Origin: Quercus robur
Taxonomy: Eukaryota; Streptophyta; Magnoliopsida; Fagales; Fagaceae
Assembly: GCF_932294415.1 (NCBI RefSeq)
Contig: NC_065535.1
Coordinates: forward strand, 14,031,282-14,095,281
Direction of reading: 5' to 3'
Length of the DNA: 64,000 bases
The notes beneath the pieces were generated by a model. The model saw nothing but the letters and a program-made list of their open reading frames with translations. It ran no database searches and had not been told where the DNA came from. Positions within the stretch are counted from its first letter, which is position 1; the number at the start of each line of letters is the position of its first letter. Of this stretch, positions 1 to 64,000 are shown piece by piece. The translations under genes and the position numbers were made by a program.

Positions 1-2
1 TG

Positions 3-218
3 CGAGAGAATGAGATGAAAGAGGATAAGAGGAGGGAAGGTGCTCATCCAATGTCTTGCTTGCAAGTTTCAAGTGAGGTAGAAGGGGGTACAAAGGCATT
101 AGAGGTGCCAGAGGAGGTGAATATGCAAGTTAAGGTCAAGGAGAGACCGAATGGAGGAGGCGGAGCGACCGATCAAATGGAGCTCGAGGAAGGAGAAGCA
201 GCCGAGTATGTTGCCTGA
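3..218 (+). CDS. LINE ORF1 protein, C-terminal fragment
   Basis: This open frame runs in from the left edge and stops with TGA 29 bases before the LINE ORF2 start. The visible 71 residues are charged and rich in Glu, Lys and Gly, and end in an acidic stretch (MELEEGEAAEYVA). No zinc knuckle is visible in this part. In plant L1 elements ORF1 encodes the RNA-binding, gag-like protein, so the assignment rests on position rather than on a motif. The real start lies upstream of the window. Confidence 0.55.
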   Translation, partial: RENEMKEDKRREGAHPMSCLQVSSEVEGGTKALEVPEEVNMQVKVKERPNGGGGATDQMELEEGEAAEYVA

Positions 219-247
219 TGGAGTGTCTTTTCCGTTAATAATTATCC

Positions 248-3200
248 ATGAATATAGTAGTTTGGAACTGTAGGGGCGCTCTGAAGCCCAAATTTCAGAG
301 TCATGTGCAGGAGCTTGTTCGGTGTCATGATCCGACTTTGTTAGTGGTTATGGAGACCCGTGTGGGTGGCAATAGAGCTCGTGATGTAACTGATCGGCTC
401 CCATTTGACGGTGTTTTTCATGCTGAAACGATTGGCCGGAAAGGGGGGCTTTGGCTTCTCTGGTATTCAGATAGAGTGGAGGTGGAGCTGCTAGCTAGTT
501 CTGAACAAGAAATTCATGCTACAGTAAAGGTACGTACCTCTAATTCTAAATGGTTGCTCTCTGCTGTCTATGCTAGTCCTAGGAGTGCGGAGAGGAATAT
601 TTTGTGGAATAATTTGTCGAATGTAGCTGAGTTGCATAACATGCCGTGGGTTATTGCTGGGGATTTTAATGAAACTCTCTCTGGTGATGATAAGTTTGGA
701 GGTAATGTGGTTAGTTCAAACCGGTCTTTATTGTTTAAAGAATGCTTAGATAATTGTAATATGGTGGATTTAGGCTTCTCTGGCCCAAGGTTCACATGGA
801 CTAATCGAAGAAAAGTGCAAAATCTCATCCAAGAGAGAATCGACAGATTCTTTGTCAACCCGGAGTGGTGTGTCCTGTTTCCAGAAGCAAGAATAACACA
901 TCTCACTAGATGCCACTCCGATCATTGCCCGGTCCTTCTTGAAACTAAACCGCAGAACAGGGTGCGGCTAAACCGCCCTTTCAAGTTTCAAAAGTTCTGG
1001 CTGGCAGATATGTCCTTTCCCAGGGTGGTAGATCAGGCTTGGAATCAGTCTTCTCATCTTGAGGAAGCTATTAATAATTTTATGGTTAAGGCCAATGATT
1101 GGAATAGAGATCAGTTTGGGAATATTTTCTTTAAGAAAAATCGTATTCAAAGACGTTTGAATGGTGTTCAGCGGGCTATGGCCATTCGGCCTTCTAGTCC
1201 TCTGGTAGAGCTCGAGAATAACCTCCTCAAGGAGTTAGAGATTATTTTGAATCAAGAGCATGAGTTGTGGGCTCTTAAGTCTCGAGTAAACTGGATGGTC
1301 CAAGGGGATCGAAATACTGCATTCTACCACGTGTCGACGCTAGTGAGAAGGAACAGAAATCGTATTACTGCTATTAAAAATAGTGTAGGTGACTGGATTA
1401 ACGACGAGGAAGAGGTGATGGGGTTTATTCGGAATGGCTTCTGTGATATATACTCAACTTCCCATTCTTACTCTCTTAGAGATGTAAGTCATGACACAAG
1501 GAGGCTAGCCTGCCTTTCTAATGAGGAAAAGGACAGCTTGAGTCAGAGGGTAACAATTGAGGAGATAGAGGCTGGATTATGGTCTCTCAAAGCTAATAAA
1601 GCCCCTGGCCCAGATGGGCTTCATGCGGGTTTTTTTCAACATTTCTGGCCAGTGGTTGGGGGATCTGTGATTCAAGAAGTCAAGAATATCTTTGAAACGA
1701 GAACTATGCCAGAGTATCTTAATAGGACTCACATAGTCCTTATCCCAAAAATCCAAGGTCCGGAAACTTTGGGGAACTATAGGCCTATAAGCTTATGTAA
1801 TACGGTGTACAAAATAGTTACGAAGATTATTGTGGCTCGTTTGAGACCGTATTTGGATAAGCTGGTGTCTCCTCTCCAAACGGCTTTTGTCCCTGGTAGA
1901 AAAGGGATTGACAATGCTGTTATAGTTCAAGAGCTCATTCATTCGATCAGTAAGAAAAAGGGAGGTTCGGGGTATATGGCAGTGAAAATAGACCTGGAGA
2001 AGGCCTATGATAAGCTTGAGTGGAGTTTTATTCGTGATGTGCTTGTGAAGATAAATTTGCCTCAGAAATTAATAGATCTTATTCTGAGCTGTGTTAGCTC
2101 CAGCTCTTCTTCTATTTTATTTAATGGGGGGAGTCTTGAACCCTTTCTTCCTACAAGGGGTATAAGGCAGGGAGACCCCTTGTCTCCTTATTTATTTATT
2201 CTTTGCATGGAATATTTGGGGCAGCTTATAGAGGAAAGATGTGGTCAGAAGCTTTGGGTTCCGGTTAAATCTTCCCAAGGTGGCATAGCCTTCTCTCATC
2301 TTATGTTTGCGGACGACATTGTTCTCTTTGCTAAGGCTGACCATATGAATTGCACAACCATCAGAGAGGTGTTAGAGGAGTTTTGTAGTGAAACGGGTCA
2401 AACCATTAGTGCAGCCAAATCTTGAGTTTATTTTTCTCCAAATGTGAACAGAGAAACGAGGGAGGCCTTTTGTGACACTCTGGGTTTTGCCTCCACTCCC
2501 AATCTTGGTAAGTATCTAGGTATTCCTATCAAGCACCCTGGCTCTTCTTCACAAGACTATAACTTCATTTTGGATAGAGTGAAGAATAAACTAGCGGGTT
2601 GGAAGGCTAAGCTTCTTTCTCCAGCGGGTCGGGCTGTGCTCATTCAGGCCTCTTCCTCTACCATCCCTGCTTATGTGATGCAGTGCAGCCTTTTGCCGAA
2701 CAGAGTTCTAGAGGGTATTGATCGGGTAAACAGAAATTTTTTGTGGGGCTCGACAGATTCGGTGAGGAAAGTTCACTGGGTTGGTTGGGGGAAAGTGACC
2801 CAACCAAAAAGTGAAGGCGGTCTTGGGCTGCAAAGTGCTAGGGGGAGGAACAAGGCTCTGCTAACAAAGTTAAATTGGAGGTTCCAAACGGAAGAGGAGA
2901 GTTTATGGGCGCGAGTACTTAAAGCTAAGTATTGTTCGAATAGAAGAATTAACTCTAGGAACTCAAGCATCTTGCCAAGGTCCCAAATATGGAGAGGGAT
3001 GAATAAGGGGGCAGATTTATTCCAACAAGGTGTTAGGTGGGTGATTGGAAAAGATAGTAACTTGAGCTTTTGGTATGATGCCTGGTCAAAGAAGGGATCT
3101 CTAAGGCAGCAAGTTTATGGCCCTCTGCCTCTGGGGGTTTCGGAGTGGAAGGTGAAGGATATAGCTACACCGGGGGGGTGGAGATGGGACCTTATTCCCT

Positions 3201-4378
3201 TTGAGCTCCCTACCTCTATTAAGCTGGAAATTCAAGCAATTCCGTATGCTTTAGCTTCTTCCAGTAGAGATAAATTAATGTGGGCAGACTCCCCTCGTGG
3301 AGATTTTAGTTTAAGCAGTGCTTATAGGATGGCTAATGGTTTGAGTCAAAACTTAGTCTTTGGCGGAAATTGGATTTGGAAACTTCAAACTCTTCCAAAG
3401 ATTCAATTTTTTCTCTGGAAGTGTGCCCATAATAGCATTGGAGTTAATGGCTGTTTGTCTGCTAGGGGATTGGAGGTGGATTCTCGCTGTCCTCGGTGTT
3501 TGAAAGAAACAGAAACTATTATTCATGCTCTCCGAAACTGTGAAGTGGTGAAACCGGTGTGGGATGAGTTGGGTGCAATGGGTATTGACAGAGAATTCTT
3601 TGTTTCAAATTTGGATAATTGGATGGCCACCAATGGTAAGTATGATAAAGCGTCGAATGACAATCATCCCCCTTGGAATATAATTTTTTCATTTGCTGTG
3701 TGGGCTATTTGGAATAGTAGGAACCAATTTGTCTTCAGCAATCATTCTCAGAATCCTCATATGGCTGAAGACATAATGAGCAAAGCGGTAGAATTTTTCT
3801 TCTGCTCCTATTCGAAGAAAGGTAAACCTCTCACAGTGGTAAAACAAGTCCATTGGAGCAAACCGGATCAGGGGTGGATGAAGTTAAATACTGATGGTTC
3901 TTCGTTGGGAAACTCGGGTCTAGCTGGTGGAGGTGGTGTTATTCGAGACTGGACTGGCAGGTGGATAGTGGGGTTTTCCAGAAAAATTGGTATAGCAACG
4001 AGTTTAATGGCTGAGCTGTGGGCGATTCGGGATGGTTTGATGCTCTGCGTAGATCGGAATTTGGTTATGGTGGAGATTGAGTTGGATGCGAAATCTGTGG
4101 TGGACATGTTACGGAACTCCAATTACACTAATAACTCGCTTTCTCCTATCATTGAGGACTGCAGGAAGCTGATATCCATGATCCCTCATATCAGGATAAA
4201 ACATTGTTATCGTGAAGCCAATGGAAGTGCGGACTACCTGGCAAGGAAAGGCACGGATCAAGAGCAGAGTTTCATTGTTATGGATAATCCTCCTGAGGAT
4301 ATGGCTGCTATTGTTGAATCTGATCTCTTTGGGGTTGGGGTGGCCAGGCGTTGTCCTGAGCTGGCTGTAGTTTCTTAG
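248..4378 (+). pseudogene. LINE ORF2: endonuclease / reverse transcriptase / RNase H, one nonsense codon
   Basis: ORF2 makes the nicking endonuclease and reverse transcriptase for target-primed reverse transcription in the nucleus. The start MNIVVWNCRG and the motif VIAGDFNE mark the APE-type endonuclease (about residues 1-230). The reverse transcriptase follows, with NYRPISLCN, KIDLEKAYDKLEW, GIRQGDPLSPYLF and the catalytic MFADDIVLF. After the break come a zf-RVT region with CPRC and an RNase H domain (LNTDGSS, AELWAI, LDAKSVV). The two open halves, 248-2425 and 2444-4378, are in the same frame. Only TGA at 2423-2425 separates them, in a context (TCT TGA GTT) that fits CGA to TGA by CpG deamination. 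Without it the frame would be about 1376 codons, a normal length for plant L1 ORF2. The family call is firm. That this copy is inactive is an inference. Confidence 0.95.
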
Positions 4379-4403
4379 TTTTCTTTCTGTATTTCCCTTT
4401 AAC

Positions 4404-4404
<1 letters not shown>

Positions 4405-4447
<43 letters not shown>
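4405..4447 (+). repeat. Poly(A) tail of the LINE (43 A)
   Basis: This is an uninterrupted A tract, 26 bases after the ORF2 stop. It marks the 3' end of the LINE. Confidence 0.95.
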
Positions 4448-4449
<2 letters not shown>

Positions 4450-5390
4450 AATTACAGATATATAACAAGCAATAGCACCACAAACTGAGGAAAGATGATG
4501 GTTGTGGTTTGTATGTGTAATGAAAGAGATGCTTACTATTGAATTCCAAAAAAAATAAAAAATAAAAAATAAAATAAAATAAACTATTCGAACTAGAGGC
4601 CTCTTTTCTGTAAGTGTATGGAATATAATGCTAAAAACAGTTTAGGTGGATGTTATTTTTTGTTTTGGTTTAGGTTTAGGTTGTTGACGTCATGTGAGAC
4701 TCGTTGCTTTGGCTTATCATGACACATAGATTGTAGGCTTTCCTAGTTCTGAAGTTCAAACTCAAATAGAATCAACTGACAAGTAATTATTGGTTCCACT
4801 AGCTTGTATAATTGCTGTCCAGTGGCATTCCAAAAAAGACAGCTGATGACCCTAAAACATGTTTATGAGTCACCATTGAATTCTACATGGTGATCATTAA
4901 AAGAATCACTCTGTTCCTCTGTTTCATGACACAGATTTGTAGACATTTCTAGTTCTTAAGTACACACTAAAAGAATCAACTGACATCTCCTTCAGATGAA
5001 AAATAATCAGCCAAAACTCATTAGAAACACAAACACCCAATTAAAATTAATTTGGATGTTGCAGCATACATTATGAGCTCCCCATATATATGATATATTC
5101 ATAAAATTTTGGTAACATTCAAAACATTAGAATTCTATATTTCTTAAGAACTTCAAAACATATTTACATGCCGTTTTTACCATCAGGTTCATCACTGTGA
5201 CTATATTCTTAAAAAAAAAAGTTCATCTTGTGACTAATGTCTTCTCTATGCCATTGCCTTTATATACAGACTCAAATTAGAACAGGCAAGAAATGTGGAA
5301 GTCACTGCATCTACAATCAAACACAGAACTTAAGAGAAACTAATATTAAAGAACAAAGATCTTAAAGAATTCATTATGGTAGACTGTCGC
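4448..5390. other. Intergenic, no gene seen
   Basis: AT-rich sequence between the LINE tail and the 3' end of the peroxidase gene. It contains short A-rich tracts (4549-4583). I see no coding potential, tRNA or clear repeat ends. It should include the peroxidase 3' UTR just below 5391 on the minus strand. Confidence 0.6.
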
Positions 5391-7855
<2,465 letters not shown>

Positions 7856-7969
7856 TTTTCTTTCTCTTCGAGGTGAAAGAGAGAGAGAAGGAAGGAGAAA
7901 GAGCGGGAAAAAGGAGCTATGGAAGTTGGGAATGAAATGGAAAGTGATTCAGGTGACACACACCTCGCC

Positions 7970-7977
7970 TTATAAAG
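7970..7977 (-). promoter_or_regulatory. Probable TATA box of the peroxidase gene
   Basis: On the minus strand the sequence reads CCTTTATAAGG about 115 bases upstream of the start codon. A CT-rich stretch (7860-7915), typical of plant 5' UTRs, lies between. Confidence 0.6.
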
Positions 7978-8119
7978 GAATCTGTGGAATGACGAATTTG
8001 ACCTTAAAGTATTTGTGAAAAATAGGTAATGCCACTTGTAATATTTTAATAACATTTTCCTAACACATTTTAAGCGGTAAGTTATCATAGCTTGTTATGA
8101 ATGCGCAAAAATATAATTT

Positions 8120-8965
8120 AAGTGTGTAAATTTAAATTAGAATTAATAATAACTTATTACTTATCATAAGGTACGGATGTTATAAATTATAACTCTTTTA
8201 ATAAAAAAAAAAAAAAAAAAAAAAACCCATCATTTGTTATAAAAATTCATTATCAAAAAGACCTCAGATGGCCCAGAACCAAACTTCCTTGTCATTTTGG
8301 TCCATACAAGGCTGCATGGGATTAACGCCCATAGTAGAGTTGGACCGATGAGAATGGCTAGCCCATGGGAGAGCTAAGACCATGAGAATCAGGCTTGAAT
8401 AATTGGGCTACACCCATAGGCCTAAGCAATTAAGGAAAGTTGGGGCCACGTGAGATCGTCTTTATTAAGCCGAGGCCTACTTTACAGGTTTGGTTTTTAA
8501 ATTATGGGTCCGGTTAATATGTGTCCTAAGAGCACACATTAAACTATATATTTTTGGAAAAAATTTCTCAAAAATTAAAAAAGTTGTTAATGCTTTTTCA
8601 ATTAAGAAATTTTTTTTTTCAAAAATAAAAAATATTGTATACCCTTAAAGTACACATTAATAAAATCCTTAAATTATTCCTTCAATACAATTACTCTCAG
8701 CTGTGGCATTCTGGTCCCACATCAACAACCCTCTGTCTCAACTCTCAAGTAAAGGATAAAGTTTTTTCAAAAAAAGAAAAAGAAAAAGAAAAAGTAAAGG
8801 ATAAAGTGGGAGAGGATGAATAAATCATACCTTTTTGAATGGTCGAAAACGAAACAAGAATACACATATCAAACGCACACAAAGAGTGTGTTAAAACTTA
8901 AAAGAGACAAAAAAAGCAAGCAAGCGAAACCCCAAACCCCCAAAGCTACCAAACTTCCCATTCCA
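8120..8965. other. GST copy 1 upstream region
   Basis: No gene. This is promoter and 5' UTR sequence of the GST, shared with block 2 (52105-52661), with an A tract at 8202-8224. The region contains tandem AAAAAG units at about 8770-8795. I see no convincing TATA box. Confidence 0.5.
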
Positions 8966-9839
8966 ATGGCGATTCCTGTTAAAGTGTACGGACCACCCAT
9001 GTCCACAGCTGTCTCCAGGGTCCTAGCTTGTCTCTATGAGAAAAATGTCGAGTTCGAGCTCATCTCCATTAACATGTCCAAGGGCGAGCACAAGAAGCCT
9101 GAGTTCCTCAAGCTCCAGGTACTTTTACAATTACATTCACACAATTCTCTCTCTCTTTTCGACAAATTAGCTATATATAATTCTGAATAACTCTTATATA
9201 TACATGGTCCTGATAGTGATAATGTTACAGCCCTTTGGCCAAGTACCAGCATTTGAAGATGAGGGTATCTCCATCTTTGGTAAATTTATACCCGCAATTT
9301 CATCATTTTCATTCATTCCCTTTTCTGGGTTTCTCTCTGTTTGCAACTCCATATTATAAAATAGAATTTGTGTGTGAGTAATAGAGTCTCGAGCGATATG
9401 CCGCTACGTTTGTGACAAGTACGCGGACAAAGGAAACAAAGGACTATACGGAACAAACCCACTGGCAAAAGCATCCATAGATCAGTGGATAGAAGCAGAA
9501 GGGCAGAGCTTCAATCCACCAAGCTCAACGCTGGTGTTTCAGCTCGCATTCGCGCCTCGAATGAATATCAAGCAAGACAAAGTAGTGATCAGGCAGAACG
9601 AAGAGAAGCTGTCGAAAGTGCTTGACATCTACGAAAAGAGGCTCGGGGAGGCTAGGTTCTTGGCTGGGGATGAATTTTCTTTGGCTGATCTTTCACACTT
9701 GCCCAACACTCAGTACTTGGTCAGTGGCACTGATAAGGGCAATTTGTTCACTTCGAGGGAAAATGTGGGGAGATGGTGGGACGAGATATCGAGCCGAGAC
9801 TCTTGGAAGAAGGTGGTTGATATGCAGAAGGGTGCTTAG
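8966..9839 (+). CDS. Phi-class glutathione S-transferase, 3 exons, intact
   Basis: Cytosolic enzyme that conjugates glutathione to electrophiles. Exons are 8966-9118, 9231-9279 and 9385-9839, giving 218 residues. The three-exon layout with a 49-base middle exon is the hallmark of plant phi GSTs. The start MAIPVKVYGPPMSTAVSRVL carries the Ser region of the active site. PFGQVPAFEDEGISIFESRAI is the glutathione-binding stretch (VPAF, ES), split by intron 2. The C-terminal helical domain includes EARFLAGDEFSLADLSH and ends VVDMQKGA. The in-frame ATG at 8966 is preferred because family members start a few residues before the first beta strand. This is the only intact one of three copies in the window. 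The others, at 52662 and 56632, are broken. Confidence 0.95.
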
Positions 9840-10158
9840 AAAATTTGGTTGGCATTTCTTGAATAAATTGCTTCAATCCGGAGAATTTATTTTCTCCCCC
9901 TTTTTTCCTAGTTTTTTGGCTGAGTCCAAAGAGATCAATGAGATTTTGATCTCTCTATGTGTAATCTTTCAATTTCAGAACACTTAAAAGGGAAATTCAA
10001 TAATTTTCTACTAGTAATATATACTCTAGCCTTTGCAATAAGTTTGTTAAAATAGGATCTTATAATCAGTAAAAGGGTTTTTAATTTAGGTAGGATTAAA
10101 AATAGGGTTTAGGAAAGTTTTAACATCACTTTATAGAAAATGAAAAAAGTTGTCAAAA

Positions 10159-10190
<32 letters not shown>

Positions 10191-10279
10191 CCTTTTTCCA
10201 TAAAAACTTTCTTTAACTGAATTCTTAATCAGTGCCCTAAGGGCATTCGTTAGCATTTTCCTTAAAAATATTAACATTA
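9840..10279. other. GST copy 1 3' flank
   Basis: 3' UTR and flank shared with blocks 2 and 3. Relative to those copies it holds an extra AT-rich stretch (about 10100-10265) that repeats the local words TTAAAAATA and GGGTTT. No gene. Confidence 0.5.
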
Positions 10280-10404
10280 GAGCATCCACATCAGTGAGTG
10301 GAAACTCTTTGTATAATAGAAAAAACTACCATTTTTACACATTTTGAAGCAAAATTGCTCTACATCAGTACTTCCAAAATCTTGTATAATCATGTATATT
10401 TATC

Positions 10405-10452
10405 CACGAGCTACAGTAACCGTGAATATATACACGGTTACTGTAGCTCGTG
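10405..10452. repeat. Perfect 20-bp inverted repeat, 8-base loop
   Basis: The left arm is 10405-10424, the loop AATATATA is 10425-10432 and the right arm is 10433-10452. The arms are exact reverse complements, beginning CACGAGCTACAG. It lies inside the Harbinger-like element. Confidence 0.95.
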
Positions 10453-10629
10453 TATACAATATTTTAATAATTTCTGGTTCGCTCGTTTTTTTCTCTCTCT
10501 TCTCCATCTGCACAACTAACCATCCCTCATCATGTTCTTTCTTCCTCTGATACACACTCCCACAGACACAAAATCAAAAATCAACTACAAACATAAAAAA
10601 TCAACCACAAAATCAACAACAAAATCAAC

Positions 10630-10860
10630 CACTAGAACAAAATCGTTTGATCGGTGATTGTGGATCGTGGATTGGAGAGGCGATTTGGATCGGTGATGTG
10701 GATCGGTGTTGATGGAGATCGGTGATGGGTTGACGGAGATCGGTGTTGATGGAGATCGGTTTTAATGGAGATCGGTGTTGATGGAGTGCTTGTGATGGTG
10801 CTTCTGGGTTGACGGAGATCGGTGGATTGGAGGGTGTTGTGGTGCTTGTGATGGCTGTGG
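10630..10860. repeat. Degenerate tandem repeat of GATCGGTGTTGATGGA units
   Basis: About ten copies of GGAGATCGGTG or GATCGGTGTTGATGG with small variation, inside the Harbinger-like element. Confidence 0.75.
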
Positions 10861-10876
10861 TGTTGATAGAGTCCTT

Positions 10877-11096
10877 GCTCTGGTGCCTCTGGGTTTTGAC
10901 CGTGAGAGAAAGAAGAAGAAAGAAGGAGAAGAAAAGAAAGAGGAAACGGCAGAGATAAAAGAAAAATAAAGAAAGAAGAAAGAAAAGCTCTGGTGCCTCT
11001 GGGTTTTGACCGTGAGAGAAAGAAGAAGAAAGAAGGGGAAGAAAAGAAAGAGGAAACGGCAGAGATAAAAGAAAAAGAAAGAAAGAAGAAAGAAAA
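10877..11096. repeat. Two tandem copies of a 110-bp unit
   Basis: Units at 10877-10986 and 10987-11096 both begin GCTCTGGTGCCTCTGGG and continue into a GAAAGAAG-rich purine tract. They are nearly identical, which implies a recent duplication inside the DNA element. Confidence 0.9.
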
Positions 11097-12775
11097 GGAT
11101 GTATTGGAAAAAGAAACGGTAGGAAAAATAATATTAAAAAAAGAATATAAAAATATTATTTATATAAAATATAGTGTATAATAGATGAACTGATGTGGGT
11201 GTTTTGTAAAAATAGATGTGTAAAATAGAAAAGGTAGCTTTTTCAGTGTAAAATAGATGATAAATTTACACGAGCTAATGTGAATGCTCTTATACTTTAA
11301 AAATGAAAATTTACCAATAATAATGATGTATTTTTCTAATTTAATTTTTTTTACACTATTCAAGATTGTTTCCTTCAATTAATGCAATAATGGATGTACA
11401 AACACAAACATAATATAATAGAGTGGAAATCATAATATCTTGTTTCTTATTCTTTAGAAAATGAGTTTTTAATCACTAAATAGTAAATAGAACCTCAAAT
11501 AAGCCACAAGGCACAATCGTGATAAATCTTGTTCAACTGGAACAACTTTTTGGTACTATATCTTATGTAATATAATGTGAGGACCAAATTGAGGTTGAAC
11601 AGTTTTGATTGAGTAAGGAGCATGAGCAAAGGATGAGGTCTCAAATGAGAAGTTCTGCAAAATGAGTGGCAAAGCCATCTTGGTCTCTATTAGAGCAAAG
11701 TTTTGACCAATGCATATCCTAGGACCCCCACCAAATGGGAAGAATGATGCTTGGCCCTTTGTTGCCTTTGAAATGCCTTCTGAAAATCTCTCTGGATTAA
11801 ACTGTTTTGCATCTCACCCCACAGTTCATAATAATGGTGGACTAGGATTGTTGGTATAACAATCTCCACTCCAACTAGTATTATCAAATTTCCCAGCTTG
11901 GTTTCCTTGTGAACTATTCGAAGTAGCAAAGTTCCTGGTGGGTATAACCTCAGAGCCTCATTCAATATCATGGTTACCTATGTCATGGATAACCAACTAT
12001 TACCAAAGTGCATTTTTTAGAGAATTTAGTAAAATAAAATAAAATAAGTTCATTAAATTTTCCTCTTGAAGAGTATATGAGAGATTTTGAAGCTCATTTA
12101 TGATAGATAAAATTTGAAACAAGATTTATTACTCAATCTACAAACCTAATAAAATTTGAGGTTTGCACTCAAATCAGTGGTCTATAGATTATACTACCAT
12201 GTACCAACTCTAACAAAAAATGAGTATGCTGACTATCATGAGCTCAATAGAAAATGGCTTTTACTCAATCAATTAACAAATATTAACATGAATTTTCATG
12301 GATGTGAATATTTCAACTTCAAAAGACATTACATATAAATTTTATAGGAAAATAAAGAAAAATTAGAATCTTTAGGGAATACTTACAATTTTAAGATGAT
12401 TTAACCCATCAAAGTCAGGTTTGTTCTTACCAAAGACTTGCAAAAACTCTTCTCTTGCACGAGCATGCCAATTTGGATACTTACTCAACAAAACCATTGT
12501 CCAAACAAGTAAAACCGAGGTTGTCTCTTCCCCAGCAAAGTAGAAAACCTTAAATTCCTAAATTACATCCTTAATACTCATTCCGACACTCTTCTTGTTA
12601 CCAAATTCCTTAATCTCTCTAGAATTCAATTCCATAAGTATGCCTAATAAGTCATCATTTCTGCCTTTGTCAACCTTCTTCCTTTTGTTAATGATTCCCA
12701 TTAGTAAGTCTCGTACTTCTCTTTCAATTTCCTTCATCCTCCTGGATGTCTTAGTTAGTAAAAACCTGCATGCAT

Positions 12776-13403
12776 AAATATTAGCTATTAGTAAATTGTG
12801 AAGATTGAAAACACAGAAACAAAAATTGTATTAATTATAATGTGATGATCTTTGTTAATTTTTGTGTTTGATGAGATGTTCAGGAAAGTAGGTTATAACC
12901 AATTTCCTTTCTAAATAAACAGTAAAATTTGGAATTTTATTTTTCATTGGAGGCACGGTTTTAAAAACCGAACAGGACCGACTGGTTCAACTAGGAACCA
13001 GAATCAATCCTATCCGGTAAAATCACCCAAAATTGGTCAAAAGCCGAGTTAAACTAAGAACTGGGGCCAAAATCAATTTTTTGACCACACCAATTTTTAA
13101 AACCATGATTAGACTTCAGATGCATGAGAATTTTTATTTGGAAGGTGGGTGAAGCAAAAGTTGAAATTCATTGAAAGCTTGTTATATTAAAAAATAGCAC
13201 ATTCCTATAAATTTTTTTTTTAAAAAAAAACACATATATTTTTAATAGATACGATAGAATTTCAACCTATATAACATATAAACTAAATTGTAATTGGTTA
13301 ATCCTATCTCAATAAAAATCAAATTTGACTTCTTTTTTTTTTTTTTTGGTTGGGTAAGAAACCAAACTTGACTAAATTTCAAAGTTGAATGTTTAATTTC
13401 TAC
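12776..13403 (-). other. Intron 3 of CYP72A copy A
   Basis: AT-rich, no gene. The same intron is present in copy C (61939-62583) and, truncated, in copy B (56046-56590). Poly(T) or poly(A) runs at 13208-13230 and 13332-13347. Confidence 0.7.
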
Positions 13404-13614
13404 CTTAGTCCTGGAAAGTATACAGATTGTCCTACTTTTACAATGAGTTATGCTTGCTCTTTTTAGAGTTGAAATATTCTTCTTCCTTCTTTATAGCTAC
13501 GTCCAAATGTTGTTCTTGAAATCACATTGCTTGACAACTTTTCAAGAGAAGGCATTACGTCTAACTCACAGAATCCATCTTCAGAGATCAGCCTCTCCTA
13601 TTGGCTAATCATAT

Positions 13615-14404
13615 TGTTGGGTTAAAATGAATTGACCTCTTGTAAATTAATTAATTAATTACCCAAGTTAATTAATTATGTTCAATTACATGCAATAGCG
13701 TGGTAGCACAAACAAATCACTGATTATACTAAATGCAACAGAAAATAAATTTGACACAATTGATTTGTTTACAAATGGGGAAAACCACCGAGGCAAAACC
13801 CCACCGGGTGATTTTAAGATCACCACTACCAAGAATCCACTATTATCAATCACAAGCGGTTACAAGTATAAGGAATCTTACCAAACCCTTTGGCCTATCC
13901 CGAATTACCAACCTACAGTTGAACCCTTATCCCAATACCCAATTGGACTTGTATTGTAGCGACAATCTTTTCGTTCAATGCACGAATCCCAGTACATGAC
14001 TACCTCCAGCAACTTGAAGAGGTTGTTTCCTGCAAAATTCTTTAGTTCATCAGCAATGAAGATCAGGAAGCTCCTTGGTCACAAAACTCTTGGCGTAAAG
14101 ACGCAATAGCTTCTTCAGAGAGAATAATGAACTAGGTCACTATCTGCATGCATTCTCCATGTATGACGGCCTTTAAAATAAGCCATATATATGTCTACAG
14201 TTGTGAGAAAAGAAATCCAACATATACACATCAACTTGGGCCAAAAATCATATCTGAAAATTCTGATTCCATATGTCTCGACAAAAACAGCTTGTGTCGA
14301 GTTTCGACTTTAAATCTCGATAGAAGTCTTTCTGTCAAGATTGTTGTTGAGCTTTAATGAACAGCTCTTCTTCACTTGTTTCTTAGTCAAATCTTCATGA
14401 CTTT
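13615..14404 (-). repeat. Element 1 left (3') LTR, first part
   Basis: Matches 43316 onward in the right LTR. It is interrupted at 14404 by element 2 and resumes at 25205. Confidence 0.92.
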
Positions 14405-15015
14405 TGATAATTCCTTGGAGATCAGTAGGTTGATAAGTCTCGAGCGCTGATGATCTTGGGGTTGGATCCTGAAAACAAACACTAAATCAGAGGAGACCGG
14501 TGGGGCCGGCCAAAAGTCCTCCGATGATGAAGTTAGCGAATTTGGAATTCTCAGTGATAAGGAAGTGACTTCTGAAAATAAAATGTCTGAATGCCTTACC
14601 TTCTCATCGAAGAATGCTTATTTAGCATGTGTGGAGCGGTTTTGTTTAATAACCGTTCCTAATGTCGAGGAGTCCGGAGAATTTAGAGGTAACTTCCATA
14701 ACCGTCATGGAAGTTACCTTAGTTGGACGGCTCGTTCCATAGTAGTTAATGGAGAATTTGGCACTTAGTAGTTCAATCCAATGAACTCGTCCATCTTTCA
14801 TTAAGGACGGACGAGACTATCAAGGACGGCTCGTCCTTGTCCAAATGATTAAGGATGGATAAGCTTCCCATGGGATCTTGTCCGTCCAAAGACGGACGAG
14901 GTTAACAAGGACGCTTGGGACGATCACCTCGTTTGCCTAGTTCGCCCTAGCTGGTCTTTCATTGGATGAGCCATATGGACGAGTTCAGGAGTTGGTGTTT
15001 TTTGTGACACCATCA
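14405..15015 (-). repeat. Element 2 left (3') LTR, 611 bp
   Basis: Matches 24598-25199. Contains many GGACGAG/CTCGTCC words. The perfect hairpin GGTAACTTCCAT / ATGGAAGTTACC is at 14688-14718. Confidence 0.93.
14688..14718. repeat. 12-bp perfect inverted repeat in element 2 LTR
   Basis: The arms GGTAACTTCCAT and ATGGAAGTTACC enclose a 7-base loop. The same hairpin is conserved in the right-hand LTR copies (24074-24104, 24871-24901), with one arm base changed in the middle copy. Confidence 0.9.
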
Positions 15016-15028
15016 GTTGCCCCCTTGT
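15016..15028 (-). promoter_or_regulatory. Polypurine tract of element 2
   Basis: On the minus strand, ACAAGGGGGCAAC lies directly before the LTR start TGATGG. This is the plus-strand primer position. Confidence 0.75.
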
Positions 15029-15390
15029 CCATGTGGGTCGTCCAACGAGTTAGGTGAGCTGCCGACACGTCCTTGGACGTACATAACTGGTCAATAAATC
15101 AATGCGCCACGTGTTATTTTTTTATTGGCAACTGATCTCATCAATTTAGTTTTCCAAGGTAGGTGTCCATGTCATTTTCGTATTGGTGGTGTCATTTCAA
15201 ATGCCCAGATCAGCATCCTATAAATAGTGGAATACCTCCCTTAACCCTTCTCATTTCAGAAATTTTCTTCCTTGACATCCATCGTCTAAAGCCTCGTCTA
15301 GGAGTTTCTCTGCATCTAGAGTCCTCTTCCGTCTAGAGCCAGGTATTCTTCTTCTCTCCGTCTTTAGGTTCTGAGTTTCTTTTGTCAAAA

Positions 15391-17618
15391 ATGTCAGTCG
15401 CTTCTTCGTCTACTGATAGCCTTGATAAGGCTATAGACGAGTATTATGAGGATAGTAGTGATAGGTCTAGTTCTAGCAGTACTAGTGACGTTAGTGGAGG
15501 AAGTACGGACGAGAATTATTCTTCTGGGGCCCCTGGGTTTCCTATTGAAGTCGTCCAGGAGCAACTTAGGAGAGCTTCTGGCTCTCAAGCTGGCTCCCCG
15601 TCCAGCGTCCCTCCGTCTAATCCGACGGACGAGGAGGAGACCGTCTTTAGTTGTGCAGTAAGTGTTCATTCCAAGACGGATGAACAAAGACTAAATAATC
15701 TTAAATCTTGGTATCAAATTTCGGACGAGTTTAACCCTAGGCTGCCCGTCCGTGGAGAGTGGTGTTGTAATCCTCGTTTTGGAATAGGCGTCTATAAAGC
15801 TTATTTCCTGGGTGGCCTTAGGTTTCCATTAAATGTATTTGCTAGATAGTTGTTAGTCAAGTTAGGTTTAGGTGTCTGTCAATTTAATCTTAATGCTTGG
15901 AGATTAGTTATCTCCATGCAAATTTTGTGGAGGGAAGTTTTTGGTGGGGATCGTCCTCTCACTGTGGACGAGTTCCTTTATTGTTATAAACCTTCCGAAA
16001 TAAGTCAGTCTGAGGGTTTTTACCAGTTCACTGCTAGGGGGAATAATTGTAGGTTAATCAAGTCCCTAACTTCGTCTGATAGAAAATGGAAGACGGAATA
16101 CATCTTTGTCTCCGATTTCTAGGCGGGGAACCCTGTGGACGTTGGCAGGGATCCCTTTCCTCCTTATACTGGGGACTTAGGGAACCTTCGTCCTGAAGGT
16201 ACGTCCCTTCCCCTTGTTTATCTTTCTCTTTCTATTTGATCTATTTGCAACTTCTAACCTTTGTTTACTCATTGTGTTGTAGCTGCCAAGCGTCTGTCTT
16301 TAAGCAAATTTCATCGTGACCGCGTCCACAGGGCTCGTCTTCACACAGACAGGAGTTTTCGTTCTCTAGTCACTCTTAGACGTTTTTCCAGGTGGGGTTT
16401 GGGTCCTGAGCCATCAGACGAGGCTATTGCACACGAGGTTACTTTGTACAAAAGTAAGTTTTAAGCTAAGGGGTTTTTTTTTTTTTGAAAATTCTATGTT
16501 ATACATTCCTTATCTATTTATTATCTCATTTTAGGAATGTCAACAATGAAAGAAAACAAAGGGAAAGAAGTTGTGGGTGAGGGAAAACGTCTTGAGGCTC
16601 AGCCTCAGGATCGTCCTGATGTTCAAACACAGGTTTGTCCTACAGCTGGGGATAAGAGAAAGTTCTTGCCAAAAAACATTGATTTAGAAGGGCTCCCCAG
16701 TCGTCGAGACAAAAGAGTGAAGCACGGCTCGTCCAAGGTGGTTAAGTCTAAACCTCCCCAGTCTCAACCTTCCATCCAGATAGTTGATGTGGACTCTTCC
16801 ACTCCGATTGAGTCCACCCCGTCTAAAACTCCTCCATCTAAGATTCCTTTGTCTATGTCAACTATACCTGGCTCGTCCCAGCCTTCTACAAACATCATTG
16901 AAAATGAAGATCTAGCTTGGGAGTGTTTTCAGATGGCTGTCTTGGACGAAGAAATAAACATGTGTTATAACATGGGCTTAAAGGAGTTTGAACACTCTGG
17001 CGTCCATAACCTCTTTAAGGTATGTTCATATTCCTTTCTCGTCCTTGTTCATTTAACAATTTTTCTTCGTTTAACCATCCTCTGTTTTTTACCTATTTAT
17101 AGGCCATGTCAAAGTTTATGGCAGCATCCAGACAGGCAATAGAACTGGACAAGACGAGGATCTTGTTGGAGACAAGGATTCAAGAAGTGAATGCCGACTA
17201 CAAAAAATGGGCTAGGGTTGCTGCAAAAGCTAAGGAGGAAGTCACTGAGCATAAAAAGCTGATCGAGGAGCTAAGGACTGATGCACTGGAGAAAGATACT
17301 CGTATTGACCATTTGCAAAAGATGAACAACGAGCTAAGTGCTCGTCTCTCCAAGGCAAAAGAGGACGCTATGGCTGAATTCAAGTCGTCCAAAGTGTAGA
17401 CGAACACCCTGGATCGTAATTATGCAACTGGTTTTGAGGACTTCAGAATGGATGCTATTGAGAACTTCCCTAAAGTTGACTTTAGCTCAATCAAACTTAA
17501 CCTTGCTACTGCCACTAGTTCTCTTATTCAGACCGGTTCTGATGACGTCAATCTAGAAGACGATGCCAGCACTCAGCCACCCCAAGACGACCCCAATGAC
17601 AATGCCCCCTCTTCTTAA
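15391..17618 (+). pseudogene. Antisense gene of element 2 (putative gypsy-type transposon protein), with introns
   Basis: This gene runs opposite to gag-pol inside element 2. ATG at 15391 is followed by an acidic, Ser-rich leader (DSSDRSSSSSTSD), then a globular part (FGIGVYKAYFLGGLRFPL, LNAWRLVISMQILWREVFGG). This resembles the 'putative gypsy type transposon' domain found in antisense ORFs of Tat elements. A basic linker follows (RRDKRVKHGSSKVVKS). The C-terminal part is a coiled coil (17106-17398, RIQEVNADYKKWARVAAKAK). Three introns with GT..AG ends are inferred: 16199-16283, 16454-16534 and 17020-17102. In-frame stops at 15847-15849, 16120-16122 and 17396-17398 break it, and the frame then runs to TAA at 17616-17618. 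Function is unknown. The family call is from memory of similar ORFs. Confidence 0.7.
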
Positions 17619-18507
17619 GGACGAGACTTTCACTCTTAAACAATCTTTGTATTTGTTTTCCTTTTATTTGGTTTTTGTTTGGTCCTCTGTTTTGGGACCT
17701 TTTTATGTAACCAAAGTACACTTGCCTCGTCCATGGTTTTAGGACGGGTTTTTTAAACAATCATTTCAGTTTTTTGACTTAACAAGGGCTTTTGGTCGTA
17801 GGACGTCCACCCTTTAAATGAATGAAAGTTTATTTTCTCTGTATCGACGAGTGCTATTATGCTGTTATTTATATCAACTCCAGCTTTGGCTCGTCCATGG
17901 CGAAAATATATATATTCTTCATATTATTTTGGTTAGTCTAACTCGTCTTTGCAGGCAGTATTTTTATTCAACTTTATTCATCTCAAGACTTACAAACTGA
18001 TTCTACATACTATCCAATTTCTTTTGCCTAACTTTTCACTCGTCCAGAGGTTGGATTGTTTTAGTTGGCTTTTGATTCTCGCCTTTAAATTGGACGAAAA
18101 TGCTCTATAAGGCTTTTCCTCGTCCATGAGTTGGACAAGTGTGCCTAAGTTTTTTCCTTGTTTTACTCAGGAAAATTTAGACGTTACATCTCTGCGTCCA
18201 GAGAATTTATTCGTCTTGAATCTTTCAGGCCCCTTGTGGGTTAGCTTGGACGAAAATAGCATGGAGATTTAAAATTCACACAACATTTTGTACATAACAT
18301 AAATATCGTTTACAAATAAGGCATATGCATACTAATGCCTTTTTATTTAATAAGTACAAACTCCATAACTTCGTCCATAATCATAACACAACATAATAAA
18401 TAATAAAGTAGTAGTATCAAACACAAACAACATCAAACATAAGTAGAACGTAAGTAGACGGACAAGGTCCAAGCTCGTCTATAGTAATACTTCGTCCAGG
18501 TTTACTT
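17619..18507. other. Element 2 non-coding interval between antisense gene and integrase
   Basis: The ends of two converging genes. Contains repeated CTCGTCCATGG and TTGGACGA words but no ORF with support. It should hold the terminators of both transcripts. Confidence 0.6.
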
Positions 18508-21500
18508 TTACTGATAGTACCTTCTCAGGTGCTCCACATTCCAAGGATGTTCCAATTTTCTTCCGTCCAGGGCCTCCAAGTAGTAGGATCCTTGCCTTTT
18601 ATAGTTGATAACTCTATAGGGTCCTTCCCAATTTGGGCCCAATTTCCCATGTGCTGGGTTTTTGGTTGACAAAAAGACCTTTCTCACGACAAGATCTCCT
18701 ATGTTGAAACGCCTTGGCTTCACCATTGCATCATACTGCCTAGCCATGAGGTTCTTGTACTTTGCTGCCCTGTGCTCTGCATCTACCCTTACCTCGTCTA
18801 TCAGATCGAGGTTCAAACGGAATTGCTCCTCATTATCCTTATCTTGATACATCATCACCCTGTGATTGGCCATATGTACTTCTGCAGGTATGACTGCTTC
18901 GCTTCCATAGGCTAGCTTGAAAGGAGTCTCCCCCGTAGGGGTTCTCACTGTGGTCCTGTACGCCCATAGAACACTTGGTAACTCATCTGGCCATACTCCC
19001 TTTGCCCCCTCAAGCCGAGTCTTGATGATTTTCAACAAGGATCGGTTTGCAACTTCAGCTTGGCCATTGTCTTGGGGGTGTGCAGGTAAGGAATAATGAT
19101 TTTGAATTCCGAAGTGTACGCAGAAGTCCTTGAAGAGTGCATTGTCAAATTGTCATCCGTTATCAGACACCAATACCTTGGGCACTCCAAATCTGCACAC
19201 AATGTTCTTCCACACGAAATTTTTCACATTTTGTTGTGTGATATTTGCTAACGGTTCAGCTTCCACCCATTTGGTGAAATAATCGATGCCCACTACTAGA
19301 AACTTCATCTGCCTTGTGCCCAGAGGGAAGGGACCCAAAATGTCTAGTCCCCATTGTGCAAAAGGCCACGGTGCCATCATCAGGGTGAGGTACTCTGATG
19401 GTTGCCTGTGGACGTTACTAAACCGTTGGCATTGGTCGCAGACCTTGACATATGCTTTAGCATCAACTTGCATATTTGGCCAATAATACCCCGCACGGAC
19501 GACCTTGTGGGTAAGTGACCTAGCTCCTGAGTGATTGCCACACGCTCCTTCATGAACTTCTCTCAGTACGTAGTTTGCTTCGTCCGGAGCCAAGCATCTA
19601 AGATAAGGTTGAGAAAAACCTCTCTTGTATAGCACTTCGTCCATAAGAACATACCTAGCCTATCTCACCCTCAACTTCCTAGCTTCGTCCTTCTCTTCTG
19701 ATAGTCGTCCATCTTTCAATTATGATATAATCGGGGTCATCCAATTTCCTCTGCTCTCCACCTGTTGTACTTCTGGGATATCAATACTTGGCATATACTG
19801 AATTTCATCAAATTTGTCCATAGATTCATTTGCTGAGGCTTCTTTTGCTATGGTATCAGCTTCCACGTTCTCTTCCCTTGGGATTTGAACAAAGTCAACT
19901 TTTTCAAATCTTTTCATTAGGCGCATCACCCTACTAAGGTATTTCCTCATCCGTTCTTCCTTTGCTTCATACATCCCATTCACTTGCCCCATGATCAACT
20001 GTGAATCCCCCAAGACGAGTATAAACTTGGCTTCCACAGACTTGGCCAATTCTAGCCCTTTGAGAAGGGCTTCATACTCGACTTCATTGTTAGTTACTTG
20101 GTACTGCAGACGAACCTTTTGTTTCAGTTTGTCTCCTTTTAGGGAATGTAGGACCACACCAATTCCACCTGCATGCCGTGTAGATAAACCATCCACATGG
20201 ACGATCCATCTCTTACTGTCTCCTGCTTCATCATGACTTGGGGTAAATTCCGCAATGAAATCTGCTAGGGCTTGAGCTTTTATGGCATGCCTTGGTTGAT
20301 ATCTAATGTCAAACTTACTGAGCTCTACAGCCCACTGGATTAATCGTCCTGCAGCTTCCAGTCTATTCATTGCCTTCTTGAGCAGATGATCTGTCATGAC
20401 ATTAATGACATGTGCTTGGAAATAATGCCTCAGCTTCCTGGAAGCAGTTATCAATGCGAAGGCTAATTTCTCCATTTGTGGATACTGTCCTTCCGCTTCC
20501 CTCAATGCCTTACTTGTATAGTACACAGGTCTTTGCACTTTATCTTCTTCTCTTATCAATGCTGAACTCACAGCATGCGGGGTTACTGCTAAGTATAAAT
20601 ACAACTCATCTCTCACCACGGACAGACTCAGCAAAGGAGCCATGGTAAGGTATGTCTTCAGGTCTTCGAAAGCTCTCTGACACTCATCGGTCCATTCGAA
20701 TGCTTTTCTAAGAACCTTAAAAAATGGCAAACATTTGTCAGTGGCTTTAGAAACAAACCTGTTAAGTGCAGCAACTCGTCCAGTGAAGGATTGGATTTCT
20801 TTGGTATTTTGCTGAGGCTTCATGTCCAGTATTGCTTGAATTTTATCAGGATTTGCTTCAATTCCCCTGTGGGAGACCATAAGTCCAAGGAATTTCCCTA
20901 ATGATACTCCTAAAGCACATTTGATAGGATTCAGCTTCATGTGATACTGTCTCAGTGTGTCAAATGTCTCCTGCAAGTCATCTAGATGCCTTCCCTCATT
21001 CTAACTATTCACCAGCATGTCATCTACGTAGACTTCCACATTCCGCCCAATCTGCGGACGGAACATGTGGTTGACCAATCTCCGATATGTCGCCCCTGCA
21101 TTCTTTAAGCCAAAGGGCATCACCTTATAACAGAATAAGCCTTGACTGGTGACAAAGGATGTTTTCTCTTGGTCTACCTCGTCCATCTTTATCTGATTGT
21201 ATCCAAAGAAAGCATCCATGAAGCTAAGCAACTTGTGGCCCGCAGTGGAGTCTACCAACTGGTCAATGCATGGCAGCAGGTAACTATCCTTGGGACAAGC
21301 CTTGTTTAAATCAGTGAAATCTACGCACATTCTCCATTTGCTGTTTGCCTTTTTGACCATTACTACATTGGCCAACCAATCCGGATAGTACACTTCTCGA
21401 ATAAACTTCGCCACAATCAACTTTTGAACTTCGTCTTTGATAGCATCATCTCTTTTAGGGGCAAACACCCTCTTCTTTTGTTGCACTGGCTTGGAGGAAG

Positions 21501-22295
21501 GACATACATTCAGACGGTGGGTAATGACACTAGGGTCTATACCCGGCATGTCTTCATGACTCCAAGCAAACACATCAATATTTTTCTTCAAAAATTGGAC
21601 GAGGTCCTTCTTAATCTTTTCTTCTAGATCTGCTCCAACCCTGGTACACCTCTCAGGGTTATTTTCATCCAAGAAAATATCTTCCAATGCTTCGATAGGC
21701 TCTGCTACAACTCTCTTTTCCTCAATATTCATGGCTTGAACTTGTTCGTCCATGGCCAACATGGCCAGGTAACATTCTCTTGCTGTTAGTTGGTCTCCTT
21801 GTACCTGCCCTACTCCGTGTTCTGTTGGAAACTTGACTGATAAGTGGTAAGTAGAGGTAACAGCCTTCCAACTATTTAAAGTTGGTCTTCCAATTATGGC
21901 GTTGTAGGAGGATGAACAATCTACCACAAGGAAGTTCACATTCTTGGTGATTTGTCGTGGGTATGCCCCACTACCATTAATAAGGAAATAGTACCCACGG
22001 GTTGTACCTTCATTCCACCAAAACCTACTAGGGGGGAGTTTACTGGATGGAGCTAGTCTCATCCTAACCTCATCTGCTGAAAAGCTGGATAATATAAAAT
22101 GTCCGCCGAGCTTCCGTTGTCCACTAGCACTCTTCTAGTTGTGTAGTCAGCAATAAGTAAGGTGATGACGATAGCATCATCATGTGGGTGATGAATTCTC
22201 TCAGCGTTTTCATCTGTGAAGGTGTTTGCTTGTTCGTCCATGGACCTTACTCTCGGTGACCGTCCAGAAAGTTGGACACTCTGCACTACCTTCAA
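18508..22295 (-). pseudogene. Element 2 pol: protease, reverse transcriptase, RNase H, integrase
   Basis: Read on the minus strand from 22295. Protease has VLVDNGSSADIL (22059-22295). RT follows after a frameshift near 22060 (21001-22062) with KWRMCVDFTDLNKACPKD, FSYKV-type MPFGLKNAGATY and the catalytic YVDDM. RNase H is at 19720-20976 (HVDGLSTRHAGG, NNEVEYEAL, LGDSQLIMGQ). Integrase has the H2C2 zinc region (HEGACGNHSG, CDQCQRF), the catalytic core (WGLDILGPFP, VLVSDNG, ENGQ-like DNGQAEVANRS) and the C-terminal GPNWEGPYRV (18508-19644). Stops in the same frame interrupt it at 21001-21003, 19720-19722, about 19660 and 19153-19155. Each is one base from a sense codon, so decay is light. Encapsidated polyprotein function is expected for the family, but not possible for this copy. 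Confidence 0.93.
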
Positions 22296-22370
22296 GTATG
22301 TTTTCTTGGACTTGGACGACTGGCCTGTCGAACTTCCTCCTATAATGACTCTTATTTCTCCGAGCGGTGG

Positions 22371-23728
22371 TCATGATGATTCTTCCATCTTCCCTTTCAG
22401 TTTCTCGTCCCTGTGGTCTCGTCCAAGGAAATTCCTCAACTTCCCTTGCCTTATGAGATTTTCAATTTGCTGCTTTAAATCGAACCACTCGTCTGTATCA
22501 TGACCATGATCCCTAAGGAAGCGACAATACTTGTTCTCATTGCACTTATTGGGATCTCCCTTCATTTTCTCCGGCCACTTCAAGGAAGGATCGTCCTTGA
22601 TCTGCATAAGGACCTACTCAAGTGGGATGTTCAAAGGGGTATATTGCCGGTTCCATGCTGAAGAGCCTGGCTTCTTATTATCTCGGTCTTTCCTTTCTTC
22701 CATCCATCCCTTCTTTGGACGAGAGCCTTGCTCGGGATGGCGACTGGGGTTTGCCTCTACTCTCTCAGATCTCTTCCTTTTCTTAGCAATGATCGCATCT
22801 TTTTCATTCATAAAATTTTGAGCCGAATGGATGAGTTCGGCCATGTACTGAGTCTCTTTTTCATAGAGTTTATGTATAAACAAATCCGAATTCACCCCAT
22901 TATGGAAGGCCGCCAATAGGAGCTTATCATCTACTTCGTCCACACTCAGGGCTTCTCTGTTAAAACAGGTGATGAATGATCATAGGCTCTCATTCTCTCC
23001 CTGCTCTATAGTCAACAAGCTGGACGAAGAACGCTTGTGTCTTTGTCCCCCAATGAAATTATTAACAAAAAATTTGCTCAACTCTTCAAAAGAACTTACC
23101 GAATTCGGGGGTATTTTGCTAAACCAAACTCATGTTGAGCCCTTGAGAGTAGTAGGAAAGGCTCTACACATTATTTCATCGAGAACCCCTTGAAGATGCA
23201 TGGTGGTCTTAAAGGTGGCAATGTGATCAAACGGGTCTCGTGTTCCATCATACAAATCCAGAGAAGGCAACTTGAACTTTAATGGTAGAGGGTGACCGTT
23301 GATGGAAGCCGTGAAGAGGGAATCAGTTCTGTGAACCAAATCTTCTATCAGATTCGCTCTTCTCATGTTCTCTTTCATTTCCTCCATGACTTTCTTCATT
23401 TGGTCCATCTCTTCTTTCAAGTGTGGTACCATTCGTGAAGTGGTGCCTCTTAACTGACTTCCAATTCAGTATTCTCTTTATCATCATGACTCTGTGTTTG
23501 TCCCCCTCCTTCACGTTCTTCACGTGTCTACCTTCTCAAATTAATCTCCATTCTTAACTCTTGGTTTTGGCGAGTCAACTCCGCCATTGCGGCCGCCATA
23601 GATTGCACATGTTGGACAGATGATGTCTGCATGACCGGTGCAGATTGGCGATCGCGGTTAGGGTTGCTTGAAGCATCTCTGCTTCCCTAATGGTCTGGGC
23701 TAGTAGCCCTCGATCTAGTCTGAACCAT
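22371..23728 (-). pseudogene. Element 2 gag
   Basis: The start MVQTRSRA at 23728 is followed by stops at about 23685 and 23530. A coiled coil comes next (EEMDQMKKVMEEMKEN), then the retrotransposon gag core (KLPSLDLYDGTRDPFDHI, CRAFPTTLKGS, SLRSFITCFNREAL, LLLAAFHNG). A basic tail leads to the zinc-binding-like segment KYCRFLRDHGHDTDEWFDLK, in which the last expected Cys position is Trp-Phe. Stops also occur at 23130 and 22614. Gag forms the virus-like particle in active relatives. Frame and order relative to pol fit one polyprotein. Confidence 0.88.
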
Positions 23729-23773
23729 CAACCTTTTTTCACGGAAAAGAAAACTGTAAAACAATTTCTGTTC

Positions 23774-23790
23774 CCACAGACGGCGCCAAA
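23774..23790 (-). promoter_or_regulatory. Primer binding site of element 2
   Basis: On the minus strand TTTGGCGCCGTCTGTGGG follows the LTR end AATTATCA. TGGCGCC-type sites are usual for plant Ty3/gypsy elements. Which tRNA fits best was not tested. Confidence 0.75.
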
Positions 23791-24260
23791 TGATAATTCC
23801 TTGGAGATTAGTAGGTTGATAAGTCTCGGGCGCTGATGATCTTAGGGCTAGATCCTGAAAACAAACACTAAATCAGAGGAAACCGGTGGGGACCGGCCAA
23901 AAGTCCTCCGATGATGAAGTTAACGAATTTGGAATTCTTAGTGATAAGGAAGTGACTTTTGAAAATAAAATGTCTGAATGCCTTACCTTCTCATCGAAGA
24001 ATGCTTATATAGCATGTGTGGAGCGATTCTGTTTAATAACCGTTCCTAATGTCGAGGAGTCCGGAGAATTTGGAGGTAACTTCCATAACCGCCATGGAAG
24101 TTACCTCAGTTGGACGGCTTGTTCCATAGTGGTTAATGAAGAATTTGGCACTTAGTAATTCAATCCAATAAACTCGTCCATCTTTCATTAAGGACGGACG
24201 AGACTATCAAGGATGGCTCATCCTTGTCCAAATGATTAAGGATGGATAAGCTTCCCATGG
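23791..24260 (-). repeat. Element 2 right LTR, truncated unit 1
   Basis: Begins TGATAATTCC next to the primer site and matches the LTR up to CCCATGGGAT. It then jumps back to LTR base ~20 through a shared GATC. Confidence 0.9.
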
Positions 24261-24597
24261 GATCAGTAGGTTGATAAGTCTCGAGCGCTGATGATCTTAG
24301 GGCTGGATTCCGAAAACAAACACTAAATCAGAAGAGACCGGTGGGGACCGGCCAAAAGTCCTCCGATGATGAAGTTAGAGAATTTGGAATTCTCAGTAAG
24401 AAGGAAGTGACTTCTGAAAATAAAATGTCTGAATGCCTTACCTTCTCATCGAAGAATGCTTATATAGCATGTGTGGAGCGGTTCTGTTTAATAATCATTC
24501 CTAATGTCGAGGAGTTCGGAGAATTTGGAGGTAACTTCCATAACCGCCATGGAAATTACCTCAGTTGGATGTTTCGTTCCATAGTACTGATAATTCC
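24261..24597 (-). repeat. Element 2 right LTR, truncated unit 2
   Basis: Starts at GATCAGTAGG (lacking the first ~18 LTR bases), stops after GTTCCATAGTA, and is followed by a full LTR. Confidence 0.9.
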
Positions 24598-25199
24598 TTG
24601 GAGATCAGTAGGTTTATAAGTCTCGGGTGTTGATGATCTTAGGGCTAGATCCTAAAAACAAACACTAAATCAGAGGAGACTGGTGGGGACCGGGCAAAAG
24701 TCCCCCGATGATGAAGTTAGCGAATTTGGAATTCTCAGTGATAAGGAAGTGACTTCTGAAAATAAAATGTTTGAATGCCTTACCTTCTCATCGAAGAATG
24801 CTTATATAGCATGTATGGAGCGGTTCTGTTTAATAACCGTTCCTAATGTCGAGGAGTTCAAAGAATTTGGAGGTAACTTCCATAACCGCCACGGAAGTTA
24901 CCTCAGTTGGACGGCTCGTTCCATAGTGGTTAATGGAGAATTTGGCACTTAGTAGTTCAATCCAATGAACTCGTCCATCTTTCATTAAGGACAGATGAGA
25001 CTATCAAGGACGGCTCGTCCTTGTCCAAATGATTAAGGATGGATAAGCTTCCCATGGGATCTCGTCCGTCCAAAGACGGACGAGGTTAACAAGGATGCTT
25101 GGGACAATCACCTTGTTTGCCTGGTTCGCCCTAGCTGGTCTTTCATTGGACGAGCCATATGGACGAGTTCAGGAGTTGGTGTTTTTTGTGACACCATCA
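24598..25199 (-). repeat. Element 2 right (5') LTR, complete unit, 602 bp
   Basis: Full match to 14405-15015, ending CACCATCA at the ACTTT duplication. Confidence 0.93.
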
Positions 25200-25204
25200 A
25201 CTTT

Positions 25205-25323
25205 AACATTTGACTTGAACAACATGTTTCTTGAAGTCTTAAACCCATCCTAGATCTACCCAATTACAAGTAAAGTGCATTTTGTCAAAAGATTAGCTAG
25301 TTACATAAAATATGTCCCTAACA
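25205..25323 (-). repeat. Element 1 left (3') LTR, second part
   Basis: Continues the LTR broken at 14404 (CATTTGACTTGAAC to GTCCCTAACA) and matches 44231-44349. Confidence 0.93.
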
Positions 25324-25336
25324 ATCTCCCCCTTTG
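25324..25336 (-). promoter_or_regulatory. Polypurine tract of element 1
   Basis: On the minus strand CCAAAGGGGGAGAT precedes the LTR start TGTTAGGG. Confidence 0.8.
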
Positions 25337-25863
25337 GCAATCCGTGACAAAACCACAACAAAACAAGTAATCATGAGAGAAGTCTTAAATCACTAAACTC
25401 ATAACCACTTGTTGGATTACAAAACAAATCTAACCCTAACATGAACTTTTGAAAAAATTTGCAAGAAGAGAGTTCATGGTACGGTAGAATTTCACAACTT
25501 GTCTTTCTAAAACACTTAAACAAAACTCATCAAGGCATTATGTGTGAAACAGAAATAAAGATTGCATACATAAAGAAACATGTGTATAAAGAGAGAAAAG
25601 AAACAACACATGTAGAGGTAGGTGAAGAAAACATACATCATCATCATATATATGAAAATAAAGTACAATGTATGTATAAAAATGGTCACAAAATTGGTAT
25701 ACAAGAGGCTCATGTAAATTAATTAATTACCCACTACATCCCTCAATACTATATACACTCCCCCTATCAAAAGAATTTCCTATACTAACTCTCCCTCTAA
25801 GTACAAGATTACTCTCAAAACCAAAACTACTTCCCCCTTTTGTCACAAATGACGAAGGGCAAG
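25337..25863 (-). other. Element 1 3' non-coding region
   Basis: No gene. Reads as the reverse complement of element 3's region 37600-38160 (same words: ATTGCCAAAGG, TGATGTATGTTTTC, CACCTACC), showing that elements 1 and 3 share 3' regions. Confidence 0.75.
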
Positions 25864-26866
25864 TCACTGAGAGGTTTTCATCTCGTCATCACTGAAAGAG
25901 TCAGCATCATCCTCATCATCAGGAGAGGCCTCCGGAGAAGGAGAAGGAGCAAGACCAGCCATGCGAGCCTGTCGACGAGCAATGCAACCTACTCGGGTGT
26001 TCATCTGACACATCACATCAGTGAGATAGTCAAGACGACCACCAAAGTAAGCTTGCATCCACTGAAGTTGCTCCATGATGGCCTCGAGGGTCACAGCAGT
26101 TACGGAGGAGGAAGGAGCGTAGGTAGAAGGAGCTGAGGAAGAGGATGGAACAGGGTCGTCTCCACTCGAGGCCACTTCAGTCGAAGCTGGGCCTCGCTCA
26201 GCCGAACAGAACCAGCGCTGATGGCACCCATGATGGTGAAAAGAGGAGAGAGACGAATAGGAATGGAGAAATGCTAAAGGATCCGCATGATAGCCGAAGG
26301 AAAGATGAGCTTATCATGAGTAGCGGTATCCTGATAGACATCTATGATAGATGTAATGAAGTGAGAGGGAAAGTCAATGGAAAGATTCTCCATCAAAGAA
26401 AGAAGAAAACGAGCACGCGGCTCAGTGATGGAGTTATAGTGAGACTGTGGAGTGAGAGTGAAGGTCATCACCATGTTCAAAAATCTTGGACCTTTTGCAA
26501 AGCCTGAGCAAGAGGTATGTAAAAGACCACTCCAAAGAAAAGGTTTCTCATAAAAGTGAGAGATAAGCTCGTCTCTAGACACCGTCCTGAGACGCTCACA
26601 ACTAGGGCAGTCAGGATGCACTACCCTTGGAACATGCAACACCTTGGCAATAAGGTCTGAGGTAACTACGATATGTGTACCTCTGAATGTCGTAGCAAAC
26701 TGAGCCACAAAGGTATCGATGGCGTGCATGTTGGAGTAAAACTCCTGAATGAACAAAACCGAACACCTCTCAAGTTTCCTATAGAGGGACTCCCATCCCC
26801 GAGTTCAAATGACTTCGAGTAGAGCACTATTAGAGAAATCTGACAAGATGACCTAGTGTTCCGAAT

Positions 26867-27553
26867 TGTTAGGATATATGTGTTTCACATTAAGAACATA
26901 TGTCATGATTTTATGTAATTGGCTTATCCTTTGATAAAACTCACTTTACTTATAATTGGGTAGATCTAGAATGTGTTTAATACTTCAAGAAACATGTTTT
27001 TCAAGTCTAGTATTAAAGCCATGAAGATTGGACCAAGAAACAAGTGAAGAAAAGTTGTTCATTAAAGCCGGACAGATAGCTCGACAGCTGCTCAACACCT
27101 CTCGACAGCTGCGGATAGATAACTCGACACCTCTCGATAGCTGGTGGATCGATCGAGAAAGCTACTGTCTCCTCAACACCTGTTCGACACCTGCTCGATA
27201 GCTGTATCTGTCGAGGTTTAAAGCTCGACACCTGCTATCTATCGAGGTTACAAAAATCAGAATTTTCAGATCTAATTTTTGGGCCAGGCTTTTGTATTTG
27301 TGTAGAGTTTCTTTTCTCACAACCCTAGACCTATATAAGACTTATTTTAGAGGCCGTCACATAAGAGAATACAAGAAGAACATATGCAAAAGGTGACTGA
27401 TGCCTTATTCTCTCTAAAAGAAGCTACTGCGTCTTTTACGCCTTAGGGTTTTGTAACCAAGTGCTTCATGATCTTCATTGTTGATGAAGTGAAGAACTTT
27501 GCAACCAACATCTTCTTCTAGTTGGTGATTAAGTCGCGTACTGGGATCCGCAT
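26867..27553 (+). repeat. Element 3 5' LTR, first part
   Basis: Matches 38179-38865 of the 3' LTR. Contains a cluster of CTCGACAGCTG / CTCGACACCTG words (27065-27255). Broken by element 4 at CGCAT. Confidence 0.93.
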
Positions 27554-28655
27554 TGAAAGTTCAAAAATTTGTATAAAACACCCTTGAACGTTTAGACCCC
27601 CAAATACAAAATAACCAATTCAAGCTTTATGACAAACAACAAGTGTGCGGAAAATGAACATAAGCTATAAACAGAATTGGAAATCAATCTAAGCCAATTA
27701 TAAATCACATCCACAGCAGAAAATAAAAGGCAAAGATAAAGGGAAGAGAGATGCAAACACAAGGACAACACACGATGTGTTATCGAAGAGGAAACTGAAG
27801 CCCTCGGCGTAAAACCTCTCCGCCGCCCTCCAAGCGGTAAACAATCCACTAGAAAATACAGTTGGGATACATGGACAGCAAAAAACCCTCCAAGCCTAAT
27901 CTACCCAGTGCACCTAAGCCCTCCAAGCTTCTTGCTCCAACGAGGTTGCGCCGAACCTTTTTCTTTTCTAGCTTCCCGGATTCCGCTACTAGACCGTAGC
28001 ATCAACCAATGAAGATTGGTTCCTTCCTAACTGCTTCCCAGAAATCCAAACAGCTGTCTCACAGTGATGATGATGGTGAGAACCAGGTTTGGTATAATGC
28101 CTCTCAAGGATTTGAGAATGGAGAGGAAGAGAGTTGAGGAATTTGAAGAGACTCTAATGTATAGATTGTGGGTGAATCAATCTGGTTTTTCTTTAGAGTT
28201 TCTCTCTCAAAATTCTCTCTGGAAGCTCTCTTTCAATCGTGGGTAAAAGGGGTATTTATACTGGAGTGGGAGAGGAATGTGAAACGTCAGGTTTTACAAA
28301 ACAGGGGTGGCTTGCGGCTTGACCTCGCGGCTTGACTAAGTCGCGAGATCCAGTCGCGAGTTAACCGTATGGTCAGTTGTCCTGTTTTGTCCTGTAGTGC
28401 TCCAGCTAGCATGACTGTTCATCTTCCAGCATGCTTGGCACGTGTGCTGCTTCTGGCGGCTTGCAGCCGCGAGTCACCCGCGAGTCCCAACCGCGAATCT
28501 CTGTTTTCTTGCACACTCTTGAGCAATCTTCACTCTATCTCACTCACTACCCTTACAACAAACCCACCTAAATACAGGGTTACTAAATGCTGAATTACAA
28601 GCAAATTTGGCACGGAATAAAGCCAATTAGATGGTTGAATAAATTCAACCTTACA
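27554..28655 (-). repeat. Element 4 left (3') LTR, 1102 bp
   Basis: Matches 32983-34071 almost base for base. Contains CGCGAG/CTCGCG words at 28315-28500. Confidence 0.95.
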
Positions 28656-28668
28656 ATCTCCCCCTTTG
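28656..28668 (-). promoter_or_regulatory. Polypurine tract of element 4
   Basis: On the minus strand CAAAGGGGGAGAT lies directly before the LTR start TGTAAGGTTG. Confidence 0.8.
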
Positions 28669-31600
28669 GCTATTCCGTGACAAAACCCTAAAACAGACTC
28701 TAGACTTAACATGTGAGTTGGAAACAGTTGAACAAAACTCACTCACACCTAACTCTAGAAGCTGTGAAGCACTTGAATCATATGAACATAATACTCCTGA
28801 AACACAACAATACACCATGATCATTGTAAGCAGAAAATTATAAATGCATATGAAACAGGCAATATGTGATCAAGCAAAGATGGAGTTAAGAAACAAACCA
28901 TGGCTTGATCAACCAAGTGAACACCACAAGGTAGTGATCACAGTGCTCATTCACACTTGGAATGAACACAAGGACATACAAGTTAACAAGCACAAGGCAA
29001 GACACTTGTATGCTCAACACTCAACCAATGCATAACAAACAAGGCATATGCATCTAGGAACAATCCTACAAGGGCACAAGAGTGACAGTACATAAACCAA
29101 AATGCAGAACATTTAGATTAAAGTACTGATTTCAACATAGCATAAAGGCTGCATTAAGTAAGGTACATACCATAAAGCCTACAAACTATGCATAAAACAT
29201 TAACCCTAAAAGCTTATAAAAGCACATGGGTACAAACATATTATATTGAATAAAAACTTAAACAATATAAACTAAAAGTTCATAAAGTTTCTCCCCTTCA
29301 AAGTGATGAAAAGCTGTGATGCACTTGGAACATATATACTTGTAACCTGAAACACTTGCACAAAACACATTAGACCCTCAAGGTAAAGCAAGTAATAAAA
29401 GGACAAGTATAATATAACAAGCAAATTGCGATCAAGTAAACATGATGTAAAACATATGAGCAACTTGATCAAACACCAAAACAGTCATATAGAAATGACT
29501 ACAATGATTACATAGCAAATCAATTGATCATCCGAACATGCATTCAAAAAAGCACAATAGCAGAGGGATATATGCATGTCCAAAGTACAAACATGATGCA
29601 ATGAGAACAACAAAGCATAACTCAAAGCACCATAAAGCCAACAAGAAAACAAGCAGAACAAAGTTTTCTAGTTAACACAAAGTCTTCTCCCCCTTGGTAT
29701 ATGCATCTCCACTATGGAAAATCTCTCCCCCTACAAATGTGCACGAGAAATAGAATTTCTCCCCCTAAGAATGTGCACAAGAGTCATAACAAAAGTCATA
29801 TAGAAATGACAAAACACTCCGGAATACTCTCTAGAGTATACTCTCTCCCTTTTTGTTAGGAATAGACAAAGGGTCAAGGAGAAAAGAGGGCAAGAGATGA
29901 AAGAACGAACAATGATAATGATGCATGAGGGGTGCAAGATGAATGAGAAAATGAAACTCAAAGCTAAGACAAAGTAACATGCTACAAAGCATAAGGTAAA
30001 CATGACAAGCTAGGATGAAACAACAAGGTCAAGACCAATGCATGACAAGGGTAGCAAAGGTGTGTGCAAGAGGTGGCTAAGTGCAATGCATGACCAATGC
30101 ATGAAAAATGCACATGTGGGGCAAGGTGTGTTAAATACACAACCAATGAACCAAACATGTTCCTAATGAGGAAACATGAGAAACCCCAAAGTTTGATACT
30201 CATCGGAGTCCAAACAAGCAAGAAAATGCCTAAGAGACATTTTATCAAACACCTAGCATGCATACCATGAACAATAATGTGAAACAATGCATGAACATCA
30301 TAAAATCCACCCTTAATACATGATCTTTTTGCCACAAGGGACCAACATCCATGCAAATCATCAAAAGAAACCAATCCCATGAAGAAAATTGACAAAAAAA
30401 ATAAGTTTTCCCAACCCCTATGATAAAAATCCCAACCAAGAGCACAAAACTCTCCAAAACATAATCTAAGAATCAAAATTAATGAAAAGAGTTTATAATT
30501 ACCTTAGAGATGTTAAGGGAATGAAAAATCATTCAAATTGGTTGGGTTTTGATGAAAAAATATTGAAAGAGGGGTTTTAGAGAGGATGGGAGAGGTTTAA
30601 AACAAGTTTTCCACGAAAAAGCTCATTAAAAAGCTGATTCTGGGCGCTTCGCGACTAGCGAGTCGCGAGCCAAGTTGCGAGAGAGCCGCGAAACCTCTCT
30701 GGATGAACTCGTAGCTTAAACTCGCAACTTGCAAGTCGCCAAACTGAGTAGCCAAAACTGGCAGCTTGCTGGCAGCTCGCGCAAGTAGCCAAAATGAGTA
30801 GCCAAAAAATCTGACACTTGTTTTTCAAAACAGAACATGTTTAAACATTGAAAAACAAAGTAAGCACTAAACATAAACACAAAAAATGATAAAAATCACT
30901 TCCAAAAACATATAAAATGATCAAAAATATTTTTGGATTGAACCATATATGATTGAGCACACACACATCACATTTAGACAAGTACAATCTAACAAATGAA
31001 TAAGACATTCATTGAACATTAGGCATGTGTGTTGTGTGTGTGTATCAAATGTGGAATAGTCCTTAGTCTAGAATGAAGCTTCAATGATCAATTCAATCAA
31101 GTCATACACAACTAGTACTAAGTCAAGTGGTCTATCTCAATTATAGAAATGAACATATATGACCTCCCACAAGAAAATGATTACATACAATGAAGCTTTT
31201 CATTTGGCTTCTTTACAATTCTTAACATTTGATCATTTTGAATCAAAACACCTCATTTTGAGATCGATGCCTGAAATTTGTGATATCTCAATTTGATGAA
31301 CAAGCCTTTGGCTTTTTGGGCATCATACACTTTCATATAAGTCGCTTTCCCTTTTTCCTAGTCAAATACTAGTATATGCGACGGCTTTTGCAGCTCATTA
31401 TCTCTTTCATTTTGAGATTTACATTTATTGAGCTCTTTAAGCAATAAAAATAAAAGAGTGGGAAGAGATATAAGCACAAGTCTACGCATGTATCAAAACC
31501 AACATGACTATTGACAAATCATTCATGACAAGCTTGAAGATCGATTTACAACAATCACACAAAGATGTCAAGATTTTTCCCACAAAGATATAAGTGCAAA

Positions 31601-31892
31601 AATAACAAGCTAAGCTCGTAAATGCACAAAGCCATTTGTACAAAGGTACAAGGCCAAACTCACATGTGATATGTGCTCAAACAAATACGATCAAACTTTT
31701 TGAATTTTTCACTTTTTATGTGGTTTTGGATTTTTACTCACACAAAACGAAAACATAAAAGTAAGATAAAAAACGAAACAATGCATACAAATAAATGCAA
31801 GATGCACAAAATGCATGAAGTTATGACATTTAATGCATGAAGGGTCCTACAAAGATCGAAAGAATTAGATCAAGGACCAAAAAAGCAAAGGC
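28669..31892 (-). other. Element 4 long non-coding interior
   Basis: About 3.2 kb with no supported gene. It includes CTCCCCC words at 29690-29770 (polypurine-like on the minus strand), a CGCGAG/CTCGCG-rich patch (30650-30800) like that in the LTR, and AC-rich stretches. A 164-codon open frame on the minus strand (29982-30476) has no recognisable motif. Confidence 0.7.
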
Positions 31893-32919
31893 TCAACCAT
31901 ATGAACCCTTCCTCATCCAAACAGAACGATTGTTTGGAATGAGTGTCTCAAGAGAAGTGAGACGAGGGTTGGAAGAATGAGAACCGGAGATGCACATAAA
32001 CAAGGAGGTAAGAGCATTAACCACTTTCTTCAACAACTTACCATTTTCCATCCAATCCGGTTGAGCTTTCAAAGCACAACTTCCAAAAAGCTCAAGTTTC
32101 TCTTTTCTTTTGATTCTCTTAAGAGCTTGAAACTTAGAGCAATGAGGTCTTAGATGACCCAAGGCACCACAATGGTGACACACAATGTGTTTAGGTCTAC
32201 TAGGCTTCTTGGGAAAAGATCTAGAAACATTGTTTTGTTCCCTTTTCAACTTGGAGCATTGAGGTCTTATATGACCGATCACACCGCAATGGTGGCAAGT
32301 TGGAACAAATTTAGATCCATTCAAAACCTTAGGTTAAGACCTAAATGAAGGCTTAGGCTTAAGAGCCTTTTTCTCCACTTTTTGATTTCTTTTGTGTGGA
32401 GGAATGTACACCGATTTGTCCTTTGAGGTAGAACACACAATAGGCGCAAAATCGGGTACCACAACATGATTGCAACAAATATTTTCTTCCATTTTAGCAA
32501 CAGGTTCAGCAATCAAACACTTGGCATGCATCTTAAGAGATTCATTTTCAGATTTAAGATCATCAACAAGTTTGTTAGACAAAACAAGTTTAGCATCCAA
32601 GTTCTTATTTAAACATTCAAACTCTTTCAGCTTTTCAAGAGAAATTTCAGCAAGGTTCTTATATTTTCTCAACCAATTTGTTGGATTCATTGAGTTTAGC
32701 AATCAAATCATCCTTTTCACAAACTAACTTGCTCAAATTCTTTTGAAACTTCTTAGCTCCTTTCTTCAAGAGTTTGTCAACAACACCCATAGATTCAAGT
32801 AACATGTCATCACAATTATGAGGATTAATACTCATAGAGGCATTTTCACAAACACATGGCATGTTACAATCAACAATATCCATAGAAGCATACAAAGCAT
32901 TATCCATGGCAAAACACAC
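31893..32919 (-). pseudogene. Element 4 gag-like ORF (coiled coil + two zinc knuckles)
   Basis: Read from 32919 on the minus strand: an N-terminal Cys-containing stretch, a coiled coil (LSKLVCEKDDLIAKLNESNK; LVDDLKSENESLKMHAK), a basic segment (YIPPHKRNQKVEKKALK), then two CCHC knuckles, CHHCGVIGHIRPQC and CHHCGALGHLRPHC. It ends SVWMRKGSYG at 31893. Two frame changes, near 32680 and 32335, divide it. The N-terminal gag (UBN2-like) part seen in elements 1 and 3 is absent. Zinc knuckles bind nucleic acid in gag proteins. The end after VWMRK matches the end of element 3's gag, where protease would start in full copia elements. Confidence 0.75.
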
Positions 32920-32968
32920 AAGGGGTCAAGGATCACACTTAGGTAATAAAACCAAAACAAGTGTACCC

Positions 32969-32980
32969 GCTCTGATACCA
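32969..32980 (-). promoter_or_regulatory. Primer binding site of element 4 (initiator tRNA-Met)
   Basis: On the minus strand TGGTATCAGAGC lies two bases inside the right LTR, the standard copia primer site. Confidence 0.92.
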
Positions 32981-32982
32981 AA

Positions 32983-34071
32983 TGAAAGTTCAAAAACGTG
33001 TATAAAACACCCTTGAACGTTTAGACCCCCAAATACAAAATAATAAATTCAAGCTTTATGACAAACAACAAGTGTGCGGAAAATGAACATAAGCTATAAA
33101 CAGAATTGGAAATCAATCTAAGCCAATTATAAATCACATCCACAGCAGAAAATAAAAGGCAAAGATAAAGGGAAGAGAGATGAAAACACAAGGACAACAC
33201 ACGATGTGTTATCGAAGAGGAAACCGAAGCCCTCAGCGTAAAACCTCTCCGCCGCCCTCCAAGCGGTGAACAATCCACTAGAAAATACAGTTGGGATACA
33301 TGGACAGCAAAAAACCCTCCAAGCATAATCTACCCAGTGCACCTAAGCCCTCCAAGCTTCTTGCTCCAACGAGGTTGCGCCGAACCTTTTTCTTTTCTAG
33401 CTTCCCGAATTCCGCTACTAGACCGTAGCATCAACCAATGAAGATTGGTTCCTTCCTAACTGCTTCCCAGAAATCCAAACAGCTGTCTCACAGTGATGAT
33501 GATGGTGAGAACCAGGTTTGGTATAATGCCTCTCAAGGATTTGACAATGGAGAGGAAGAGAGTTGAGGAATTTGAAGAGACTCTAATGTATAGATTGTGG
33601 GTGAATCAATCTGGTTTTTCTTTAGGGTTTCTCTCTCAAAATTCTCTCTGGAAGCTCTCTTTCAATCGTGGGTAAAAGGGGTATTTATACTGGAGTGGGA
33701 GAGGAATGTGAAACGTCAGGTTTTACAAAACAGGGGTGGCTCGCGGCTTGACCTCGCGTTTTGACTAAGTCGCGAGTTAACCGTATGGCCAGTTGTCCTA
33801 TTTTGTCCTGTAGTGCTCCAGCTAGCATGACTGTTCATCTTCCAGCATGCTTGGCACGTGTGCTGCTTCTGGCGGCTTGCAGCCGCGAGTCACCCGCGAG
33901 TCCCAGCCGCGAGTCTCTGTTTTCTTGCACACTCTTGAGCAATCTTCACTCTATCTCACTCACTACCCTTACAACAAACCCACCTAAATACAGGGTTACT
34001 AAATGCTAAATTACAAGCAAATTTGGCACAGAATAAAGCCAATTAGATGGTTGAATAAATTCAACCTTACA
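32983..34071 (-). repeat. Element 4 right (5') LTR, 1089 bp
   Basis: Pairs with 27554-28655. It lacks 13 bases (GATCCAGTCGCGA) between short direct repeats GTCGCGAG. Confidence 0.95.
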
Positions 34072-34076
34072 CGCAT

Positions 34077-34503
34077 AATTGGTTAGTCACGTACTAGGAT
34101 TCGTACATCAAAGGGTGGCGTTCATATATTGAAGAGTTCAAAGGTTCTGAAGCGGTAGAAAGTTTCTGCTGTGAGTTCATCTATGGGGATTGTAGAGTCT
34201 AGGGACAAAGGTTTTGTACTAGATCTGAAACTTCTCTTTACTATAGTGGATTGCTTTTTGGGAAGGTTTACAGTGGATTGCTTTTTGGGAAGGTTTCCCC
34301 CCAGGATTTTTACTGTGAAACTGGTTGGTTTCATTGGTTTTCCTGGGTTATCATATCTTGTCTTATTTATTTTTTCCGCTACATGATTTTGACATGATAT
34401 TGATGTTTGTTTGTTTTAACAAGTTTTGTTCATAATAAATCTAATTAACAATTTGGATTTAAAACTTGTTAATTCTATCAATCGGGGTCTAAATTTCCCA
34501 ACA
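34077..34503 (+). repeat. Element 3 5' LTR, second part
   Basis: Continues from 27553 after element 4 and matches 38866-39263. It contains a 24-bp direct repeat (34249-34272 / 34273-34296, GTGGATTGCTTTTTGGGAAG) absent from the 3' LTR. Confidence 0.92.
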
Positions 34504-34505
34504 AG

Positions 34506-34517
34506 TGGTATCAGAGC
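34506..34517 (+). promoter_or_regulatory. Primer binding site of element 3 (initiator tRNA-Met)
   Basis: TGGTATCAGAGC is two bases after the LTR end CCCAACA. Confidence 0.93.
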
Positions 34518-34571
34518 GGGTCCACTCTGATTGGATTAATTTCCTGAGTGCGATCCTTGACCCCCGTTGTC

Positions 34572-36354
34572 ATGGATCGTGGACAATCTCTTTTGATTCC
34601 TCCTTTATTTGATGAAACTAATTATGCATACTGGAAAGTTCGTATGAAAGTTTTTTTGCAGGCTCTAGGTGAACAGGTATGGCAAGCTGTTGAAGTTGGC
34701 TGGATTAAGCCAAAGGAAGCGCTGGTGGATTGGGATGATGCAACAATCATAGCGGCAAATTTCAACAGTAGGGCCTTGAATTCCTTATTTTGTGGGGTGA
34801 CCAATAAGGAATTCAAGAGAATATCATCCACAGAAGTTGCCAAGGAAGCATGGACCATTCTTGAGACCACCTATGAAGTTACCAAGGCAGTAAAGACTGT
34901 GAAGCTTCAAAGACTCATCGGTAGTTTTGAAGAAATAAGGATGGAGGAGGATGAGACCTTTGATGAGTTCTATGCTAAACTCATGGATATTGTGAATTCT
35001 GCCTTCAATCTTGGAGAATCTATTGCGGAATCCAAAATTGTTAGGAAAATCCTTAGGTCCTTACCTGAAAGATTCCACGCCAAGATCACTGCCATCGAAG
35101 AAGACAAGGACATTGATCAAATTCCTTTGACTGAGCTTGTAGGAAACCTTCAAACCTATGAGATGGGATTAGGTTTAATGGGAAAAGGTGGAAAGAGTAA
35201 AAAACTTGGCTCTTAAGGGTATAGAGAAAGAGATTGAGGACTCTGAAAGTGAAGATGAAGATGAAGATGATGATGAGGATGAGGATCTAACCTTCATAAC
35301 TGATGAGATTATCAAGCTTCTTCAATTTAGGAAAAAGGATAAGGGCAAACCTCCTAGGAAATCTAAATCCTCTAGGAAGGGTAAGAATGAAAAACCCCTC
35401 ATCCAATGCCATGAGTGCAAAGGTTTTGGTCATATGAGGATAGAGTGCCCAAACCATCTCATGAAGGAAAAGACCAAGGAATCCAAAGATAAAGGGTTGG
35501 TTGCTGCTTGGAGTGATACTAAGAATGATTCTTCTGATAAGTATGTGGATGAATGTCGTCACGTTATGGCCTTTGCTGCCTCAACCGATAAGGTGATTGT
35601 GAAGAGTGCTAGTGACAGTGAGGATTCTTCTTCTGATGAAGTACCCAAGAAGTTGACCCTTCAGGAAGCCTATGATAAGCTATGCACTGAATTCATAAAA
35701 TCTGAACAGACTTCTCATCTTTGTAAAAAAGAGCTTAATGAGGTAAAAACTGAAAAGGCTGATCTGTTAGTCAAACTAGATGAGACTACAAGATTAGTTA
35801 AGACTCTTGTTGTGGAGAACACCTCATTAGAAGAGAAGTTCAAGAATCTTGAAGTTGAGCTTAATCAAGCTAGAACTCAAATAGAGAGGATGTCTAGTGC
35901 AAAGCTTGATGAGGTCTTGAGTGCTCAAAAGTCTAGTTCTGATAAAATTGGCTTAGGATATGCTGTCTCCTTCGGGCCCTCCTCTTCCACGGCTTCTGGA
36001 TCAAGGACTGCCTTTGTGCCACAATCTGAGAAAGGTAATAAAGGTATGAAATCCAAAACTGCTTTGGCTAATTCTAAATCCTTTGTTAGACCTCATGTTT
36101 GTCACCATTGTGGTGTTTCTGGACACATTCGTTCTAATTGCTTTAAGTTGTATCCTCATAAGCACTTGTTCAAACAGTCACAGGTTTCCTCTCAAGGACC
36201 TACACCTATGTTTGGAGAGTTATTAAAAGCTTTGAGCTTTTTAACTCAATTTCAGGAGAATTCTAATTCTTCTATGTCCTTTAGTAGACATACTAAGACA
36301 CGTGCCTTTTCATCTTCACGGCCAAAGACTCGTGTTGTGTGGATGAGAAAGTAG
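34572..36354 (+). pseudogene. Element 3 gag, nearly intact, no pol
   Basis: Particle-forming protein of a copia-type element. ATG at 34572 opens with MDRGQSLLIPPLFDETNYAYW, the usual start of UBN2-type gag. The helical core includes EEDETFDEFYAKLMDIVNSA and ILRSLPERFHAKITAIEE. An acidic linker (SEDEDEDDDEDED) leads to a first CCHC knuckle CHECKGFGHMRIEC, a coiled coil (KADLLVKLDETTRLVKTL) and a second knuckle CHHCGVSGHIRSNC. It ends RVVWMRK with TAG at 36352. One extra A in the run at 35200-35205 shifts the frame (first part ends 35216, second part open from 35188). Otherwise the ~594-codon frame is open. In full SIRE/Maximus-like copia elements protease follows directly after this point. Here the frame simply stops. 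Confidence 0.9.
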
Positions 36355-38165
36355 CCTAAGACTTAATTGTCTTTTCTATTTGTCCTCTGCTTTAATTCTT
36401 TCTATCTAAAGTGGATTCTCTTTGCTTTATTTCTTATCTGCTTTTGGAATCATACTTTCATGCATCTGCACCTTTCTATCATGCCTTTATGCATATGCAT
36501 CTTTCTTTCATGCTTTCATATTGTTTATTTGTTTTTGTTTAGTTTTTATTTTGTTTTGTTTTCAAAATAAAAATAAAAAGGAAAAATCAGAAAAATACAA
36601 AAATAGTGTGTGTTTTGTGTACATTGGTACTTGTGTACCTTGGATGGCCATTAAAACAAAGTCTTCTAAAACTTTGTATCATTTGTAACTTAGACGAGCA
36701 TCTCTATGCACAACTAAGCAAGTGAGTTTTGTGGCTTGTGTTTGTGATGAGTACGATTAAGTTGTCTCTTAAACTTAACACTCATATCACTCTTTTTGAC
36801 AGGAAGGACTAGAAAATCCTAAGAGAAAGGCATAAATAACCATCTCACCACTGTTGCCCACCAATCATAATATGACACCTGTATGCTTCGGCATAGCAAA
36901 AGTGCAGTGTCAATGACATTTGTGTGCTTAGGCATAGCAAAATTGGAATGTCAAATATCATTGGGTATTTCTTTTCTCTCTTTTATATGCCCATGAATGA
37001 AATGCTTAAAAGAAAAATATGCAAATGAAAAATCAAAAGCAAAAAGATCAAAAATGTTTTAAAAATGATTGTAAGCGTGTATTCTAGGAGATGTGGGAGT
37101 TATAGGATGTACCTCAAAGGTGATAGTCCCCATCAAGCAATTATGATTGTGTGTGAGTTAAAGTGATTTTCTCATATCTCAAATCGTCATAACATGTATA
37201 CATTTATGCAATCTTGCGATGTTTTTCACACACAACACGCAATATTTTTTGCTACTCTTGATACATGTGTAGGTACAATGTGATTTGGCCATCACAAGGT
37301 TTTACTTGTGTTAATGTATGCTCACTAAACTGTCTTGACTTGTTTTTGAAATATAAAATTGGTTAGACTCGTTTAATTTGTGTGTGTTTTGCATCTTTCT
37401 ATTATCTTGTCATCCATAGCATCTTGTTTATTACATTCATGCATTTTTATGGATTTCTTGTACCCCCTTGATAATCTTTGATCATCTTTATGTTTCTCGG
37501 GTGAAGCTTTCTAACTTCTTGTACCCTTTGTCAATCATGACAAAAAATGGGAGAAATTGTGAAGAATATGTGGCTTCTTTCTAAGATTCTACATGTTAGG
37601 GGGAGAAATACATTCCTTGTAAGGGGGAGATGTGTTTCATCTTGTTAGGGGGAGTAGTTTTGGTATGAGAGTAGTCTATCTTAGGCGGAGAGTTAGTATA
37701 GGACCATTTTGTTAGGGGGAGTGTTGATACATTTTGAGGGATGTAGTAAGGATAATATGTATCTTTTCTTTTCTTTCTTTTTAGATACATTACTCTTGTA
37801 CATGAGGTCTTGTGACCATTTATAGACATACATTGTACTTATCTCTTTCTTTATATTGATGTATGTTTTTCTTTCACCTACCCCTTCATGTGTTGTTTCT
37901 TTTCTCCCTTTATACACATGTTTCTTATACTTGTATGCAATCTGTTATTTCTGTTTCACACAAAGATGCCTAGATGAGTTTTGTTTAAAGTGTTTCAGAA
38001 ATACAGGTTGTCAAAGTCTACTTGCCATAAACTCTCTTCTTGCAAAGTTTTTCAAGAGTTTGTGATAGGATAGATTTTATTGTACTCAACAAGTGAATAT
38101 GAGTTAAGTGATTTATGACTTCTCTCATATGTTCATTTGTTTGCTGTGGTTTTGTCACGGATTGC
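36355..38165 (+). other. Element 3 long 3' non-coding region
   Basis: 1.8 kb without a supported gene where pol would be expected. Contains imperfect repeats GCTTCGGCATAGCAAAA / GCTTAGGCATAGCAAAA (36885-36945) and five AGGGGGAG-type motifs (37598-37721). Similar sequence, reversed, flanks the extra ORF in element 1. Confidence 0.8.
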
Positions 38166-38178
38166 CAAAGGGGGAGAT
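38166..38178 (+). promoter_or_regulatory. Polypurine tract of element 3
   Basis: CAAAGGGGGAGAT directly precedes the 3' LTR. Confidence 0.85.
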
Positions 38179-39263
38179 TTTTAGGACATAAGTGTTTCAC
38201 ATTAAGAACATATGTCATGATTTTATGTAATTGGCTTATCCTTTAACAAAACGCACTTTACTTGTAATTGGGTAGATCTAGGATGTGTTTAATACTTCAA
38301 GAAACATGTTGTTCAAGTCTGTATTAAAGTCATGAAGATTGGACCAAGAAACAAGTGAAGAAAAGCTGTTCATTAAAGTTGGACAGATAGCTCGGCAGCT
38401 GCTCAACACCTCTCGACAGCTGCGGATAGATAGCTCGACACCTCTCGATAGCTGGTGAATCGATCGAGAAAGCTTCTGTCTCCTCGACACCTGCTCGATA
38501 GCTGTATCTGTCGAGGTTTAAAGCTCGACACCTACTCGACACCTGCTATCTATCGAGGTTACAAAAATCAGAATTTTCAAATCTGATTTTTGGGCCAGGC
38601 TTTTGTATTTGTGTAGGGTTTCTTTTCTCACAACCCTAGACCTATATAAGGCTTATTTTAGAGGCCGTCACATAAGAGAATATAAGGAGAACATATGCAA
38701 AAGGTGACCGATGCCTTATTCTCTCTGAAAGAAACTACTGTGTCTTTTACGCCTTAGGGTTTTGTAACCAAGTGCTTCTTGATCTTCATTGTTGATGAAG
38801 TGAAGAACTTTGCAACCAACATCTTCTTCTAGTTGGTGATTAAGTCACGTACTGGGATCTGTACAATTAGTTAGTCACGTACTAGGATTCGTACATTAAA
38901 GGGTGGCATTCATATATTGAAGAGTTCAGAGGTTCTGAAGCGGTAGAAGGTTTTTGCTATGAGTTCATCTACGGGGATTGTAGAGTCTAGGGACAAAGGT
39001 TTTGTACTAGATCTGAAATTTCTCTTTACTATAGTGGATTACTTTTTGGGAAGGTTTCCCCTAGGTTTTTTACTGTGAAATTGGTTGGTTTCATTGGTTT
39101 TCCTGGGTTATTATATCTTGTCTTATTTTTTTTTTCCGTTGCATGATTTTGACATGATATTGATGTTTGTTTATTTTAACAAGTTTTGTTCATAATAAAT
39201 CTAATTAACAACTTGGGTTTAAAACTTGTTAATTCTATCAACCGAGGTCTAAATTTCCCAACA
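38179..39263 (+). repeat. Element 3 3' LTR, 1085 bp
   Basis: Pairs with 26867-27553 + 34077-34503. The first bases read TTTTAGGAC rather than TGTTAGGA, so the terminal G is lost. Ends CCCAACA at the CGAAT duplication. Confidence 0.93.
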
Positions 39264-39413
39264 CGAATGAACACCATGGTCCTGAAAGTTCTCAAAGAAA
39301 TCTGATTTAGATTTCTCATCATGGAACCAGATGTGAGAGGGAATAGGAGACGATGACCCGGAACCTTTAAGAGGGTTTCGAGCCGAAGTAGATTTGCACT
39401 GTTTGGGTGTCAT

Positions 39414-41367
39414 AATGCAGTTTATCTGAGAGAGAGAGAGAGAGAACAGAAGGAAACATAACACATGCTTAGGTTAAGAAAGAAAAGAAAGAACATATGC
39501 ATGTAAAATGCATGAACATGTGACGTTCATAAATTAAAAGCATCATGGGAAAAACCCAATCCAAACCTAATAGCACTTAACAAGAATAATCAATCACACA
39601 CATCTAAATATGCATGAAACATTGTTATAATGCAATGAGGATGCAATGTGTGGTCATATAATATCAGATTCACAAAACCCAACCCATATATTTCACAAAA
39701 ATCTCAAAAACCCAAAAACTTTTGAAAACCCCAATACCTAGGTCTAAAAGCATAAAATGCGTGAGAAAGAGAGGATTTAGAGTCATACCATAAGAATGAG
39801 GCTTGAACTAGGCCGAAATCTTGATTGGAGTGAAGATTTGAGTGAGGGAGAGGGGTTTGGGTCTATCGAGAGAGAGAAAAGAAAATGAAATATGAAATCA
39901 CGCCCCAACGTTAAATAGAAAACGCAGCTTGATGGATTGAGATTTCTATCAAGAATTTGTCGAGCTTTAAAATTCGACAGAAGTGAATCTATTGAGGATC
40001 TATCAACGACTAAAGGATGGTCTCGATGGATCGAGGATCTATCAACCAGACAGAGAGCGAGGAAATTTGGCTCGATGGATCAAAGAAGCTGTCAAGCAAG
40101 TGTCGAGCAGGAACCCAGAAATCTCGATGGTTCAAGGATCTGTCGAGATTCTATCGAGAAGGCAGAGAGCACAGGAAAATTCCTCGATGGTTCAAAGAGT
40201 TGTTGAGGTTTCTATCGAGGCTGAAGAAAGAAAGCTCGATAGAAATGGAATCTGTCGAGCTTAAAGAAAGGGAGTTTTTCAAGGAGGAAAAAAACACAAG
40301 GAGATAAAATGCAACAAGCAAGCAACTCAACCAAAGATCCAATCAACATGTTAAGCTCTCAAAACATATCTCAACATAGAGGTAAAGCATTCAAAGATCC
40401 AAACACACACACACACACACACACACTAAACAAGTCTAACCAATTTTATATTTCAAAAACAAGTTAAGACAGTTTAGCGAGCATATATTAACACATGTAT
40501 CTCCTGTGATGGCCAAATCACATTGTACCTGTACATGTATCAAAAGTAGCAAAGAATTTGCATGTTGTGTGTAAAACATAGCAAGAGTGCATAAATCTCT
40601 CATATTATGAAAATTTGAGATATGAGAAAATCAAATATACTCACACACAATCATAACTGTTTGATGGGGACTATCAACTTCAAGGTACATTCTATAACTC
40701 CCAAATCTCCTAGAAACATGCTTACAAACATATTAAAAGCATTTTGATTCTTTTTGCTTTTATATTCTTTGCATAATTTCTTTTAAGCATAGCATCTATG
40801 GGCATATAAGGGAGAGAAGAAATACTCATTTATGTAAGCTAAAACATCCCAATTTTGTTGTGCCTAAGCACACAGATGTTATTCATGTTTGGCGGGTTTT
40901 AGTGGTGAGATAGTTATTTATGCCTTTCTCTTAGAATTTTCTAGTCCTTCCCTTCAAAAAGAGTGATATGAATCTGAGATATAAGAGACAATTTTAATTG
41001 TACTCATCACAAACACAAGCCACAAAGTTTACTTGCTTAGTTGTGCATTGAGATGCTCATCTAAGCTACAAGAGATACAAAGTTTAGAAAACTTTGTTTC
41101 AATGTCCATCCAGGGTACACAAGTACTAATATACACAAACACAAACTGTTTTTGTATTTTTCTAATTTTTCAAAAAAATATATTTTTATGAAAAACAAAA
41201 AAAAAAATTGAAAAAAAAAATGTAAACATACAAAGCATAAAACTAGACTGACTCAAAAACAAGAAAGCAAAACAAACAAGTGATGCAAAAACATAAAGGG
41301 AGAGAGAGAAAAAGTGACTGAATCACTTTGAGCCTTTTTCTTTTCAAACTTTGGTTTTGGAGGAAGA
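39414..41367 (-). other. Element 1 interior between gag and extra ORF
   Basis: No gene. Contains (GA)n at 39429-39442, a TCGA-word-rich patch (39930-40260), (AC)12 at 40402-40426 and a stretch reverse-complementary to element 3 positions 36360-37330. Confidence 0.75.
40402..40426. repeat. (AC)n microsatellite
   Basis: Uninterrupted AC run inside element 1. Confidence 0.95.
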
Positions 41368-43243
41368 TCATTTCCTAGAGTTAAACCTTTGTTCTCGAGG
41401 TGAGGGGGAAGAATTGAAACCGTTCAAGTTTGAAAGGAACATGAGGGCATTGAGAAGATCCCTAAAAGGACCCAAAGATGGTGGAATCTGACCTTGACCA
41501 CCAGATGATAACACACTATTGCTCTGTTGAGTAGCTAACCACTTATAGCAATTTGGATGAGTGTGTCTTGAAGCTCCGCAGTAATGATAGAAATGTGGCT
41601 TCTTTGGTTGAGACTTCTTATTTTTAGCCTTATTGCTCTTAGGGTTTCTAGTCTCTTTCTTCTCTAGCTTAGGGGGTACTCCTAAAATAGATTTGCCTTT
41701 GTCTAGATTGTTCTCACTAGCTATCTCAGTTTTAGTTTCATTATTTTCAACATCATTATCATAAGCAGGTGAGACAAAAACTATTTTACTAGAAAAGGCA
41801 ATATGAGAAGAGTTAGAGAGTTCATACCCCAAGTCGGTTCTGTCAAAAGCTGATTTTTGGAGGTTCAGCATTTCATCTAGCTTTGCACTGGAAGTCCTCT
41901 CCAACTGAACTCAAACTTGGAACAATTCTGCTTCAAGCTTCTTAGTTCTTTCAGCCAAGAAGTTGTTCTCGAACCTCAGTGCTCTAATGGTTTGATTGGC
42001 TTCATCAACCTTTATGGATAGCTCCTCTCGATCTAGGTCCACATCGCTTAGCTTCTTGGTGGCTAGCCTATACAGTTTCCCATGCTTTTCAAAAATCTTG
42101 TACAATTTTGCATAAGCTGTATGGATGTCATCCTGCGTATCCATCTTCTCGAACTCGGATTCCACCAAGTCCTTTTCTTAATCCACTACTTCTACGATCC
42201 CCTCAGTAGGATCCACTATGGCAGAAAAAAGCACTCAAGATTCCCTCGTTGTCACTGTTATCTGACTCAGTCTTAGGCTCAGTATCACTAAAGGTAGCAG
42301 TAAGAACCTTACTTTTCCCAATCAACTTGAGATACATTGGACATTCTTGTTTCATGTGTCCAAAACCTTGACATCAAAAGCACTTTGGTTTGGAGGGAAT
42401 AGTGTACTGACCACCATCCTTAGCATTCTTCTTCCCTCTGTCTTAACTTTTGAATTGAGAAGAATTGGATTGCTTACGGTCCTTGTTAAAACCTTTCACA
42501 TTGGCATTCTTCATGAACTTCTTGAACTGCCTAGTGATGTAGGACTTCATTTTAGAATCTTCATCATTTGAAGACTCATCAGTCTCATTACTTTTGGCCT
42601 TCAATGTCATATTCTTACTTTTGGTTCCTTTTCCAAGTCTAGTCAAACCCAATTCATAGGTTTGCAAGTTGCCAATCAGCTCTGTCAAAGGAATGGTGTC
42701 AATGTCCTTTGATTCTTCAATCGTTGTTATCTTAGCATGAAATCTCTCAGGGAGAGATCTGAGCACCTTTCTCACAATCTTGGGCTTGGGAATATGATCA
42801 CCAAGATTGAATGCTGAGTTCACTATGTCCTTCAACTTGGCATAGAACTCATCAAACGTCTCATCCTCCTCCACCTTTATCTCTTCAAAGCTAGTCGAGA
42901 GCCTTTAGAGTTGTGAATCCTTGACAGCCTTAGTCCTTTCATAGGTTGTCTGGAGGATGGTCCATGCTTCCTTTGCAGTTTTAGTTGAAGATATTTTCTT
43001 GAACTCCTCATTGGTCATCGCATTGAATAGGGCATTCAATGCTCTGCTGTTGAAGTTTGCCGCTTTGATCTTGGCCTTATCCTAATCAACCGGCACTTCC
43101 TTTGGCTTCACCTAGCCAATTTCCACAGCTTGCCAAACCTTCTCATCTAAAGACTGCAAGAAAACTCTTATGCGTACTTTCCAGTATGCATAATCAGTGC
43201 CATCAAATAAATGAGGTATAATAAGAGACTGTCATCTATCCAT
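41368..43243 (-). pseudogene. Element 1 gag (UBN2 type), degenerate
   Basis: Read on the minus strand from ATG at 43243 (MDR*QSL, a stop at codon 4). The core has EEDETFDEFYAKLKDIVNSA and VLRSLPERFHAKITTIEE (42443-42874), clearly homologous to element 3's gag. A knuckle CQGFGHMKQEC lies near 42360. A coiled coil (41911-42168) and a last knuckle-like HYCGASRHTHPNC (first Cys replaced by His or Tyr) follow, and the frame ends FNSRK at 41368. Several stops (about 43130, 43085, 42900) and frameshifts make it non-functional. No pol follows. It is older than element 3's gag by number of defects. Confidence 0.88.
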
Positions 43244-43302
43244 GACAAACAGGGGTCAATGGATCACACAGCAAAGATTAAATTCTAATCAGAGTGTGCC
43301 TA

Positions 43303-43313
43303 CTCTGATACCA
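43303..43313 (-). promoter_or_regulatory. Primer binding site of element 1 (initiator tRNA-Met)
   Basis: On the minus strand TGGTATCAGAG lies two bases inside the right LTR. Confidence 0.9.
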
Positions 43314-43315
43314 CT

Positions 43316-44349
43316 TGTTGGGTTAAAATGAATTGAACACTTGCAAATTAATTAATTACCCAAGTTAATTAATTAGGCTCAATTACATGCAACAGTGTGG
43401 TAGTACAAACAAATCACCAATTATACTAAATGCAGTGGAAAATAAATTTGACACAGGTGATTTGTTTACAAATGGGGAAAACCACTGAGGCAAAAACCCT
43501 ACTAGGTGATTTTAAGATCATCACTACCAAGAATCCACTATTATCAATCACAAGCGGTTACAAGTATAAGGAATCTTACCAAACCCTTTGGCTTATCCCG
43601 AAATGCCAACCTATAGTTGAACCCTTACCCTAATACCCAATTGAACTTGTATTGTAGCGGCAATCTTTCCGTTCAATGCACGAATCCCAGTACGTGACTA
43701 ACCAATGATGCACGAATCCCCGTAGATGACTAAGTCTAGCAACTTGAAAAGGTTGTTGGCTGCAAAGTTCTTCAATTCATCAACAATGAAGATCAGGAAG
43801 CTCCTTGATCACAAAACTCTTGGCATAAAGACGCAGTAGCTTCTTCAAAGAGAATAATGAATGAACTAGGTCACTATATGCATGCATTCTCCATGTATAA
43901 CGGCCTTTAAAATAAGCCTTATATATGTCTAGGGTTGTGAGAAAAGAAACCCAACACATACGCATTAGCTTGGGCAGAAAATCAAATCTGGAAATTCTGA
44001 TTCCGTAAGTCTCGACAGAAACAGCTTCTGTCGAGCTTCAACTTTAAATCTACGCATCAGCTTGGGCAGAAAATCAAATCTGGAAATTCTGATTCCGTAA
44101 GTCTCGACAGAAACAGCTTCTGTTGAGCTTCAACTTTAAATCTCGATAGAAGTCTTTCTGTCGAGATTGTTGTCGAGCTTTAATGATCAACTCTTCTTTA
44201 CTTGTCTCTTGATCAGATCTTCATGGCTTTAACACTTGACTTGAACAACATGTTTCTTGAAGTCTTAAACCCATCCTAGATCTACCCAATTACAAGTAAA
44301 ATGCATTTTCTCAAAGGATTAGCCAGTTACATAAAATATGTCCCTAACA
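43316..44349 (-). repeat. Element 1 right (5') LTR, 1034 bp
   Basis: Pairs with 13615-14404 + 25205-25323. Longer mainly because of a 92-bp tandem duplication at 43960-44143. Confidence 0.93.
43960..44143. repeat. 92-bp tandem duplication in element 1 5' LTR
   Basis: Units 43960-44051 and 44052-44143 both start ACGCATYAGCTTGGGCAG and include the hairpin-forming CTCGACAGAAACAGCTTCTG. The other LTR has one copy. Confidence 0.92.
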
Positions 44350-44388
44350 CGTATCAATGCAACTTTGATAAAATGCAGGTAACATAAG

Positions 44389-45638
44389 CTTCAGCAATTG
44401 CAACGCAAATAGTTTTAAGTATCATAAATAGAAACAAGATTATTGGCATTATATTGTTCAACAAATCTCCGTACGTAACTTTCTTCACAAATTTTTTCAC
44501 AACTGTTGCAAATGACAAGTTATTAATGATATATAGCCCATATGAAAATCAATAACCATTTTTTTAAGAGAAAAATCACTAACAATTTACCACTTCAATA
44601 ACAGTAAAAAAATGTTATGTCAATATTATTACTCTATATTGTTTTTGATAGAATCCCAACAACCCTTTTAATACACATGCGGTTTGTTATATATGCCAAA
44701 TTGCCAGCAAACAATTCCCCTTTCATTTATATAAAGAATTCAAAGTAGTTAAATTCCTTATAACTATTTCTTTTTTCTTTTTTTAATTTGATTGCTATAA
44801 ATGTTTTTAAGTTTTTTTTTTGTTTATTTATTTATTTATTAATAGAGATAGAATTTAAAATTTGTAACATCCACCCTATGATAATTATTCTTTACTATTA
44901 AACCAAGACACTATTAAAAAAAAAATTTGGGTGTAGGTAGGAGTCAAACTTTTCCCATTTGAGCAAACAAGAATGTAAGTTTAAATTTAATTGATATTAT
45001 TCATATTTGAAAGTTTGAATGGATTTATAATCTTTGTTTTGTTTTGGTATTTTTTTTTTTAAGAAGAAAATGGACAAATAATATTATTTGCTACACTAGC
45101 ATGACTGATGTTTGAATGTACATAGAATCTTATTTGCACACAATATTTTCGGTCAACCATATTTTAAGCAATAGATCAAAGGTAGTATTTTCTATAATGA
45201 CTTTGAATTAATTAATCAAAGGTAGTATCTAGCAATAATTATATTCTTTGTGGTGCCTAGTGTATGTAGTTTGAACCCTACTTCTCCCATTAACTACCCA
45301 TCTCAAAAAATGTTGTCACTTTTAAGTTATGAGTACTGCTACAACCACAAACTATTTTACAATACTTTTAGAAATTATTGATGTGACAAATTCTTACTGG
45401 TTCTCATCTGGGTCCATTACTAACATCATCTTCTCACTTACTAATAATCACTCACCACATCAATATTTTGTAAAAAAGTTTGTAAATAGTTTGTGTCCGT
45501 AGCATTACTCATAACCAAAACACAAACAATTCCCTATCATGATTATTGTATTGTACTCAGGGTTGGTTGAACAATAGATACAATCGATGCCATGCAATCA
45601 CCTAAGGCCCCCAAATAAAAGAATGCCCCTACTTGTAA

Positions 45639-45669
<31 letters not shown>

Positions 45670-46861
45670 CATACAAAATTTATTTATCTATATATTTTAA
45701 TTACAAAAAAAATAAATACTTTTATTGGTCAATAAAAAGCATTAAAAAGGCACCATTGTATCCTAAAATGCAAAAGATTGAAAAGGGAAAAAACAACAAT
45801 AGTCAAATTTCAACTAACAAAATTAAATTTTAGAAGACAAATTTATTAACTCATTCTTGAAATATGATGAAGTCATAATTTATACTAGACAAATTCATTA
45901 ATAATACAACGTAATTGTCTTGAAATATGCTAAAATAGAGATTATAAATTTCTAAAACAAAAGAAAAAATCTCTCATCTCTTTATCTCCTATCCATCTAT
46001 ATTCTTACCTTTGTTTTCTTCATCTTGATTCTTGATCTTTTTCTATAAGCTTAGTCATTCTTTGTTCATTGCCCTTCACAGTAGATTCAAGATTGAATAG
46101 GGGCGGTGTGGGCACAGCAGAGGTAACCCTTCTGGCCCTCTCCCTCTCTGTCTTTTTGATATTTAAGATCGTAGAGTTTGATTTTTATTCAATTAAATAT
46201 TTTAAATTATATTTTTTAATCTACTTGATTGATAGGATAACATGCTGGTCTTGCATAGCCCAAAGCATTGCACAATCTACCCATAGGCTACATCACTGCA
46301 CATTGCACAAGGCCATAAGCCCATAGTTCACAATTCATAGCTGGCCCCCACACATCACATGGCCACACACTAACCCACTCACAACCACACTCAATGTCAC
46401 ACCCACTATATCTTTTACTTTTTTTATGCAAAATTTTTACTTTATCAATTATTATAAGTTATCACACCAATTAATAATTTGATGTATATCATATCAACTC
46501 ATTTGTATTATAGTGATTAATATAATTTTAAATAGATTTTAAGTAAAAAAAATCAATTAATATTATTTAATTAGTATTTAAATATAAAAATGCCCCCAAA
46601 GTTGTTGAGCCGCCTTGACTGTAACTATAAGTTTTTTTATCACTAACATGTGCTAGAGACAATTGAAACTTTGCTATGGAGTTCAGTACAAAAGTGTTTT
46701 TGTGTTAAGCTTGGTGATTTGTACAATATCACTTTAAAGATAAATCATGTAGTTCCAGACTAAGCTACAACATTTTTTACTAAAGTGATAGTAATAATCT
46801 GATTTGGACACAACTATTGATTCTACATGGATTTAAAAAGATAAGAAATGTAATACATAAC
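44389..46861 (-). other. Intron 2 of CYP72A copy A with repeat insertions
   Basis: No gene. 44389-45540 matches 62828-64000 in block 3. From about 45555 to 46615 the sequence looks like an unclassified inserted repeat (it starts near GGGTTGGTTGAACAATAG and ends near AAATGCCCCCAAAG). This could not be tested because block 3 leaves the window. (AT)n lies at 45648-45669. Confidence 0.6.
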
Positions 46862-47079
46862 CTTCAACTTCTCTATATGGAAAGCAAGGTTGATAATCTT
46901 TCTGTGTTTAGCCCATTTCTCAACCTCATAGTTTACTACTCCCATTGCAAGCAATCTAGCAAGTGGATTTGGTTTGGGCTTCTGAAAGTCACCTATCTTG
47001 GTGAAAACATCTTTGATATGTTCAGGGCTCATAATGTTTATATGGGGTGTTGGGCCAAGCCATGTAAAAAAATTCTTAG

Positions 47080-47498
47080 CTGCATATGTTTACAAAGATT
47101 GGAAGAAAATCCGATATTTTTAGAAAAATATTATGTCTACAACATTTTCAAAATAAATCTTAAGTGACAGTTTGTTACTGACTATTACTTATGGATGAAA
47201 AATCATTTCAATGGTTTATTTAAATTAGAACCAGTAACACTAGCTTTACCTCAAAAAAAATTATGATTCCAACGCTACCAATTTAGATTCTAGTTTATAG
47301 TTAAATCAATCGGTCTAGTTTGTCTGGTTCAGATTTAAGATTTTGGGCATAAGCTAATACATAGTTGGAAGATTTTAAACAGAAGTTACAGGACTTAAAC
47401 AACCATACATACTTTATTGCTATGAAATGAGTGAGATATAATTTGTGTTTGCTGCAACAAAATCTTTAGGTAATTAAGTTAATTGTAGACATACATAC
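47080..47498 (-). other. Intron 1 of CYP72A copy A
   Basis: AT-rich, GT at 47498 and AG at 47081-47080. No gene inside. Confidence 0.8.
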
Positions 47499-47800
47499 CA
47501 TAATGCTTCACTGTGTGATGTTCAAAGGGGAGAACACGTGGCACAATATCGTCAGAGAGTTCTATGTGTTTAGAACAAGCTTGCTTTATCACCATAGAGC
47601 TATCTTTCATGTCCCCGAAGAAAAGTCTATAGGAATTGACTACAAGACCTTGGTCTTAACCACACCCAATTCAGAATCATGCATGACAACATTGTCATTA
47701 TAACAAAAAGAACAGAGTTGGCAACTTTGTCCAGAGAAATTTCCATTATTATTTTTTTCTTTGTAGAGAGAGATAATAGGCCAAGAATGTACTAGCTCCT

Positions 47801-48775
47801 TGTGATAAATTAACCAATTAATTAGCCAAGTGAATTAATTAAGTTAATTAACATGCAATATGCGTGGTAGCACAAACAAATCACCAACTAAGTTAAATGC
47901 AGCGGAAAATAAAGTTGACACGGTGATTTGTTTATGAATGAGGAAAAAGCAAAAACCCCACCGGGTGATTTTATGGTCACTACTCTCGAAAATCCACTAT
48001 TATCACAACAAACAGTTACAAGTAAAGGAATCCAAGTACCTTATACCAACTTATAGTTGAACCCTTATCCCAATACACAATTGGACTTGTTCTGTAGTGA
48101 CAATCTCTCATTTTCAATACACGGCTCCCAGTACGTAACTGACCAATCGATGCACGGATCAAAGTATGTGACTAACACACCAACTTGAGAAAGATGTTGG
48201 CTGTAAAATTCTTTAGTTCATCCACACGATGAAGATCAAGAAACTCCTTGATCACAAAACCCTATGGCATACAAACACAGCAGCTTTTTCAAGAGAAAGA
48301 TGAACTAGGGCATATATCTTCAATCACAATATGCTTGAATAAAACATTTACATCAAGTTTCATCAACATTATGACAGCCCTTAAAATAATCCTTATATAT
48401 GTTTAGGGTTGTGAGAAAAAAGAGTCTAAACACATACACATAGATATGCATGAAATCAAATTTGAAAAACTGATTTTCGTAAATCTCGATAGATAGGGTA
48501 TCTGTTGAGTAGCAGTCGAGCATCGGGCTAAATTTTCCTTTTAAATCTCGATATATACAATCTGTTGAGCTAGTTGTCGAGCTTTAAAATACAACACTTC
48601 TTCACTTGTTTCTTGGATAGATTTGCATGGCTTTAACTCTTGACTTGAACAATATGTTTCTTGAAAACTTAAACAATCGTAGATCTACCCAATTACGAGT
48701 AAAGTGCATTTTGTCAAAGGATAAGCCAATTCTAAATGACATATGTTCTTAATATGATTCACATATTTCCTAACA
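47801..48775. mobile_element. Solo LTR related to element 1, in the 5' UTR of CYP72A copy A
   Basis: Begins TGTGATAAATTAACC and ends TTTCCTAACA. The interior matches the element 1 LTR (GGTAGCACAAACAAATCACC, ACCCCACCGGGTGATTTTA, CTTGACTTGAACAA). There is no internal region and no second LTR. The flanks (CTCCT / AGAGA) do not form a clean 5-bp duplication. Confidence 0.8.
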
Positions 48776-48835
48776 AGAGAGCTAGAGGTAGAAGAAAGTG
48801 AAGAAGAGATAAGAATGGACATTTCTTCAACACGT

Positions 48836-48843
48836 TTTTTATA
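48836..48843 (-). promoter_or_regulatory. Probable TATA box of CYP72A copy A
   Basis: On the minus strand GGCTATAAAAAACG. Subtracting the solo LTR, it sits about 115 bases upstream of the exon 1 ATG at 47746, so the LTR landed inside the 5' UTR. Confidence 0.5.
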
Positions 48844-49778
48844 GCCTTTTCTTTGTTTTCAACAAGCATTCACAAATTGTCCTAAAGGACAAGGACAAAA
48901 AATAAACGACAAAATAAAACATTAAGAAAATGACATATATATACACATTAACCTCAAAGCATCAGAAGCTCTTTTATTTTTTTGGTAAAGGTTAATAATT
49001 TGTATCTATTATAATTTAGAAATATATATTTTTATTTTTCAAACAAATAAAAAGCATAAACTTTAGAAATAAGCAGTAACTGTAATTTATTTTTTGAACG
49101 TAAAGGGAAAAATATCCTAAATTTTAGAAGTTTTTTTTTTTTTTTTTTAATTCAAAATGAAATTTGTTATTTAACGTTTATGACCCTATTTTTAAATGAA
49201 GTTACTGTTCATTAATAAAGGTATTTTTGAACCACAAAAAAGTCTAGTTGAAAGTGATGAATCCTCTTATATATAGTATAGATAAAATTATGATTTTCTA
49301 TTATTTGGTTATGTCAAAAAAGTGGAAAGAAAATAGAGGAAACAATTAGAAGAAAAAGAAGATTTTAGAAAATTTTATTTTTACAAACCAAATTCGCACT
49401 CTCGGACCAAGTAGATAATTCGCACTCTTCTCGCTTTTTTGTACAATCAAATATAAAGCTCCAAAGGCACACTTGCTTGATGGCGGGGCTAGTGCTGGTG
49501 CCACTGTTGATTCGGCTAGAAAAAAAATATATAGAGCTCCAAGAAATTTTTGTAAAAAAACATCTTTTCATTGGATTTATTGATAGGTTTCTCAATAACA
49601 ACAAAATAAAATAAAATACTGTTGATAGTAGTGTCTGGTATTCAATGTAGTTTATAATCTAGAATGAGCTAGCTTAATGTGACCCAAAAAAATAAAATGA
49701 CATCACCCATGATTCTTGTGGTGCACATTGCGTCATCGATTACATAACCTCCTAAGAATTAAAAATGAGTAATTATGA

Positions 49779-49916
49779 TGTCATACCCAATTACACAATT
49801 TTGTCCACAACTCGGCCATGTGACGAGTTGTGGTTGGTGGAAGGGTGATGGTTGGTCCATGTGCCACACCTCTCCACCGGCGAATTGTGGATAAAGTTGT
49901 GTAATTGGGTGTGGCA
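49779..49916. mobile_element. Small foldback MITE with ~36-bp terminal inverted repeats
   Basis: The left arm, 49779-49814 (TGTCATACCCAATTACACAA...), is the inverse of 49881-49916 (...TTGTGTAATTGGGTGTGGCA) with few mismatches. Total about 138 bp and no coding capacity. No clear target duplication. Confidence 0.7.
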
Positions 49917-51473
49917 CTAGAATTTTTCATTAAAAAGTCCAGGACAAAGCACTTTTTACGATGAAAAAGGAAAGATGGTTGAGCAACAACAATTTTATAT
50001 GGGCCACCAAATATTTTGTCTCTTCTACTTTTGGCAATTGGATTGCTACGATTCAAATTTTACTCCCAACTATTTTGGCAATTAGATTGCCACAATTTTA
50101 CTGTTTAATAATATTGTTCTAGTAACGTTATTTAAATATTATGAAAATACATGTAGGTAAAAATGTGTTGTGAAAATATGTGTTGGATTGTTTAAACAAC
50201 ACAATCAAACAAGCCCCAAAATTTTCTCTCCTCTTTTTGGTTAGTTGGGCAGTCAAATACATGCACAAAAATTGGGGAGCAATGGTATTGTCAAAATTGC
50301 GTTTCTGTTTCCTCCATCTGGTTACATTGTTTCACTCTTCTCTAGTACTTTTCTCACAATTTCAGCAACATAATTGTTGATATTCACCTCTCTCCTCATA
50401 CTGTAGTACATATATCACAAATAAATTTGGATTTAAGCAATATTTAGTCAAAAGACTCTCTATAAACATTCATTTAGTATTTAACAAACTATCAACTAAT
50501 ATAGAAACAAAAAAACAAAAAAACAAAAAATGATTTCTTAATACATTATAATCAGTAGCGGAGCTAGTAATTTTTTCTAGGGGCCAAACTAAATATAAAA
50601 AAATTATTAAGGGTTTTTTTACTTATAATTTTAGATTTTTTCTAATTAAAAAAATTCATGACATAATTCTTGATTAATTGGATATTCGATCATCTTAATC
50701 AAGAATAACGTTCTAAGGAAGCAATATGTTATTTCTTCAATTCTCATCTTTGAGCCTTTTTAGATGGCAATCCTTGACCTTTGAGCTCCTTTAATCTTAA
50801 ATTATGCATCAATTGTGAATAATTTTGCCTTAAAATTACTCATATTTTGATATTTGAATACTAAATTATAGACACTAGTTATATATCCATTTAAAAAATA
50901 TATAAATAATAAACTGTATGCAATCAATCAAAGAAAAAAAATTCACATAAAAAACTAAATATAAAATAAATTGATACAATAGGGACAAAGAAAGAGAGAG
51001 AGCAGTGTTGATTGATTTGTGAACAGAGTTGATGCAATTCACCGAATGGAGGCTAGAAGCAACTAGCGGTTTTTTTTTTTTTTTTTTTTTTTCATTAGGG
51101 GGATTGGAGGAGTACTTCTAATTCGAACTTGGAAGAGGATTCTTGATTAACAAAGAATTTGTTTGTCGTTTTTATTATTATCTTTTCCTTTTTGGATATT
51201 TTGTGTTTTCTTTTTGGGATATTATTGATTTGGGAATTTGTTAAATGTTGTTCTATATAATTTTTTTCAAAGAGAATTAACTGAACCAAGAATATGTTTT
51301 ACTTTCTAAACTTATTCGTAAGTTTGGTTGTGAATTATAACATTAGAATAAAACTTAGATATATATTTTGTATTTTAATTCACTATTTTCACCTCTTGCA
51401 CTTCTACTCCTTTATATATACCTACCCATAGCCTTCATGCCATCACATGTCAAATATACACAGACCAAAAACA

Positions 51474-51783
51474 ATGTCATTTACCTTCAATCTTTCGACA
51501 ACACATACTAGCTCTAACATTGTTGTTTCATCTAATTCTAAACCATATGAGTTGGCTACAACCAAGGAAGGGGGGCTTGCATTTTATATTGAATGACAAC
51601 GGCAATTACGATTTTGATGTTAAGGTTGGACATTGTGGATTTGTGGGTTTTGTAAATGATGTGATTGACTGTGGGTGTTTGATATATGTACTTTGTTTTA
51701 GAATTAGTAGAAAGGCCAAAGGCCTTGTAACTGAATTGGCACCTCCCAATGTACAAAGTGTTTGGGGTCTAAAGGGAAAATGA
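51474..51783 (+). other. Possible small gene or pseudogene, unknown
   Basis: A TATATATA box-like site at 51412 and an ATG at 51474 (MSFTFNLSTTHTSS) open a 40-codon frame that ends at 51596. An overlapping frame (from 51547) runs on to 51783 (ILNDNGNYDFDVKVGHCGF). A frameshift between the two would join them into about 100 codons. I do not recognise either part. The promoter-like spacing is the only support, so it may be chance. Confidence 0.2.
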
Positions 51784-52661
51784 TTTGAGCTGCGGGGTTA
51801 GTAGCATGTTGTATTTATTTCTCAAAAAAAAAAAAAATGTAGAAAGAAAAAGACACATTCTATATCAACTTTAATTCTATGATATTCCTCTAAAGTTTTT
51901 GTTGTTGTTCTTGTTTCTTTTTTTTCATTACTTCAATTGAATAATTAAAATGGATATGTGCGTGCAATTTATAATTATTGCTTTTTATGATGTACTCATT
52001 ATTAATAAAATTCTATAACAATTACGCTATAATTCACCTACAAGATTATCTAAAACTATCTTACATAAAACATTATAACATTATTAGTATATTGTACGAG
52101 TAATTTACTAGTTAGAATTAATAACAACTCATCACTTATGGTTTGATGTAAAAATTCATTATTAAAAAGACCTCAGATGGCGCCGAACCAAACTTCACTG
52201 TCATTTTGGTCCACGCATGGCTGCATGGGATCAACGCCCATAGTAGAGGTAGACCGATGAGAATGGCTAGGCGGGCTAGCCCATGGCATAGCTGAGACCA
52301 TGAAAATTGGGAACCCCAGGCTTGAATTATTGGGCTATGCCCAAAGGCCTAAGCAATTAAGCAAAGTTGGGGCCCCGTGAGATCGTCTTCGTTAAGCCGA
52401 GGCCTAATTTACAGGTTTGGTCATTAAATTATTCCCTCAATACAAATACTTTCAGCTGCCGAATTCTGTTCCCACATCAACTACCCTTTATCTCAACTCT
52501 CAAGTAAAGGATAAAGCGGGCGAGGATGGATAAATCCCACTTTTTTGAATGGTCGACAACGAAACAAGAATACACGTATCAAACACACGCAAAGAGAGTG
52601 TGTTAAAGAGACAAAGAAAGCAAGCAAGCGAACCCTCAAAGCTACCAAACTTCCCATTCCA

Positions 52662-54287
52662 ATGGCGACTCCTGTTAAAGTGTACGGACCACCCATATCC
52701 ACAGCTGTGTCCAGGGTCCTAGCTTGTCTCTATGAGAAAAAAATGAGTTCGAGCTCATCTCCATTAACATGTCCAAGGGCGAGCACAAGAAGCCTGAGTT
52801 CCTCAAGCCCCAGGTACTTTCACAATTACATACACAAAATTCTCTCTCTTTTCGACTAATTAGCTATATATAATTCTGAATCTCTCTTATACATGGTCCT
52901 GATAGTGATAATGTTACAGCCCTTTGGCCAAGTACCAGCATTTGAAGATGAGAGTATCTCCATCTTTGATAAATTTATACGCGCAATTTCATCATTTTCA
53001 TTCATTCTCTTTTCCGGGTTTCTCTCTGTTTGCAACTCCATATTATAAATTTGAATTTGTGTGTGGGTAATACAGAGTCTCAAGTGATATGCTGCTACCT
53101 TTGTGACAAGTACGCGGACAAAGGGGACAAAGGACTATACGGAACAAACCCACTGGCAAAAGCATCCATAGATCAGTGGATAGAAGTAGAAGGGCAGAGT
53201 TTCAATCCACCAAGCTCAACTTTGGTGTTGCTGGAAAATTGCCTCAAATTCCAATTGTGATTTAAAAAGTCAATTAGGTTTCCTAGTTAGAGAAGGAAAA
53301 ATTAATTTGAGTTTTCTTGTTGTAGAGGAAAAGACTATTTCTTGGTATGGAAGGAAGTCTATTCCTTGTTAAAGAGGTAATGTATTCCTAGTCTACAAGA
53401 AAATAACAAAAGAATATTATAAATAGACAATACTACAAATAATTTGATAGTTTTGGCCCAAGGGTCCTCCCTATGGGGAAAAGAAAAATAAAGCGTGAAA
53501 CTAAGAGAGAGAAAAGGGATTTTTGCTTGGAAGGAATGCAAGAGGAAGGAGAGTACAAGGTACTACCGCCTTTGAGAAGACAAAAAATAGTATGTGCAAG
53601 AGTAAAGAAAGAGGAAGCCACACAAGAAAGAAAAAGAAGAGAGAGCCGCTTAGAGAAAAAGAAGACAGCCAACAGAGAGCTATGTGTGAAGAAGAAAAAA
53701 AGAAGGAGAGAGCAAAGTGTTGCCGCCTTTGAAAGAGATAATTAGTGTGTGTGTGTGCGTGTGAGCAAAGAAAAGTAATAGAGATCTCTTATTTTCCTTT
53801 AGTCATGAGACATACACAAGAATTATTGTAATTGATTTGATAATAGTGAAATTATTCAAAATTTGTCCTGTGATTTTTCACTCCAAAGAGAAAGGGTTTT
53901 CCACGTAAATTTTGTGCTCTTGTGTGTGATTGACATTTTGGATTGCTAATATTTGTCATAATATTATTTGGGACCCAACGGGTGTTTCAACTCGCATTCG
54001 TGCCTCGAATGAATATCAAGCAAGACAAAATAGTGATCAGGTAGAATGAAGAGAAGTTGTCGAAAGTGCTTGACATCTATGAAAAGTGGCTCGGGGAGGC
54101 TCGCTTCTTGGCTGGTGATGAATTTTCTTTGGCTAATCTTTCACACTTGCCCAACTCTTAGTACTTGGTCAATGGCATTGATAAGGGCAATTTGTTCACT
54201 TTGAGAGAAAATGTGGGGAGATGGTGGGACAAGATATTGAGCTGAGACTCGTGGAAGAAGGTGGTTGATTTTTAGAAGGGTGCTTAG
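52662..54287 (+). pseudogene. Phi-class GST copy 2, disrupted by a solo LTR
   Basis: Exons 52662-52813, 52920-52968 and 53076-53228 + 53981-54287 match copy 1. Exon 1 has lost a base after the Tyr-Glu-Lys codons (GAGAAAAAAATGAGTTC versus GAGAAAAATGTCGAGTTC), shifting the frame. The intron 2 donor is AT instead of GT (52969-52970). Exon 3 is cut by a 752-bp insertion with a GGTGT duplication. Further stops follow (AGGTAG at about 54042, CTTAGTAC near 54160, TTTTAG near 54273). The start and the glutathione-site segment PFGQVPAFEDE remain readable. Confidence 0.93.
53229..53980 (+). mobile_element. Solo LTR (about 752 bp) in GST copy 2 exon 3
   Basis: The inserted sequence runs TGCTGGAAAATTGCC... 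to ...GGGACCCAACG, with GGTGT(T) at 53224-53229 and 53981-53986. Copies 1 and 3 have the empty site. A TATAAATA at about 53417 and the lack of coding sequence fit a solo LTR. The last bases are CG rather than CA. It is unrelated to elements 1-4. Confidence 0.75.
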
Positions 54288-54839
54288 AAAATTTCGTTGG
54301 CATTTCTTGAATAAATTGCTTCAATCCGGAGAATTTATTTTCTACCCCTTTTTTCCTTAGTTTTTTGGCTGAGTCCAAAGAGATCAATGGCATTTTGATC
54401 TCCCTATGTGTAATCTTTCAATTTCAAAACGCTTAAGGGAAATTCATTAATTTTCTACTAGCATTATATACTCTAGCCTTTGCAATAAAGTTGTTAAAAT
54501 CGAGATCTTATAATCAGTAAAAGGGTTTTTAATTTGGGTAGGATTAAAAATATTAACATTATAATTATAAAAATGAAAATTTATCAATAATAATGATGTT
54601 TTTTTTCTAATTTATTTATTTATTTTTTACATTATTCAACATTGTTTCCTTCAATTAATGCAATAATGGATGTACAAACATAAACATAATATAATAATAT
54701 AATAGAGTGGAAATCATAGTATGTTGTTTCTTATTCTTTAGAAAATGAGTTTTTAATCACTAAATAGTATATAGAAACGCAAATAAGCCACGAGGCACAA
54801 TGGTGATAAATCTTGTTTAATTGGAACAACTTTTTGGTA
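54288..54839. other. GST copy 2 / CYP72A copy B intergenic
   Basis: 3' flanks shared with block 1. No Harbinger-like element here. No gene. Confidence 0.7.
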
Positions 54840-56045
54840 CTATATCTTATGTAATATAAGGTGAGTGCCAAATTGAGGTTGAAGAGTTATGATTGAGCAA
54901 GGACCATGAGCATAGGATGAGGAGGTCTCAAATGAGAAGTTCTACAAAATGAGTGACAAAGCCATCTTGGTCTCTATTAGAGCAAAGTTTTGACCAACGC
55001 ATATCCTAGGACCCCCACCAAATGGGAAGAATGATACTTGGCCCTTTGTTGCCTTTGAAATGCCTTCTGAAAATCTCTCCAGGTTAAACTGTTTTGCATT
55101 CTCACCCCACAGTTCATAATCATGGTGGACTGGGATTGTTGGTAGAGCAATCTCCACTCCAGCTAGTATTATCAAATTTCCCAGCTTGGTTTCCTTGTGA
55201 ACTATTCGAAGTAGCGAAGCTCCTAGTGGGTACAACCTCAAAGCCTCATTCAATATCATGGTTACCTATGCCATGGATAACCAACTATTACCAAAGCGTA
55301 TTTCTTAAAGAATTTAGTAAAATAAAATAAGTTCATTAAATTTTCCTCTTGAAGAGTATATGAGAGATTTTGAAGCTCATTTATGATAGATAAAATTTGA
55401 AACAGATTTATTACTCAATTTACAAACCTAATCAAATTTGAGGTTTGCACTCAAATTAGTGGTCTATATTCTATATTACCAAGTACCAACTCTAACAAAA
55501 AATGAGTATGCTAACTATCATGAGCTCAATAGAAAATGGCTTTGACTCGATCAATTAACTAATATTGACATGAATTTTCATGAATGTGAATATTTCATCT
55601 CCGAAAGACATTACATATAAATTTTATAGGAAAATAAAGAAAAATTAGAATCTTTAGGGAATACTTACAATTTTAAGGTGATTTAACCCATCAAAGTCAG
55701 GTTTGTTCTTACCAAAGACTTGCAAAACCTCTTCTCTTGCATGAGCTTGCCAATTTGTATTTACTTAACAAAACCATTGTCCAAACAAGTAAAACCAAGG
55801 TTTTCTCTTCCCTAGCAAAGTAGGAAAGCTTACATTCCTCAATTACATCCTTAATACTCATTCCGACACTCTTCTTGTTACCAAATTCCTTAATCTCTCT
55901 AGAATTCGATTCCATAAGTATGCCTAATAAGTCATCATTTTTGCCTTTGCCTGCCTTCTCCCTTTTGTTAATGATTCCCATTAGTAAGTCTTGTATTTCT
56001 CTTTCAATTTCCTTCATCCTCCTACATGTCTTAGTTGGTAAAAAC
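54840..56045 (-). pseudogene. CYP72A-type P450 copy B, exons 4-5 only
   Basis: Exon 4 is 56045-55669 and exon 5 is 55265-54840. Exon 5 keeps [20 protein letters not shown], the LERF form of the PERF motif and the full heme loop [14 protein letters not shown]. It then has a stop (LIL*NFSF, ends 54942). Exon 4 keeps [13 protein letters not shown] but the oxygen-activation motif AGEETTS reads AREEKTL, and the frame breaks at LLSKY. Exons 1-3 are missing because the block ends in intron 3 at 56590. Dead. Confidence 0.92.
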
Positions 56046-56631
56046 CTGCATATTTAAATATTAGCTATTAGTAAATTGTGAAGATTGAAGACAGAGAAAC
56101 GGAAATTGTATTAATTATAATGTGATGATCTCTGTTAATTTTTGTGCTTGATGAGATGTTCAGGAAAGTAGGTTATAACCAATTTCATTTCTAAATAAAC
56201 AATAAAATTTGGAATTTTGTTTTCATTGGAGGCATAGTTTTAAAAACCAAACAAGGCCGACCGATTCAACTAGGAACTAGAACCAATCCAATATGGTAAA
56301 ATCACCCAAAATTGGTAAAAAACCGAGTTAAACTAGGAACTGGGGCCAAAATCAATTTTTTTACTATACTGATTTTTAAAACCATGATCAAACTTTAGAT
56401 GCTTGAGAATTTTTATTTGGAAGGTGGGTCAAGAAAATGTTGAAATTCGTTGGAAGCTTGTTATATTAAAAAATAGCACATTCCTATTAATAAATAAAAA
56501 AACACATATATTTTTAATAGATATGATAGAATTTCAATCTATATAACATATAAACTAAATTGCAATTGGTTAATCCTATCTCAATAAAAGCTAGCAAACA
56601 AACCCCCAAAGCTACCAAACTTCTCATTCCA
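56046..56631. other. Truncated intron 3 of copy B joined to GST copy 3 leader
   Basis: No gene. The junction of blocks 2 and 3 is at about 56588-56592. Confidence 0.75.
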
Positions 56632-57742
56632 ATGGTGACTCTTGTTAAAGTGTACGGACCACCCATGTCCATAGCTGTGTCCAGGGTCCTAGCTTGTCTC
56701 TATGAGAAAAATGTCAAGTTCAAGCTCATCTCCATTAACATGTCCAAGGGCGAGCACAAGAAGCCTGAGTTCCTCAAGCTCCAGGTACTTTTACAATTAC
56801 ATACACACAATTCTCTCCCTCTTTTCGACTAATTGGCTTTATATAATTCTGAATCTCTCTTATACATGGTCCTGTTTGTTAAATTACCAATTGTTCCAAA
56901 AGGTTGAGCTGTTAGGAAATGGTGAGTTTAATCACTTAACCATAATTCTAACACCCCTTCTCACTTGTGGGCCCAAATTTCCCATTAGTAAGTGGGGGCC
57001 CAACAAGTGGGAATTTAACATTTTAAATGGGAAGTAGAGTGAATAGAGGGATCGAATTCAGGATCTCTTACTCTGATATCATGTTAGAAATACTGAATCA
57101 ATGTACTGTATTTAACACTGATAATGTTACAGCCCTTTGGCCAAGTACCAACATTTGAAGATAAGAGTGTCTCCATCTTTGGTAAATTTATACCCGCAAT
57201 TTCATCATTTTCATTCATTCTCTTTTCTGGGTTTCCCTCTGTTTGCAACTCCATATTATAAAACAGAATTTGTGTATGAGTAATACAGAGTCTCGAGCGA
57301 TATGCCGCTACGTTTGTGACAAGTACGCGGACAAAGGAAACAAAGGACTATACAAAACAAACTCACTGGCAAAAGCATCCATAGATCAGCGAATAGAAGC
57401 AAAAGGGCAGAGCTTCAATCCACCAAGCTCAACTTTGGTGTTTTAACTCACATTCGCGCCTTGAATGAATATCAAGCAAGACAAAGTAGTGACTAGGCAT
57501 AACGAAGAGAAGATGTCGAAAGTGCTTGACATCTACGAAACGAGGCTTGGGGAGGCTAGTTTCTTGGCTGGGATGAATTTTCTTTAGCTGATCTTTCACA
57601 CTTGCCTAACACTTAGTACTTGGTTAGTGGCACTGATAAGGGCAATTTGTTCACTTTGAGAGAAAATGTGGGGAGATGGTGGGATGAGATATCGAGCCGA
57701 GACTCGTGGAAGAAGGTGGTTGATTTGCAGAAAGGTGCTTAG
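56632..57742 (+). pseudogene. Phi-class GST copy 3
   Basis: Exons 56632-56784, 57133-57181 and 57289-57742. Exons 1 and 2 are in frame with copy 1 (VKVYGPPMS, PFGQVPTFEDK). Exon 3 hits TAA where copy 1 has CAG (after SSTLVF, about 57445). It then carries a one-base deletion at GCTGGGATGAATT and a stop at TTTTAGCTG. Intron 1 contains a ~245-bp insertion. Decay is lighter than copy 2 but the C-terminal substrate domain is lost. Confidence 0.93.
56873..57117 (-). mobile_element. Short LTR/TRIM-like remnant in intron 1 of GST copy 3
   Basis: Insertion relative to copies 1 and 2, starting TGTTTGTTAAATTACC and ending TTTAACA. It contains CTCTGATATCATG, a near match to the reversed initiator-Met primer site. 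GGGGCCCAACAAGTGG and CTTGTGGGCCC form an inverted pair. The class is uncertain. Confidence 0.5.
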
Positions 57743-57890
57743 AAAATTTGGAGGGCATTTCTTGAATAAATTGCTTCAATCCGGAGAATTTATTTTCTCC
57801 CCCTTTTTTCCTTAGTTTTTTGGCTAAGTCCAAAGAGATCAATGGCATTTTGATCTCCCTATGTGTAATCTTTCAATTTTAGAACACTTA

Positions 57891-58410
57891 GAGTGTGTTT
57901 GTTTGGAGGTAAAATAGGGTGGATGGAAAACTTTGGAGAGAAAATGTGAAGGAAAACTTTTTTGGAGTGTATTTGGTTGGGTGGGGAGGAAGGAAAATAA
58001 ATGGTGGGGCCTAGGTGTTTTCTCCCCGAGCCCACCTAAAAGTTTTCTCCCCAAAATGAAGAGAAAACTTAAGGGAGAAAATTGAGCTGCTTAATGGACG
58101 AAAATGCCCACATGCACTTGCACATGAGCTTCATCCCTACATTGCTCTTCACTTTTTTTAATTTTAATTTTTTTTTCCTTCCTTAATGTTTCCTCCTCCT
58201 CCTCCTCCTCCTCCTCCTCTTCTTCTTCTTCTTTTTCTTTTTTCCTTTAATTTTTTTCAACTTTTTTTTCCTTCCTCCATGTTGCCTCATGTCCTTCTTC
58301 TTCTTCTTCTTCTTCTTCTTTTTTCCCTTGGACATTACCTCTTCTTTTTTTTTTCTTTTTGCTTTTTTTTTTTTTTTTGGGTTTACTAGGCAGGCATCCA
58401 ATGTACGTTG

Positions 58411-58453
<43 letters not shown>

Positions 58454-58504
58454 CTTTCTTTTGTGCATTTGTTTGTTTTTGTTTTTTTGTTTTTTTTATA
58501 GATG

Positions 58505-58535
<31 letters not shown>

Positions 58536-58805
58536 TTTTGTTCTGGACATGATTTTTATTTTTTTTTAATAAATTTAGGTGATTGCTTCTTCTTTTTTGT
58601 CACTTTTTTTGTTTTAATTTGGCATCATTTTTTAACAAGGGTATATGAGTAAATTTATACAAACTCATTTTTTCCATCCCTCAAATTTTCCACTCCCAAC
58701 CAAACAAAAATGAGGGAAATTAAAATCTTTTCTATCCTCCCACTTTTCCATCCTCTCATAATTTTCAATCCTCCCACTTTTCCACCCCTCCAACCAAACA
58801 GACCC
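57891..58805. mobile_element. Harbinger-like non-autonomous element 2, TTA duplication
   Basis: Left end GAGTGTGTTTGTTTGGAGG. The right end reversed reads GGGTCTGTTTGGTTGGAGG. TTA at 57888-57890 and 58806-58808. Blocks 1 and 2 show the empty site (CACTTAAAAGGG, CGCTTAAGGG). The inside is (CCT)n/(CTT)n, poly(T) and (TA)n, with no transposase. Confidence 0.82.
58414..58452. repeat. (TA)n microsatellite
   Basis: About 19 TA units inside the Harbinger-like element. Confidence 0.95.
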
Positions 58806-59078
58806 TTAAGGGAAACTCATTAATTTTCTACCATTATTATATACTCTAGCCTTTGTAATAAGGTTGTTAAAATCAAGATCTTATAATCGGTAAAAAGGTT
58901 TTTAATTTGGTTAGGATTAAAAATATTAACATTATACTTTAAAATTAAAATTTACCAATAATAATGATGTATTTTTTTAATTTAATTTTTTTTTACATTA
59001 TTTGTAAAGTTGTGATTTACAACTATGTTTATGTTGGCTTTAATTAGGTGTCAAATTTGATTGTAATTTTGTTCAATC

Positions 59079-59430
59079 TGTCTGACCATGAGCTGTGTCA
59101 TTCCACCTCAAAACCAATTGGTGATAAGGAAGACATACTCAAATATTTTATGACATTCGACATCACGCCACGTATGCTTGTTTTTAGAGTGATTGCAGGG
59201 AGTCAAATTGTGGTCCCTCCAACAATCCCTCCCTCACAATGACACTCCCGCGACTCGAACCCATGACCTTGGCTTTGATACCATTTATCGAACCATGAGC
59301 TGTGCCATTCCACCTCAAAATCAATTGCTGATGAGGAAGACACACTCAAATCTTTTATGGAATTCGACATCATGCCATGCATGCCTATTTTTAGAATGGT
59401 TTTAGGGAGTCAAATTGTAGTCCCCCAACA
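59079..59430 (-). mobile_element. TRIM (terminal-repeat retrotransposon in miniature), 352 bp
   Basis: Two ~145-bp LTRs (59079-59223; about 59285-59430) flank ~65 bp. Starts TGTCTGACCATGAGC and ends CCCCCAACA, with CAATC at 59074-59078 and 59431-59435. The interior ends TTTGATACCA next to the right LTR, the reversed initiator-Met primer site, so orientation is minus. No coding capacity. Confidence 0.88.
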
Positions 59431-60209
59431 CAATCATTTTCCAGTATTTTTGTGGGATTTTACGTAAGAGTTATGTGTGAGAGTTTGGTGAAGAATCTGT
59501 GAAGAAGTGGATTTTGTGACAGGCTCACGACTGTCTCGCGACTGCTGACTTGTGAAACAAGCCACATGAGAAGCACATGCTGGAATTTGAAGAGTCCATG
59601 ACAGGCAGGATTTCGCGAGTGACTCGCAACTCAGGCCATGTTACGAATGACCCACGAAACTCACTATCTAATTGCTTTTTGAGTTTGACTTTTCCCATTC
59701 TTTACTAATGCTATATAAACCCTCATTCCCATGAGATGTAAGAAGAAGAAGGAGTATTTACAAGAAACTTTTGAGAGAGAAACCCTAGCCAAACACTTGA
59801 GAGTTAGAGATTGTCTACCCACAATCCTCTACATCGTTTCTCTAAAGTTTCCATTTAGTCCCACCACTCCAACTATACATCCTTGAGAGGTTCTTAACCC
59901 AAACACTTACCACACCCATTTTGAGTGTTAAGAGAAGTTTTGGTGCCTTTGGGAAGCATTGGAAGAAGCCATTGAGTGGCGGATGCAATCAGGCTGAATT
60001 GTGGGATCTGAATAACTAGTAAAGACAAGACTCTAAGAAGTCCGTTGGTAACAAGAGTTTGGAGGGCTCAAGTACATTGGATAGATTAGGCTTGGAAGGT
60101 CTTTTTGATATTCGTGTACTCCAACTTATTCACTAGTGGATCAATTTCGGCTTAAAGGGCCATGAAGAGATTTTACGAGGAGTACTTTGTTTTCCTCTTT
60201 AAAAACACG

Positions 60210-60407
60210 TCTCGGTATTATGTTTGTGTTTGCATCTCTCTTCCTTACTCTTTAAGCTTTACATTTATTGCTTATTGTACTTGCTTATGGCTTAGAGTAG
60301 TATTCTAGTCTTGGTATTATGTTTGTGTTTGCATCTCTCTTCCTTACTCTTTAAGCTTTACATTTATTGCTTATTGTACTTGCTTATGGCTTAGAGTAGT
60401 ATTCTAG
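60210..60407. repeat. Two tandem copies of a 99-bp unit
   Basis: 60210-60308 and 60309-60407, starting TCTYGGTATTATGTTTGTG, almost identical. Lies within the solo LTR. Confidence 0.93.
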
Positions 60408-60728
60408 TTTATTGCGCTTATTTCACTCTTGTTCTGCACTTAGATATGTTAGAGTAAAAGCAATTAAGCTGTAATTTAAAATTAGGGGTCTAAACAAGTA
60501 TTAGTGTTTTCATACTAATTGAGCTTTCATTATTCAACATTTTTCCTTCAATTAATGCAATAATGGATGGACAAACACAAACATAATATAATAGAGTAGA
60601 AATCATAATATATTGTTTCTTATTCTTTAGAAAATGATTTTTTAATCACTAAATAGTAAATAGAACCCCAAATAAGCCACAAGGCACAATGGTGATAAAT
60701 CTTGTTTAACTGGAACAACTTTTTGGTA

Positions 60729-62394
60729 CTATATCTTATGTAATATAATGTGAGTGCCAAATTGAGGTTGAACAGTTATGATTGAGCAAGGAGCATGAGC
60801 ATAAGATGAGGAGGTCTCAAATGAGAAGTTTTGCAAAATGAGTGATAAAGCCATCTTGGTCTCTATTAGAGCGAAGTTTTGACCAATGCATATCCTAGGA
60901 CCCCCACCAAATTGGAAGAATGATACTTGGCCCTTTGTTGCCTTTGAAATGCCTTCTAAAAATCTCTCCGGGTTAAACTGAATTGCATTCTCACCCCACA
61001 GTTCATAATCATGGTGGACTAGGATTGTCGGTAGAGCAATCTCCACTTCAGCTGGTATTATCAAATTTCCCAACTTGGTTTCCTTGTGAATTATTCGAAG
61101 TAGCAAAGCTGCTGGTGGGTACAACCTCAGAGCCTCATTCAATATCATGGTTACCTATGCCATGGATAACCAACTATTACCAACATGCATTTCTTAAAGA
61201 ATTTAGTAAAATAAAATAAAATAAGTTCATTAAATTTTCCTCTTGAAGAGTATATGAGAGATTTTGAAGCTCATTTATGATAGATAAAATTTGAAACAAG
61301 ATTTATTACTCAATCTACAAACCTAATAAAATTTTAGGTTTTCACACAAATTAGTGGTCTATATTCTATTTACTAAGTACCAACTCTAACAAAAAATGAG
61401 TATGCTGACTATCATAAGCTCAATAGACAATGCTTTTACTCGATCAATTAACTAATTTTGACATGAATTTTCATGGATGTGAATATTTCAACTTGGAAAT
61501 ACATTACATATAAATTTTATAGGAAAATAAAGAAAAATTAAAATCTTTAGGGGATACTTACAATTTTAAGGTGATTTAATCCATCAAAGTTAGGTTTGTT
61601 CTTACCAAAGACTTGCAAACCTCTTCTCTTGCACGAGTTGCCAATTTGGATACTTACTCAACAAAACCATTGTCCAAACAAGTAAAACCGAGGTGGTCTC
61701 TTCCCCAACAAAGTAGAAAAGCTTACATTCCTCAATTACTTCCTTAATACTCATTCTGACACTCTTCTTGTTACTAAATTCCTTAATCTCCCTAGAATTC
61801 GATTCCATAAGTATTCCTAATAAGTCATCATTTCTACCTTTGCCTGCCTTCTCCCTTTTCTTAATGATTCCCATTAGTAAGTCTTGTACTTCTCTTTCAA
61901 TTTCCTTCATCCTCCTATGCGTCTTTGTTGGTAAAAACCTGCATGTATAAATATTAGCTATTAGTAAATTGTGAAGATTGAAGACACAGAAACAGAAATT
62001 GTATTACTTATATAATGTGATGATCCCTATTATTTTTGTGTTTGATGAGATGTTCAGGAAAGTAGGTTATAACCAATTTCATTTCTGAATAAACAATAAA
62101 ATTTGAATTTTGTTCTTCATTAGAGGCATGGTTTTAAAAATTGAACAAGACCAACTAGTTCAACCAGGAATCAGAACCAATCCGATCCGGTACAATCATC
62201 CAAAATTGGTCAAAAACCAGGTTAAACTGGGAACTAGGGCCAAAATCAAATTTTAGACCGTGCCGGTTTTTAAAATCATGATCAAACTTCAGAGGCATGA
62301 GAATTTTTATTTTGAAGGTGGGTGAATCAGAAGTTGAAATTCGTTGAAAGCTTGTAGTATTAAAAAATAGCACATTCCTATAATAAAAAAATAG

Positions 62395-62434
<40 letters not shown>

Positions 62435-62827
62435 ATAGATATGATAGAATTTCAATCTATATAACATAAAACTAAATTGCAATTGGTTAATCCTATCTCA
62501 ACAAAAATCAAATTTGACTTTTTTTTTTGTTTTTTATTTTTTATTTTTTTTGTTTTTTTTATTATTTTTTTATTAATCACTACCTTAGTCCTGGAAAGTA
62601 TACAGATTGTCCTACTTTTACAACGAGTTGTGCTTGCTCTTTTTGGAGTTCAAATATTCTTCTTCCTTCTTTATAGCTACTTCCAAATGCTGCTCTTGAA
62701 ATCACATCGCTTGACAAGTTTTCAAGATAAGGCCATACGTCTAACTCACAGGATCCATCTACAGAGATCAACCTCTCCCATTGGCTAATCATATTATGCA
62801 ACTTTGATAAAATTCAGGTATCATAAG
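60729..62827 (-). pseudogene. CYP72A-type P450 copy C, exons 3-5 in window
   Basis: Exons 62827-62584, 61938-61562 and 61154-60729. Exons 1-2 lie beyond the window. Exon 3 lacks one base at TGCATAATATG (normal SCHNMISQW), so the frame shifts, but then reads QWERLISVDGSCELDVWPY and SSYKEGRRIFELQKEQAQ. Exon 4 keeps the oxygen-activation motif [20 protein letters not shown], then loses two bases after PNWQ. Exon 5 is fully open, from [13 protein letters not shown] through KETKLGN, NPERF and the heme loop [14 protein letters not shown] to HIILHKI with TAG at 60729. This is the best preserved of the three copies. The defects are three or fewer in the visible part. Confidence 0.92.
61939..62583 (-). 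other. Intron 3 of CYP72A copy C
   Basis: No gene. (TA)n at 62398-62431 and a T-rich tract at 62519-62572. Confidence 0.8.
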
Positions 62828-63240
62828 CTGTAGCAATCGCAATGTCAATAGTTTAAACTATCATAAATAGAAACAAGATTATTGGCATTATATTGTTCAA
62901 CAAATCTCCATACATAACTTTCTTCACAAATTTTTTCACAGCTGTTGCAAATGACAAGTTATTAATGATATATAGCCCATATGAAAATCAATAACCAATT
63001 TTTTAAGAGAAAAATCACTAACAATTTACCACTTCAATAACAGTAAAAAATTGTTATGTCTATATCATTACTTTTTATTGTTTTTCATAGAATCCCAACT
63101 ACCCTTTTAATGCACATGTAGTTTGTTATATATGCCAAATTGCCAACAAATAATTACCCTTTCATATATATAAAGAATTCAAAGTAGTTAAATTCTTTAT
63201 AACTTTTTAAAAAAAAATTTGATTGCTATAGATGTTTTTA

Positions 63241-63283
<43 letters not shown>

Positions 63284-64000
63284 TTTATTATAGAGATAGA
63301 ATTTAAAATTTGTAGCATCCACCCTATGATAATTATTCTTTACTATTAAACCAAGATAGTATGAAAAAAATATATATATTAGGGTGTAGGTAGGTGTCAA
63401 ACTTTTCCCATTTGAGCAAACGAGAATCAAAGTTTAAATTTAATTGATATTATTCATATTTGAAAGCTTGAATGGACATATAATCTTTGTGTTTTATTTA
63501 TTTATTATTATTATAGAAGAAAATGGACATATAATATTATTTGCTATACTAGCATTAGTGATGTTTGAATGTACTTTGAATCTTATTTTGCACACGGTAT
63601 TTTCGATCAACCATATTTTAACCAATAGATCAAAGGTAGCATTTTCTATAATGACTTTGAATTAATTAATCAAAGGTAGTATCTAGCAATAATCATATTC
63701 TTTGTGGTGCCTAGTGTATGTAGTTTGAACCCTACTTCTCCCATTAACCACCCATCTCAAAAAATATTGTCACTTTTAAGTTTTGAGTATTGCTCCAATC
63801 ACAAACTATTTTACAACATTTTTACAAATTATTGATATGACAAATTCTTACAGATTCTCATCTGGGTCCATTACTACCATCATCTTTTCACTTATTAATA
63901 ATTACTCACCACATCATTAGTTTGTAAAAAAAATTGTAAAATAGTTTGTACCTGTAGCATTATTCATAACCAAAACGCAAACAATTCTCTATGGTGATTA
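62828..64000 (-). other. Part of intron 2 of CYP72A copy C
   Basis: No gene. Collinear with 44389-45540 of block 1. T tract of 39 at 63243-63281, shorter in block 1. Confidence 0.8.

Follow-up and report, generated by a model that had tools for sequence, protein, structure and literature searches.

Nested LTR retrotransposons within exon 3 of a CYP72A-type P450 gene of Quercus robur

Introduction

How does one P450 exon come to contain some 30 kb of retrotransposon sequence, and in what order was that sequence acquired? The question is raised by positions 13615-44349 of the window analyzed here (the whole stretch of 64,000 nucleotides from Q. robur contig NC_065535.1), for which an earlier note, made from the letters alone, had proposed a four-layer nest. 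The region indeed holds four LTR retrotransposons (E1, E2, E3 and E4; Table 1), with E2 and E3 inside E1 and E4 inside E3, but the depth of the nest is three insertion levels on two branches (E1, then E2 or E3, then E4), not four.

Results

Architecture of the nest

The host of E1 is exon 3 of a P450 gene on the minus strand, gene A; an assignment of the P450 to a plus-strand exon was rejected. Together with its guests, E1 spans 30,735 bp, matching the 30.7 kb in one exon that had been claimed, of which only ~7.5 kb is its own sequence. All four LTR pairs align at the ends proposed in the earlier note, and TG...CA paired terminal repeats are present in all four elements, with the exception that the right LTR of E3 begins TT. 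Putative primer-binding sites (PBS) and polypurine tracts (PPT), read by eye, adjoin the LTRs in each case; in E1 they are the minus-strand PBS-like AGTGGTATCAGAG and PPT-like CAAAGGGGGAGAT. The four proposed target site duplications (TSDs) were all seen, exact for E2, E3 and E4 and matching at four of five bases for E1. As randomly drawn pairs of 5-mers from the window are identical in only 0.15% of cases and match at four or more of the five bases in 2.0% (200,000 draws), the four matches at LTR ends are not attributable to chance.

E1 and E3 both carry copia-type gag (PF14223) and lie in opposite orientations, whereas the coding content of E4 is limited to a zinc-knuckle ORF (zf-CCHC); the PBS and PPT ends of E4 resemble those of E1 and E3. 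The domain order of E2 (RVT_1, RNase H, integrase) is that of Ty3/gypsy elements, with Integrase_H2C2 scoring above the cut-off and rve below it. E2 has two RNase H domains, the second being archaeal-type (PF13456, E 2.2e-21), which we take to be a mark of the Tat lineage. Open frames on the opposite strand lie toward the 3' end of E2 (15337-15846 and 16489-17139); neither gave a Pfam family match.

The LTR copies of E2 share a stretch with 41 polymorphic columns, of which 36 have a change private to one copy, two separate the middle partial copy from the other three, and three unite two of the right-hand copies as distinct from the left LTR. By this pattern, the copies seem to date from about the time of the insertion itself, and a duplication of the right LTR after insertion was considered and rejected on the same pattern of differences.

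Table 1. Features of the nest, its host gene and neighboring sequences (positions in the window).
Feature	Position	Strand	Remarks
E1, outermost LTR element, copia-type gag	13615..44349	-	LTRs, TSD
E1 left LTR	13615-14404 plus 25205-25323		
E1 right LTR	43316-44349		92-bp tandem duplication 43959-44143
E1 TSD	13610-13614 / 44350-44354		CATAT / CGTAT, one mismatch
E1 gag fragment, Retrotran_gag_2 (PF14223)	42446..42904	-	E 1.4e-10
E1 extra ORF, Transposase_32 (PF20167)	26277..26804	-	E 2.1e-18
E2, gypsy-type, in E1 left LTR	14405..25199	-	TSD ACTTT exact
E2 left LTR	14405-15015		
E2 right (5') LTR	23791-25199		1409 bp, one full and two partial copies
E2 RVT_1, RT_RNaseH, RVT_3, Integrase_H2C2	19156..22134	-	frames broken
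E3, copia-type gag element, in PF20167 ORF region of E1	26867..39263	+	TSD CGAAT exact
E3 left LTR	26867-27553 plus 34077-34503		
E3 right LTR	38179-39263		
E3 gag, Retrotran_gag_2 (PF14223), DUF4219	34548..35213	+	E 2.4e-23
E4, youngest element, in E3 left LTR	27554..34071	-	TSD CGCAT exact
E4 LTRs	27554-28655 and 32983-34071		
Gene A exon 1	47551..47746	-	frameshift
Gene A exon 2	46826..47068	-	
Gene A exon 3, first codons, cut off by E1	44353..44391	-	
Gene A exon 3, remainder	13403..13612	-	three in-frame stops
Gene A exon 4	12384..12764	-	one in-frame stop
Gene A exon 5, heme-binding motif	11559..11974	-	frameshift
Paralogue C, uninterrupted site (1 bp shorter) near 62792	60525..64000	-	
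Solo LTR, E1/E3-related	47774..48775	.	TSD AGAGA 47769-47773 / 48776-48780

Uninterrupted targets

Uninterrupted targets, tested without joining any element, were found for all four insertions. E1 entered between codons 13 and 14 of the modeled exon 3 (...FYQSCID / MISQWE...), and in six of seven paralogous loci (L002 and L004-L008) the corresponding flanks join over exactly one CATAT; these seven were fetched from among 43 matches and include near-duplicates from a single cluster, such that they do not amount to seven independent tests. The seventh (L003) is the exon near 62792 that the earlier note had put forward as the pre-insertion site: it is uninterrupted, but has itself lost 1 bp there, and the other paralogues give a cleaner empty site. 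For E2, the flanks overlap by the 5-bp site in the sister LTR of E1. For E4, the sister LTR of E3 has the two flanks separated by a single 5-bp site, which now reads TGTAC and differs from CGCAT at three of five bases.

The flanks of E3 fall on one 5-bp register in all four relatives tested (L035-L038); two further loci, L039 and L040, showed no full LTR pair. E3 had been placed in the ORF of E1, a claim that can be refined: the ORF is the extra one with Transposase_32, and the insertion site lies ~60 bp upstream of the PF20167 match, just past the present open piece of E1 and within the corresponding open frame of relative L035. Together, the LTR alignments, TSDs and uninterrupted targets bear out the proposed ends, hosts and order of the elements.

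The host gene and its decay

Gene A comprises five exons, identified by match to L014, that continue in the right order on both sides of the nest. The P450 fold was recognized by Pfam in paralogue C and the heme-binding motif was read in gene A itself; the subfamily label CYP72A is our assumption, in line with the label in the earlier note. A solo LTR 27 bp upstream of the gene A ATG constitutes a fifth insertion; its low end reads TA rather than TG, and its empty site is present in L013 and L014, although the far flank matches over 45 bp only. Elsewhere in the window, plus-strand repeats from 8233 onward carry GST domains.

The nest is not the sole defect of gene A, which has six other lesions and is now dead. 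The gene evolves with little constraint, as dN/dS is 0.91 between A and its neighbor D, compared with 0.42 between D and L014. The six lesions and the ratio near 1 are also what would be expected had E1 landed in an already dead gene and disrupted nothing, a history compatible with the one we prefer below and to which we give slightly less than an even chance; against it, all of the lesions could postdate E1, and their order is unreadable from one sequence.

LTR divergence and relative ages

The K2P divergence between LTRs is 0.093 ± 0.011 for E1, 0.053 ± 0.007 for E3, 0.020 ± 0.004 for E4 and 0.053 ± 0.010 for E2, in agreement with the prediction that divergence should rise toward E1 (E1 > E3 > E4 and E1 > E2). 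Comparison with the P450 paralogues depends on the class of substitution. For transversions, tvK is 0.019 ± 0.005 between the E1 LTRs, 0.030 ± 0.004 between A and D, and 0.041 ± 0.004 and 0.054 ± 0.007 between A and C; by this measure, which rests on 17 transversions, E1 appears younger than the paralogue split. Total divergence on its own would date E1 to the same age as the duplication, the value for its LTRs (0.093) exceeding that for A-D (0.081) and nearly equaling that for A-C (0.097-0.099), and only the transversions separate the two.

The similarity in total divergence would suit an entry of E1 before the P450 duplication, followed by its clean loss from the other copies. We consider this history very improbable: none of the seven paralogues bears a scar (the 5-bp site is present exactly once in six and is 1 bp short in the seventh), and LTR elements normally do not excise precisely. 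Furthermore, the excess divergence lies in transitions, with transition/transversion ratios of 3.6 for E1, 9.3 for E2, 5.8 for E3 and 2.5 for E4, against 0.8-1.6 when A is compared with C or D. Methylated repeats deaminate and an excess of transitions is expected in them; the ratios suggest that transitions inflate the LTR ages in this nest.

More improbable still is an assembly artifact in which repeats from different loci were joined: regions of this sort are hard to assemble, but the TSD at each insertion, the targets uninterrupted elsewhere and the LTR divergence rising in nest order led us to reject a chimera, on sequence evidence only, and the P450 exons run on in the right order on both sides in a window that contains no N.

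Missing pol and mobilization

A scan of 16 ORF pieces from E1, E3 and E4 and of 10 from relatives L035, L036 and L038 detected no RVT_2. Copia RT and the gypsy RT of E2, used as tblastn queries (E 0.01), gave no match in the internal regions of E1, E3 and E4 or in L035-L038; these queries are all of one narrow kind, which a distant or decayed RT could escape. An autonomous copia origin of the three elements was not supported by these searches. Among the relatives with scanned ORFs (L035, L036 and L038), gag is present in L035 and L038 and absent from the three scanned ORFs of L036. With no reverse transcriptase detected in them, E1, E3 and E4 probably moved in trans.

Discussion

We consider it very probable that the locus arose by sequential nested insertions into gene A after its split from D. 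The tandem CYP72A-type copy, gene A, would have split from its neighbor first, and E1, a copia-type gag element without pol, would then have entered exon 3 and duplicated 5 bp of target sequence. The gypsy element E2 would later have entered the left LTR of E1; E3, a relative of E1, would likewise have arrived later than E1, entering its extra ORF in the opposite orientation; and E4, from a young gag-type family, would have entered the left LTR of E3 thereafter. The reverse transcriptase and integrase of a partner probably mobilized E1, E3 and E4 in trans. A dead gene filled with dead elements would be a safe target, so that weak selection may be the reason insertions accumulated there. The data show the insertion order within each branch, the element ends, the empty sites, the relative ages and the decay of gene A; mobilization in trans and the role of weak selection are inferred. 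Counting against this sequence of events are the mismatched base in the E1 TSD and the three differing bases at the E4 site in the sister LTR. A bolder compound reading, in which E1 typifies a large, pol-less chimeric family (copia gag plus an Athila-like PF20167 ORF) spread by borrowed copia enzymes, and E2 integrated with its 5' LTR already tripled, as an aberrant reverse-transcription or self-integration product, seems to us rather unlikely.

TR-GAG elements are LTR elements with gag and without pol. E1 and E3 resemble them in combining LTRs with gag and with PBS- and PPT-like motifs, pol being undetected by our narrow RT queries; unlike them, E1 adds the PF20167 ORF and E4 has only a zinc knuckle. 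Gypsy elements of the Tat/Retand type possess antisense extra ORFs along with a second RNase H. By its domains, E2 is like such elements, as treated in PMC7264820, in having RT_RNaseH plus RVT_3 and opposite-strand frames toward the 3' end, and unlike them in that its antisense frames are without a Pfam match and its 5' LTR is tripled. The extra ORF of E1 shares PF20167 with the additional Transposase_32 ORF of a sunflower Athila element, as outlined in PMC11728184, but stands beside a copia-type gag.

In Jedlicka et al. 2019 (PMC6911290), nested plant LTR retrotransposons are described in which host elements are older than their guests and LTR ages are graded, same-family "autoinsertions" occur, and LTRs are reported as not commonly targeted. 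Our nest likewise has younger elements within older ones and graded LTR ages; in contrast to those described there, two of its three internal insertions hit LTRs and its base is a P450 exon. A literature search found no earlier description of such a nest in a P450 exon. Nesting of this sort is nevertheless well known and ordinary in plant genomes, and the locus is a tidy new example that opens no new class of system. Because the relative order of the insertions is known, LTR ages can be checked against both nesting and gene duplication, and the nest is in this sense a clean, self-checking example; it also records how one member of a P450 cluster decayed.

Boundaries and target sites of the nested elements

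The LTR pairs that the earlier note had stacked as four elements within a single P450 exon (13615–44349) were recovered when the window was compared with itself. Judged by its P450, GST and element content, the window evidently comes from a plant. E1 lies in a decayed CYP72A-type P450 (gene A), E2 and E3 lie in E1, and E4 lies in E3; element strands were assigned by eye from PBS- and PPT-like motifs adjoining the LTRs. In 200,000 draws, 0.15% of random window 5-mer pairs were identical and 2.0% differed by one base or fewer. The right LTR of E1 also contains a 92-bp tandem duplication (43959–44143) that no other scored match to the E1 LTR crosses.

Coordinates of the nested elements and of the gene A exons
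Feature	Position	Strand	Target duplication or basis
E1	13615-44349	minus	CATAT left, CGTAT right
E2	14405-25199	minus	ACTTT flanking each end
E3	26867-39263	plus	CGAAT flanking each end
E4	27554-34071	minus	CGCAT flanking each end
Gene A exon 1	47551-47746	minus	match to paralogue L014
Gene A exon 2	46826-47068	minus	match to paralogue L014
Gene A exon 3	44353-44391 plus 13403-13612	minus	match to paralogue L014
Gene A exon 4	12384-12764	minus	match to paralogue L014
Gene A exon 5	11559-11974	minus	match to paralogue L014

For the empty target sites, each flank was aligned on its own to an uninterrupted copy, and the elements were never rejoined. The E1 flanks overlap by exactly one CATAT in six of the seven paralogous loci inspected (those fetched among 43 matches, several sharing one tandem cluster). 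In the seventh, the paralogous exon near 62792 (P450 copy C), previously proposed as the pre-insertion site, the target is uninterrupted but 1 bp shorter. The E2 flanks overlap by the 5-bp site within the right LTR of E1, and those of E3 land on a single 5-bp register in all four E1 relatives tested (L035–L038; L039 and L040, without a full LTR pair, were excluded). The E4 flanks border five bases of the E3 right LTR (38860–38864), now TGTAC. This differs from the CGCAT of both E4 duplications by three transitions in five bases.

Order and age of the insertions

The K2P divergence between LTRs is 0.0929 ± 0.0109 for E1 (905 sites), 0.0532 ± 0.0098 for E2 (611 sites, comparing the left LTR with the complete copy on the right), 0.0526 ± 0.0073 for E3 (1074 sites) and 0.0196 ± 0.0043 for E4 (1089 sites); E2 may have landed before or after E3. 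The rise predicted in the earlier note, from the youngest to the outermost element, is borne out (E4 < E3 < E1, and also E2 < E1), with gaps of 3.9 (E3–E4), 3.1 (E1–E3) and 2.7 (E1–E2) standard errors. Such agreement is not guaranteed, as around one quarter of nested elements are reported to exceed their host element in LTR divergence (PMC7251063).

The K2P values of gene A against its neighbor, P450 copy D (0.081), and against copy C (0.097–0.099) are near that of the E1 LTRs. The tvK value is lower for the E1 LTRs (0.019) than for A–D (0.030) or A–C (0.041 and 0.054), and ts/tv is 3.6 in the LTRs versus 0.8–1.6 in these host comparisons, a transition excess as would be expected from deamination of methylated repeats. 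By the lower tvK and the transition-rich LTRs, E1 most likely entered after the paralogues split, a placement resting on 17 transversions in E1, and total LTR divergence overstates its age.

Decay of the host gene and its surroundings

E1 interrupts the gene A protein after ...FYQSCID and before MISQWE.... Apart from this interruption, tblastn alignments reveal six lesions in gene A: exon 3 contains three stops and exon 4 a single one, and exons 1 and 5 are each frameshifted. All five exon stretches are open in L014. From codons in parts of exons 2–5 with stop codons removed, dN/dS is 0.91 for A–D and 0.80 for A–L014 versus 0.42 for D–L014, ratios based on small counts (16 synonymous changes for A–D). 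Gene A therefore seems to have drifted through much of its separate life. E1 may have caused the gene loss or arrived after it.

A solo LTR belonging to the wider E1/E3 family (47774–48775) makes a fifth insertion. It has AGAGA at both sides as an exact 5-bp duplication and TA instead of TG at its low end; the gene A ATG lies 27 bp downstream. Its empty site is present at L013 and L014, where the flanks overlap by 5 bp, with a far flank match of only 45 bp.

Plus-strand repeats at 8233–10104, 52142–54552 and 56599–58925 are interleaved with the minus-strand P450 copies; the first has GST_N and GST_C domains, and the other two match it as DNA. Because these repeats alternate with P450 copies, the cluster reads as a tandem GST plus P450 unit. 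P450 copy B (54001–56700) was matched in exons 4 and 5 alone and passes directly into the next GST repeat at ~56589, as if by unequal recombination. A LINE-type element at 242–4451 (endonuclease, RVT_1, zf-RVT and RVT_3) has a frame broken by one TGA and a run of ~47 A after the coding frame.

The enlarged 5' LTR of E2

E2 carries RVT_1, RT_RNaseH, RVT_3 and Integrase_H2C2 domains, with rve below threshold. Its left LTR is 611 bp and its right (5') LTR 1409 bp (23791–25199), the latter comprising, in element orientation, a full copy, a partial copy and a second partial copy reaching the PBS; 4 bp (GATC) are shared at one of the inner junctions, and the other directly adjoins an exact LTR end. 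Among 41 scored matches to the 1409-bp stretch, only the window's own covers its whole length; the other 40 (scored from 696 candidates; two are parts of the same E2) all end by query base 565, and no other scored copy shows the tripled LTR. Across 41 polymorphic columns of the LTR copies, 36 have a change private to one copy, two separate one partial copy from the rest, and three group two right-hand copies. This near-star pattern, with the copies diverged to about the same degree, suggests that the extra copies arose at about the time of integration; template switching and self-integration are candidate origins.

Coding content of the elements and their families

In E1, a piece of copia-type gag is accompanied by an additional ORF bearing Transposase_32 (PF20167; 26277–26804); E3 combines copia-type gag with a zinc knuckle, and E4 shows a zinc knuckle alone. 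No RVT_2 was found in 16 ORF pieces scanned from E1, E3 and E4. In tblastn searches, neither copia RT (six proteins of the same genome) nor the E2 gypsy RT piece matched E1 (two internal parts), E3 or E4, and neither matched inside the elements at L035–L038, where one weak RT match at L037 lies outside the element; those copia queries that allowed a comparison are at least 94% identical to each other, with unproven sensitivity to other lineages. A scan of 10 ORFs belonging to L035, L036 and L038 found gag at L035 and L038 and PF20167 at L035, and match lists read by hand gave three more genomic places with gag and PF20167 on one strand, ~4 kb apart.

First-look genome candidates numbered 7968 for the E1 LTR, 6462 for the E3 gag, 6384 for PF20167 and 6338 for the E4 LTR; only the best 40 to 150 were scored, and the totals are not copy counts. 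The best 40 of the 6338 E4-LTR candidates are 94–100% identical (two are E4's own) and include eight further pairs spaced 5.3–5.45 kb start to start, compared with 5.43 kb in E4; this identity and spacing mark the E4 family as young. An inverted E4-LTR match (~75%) also lies at 60043–60253, and a 99-bp tandem duplication (60209–60408) starts inside it.

LTR elements with gag and without pol are an already named class. Nesting of LTR elements is common in plants, with 1491 nested pairs reported across 12 genomes (PMC6911290). A sunflower Athila element is reported to carry PF20167 in an additional ORF (PMC11728184); in E1 the PF20167 ORF is paired with a copia-type gag. The finding of the E1–E4 nest is thus correct and well resolved, though ordinary.
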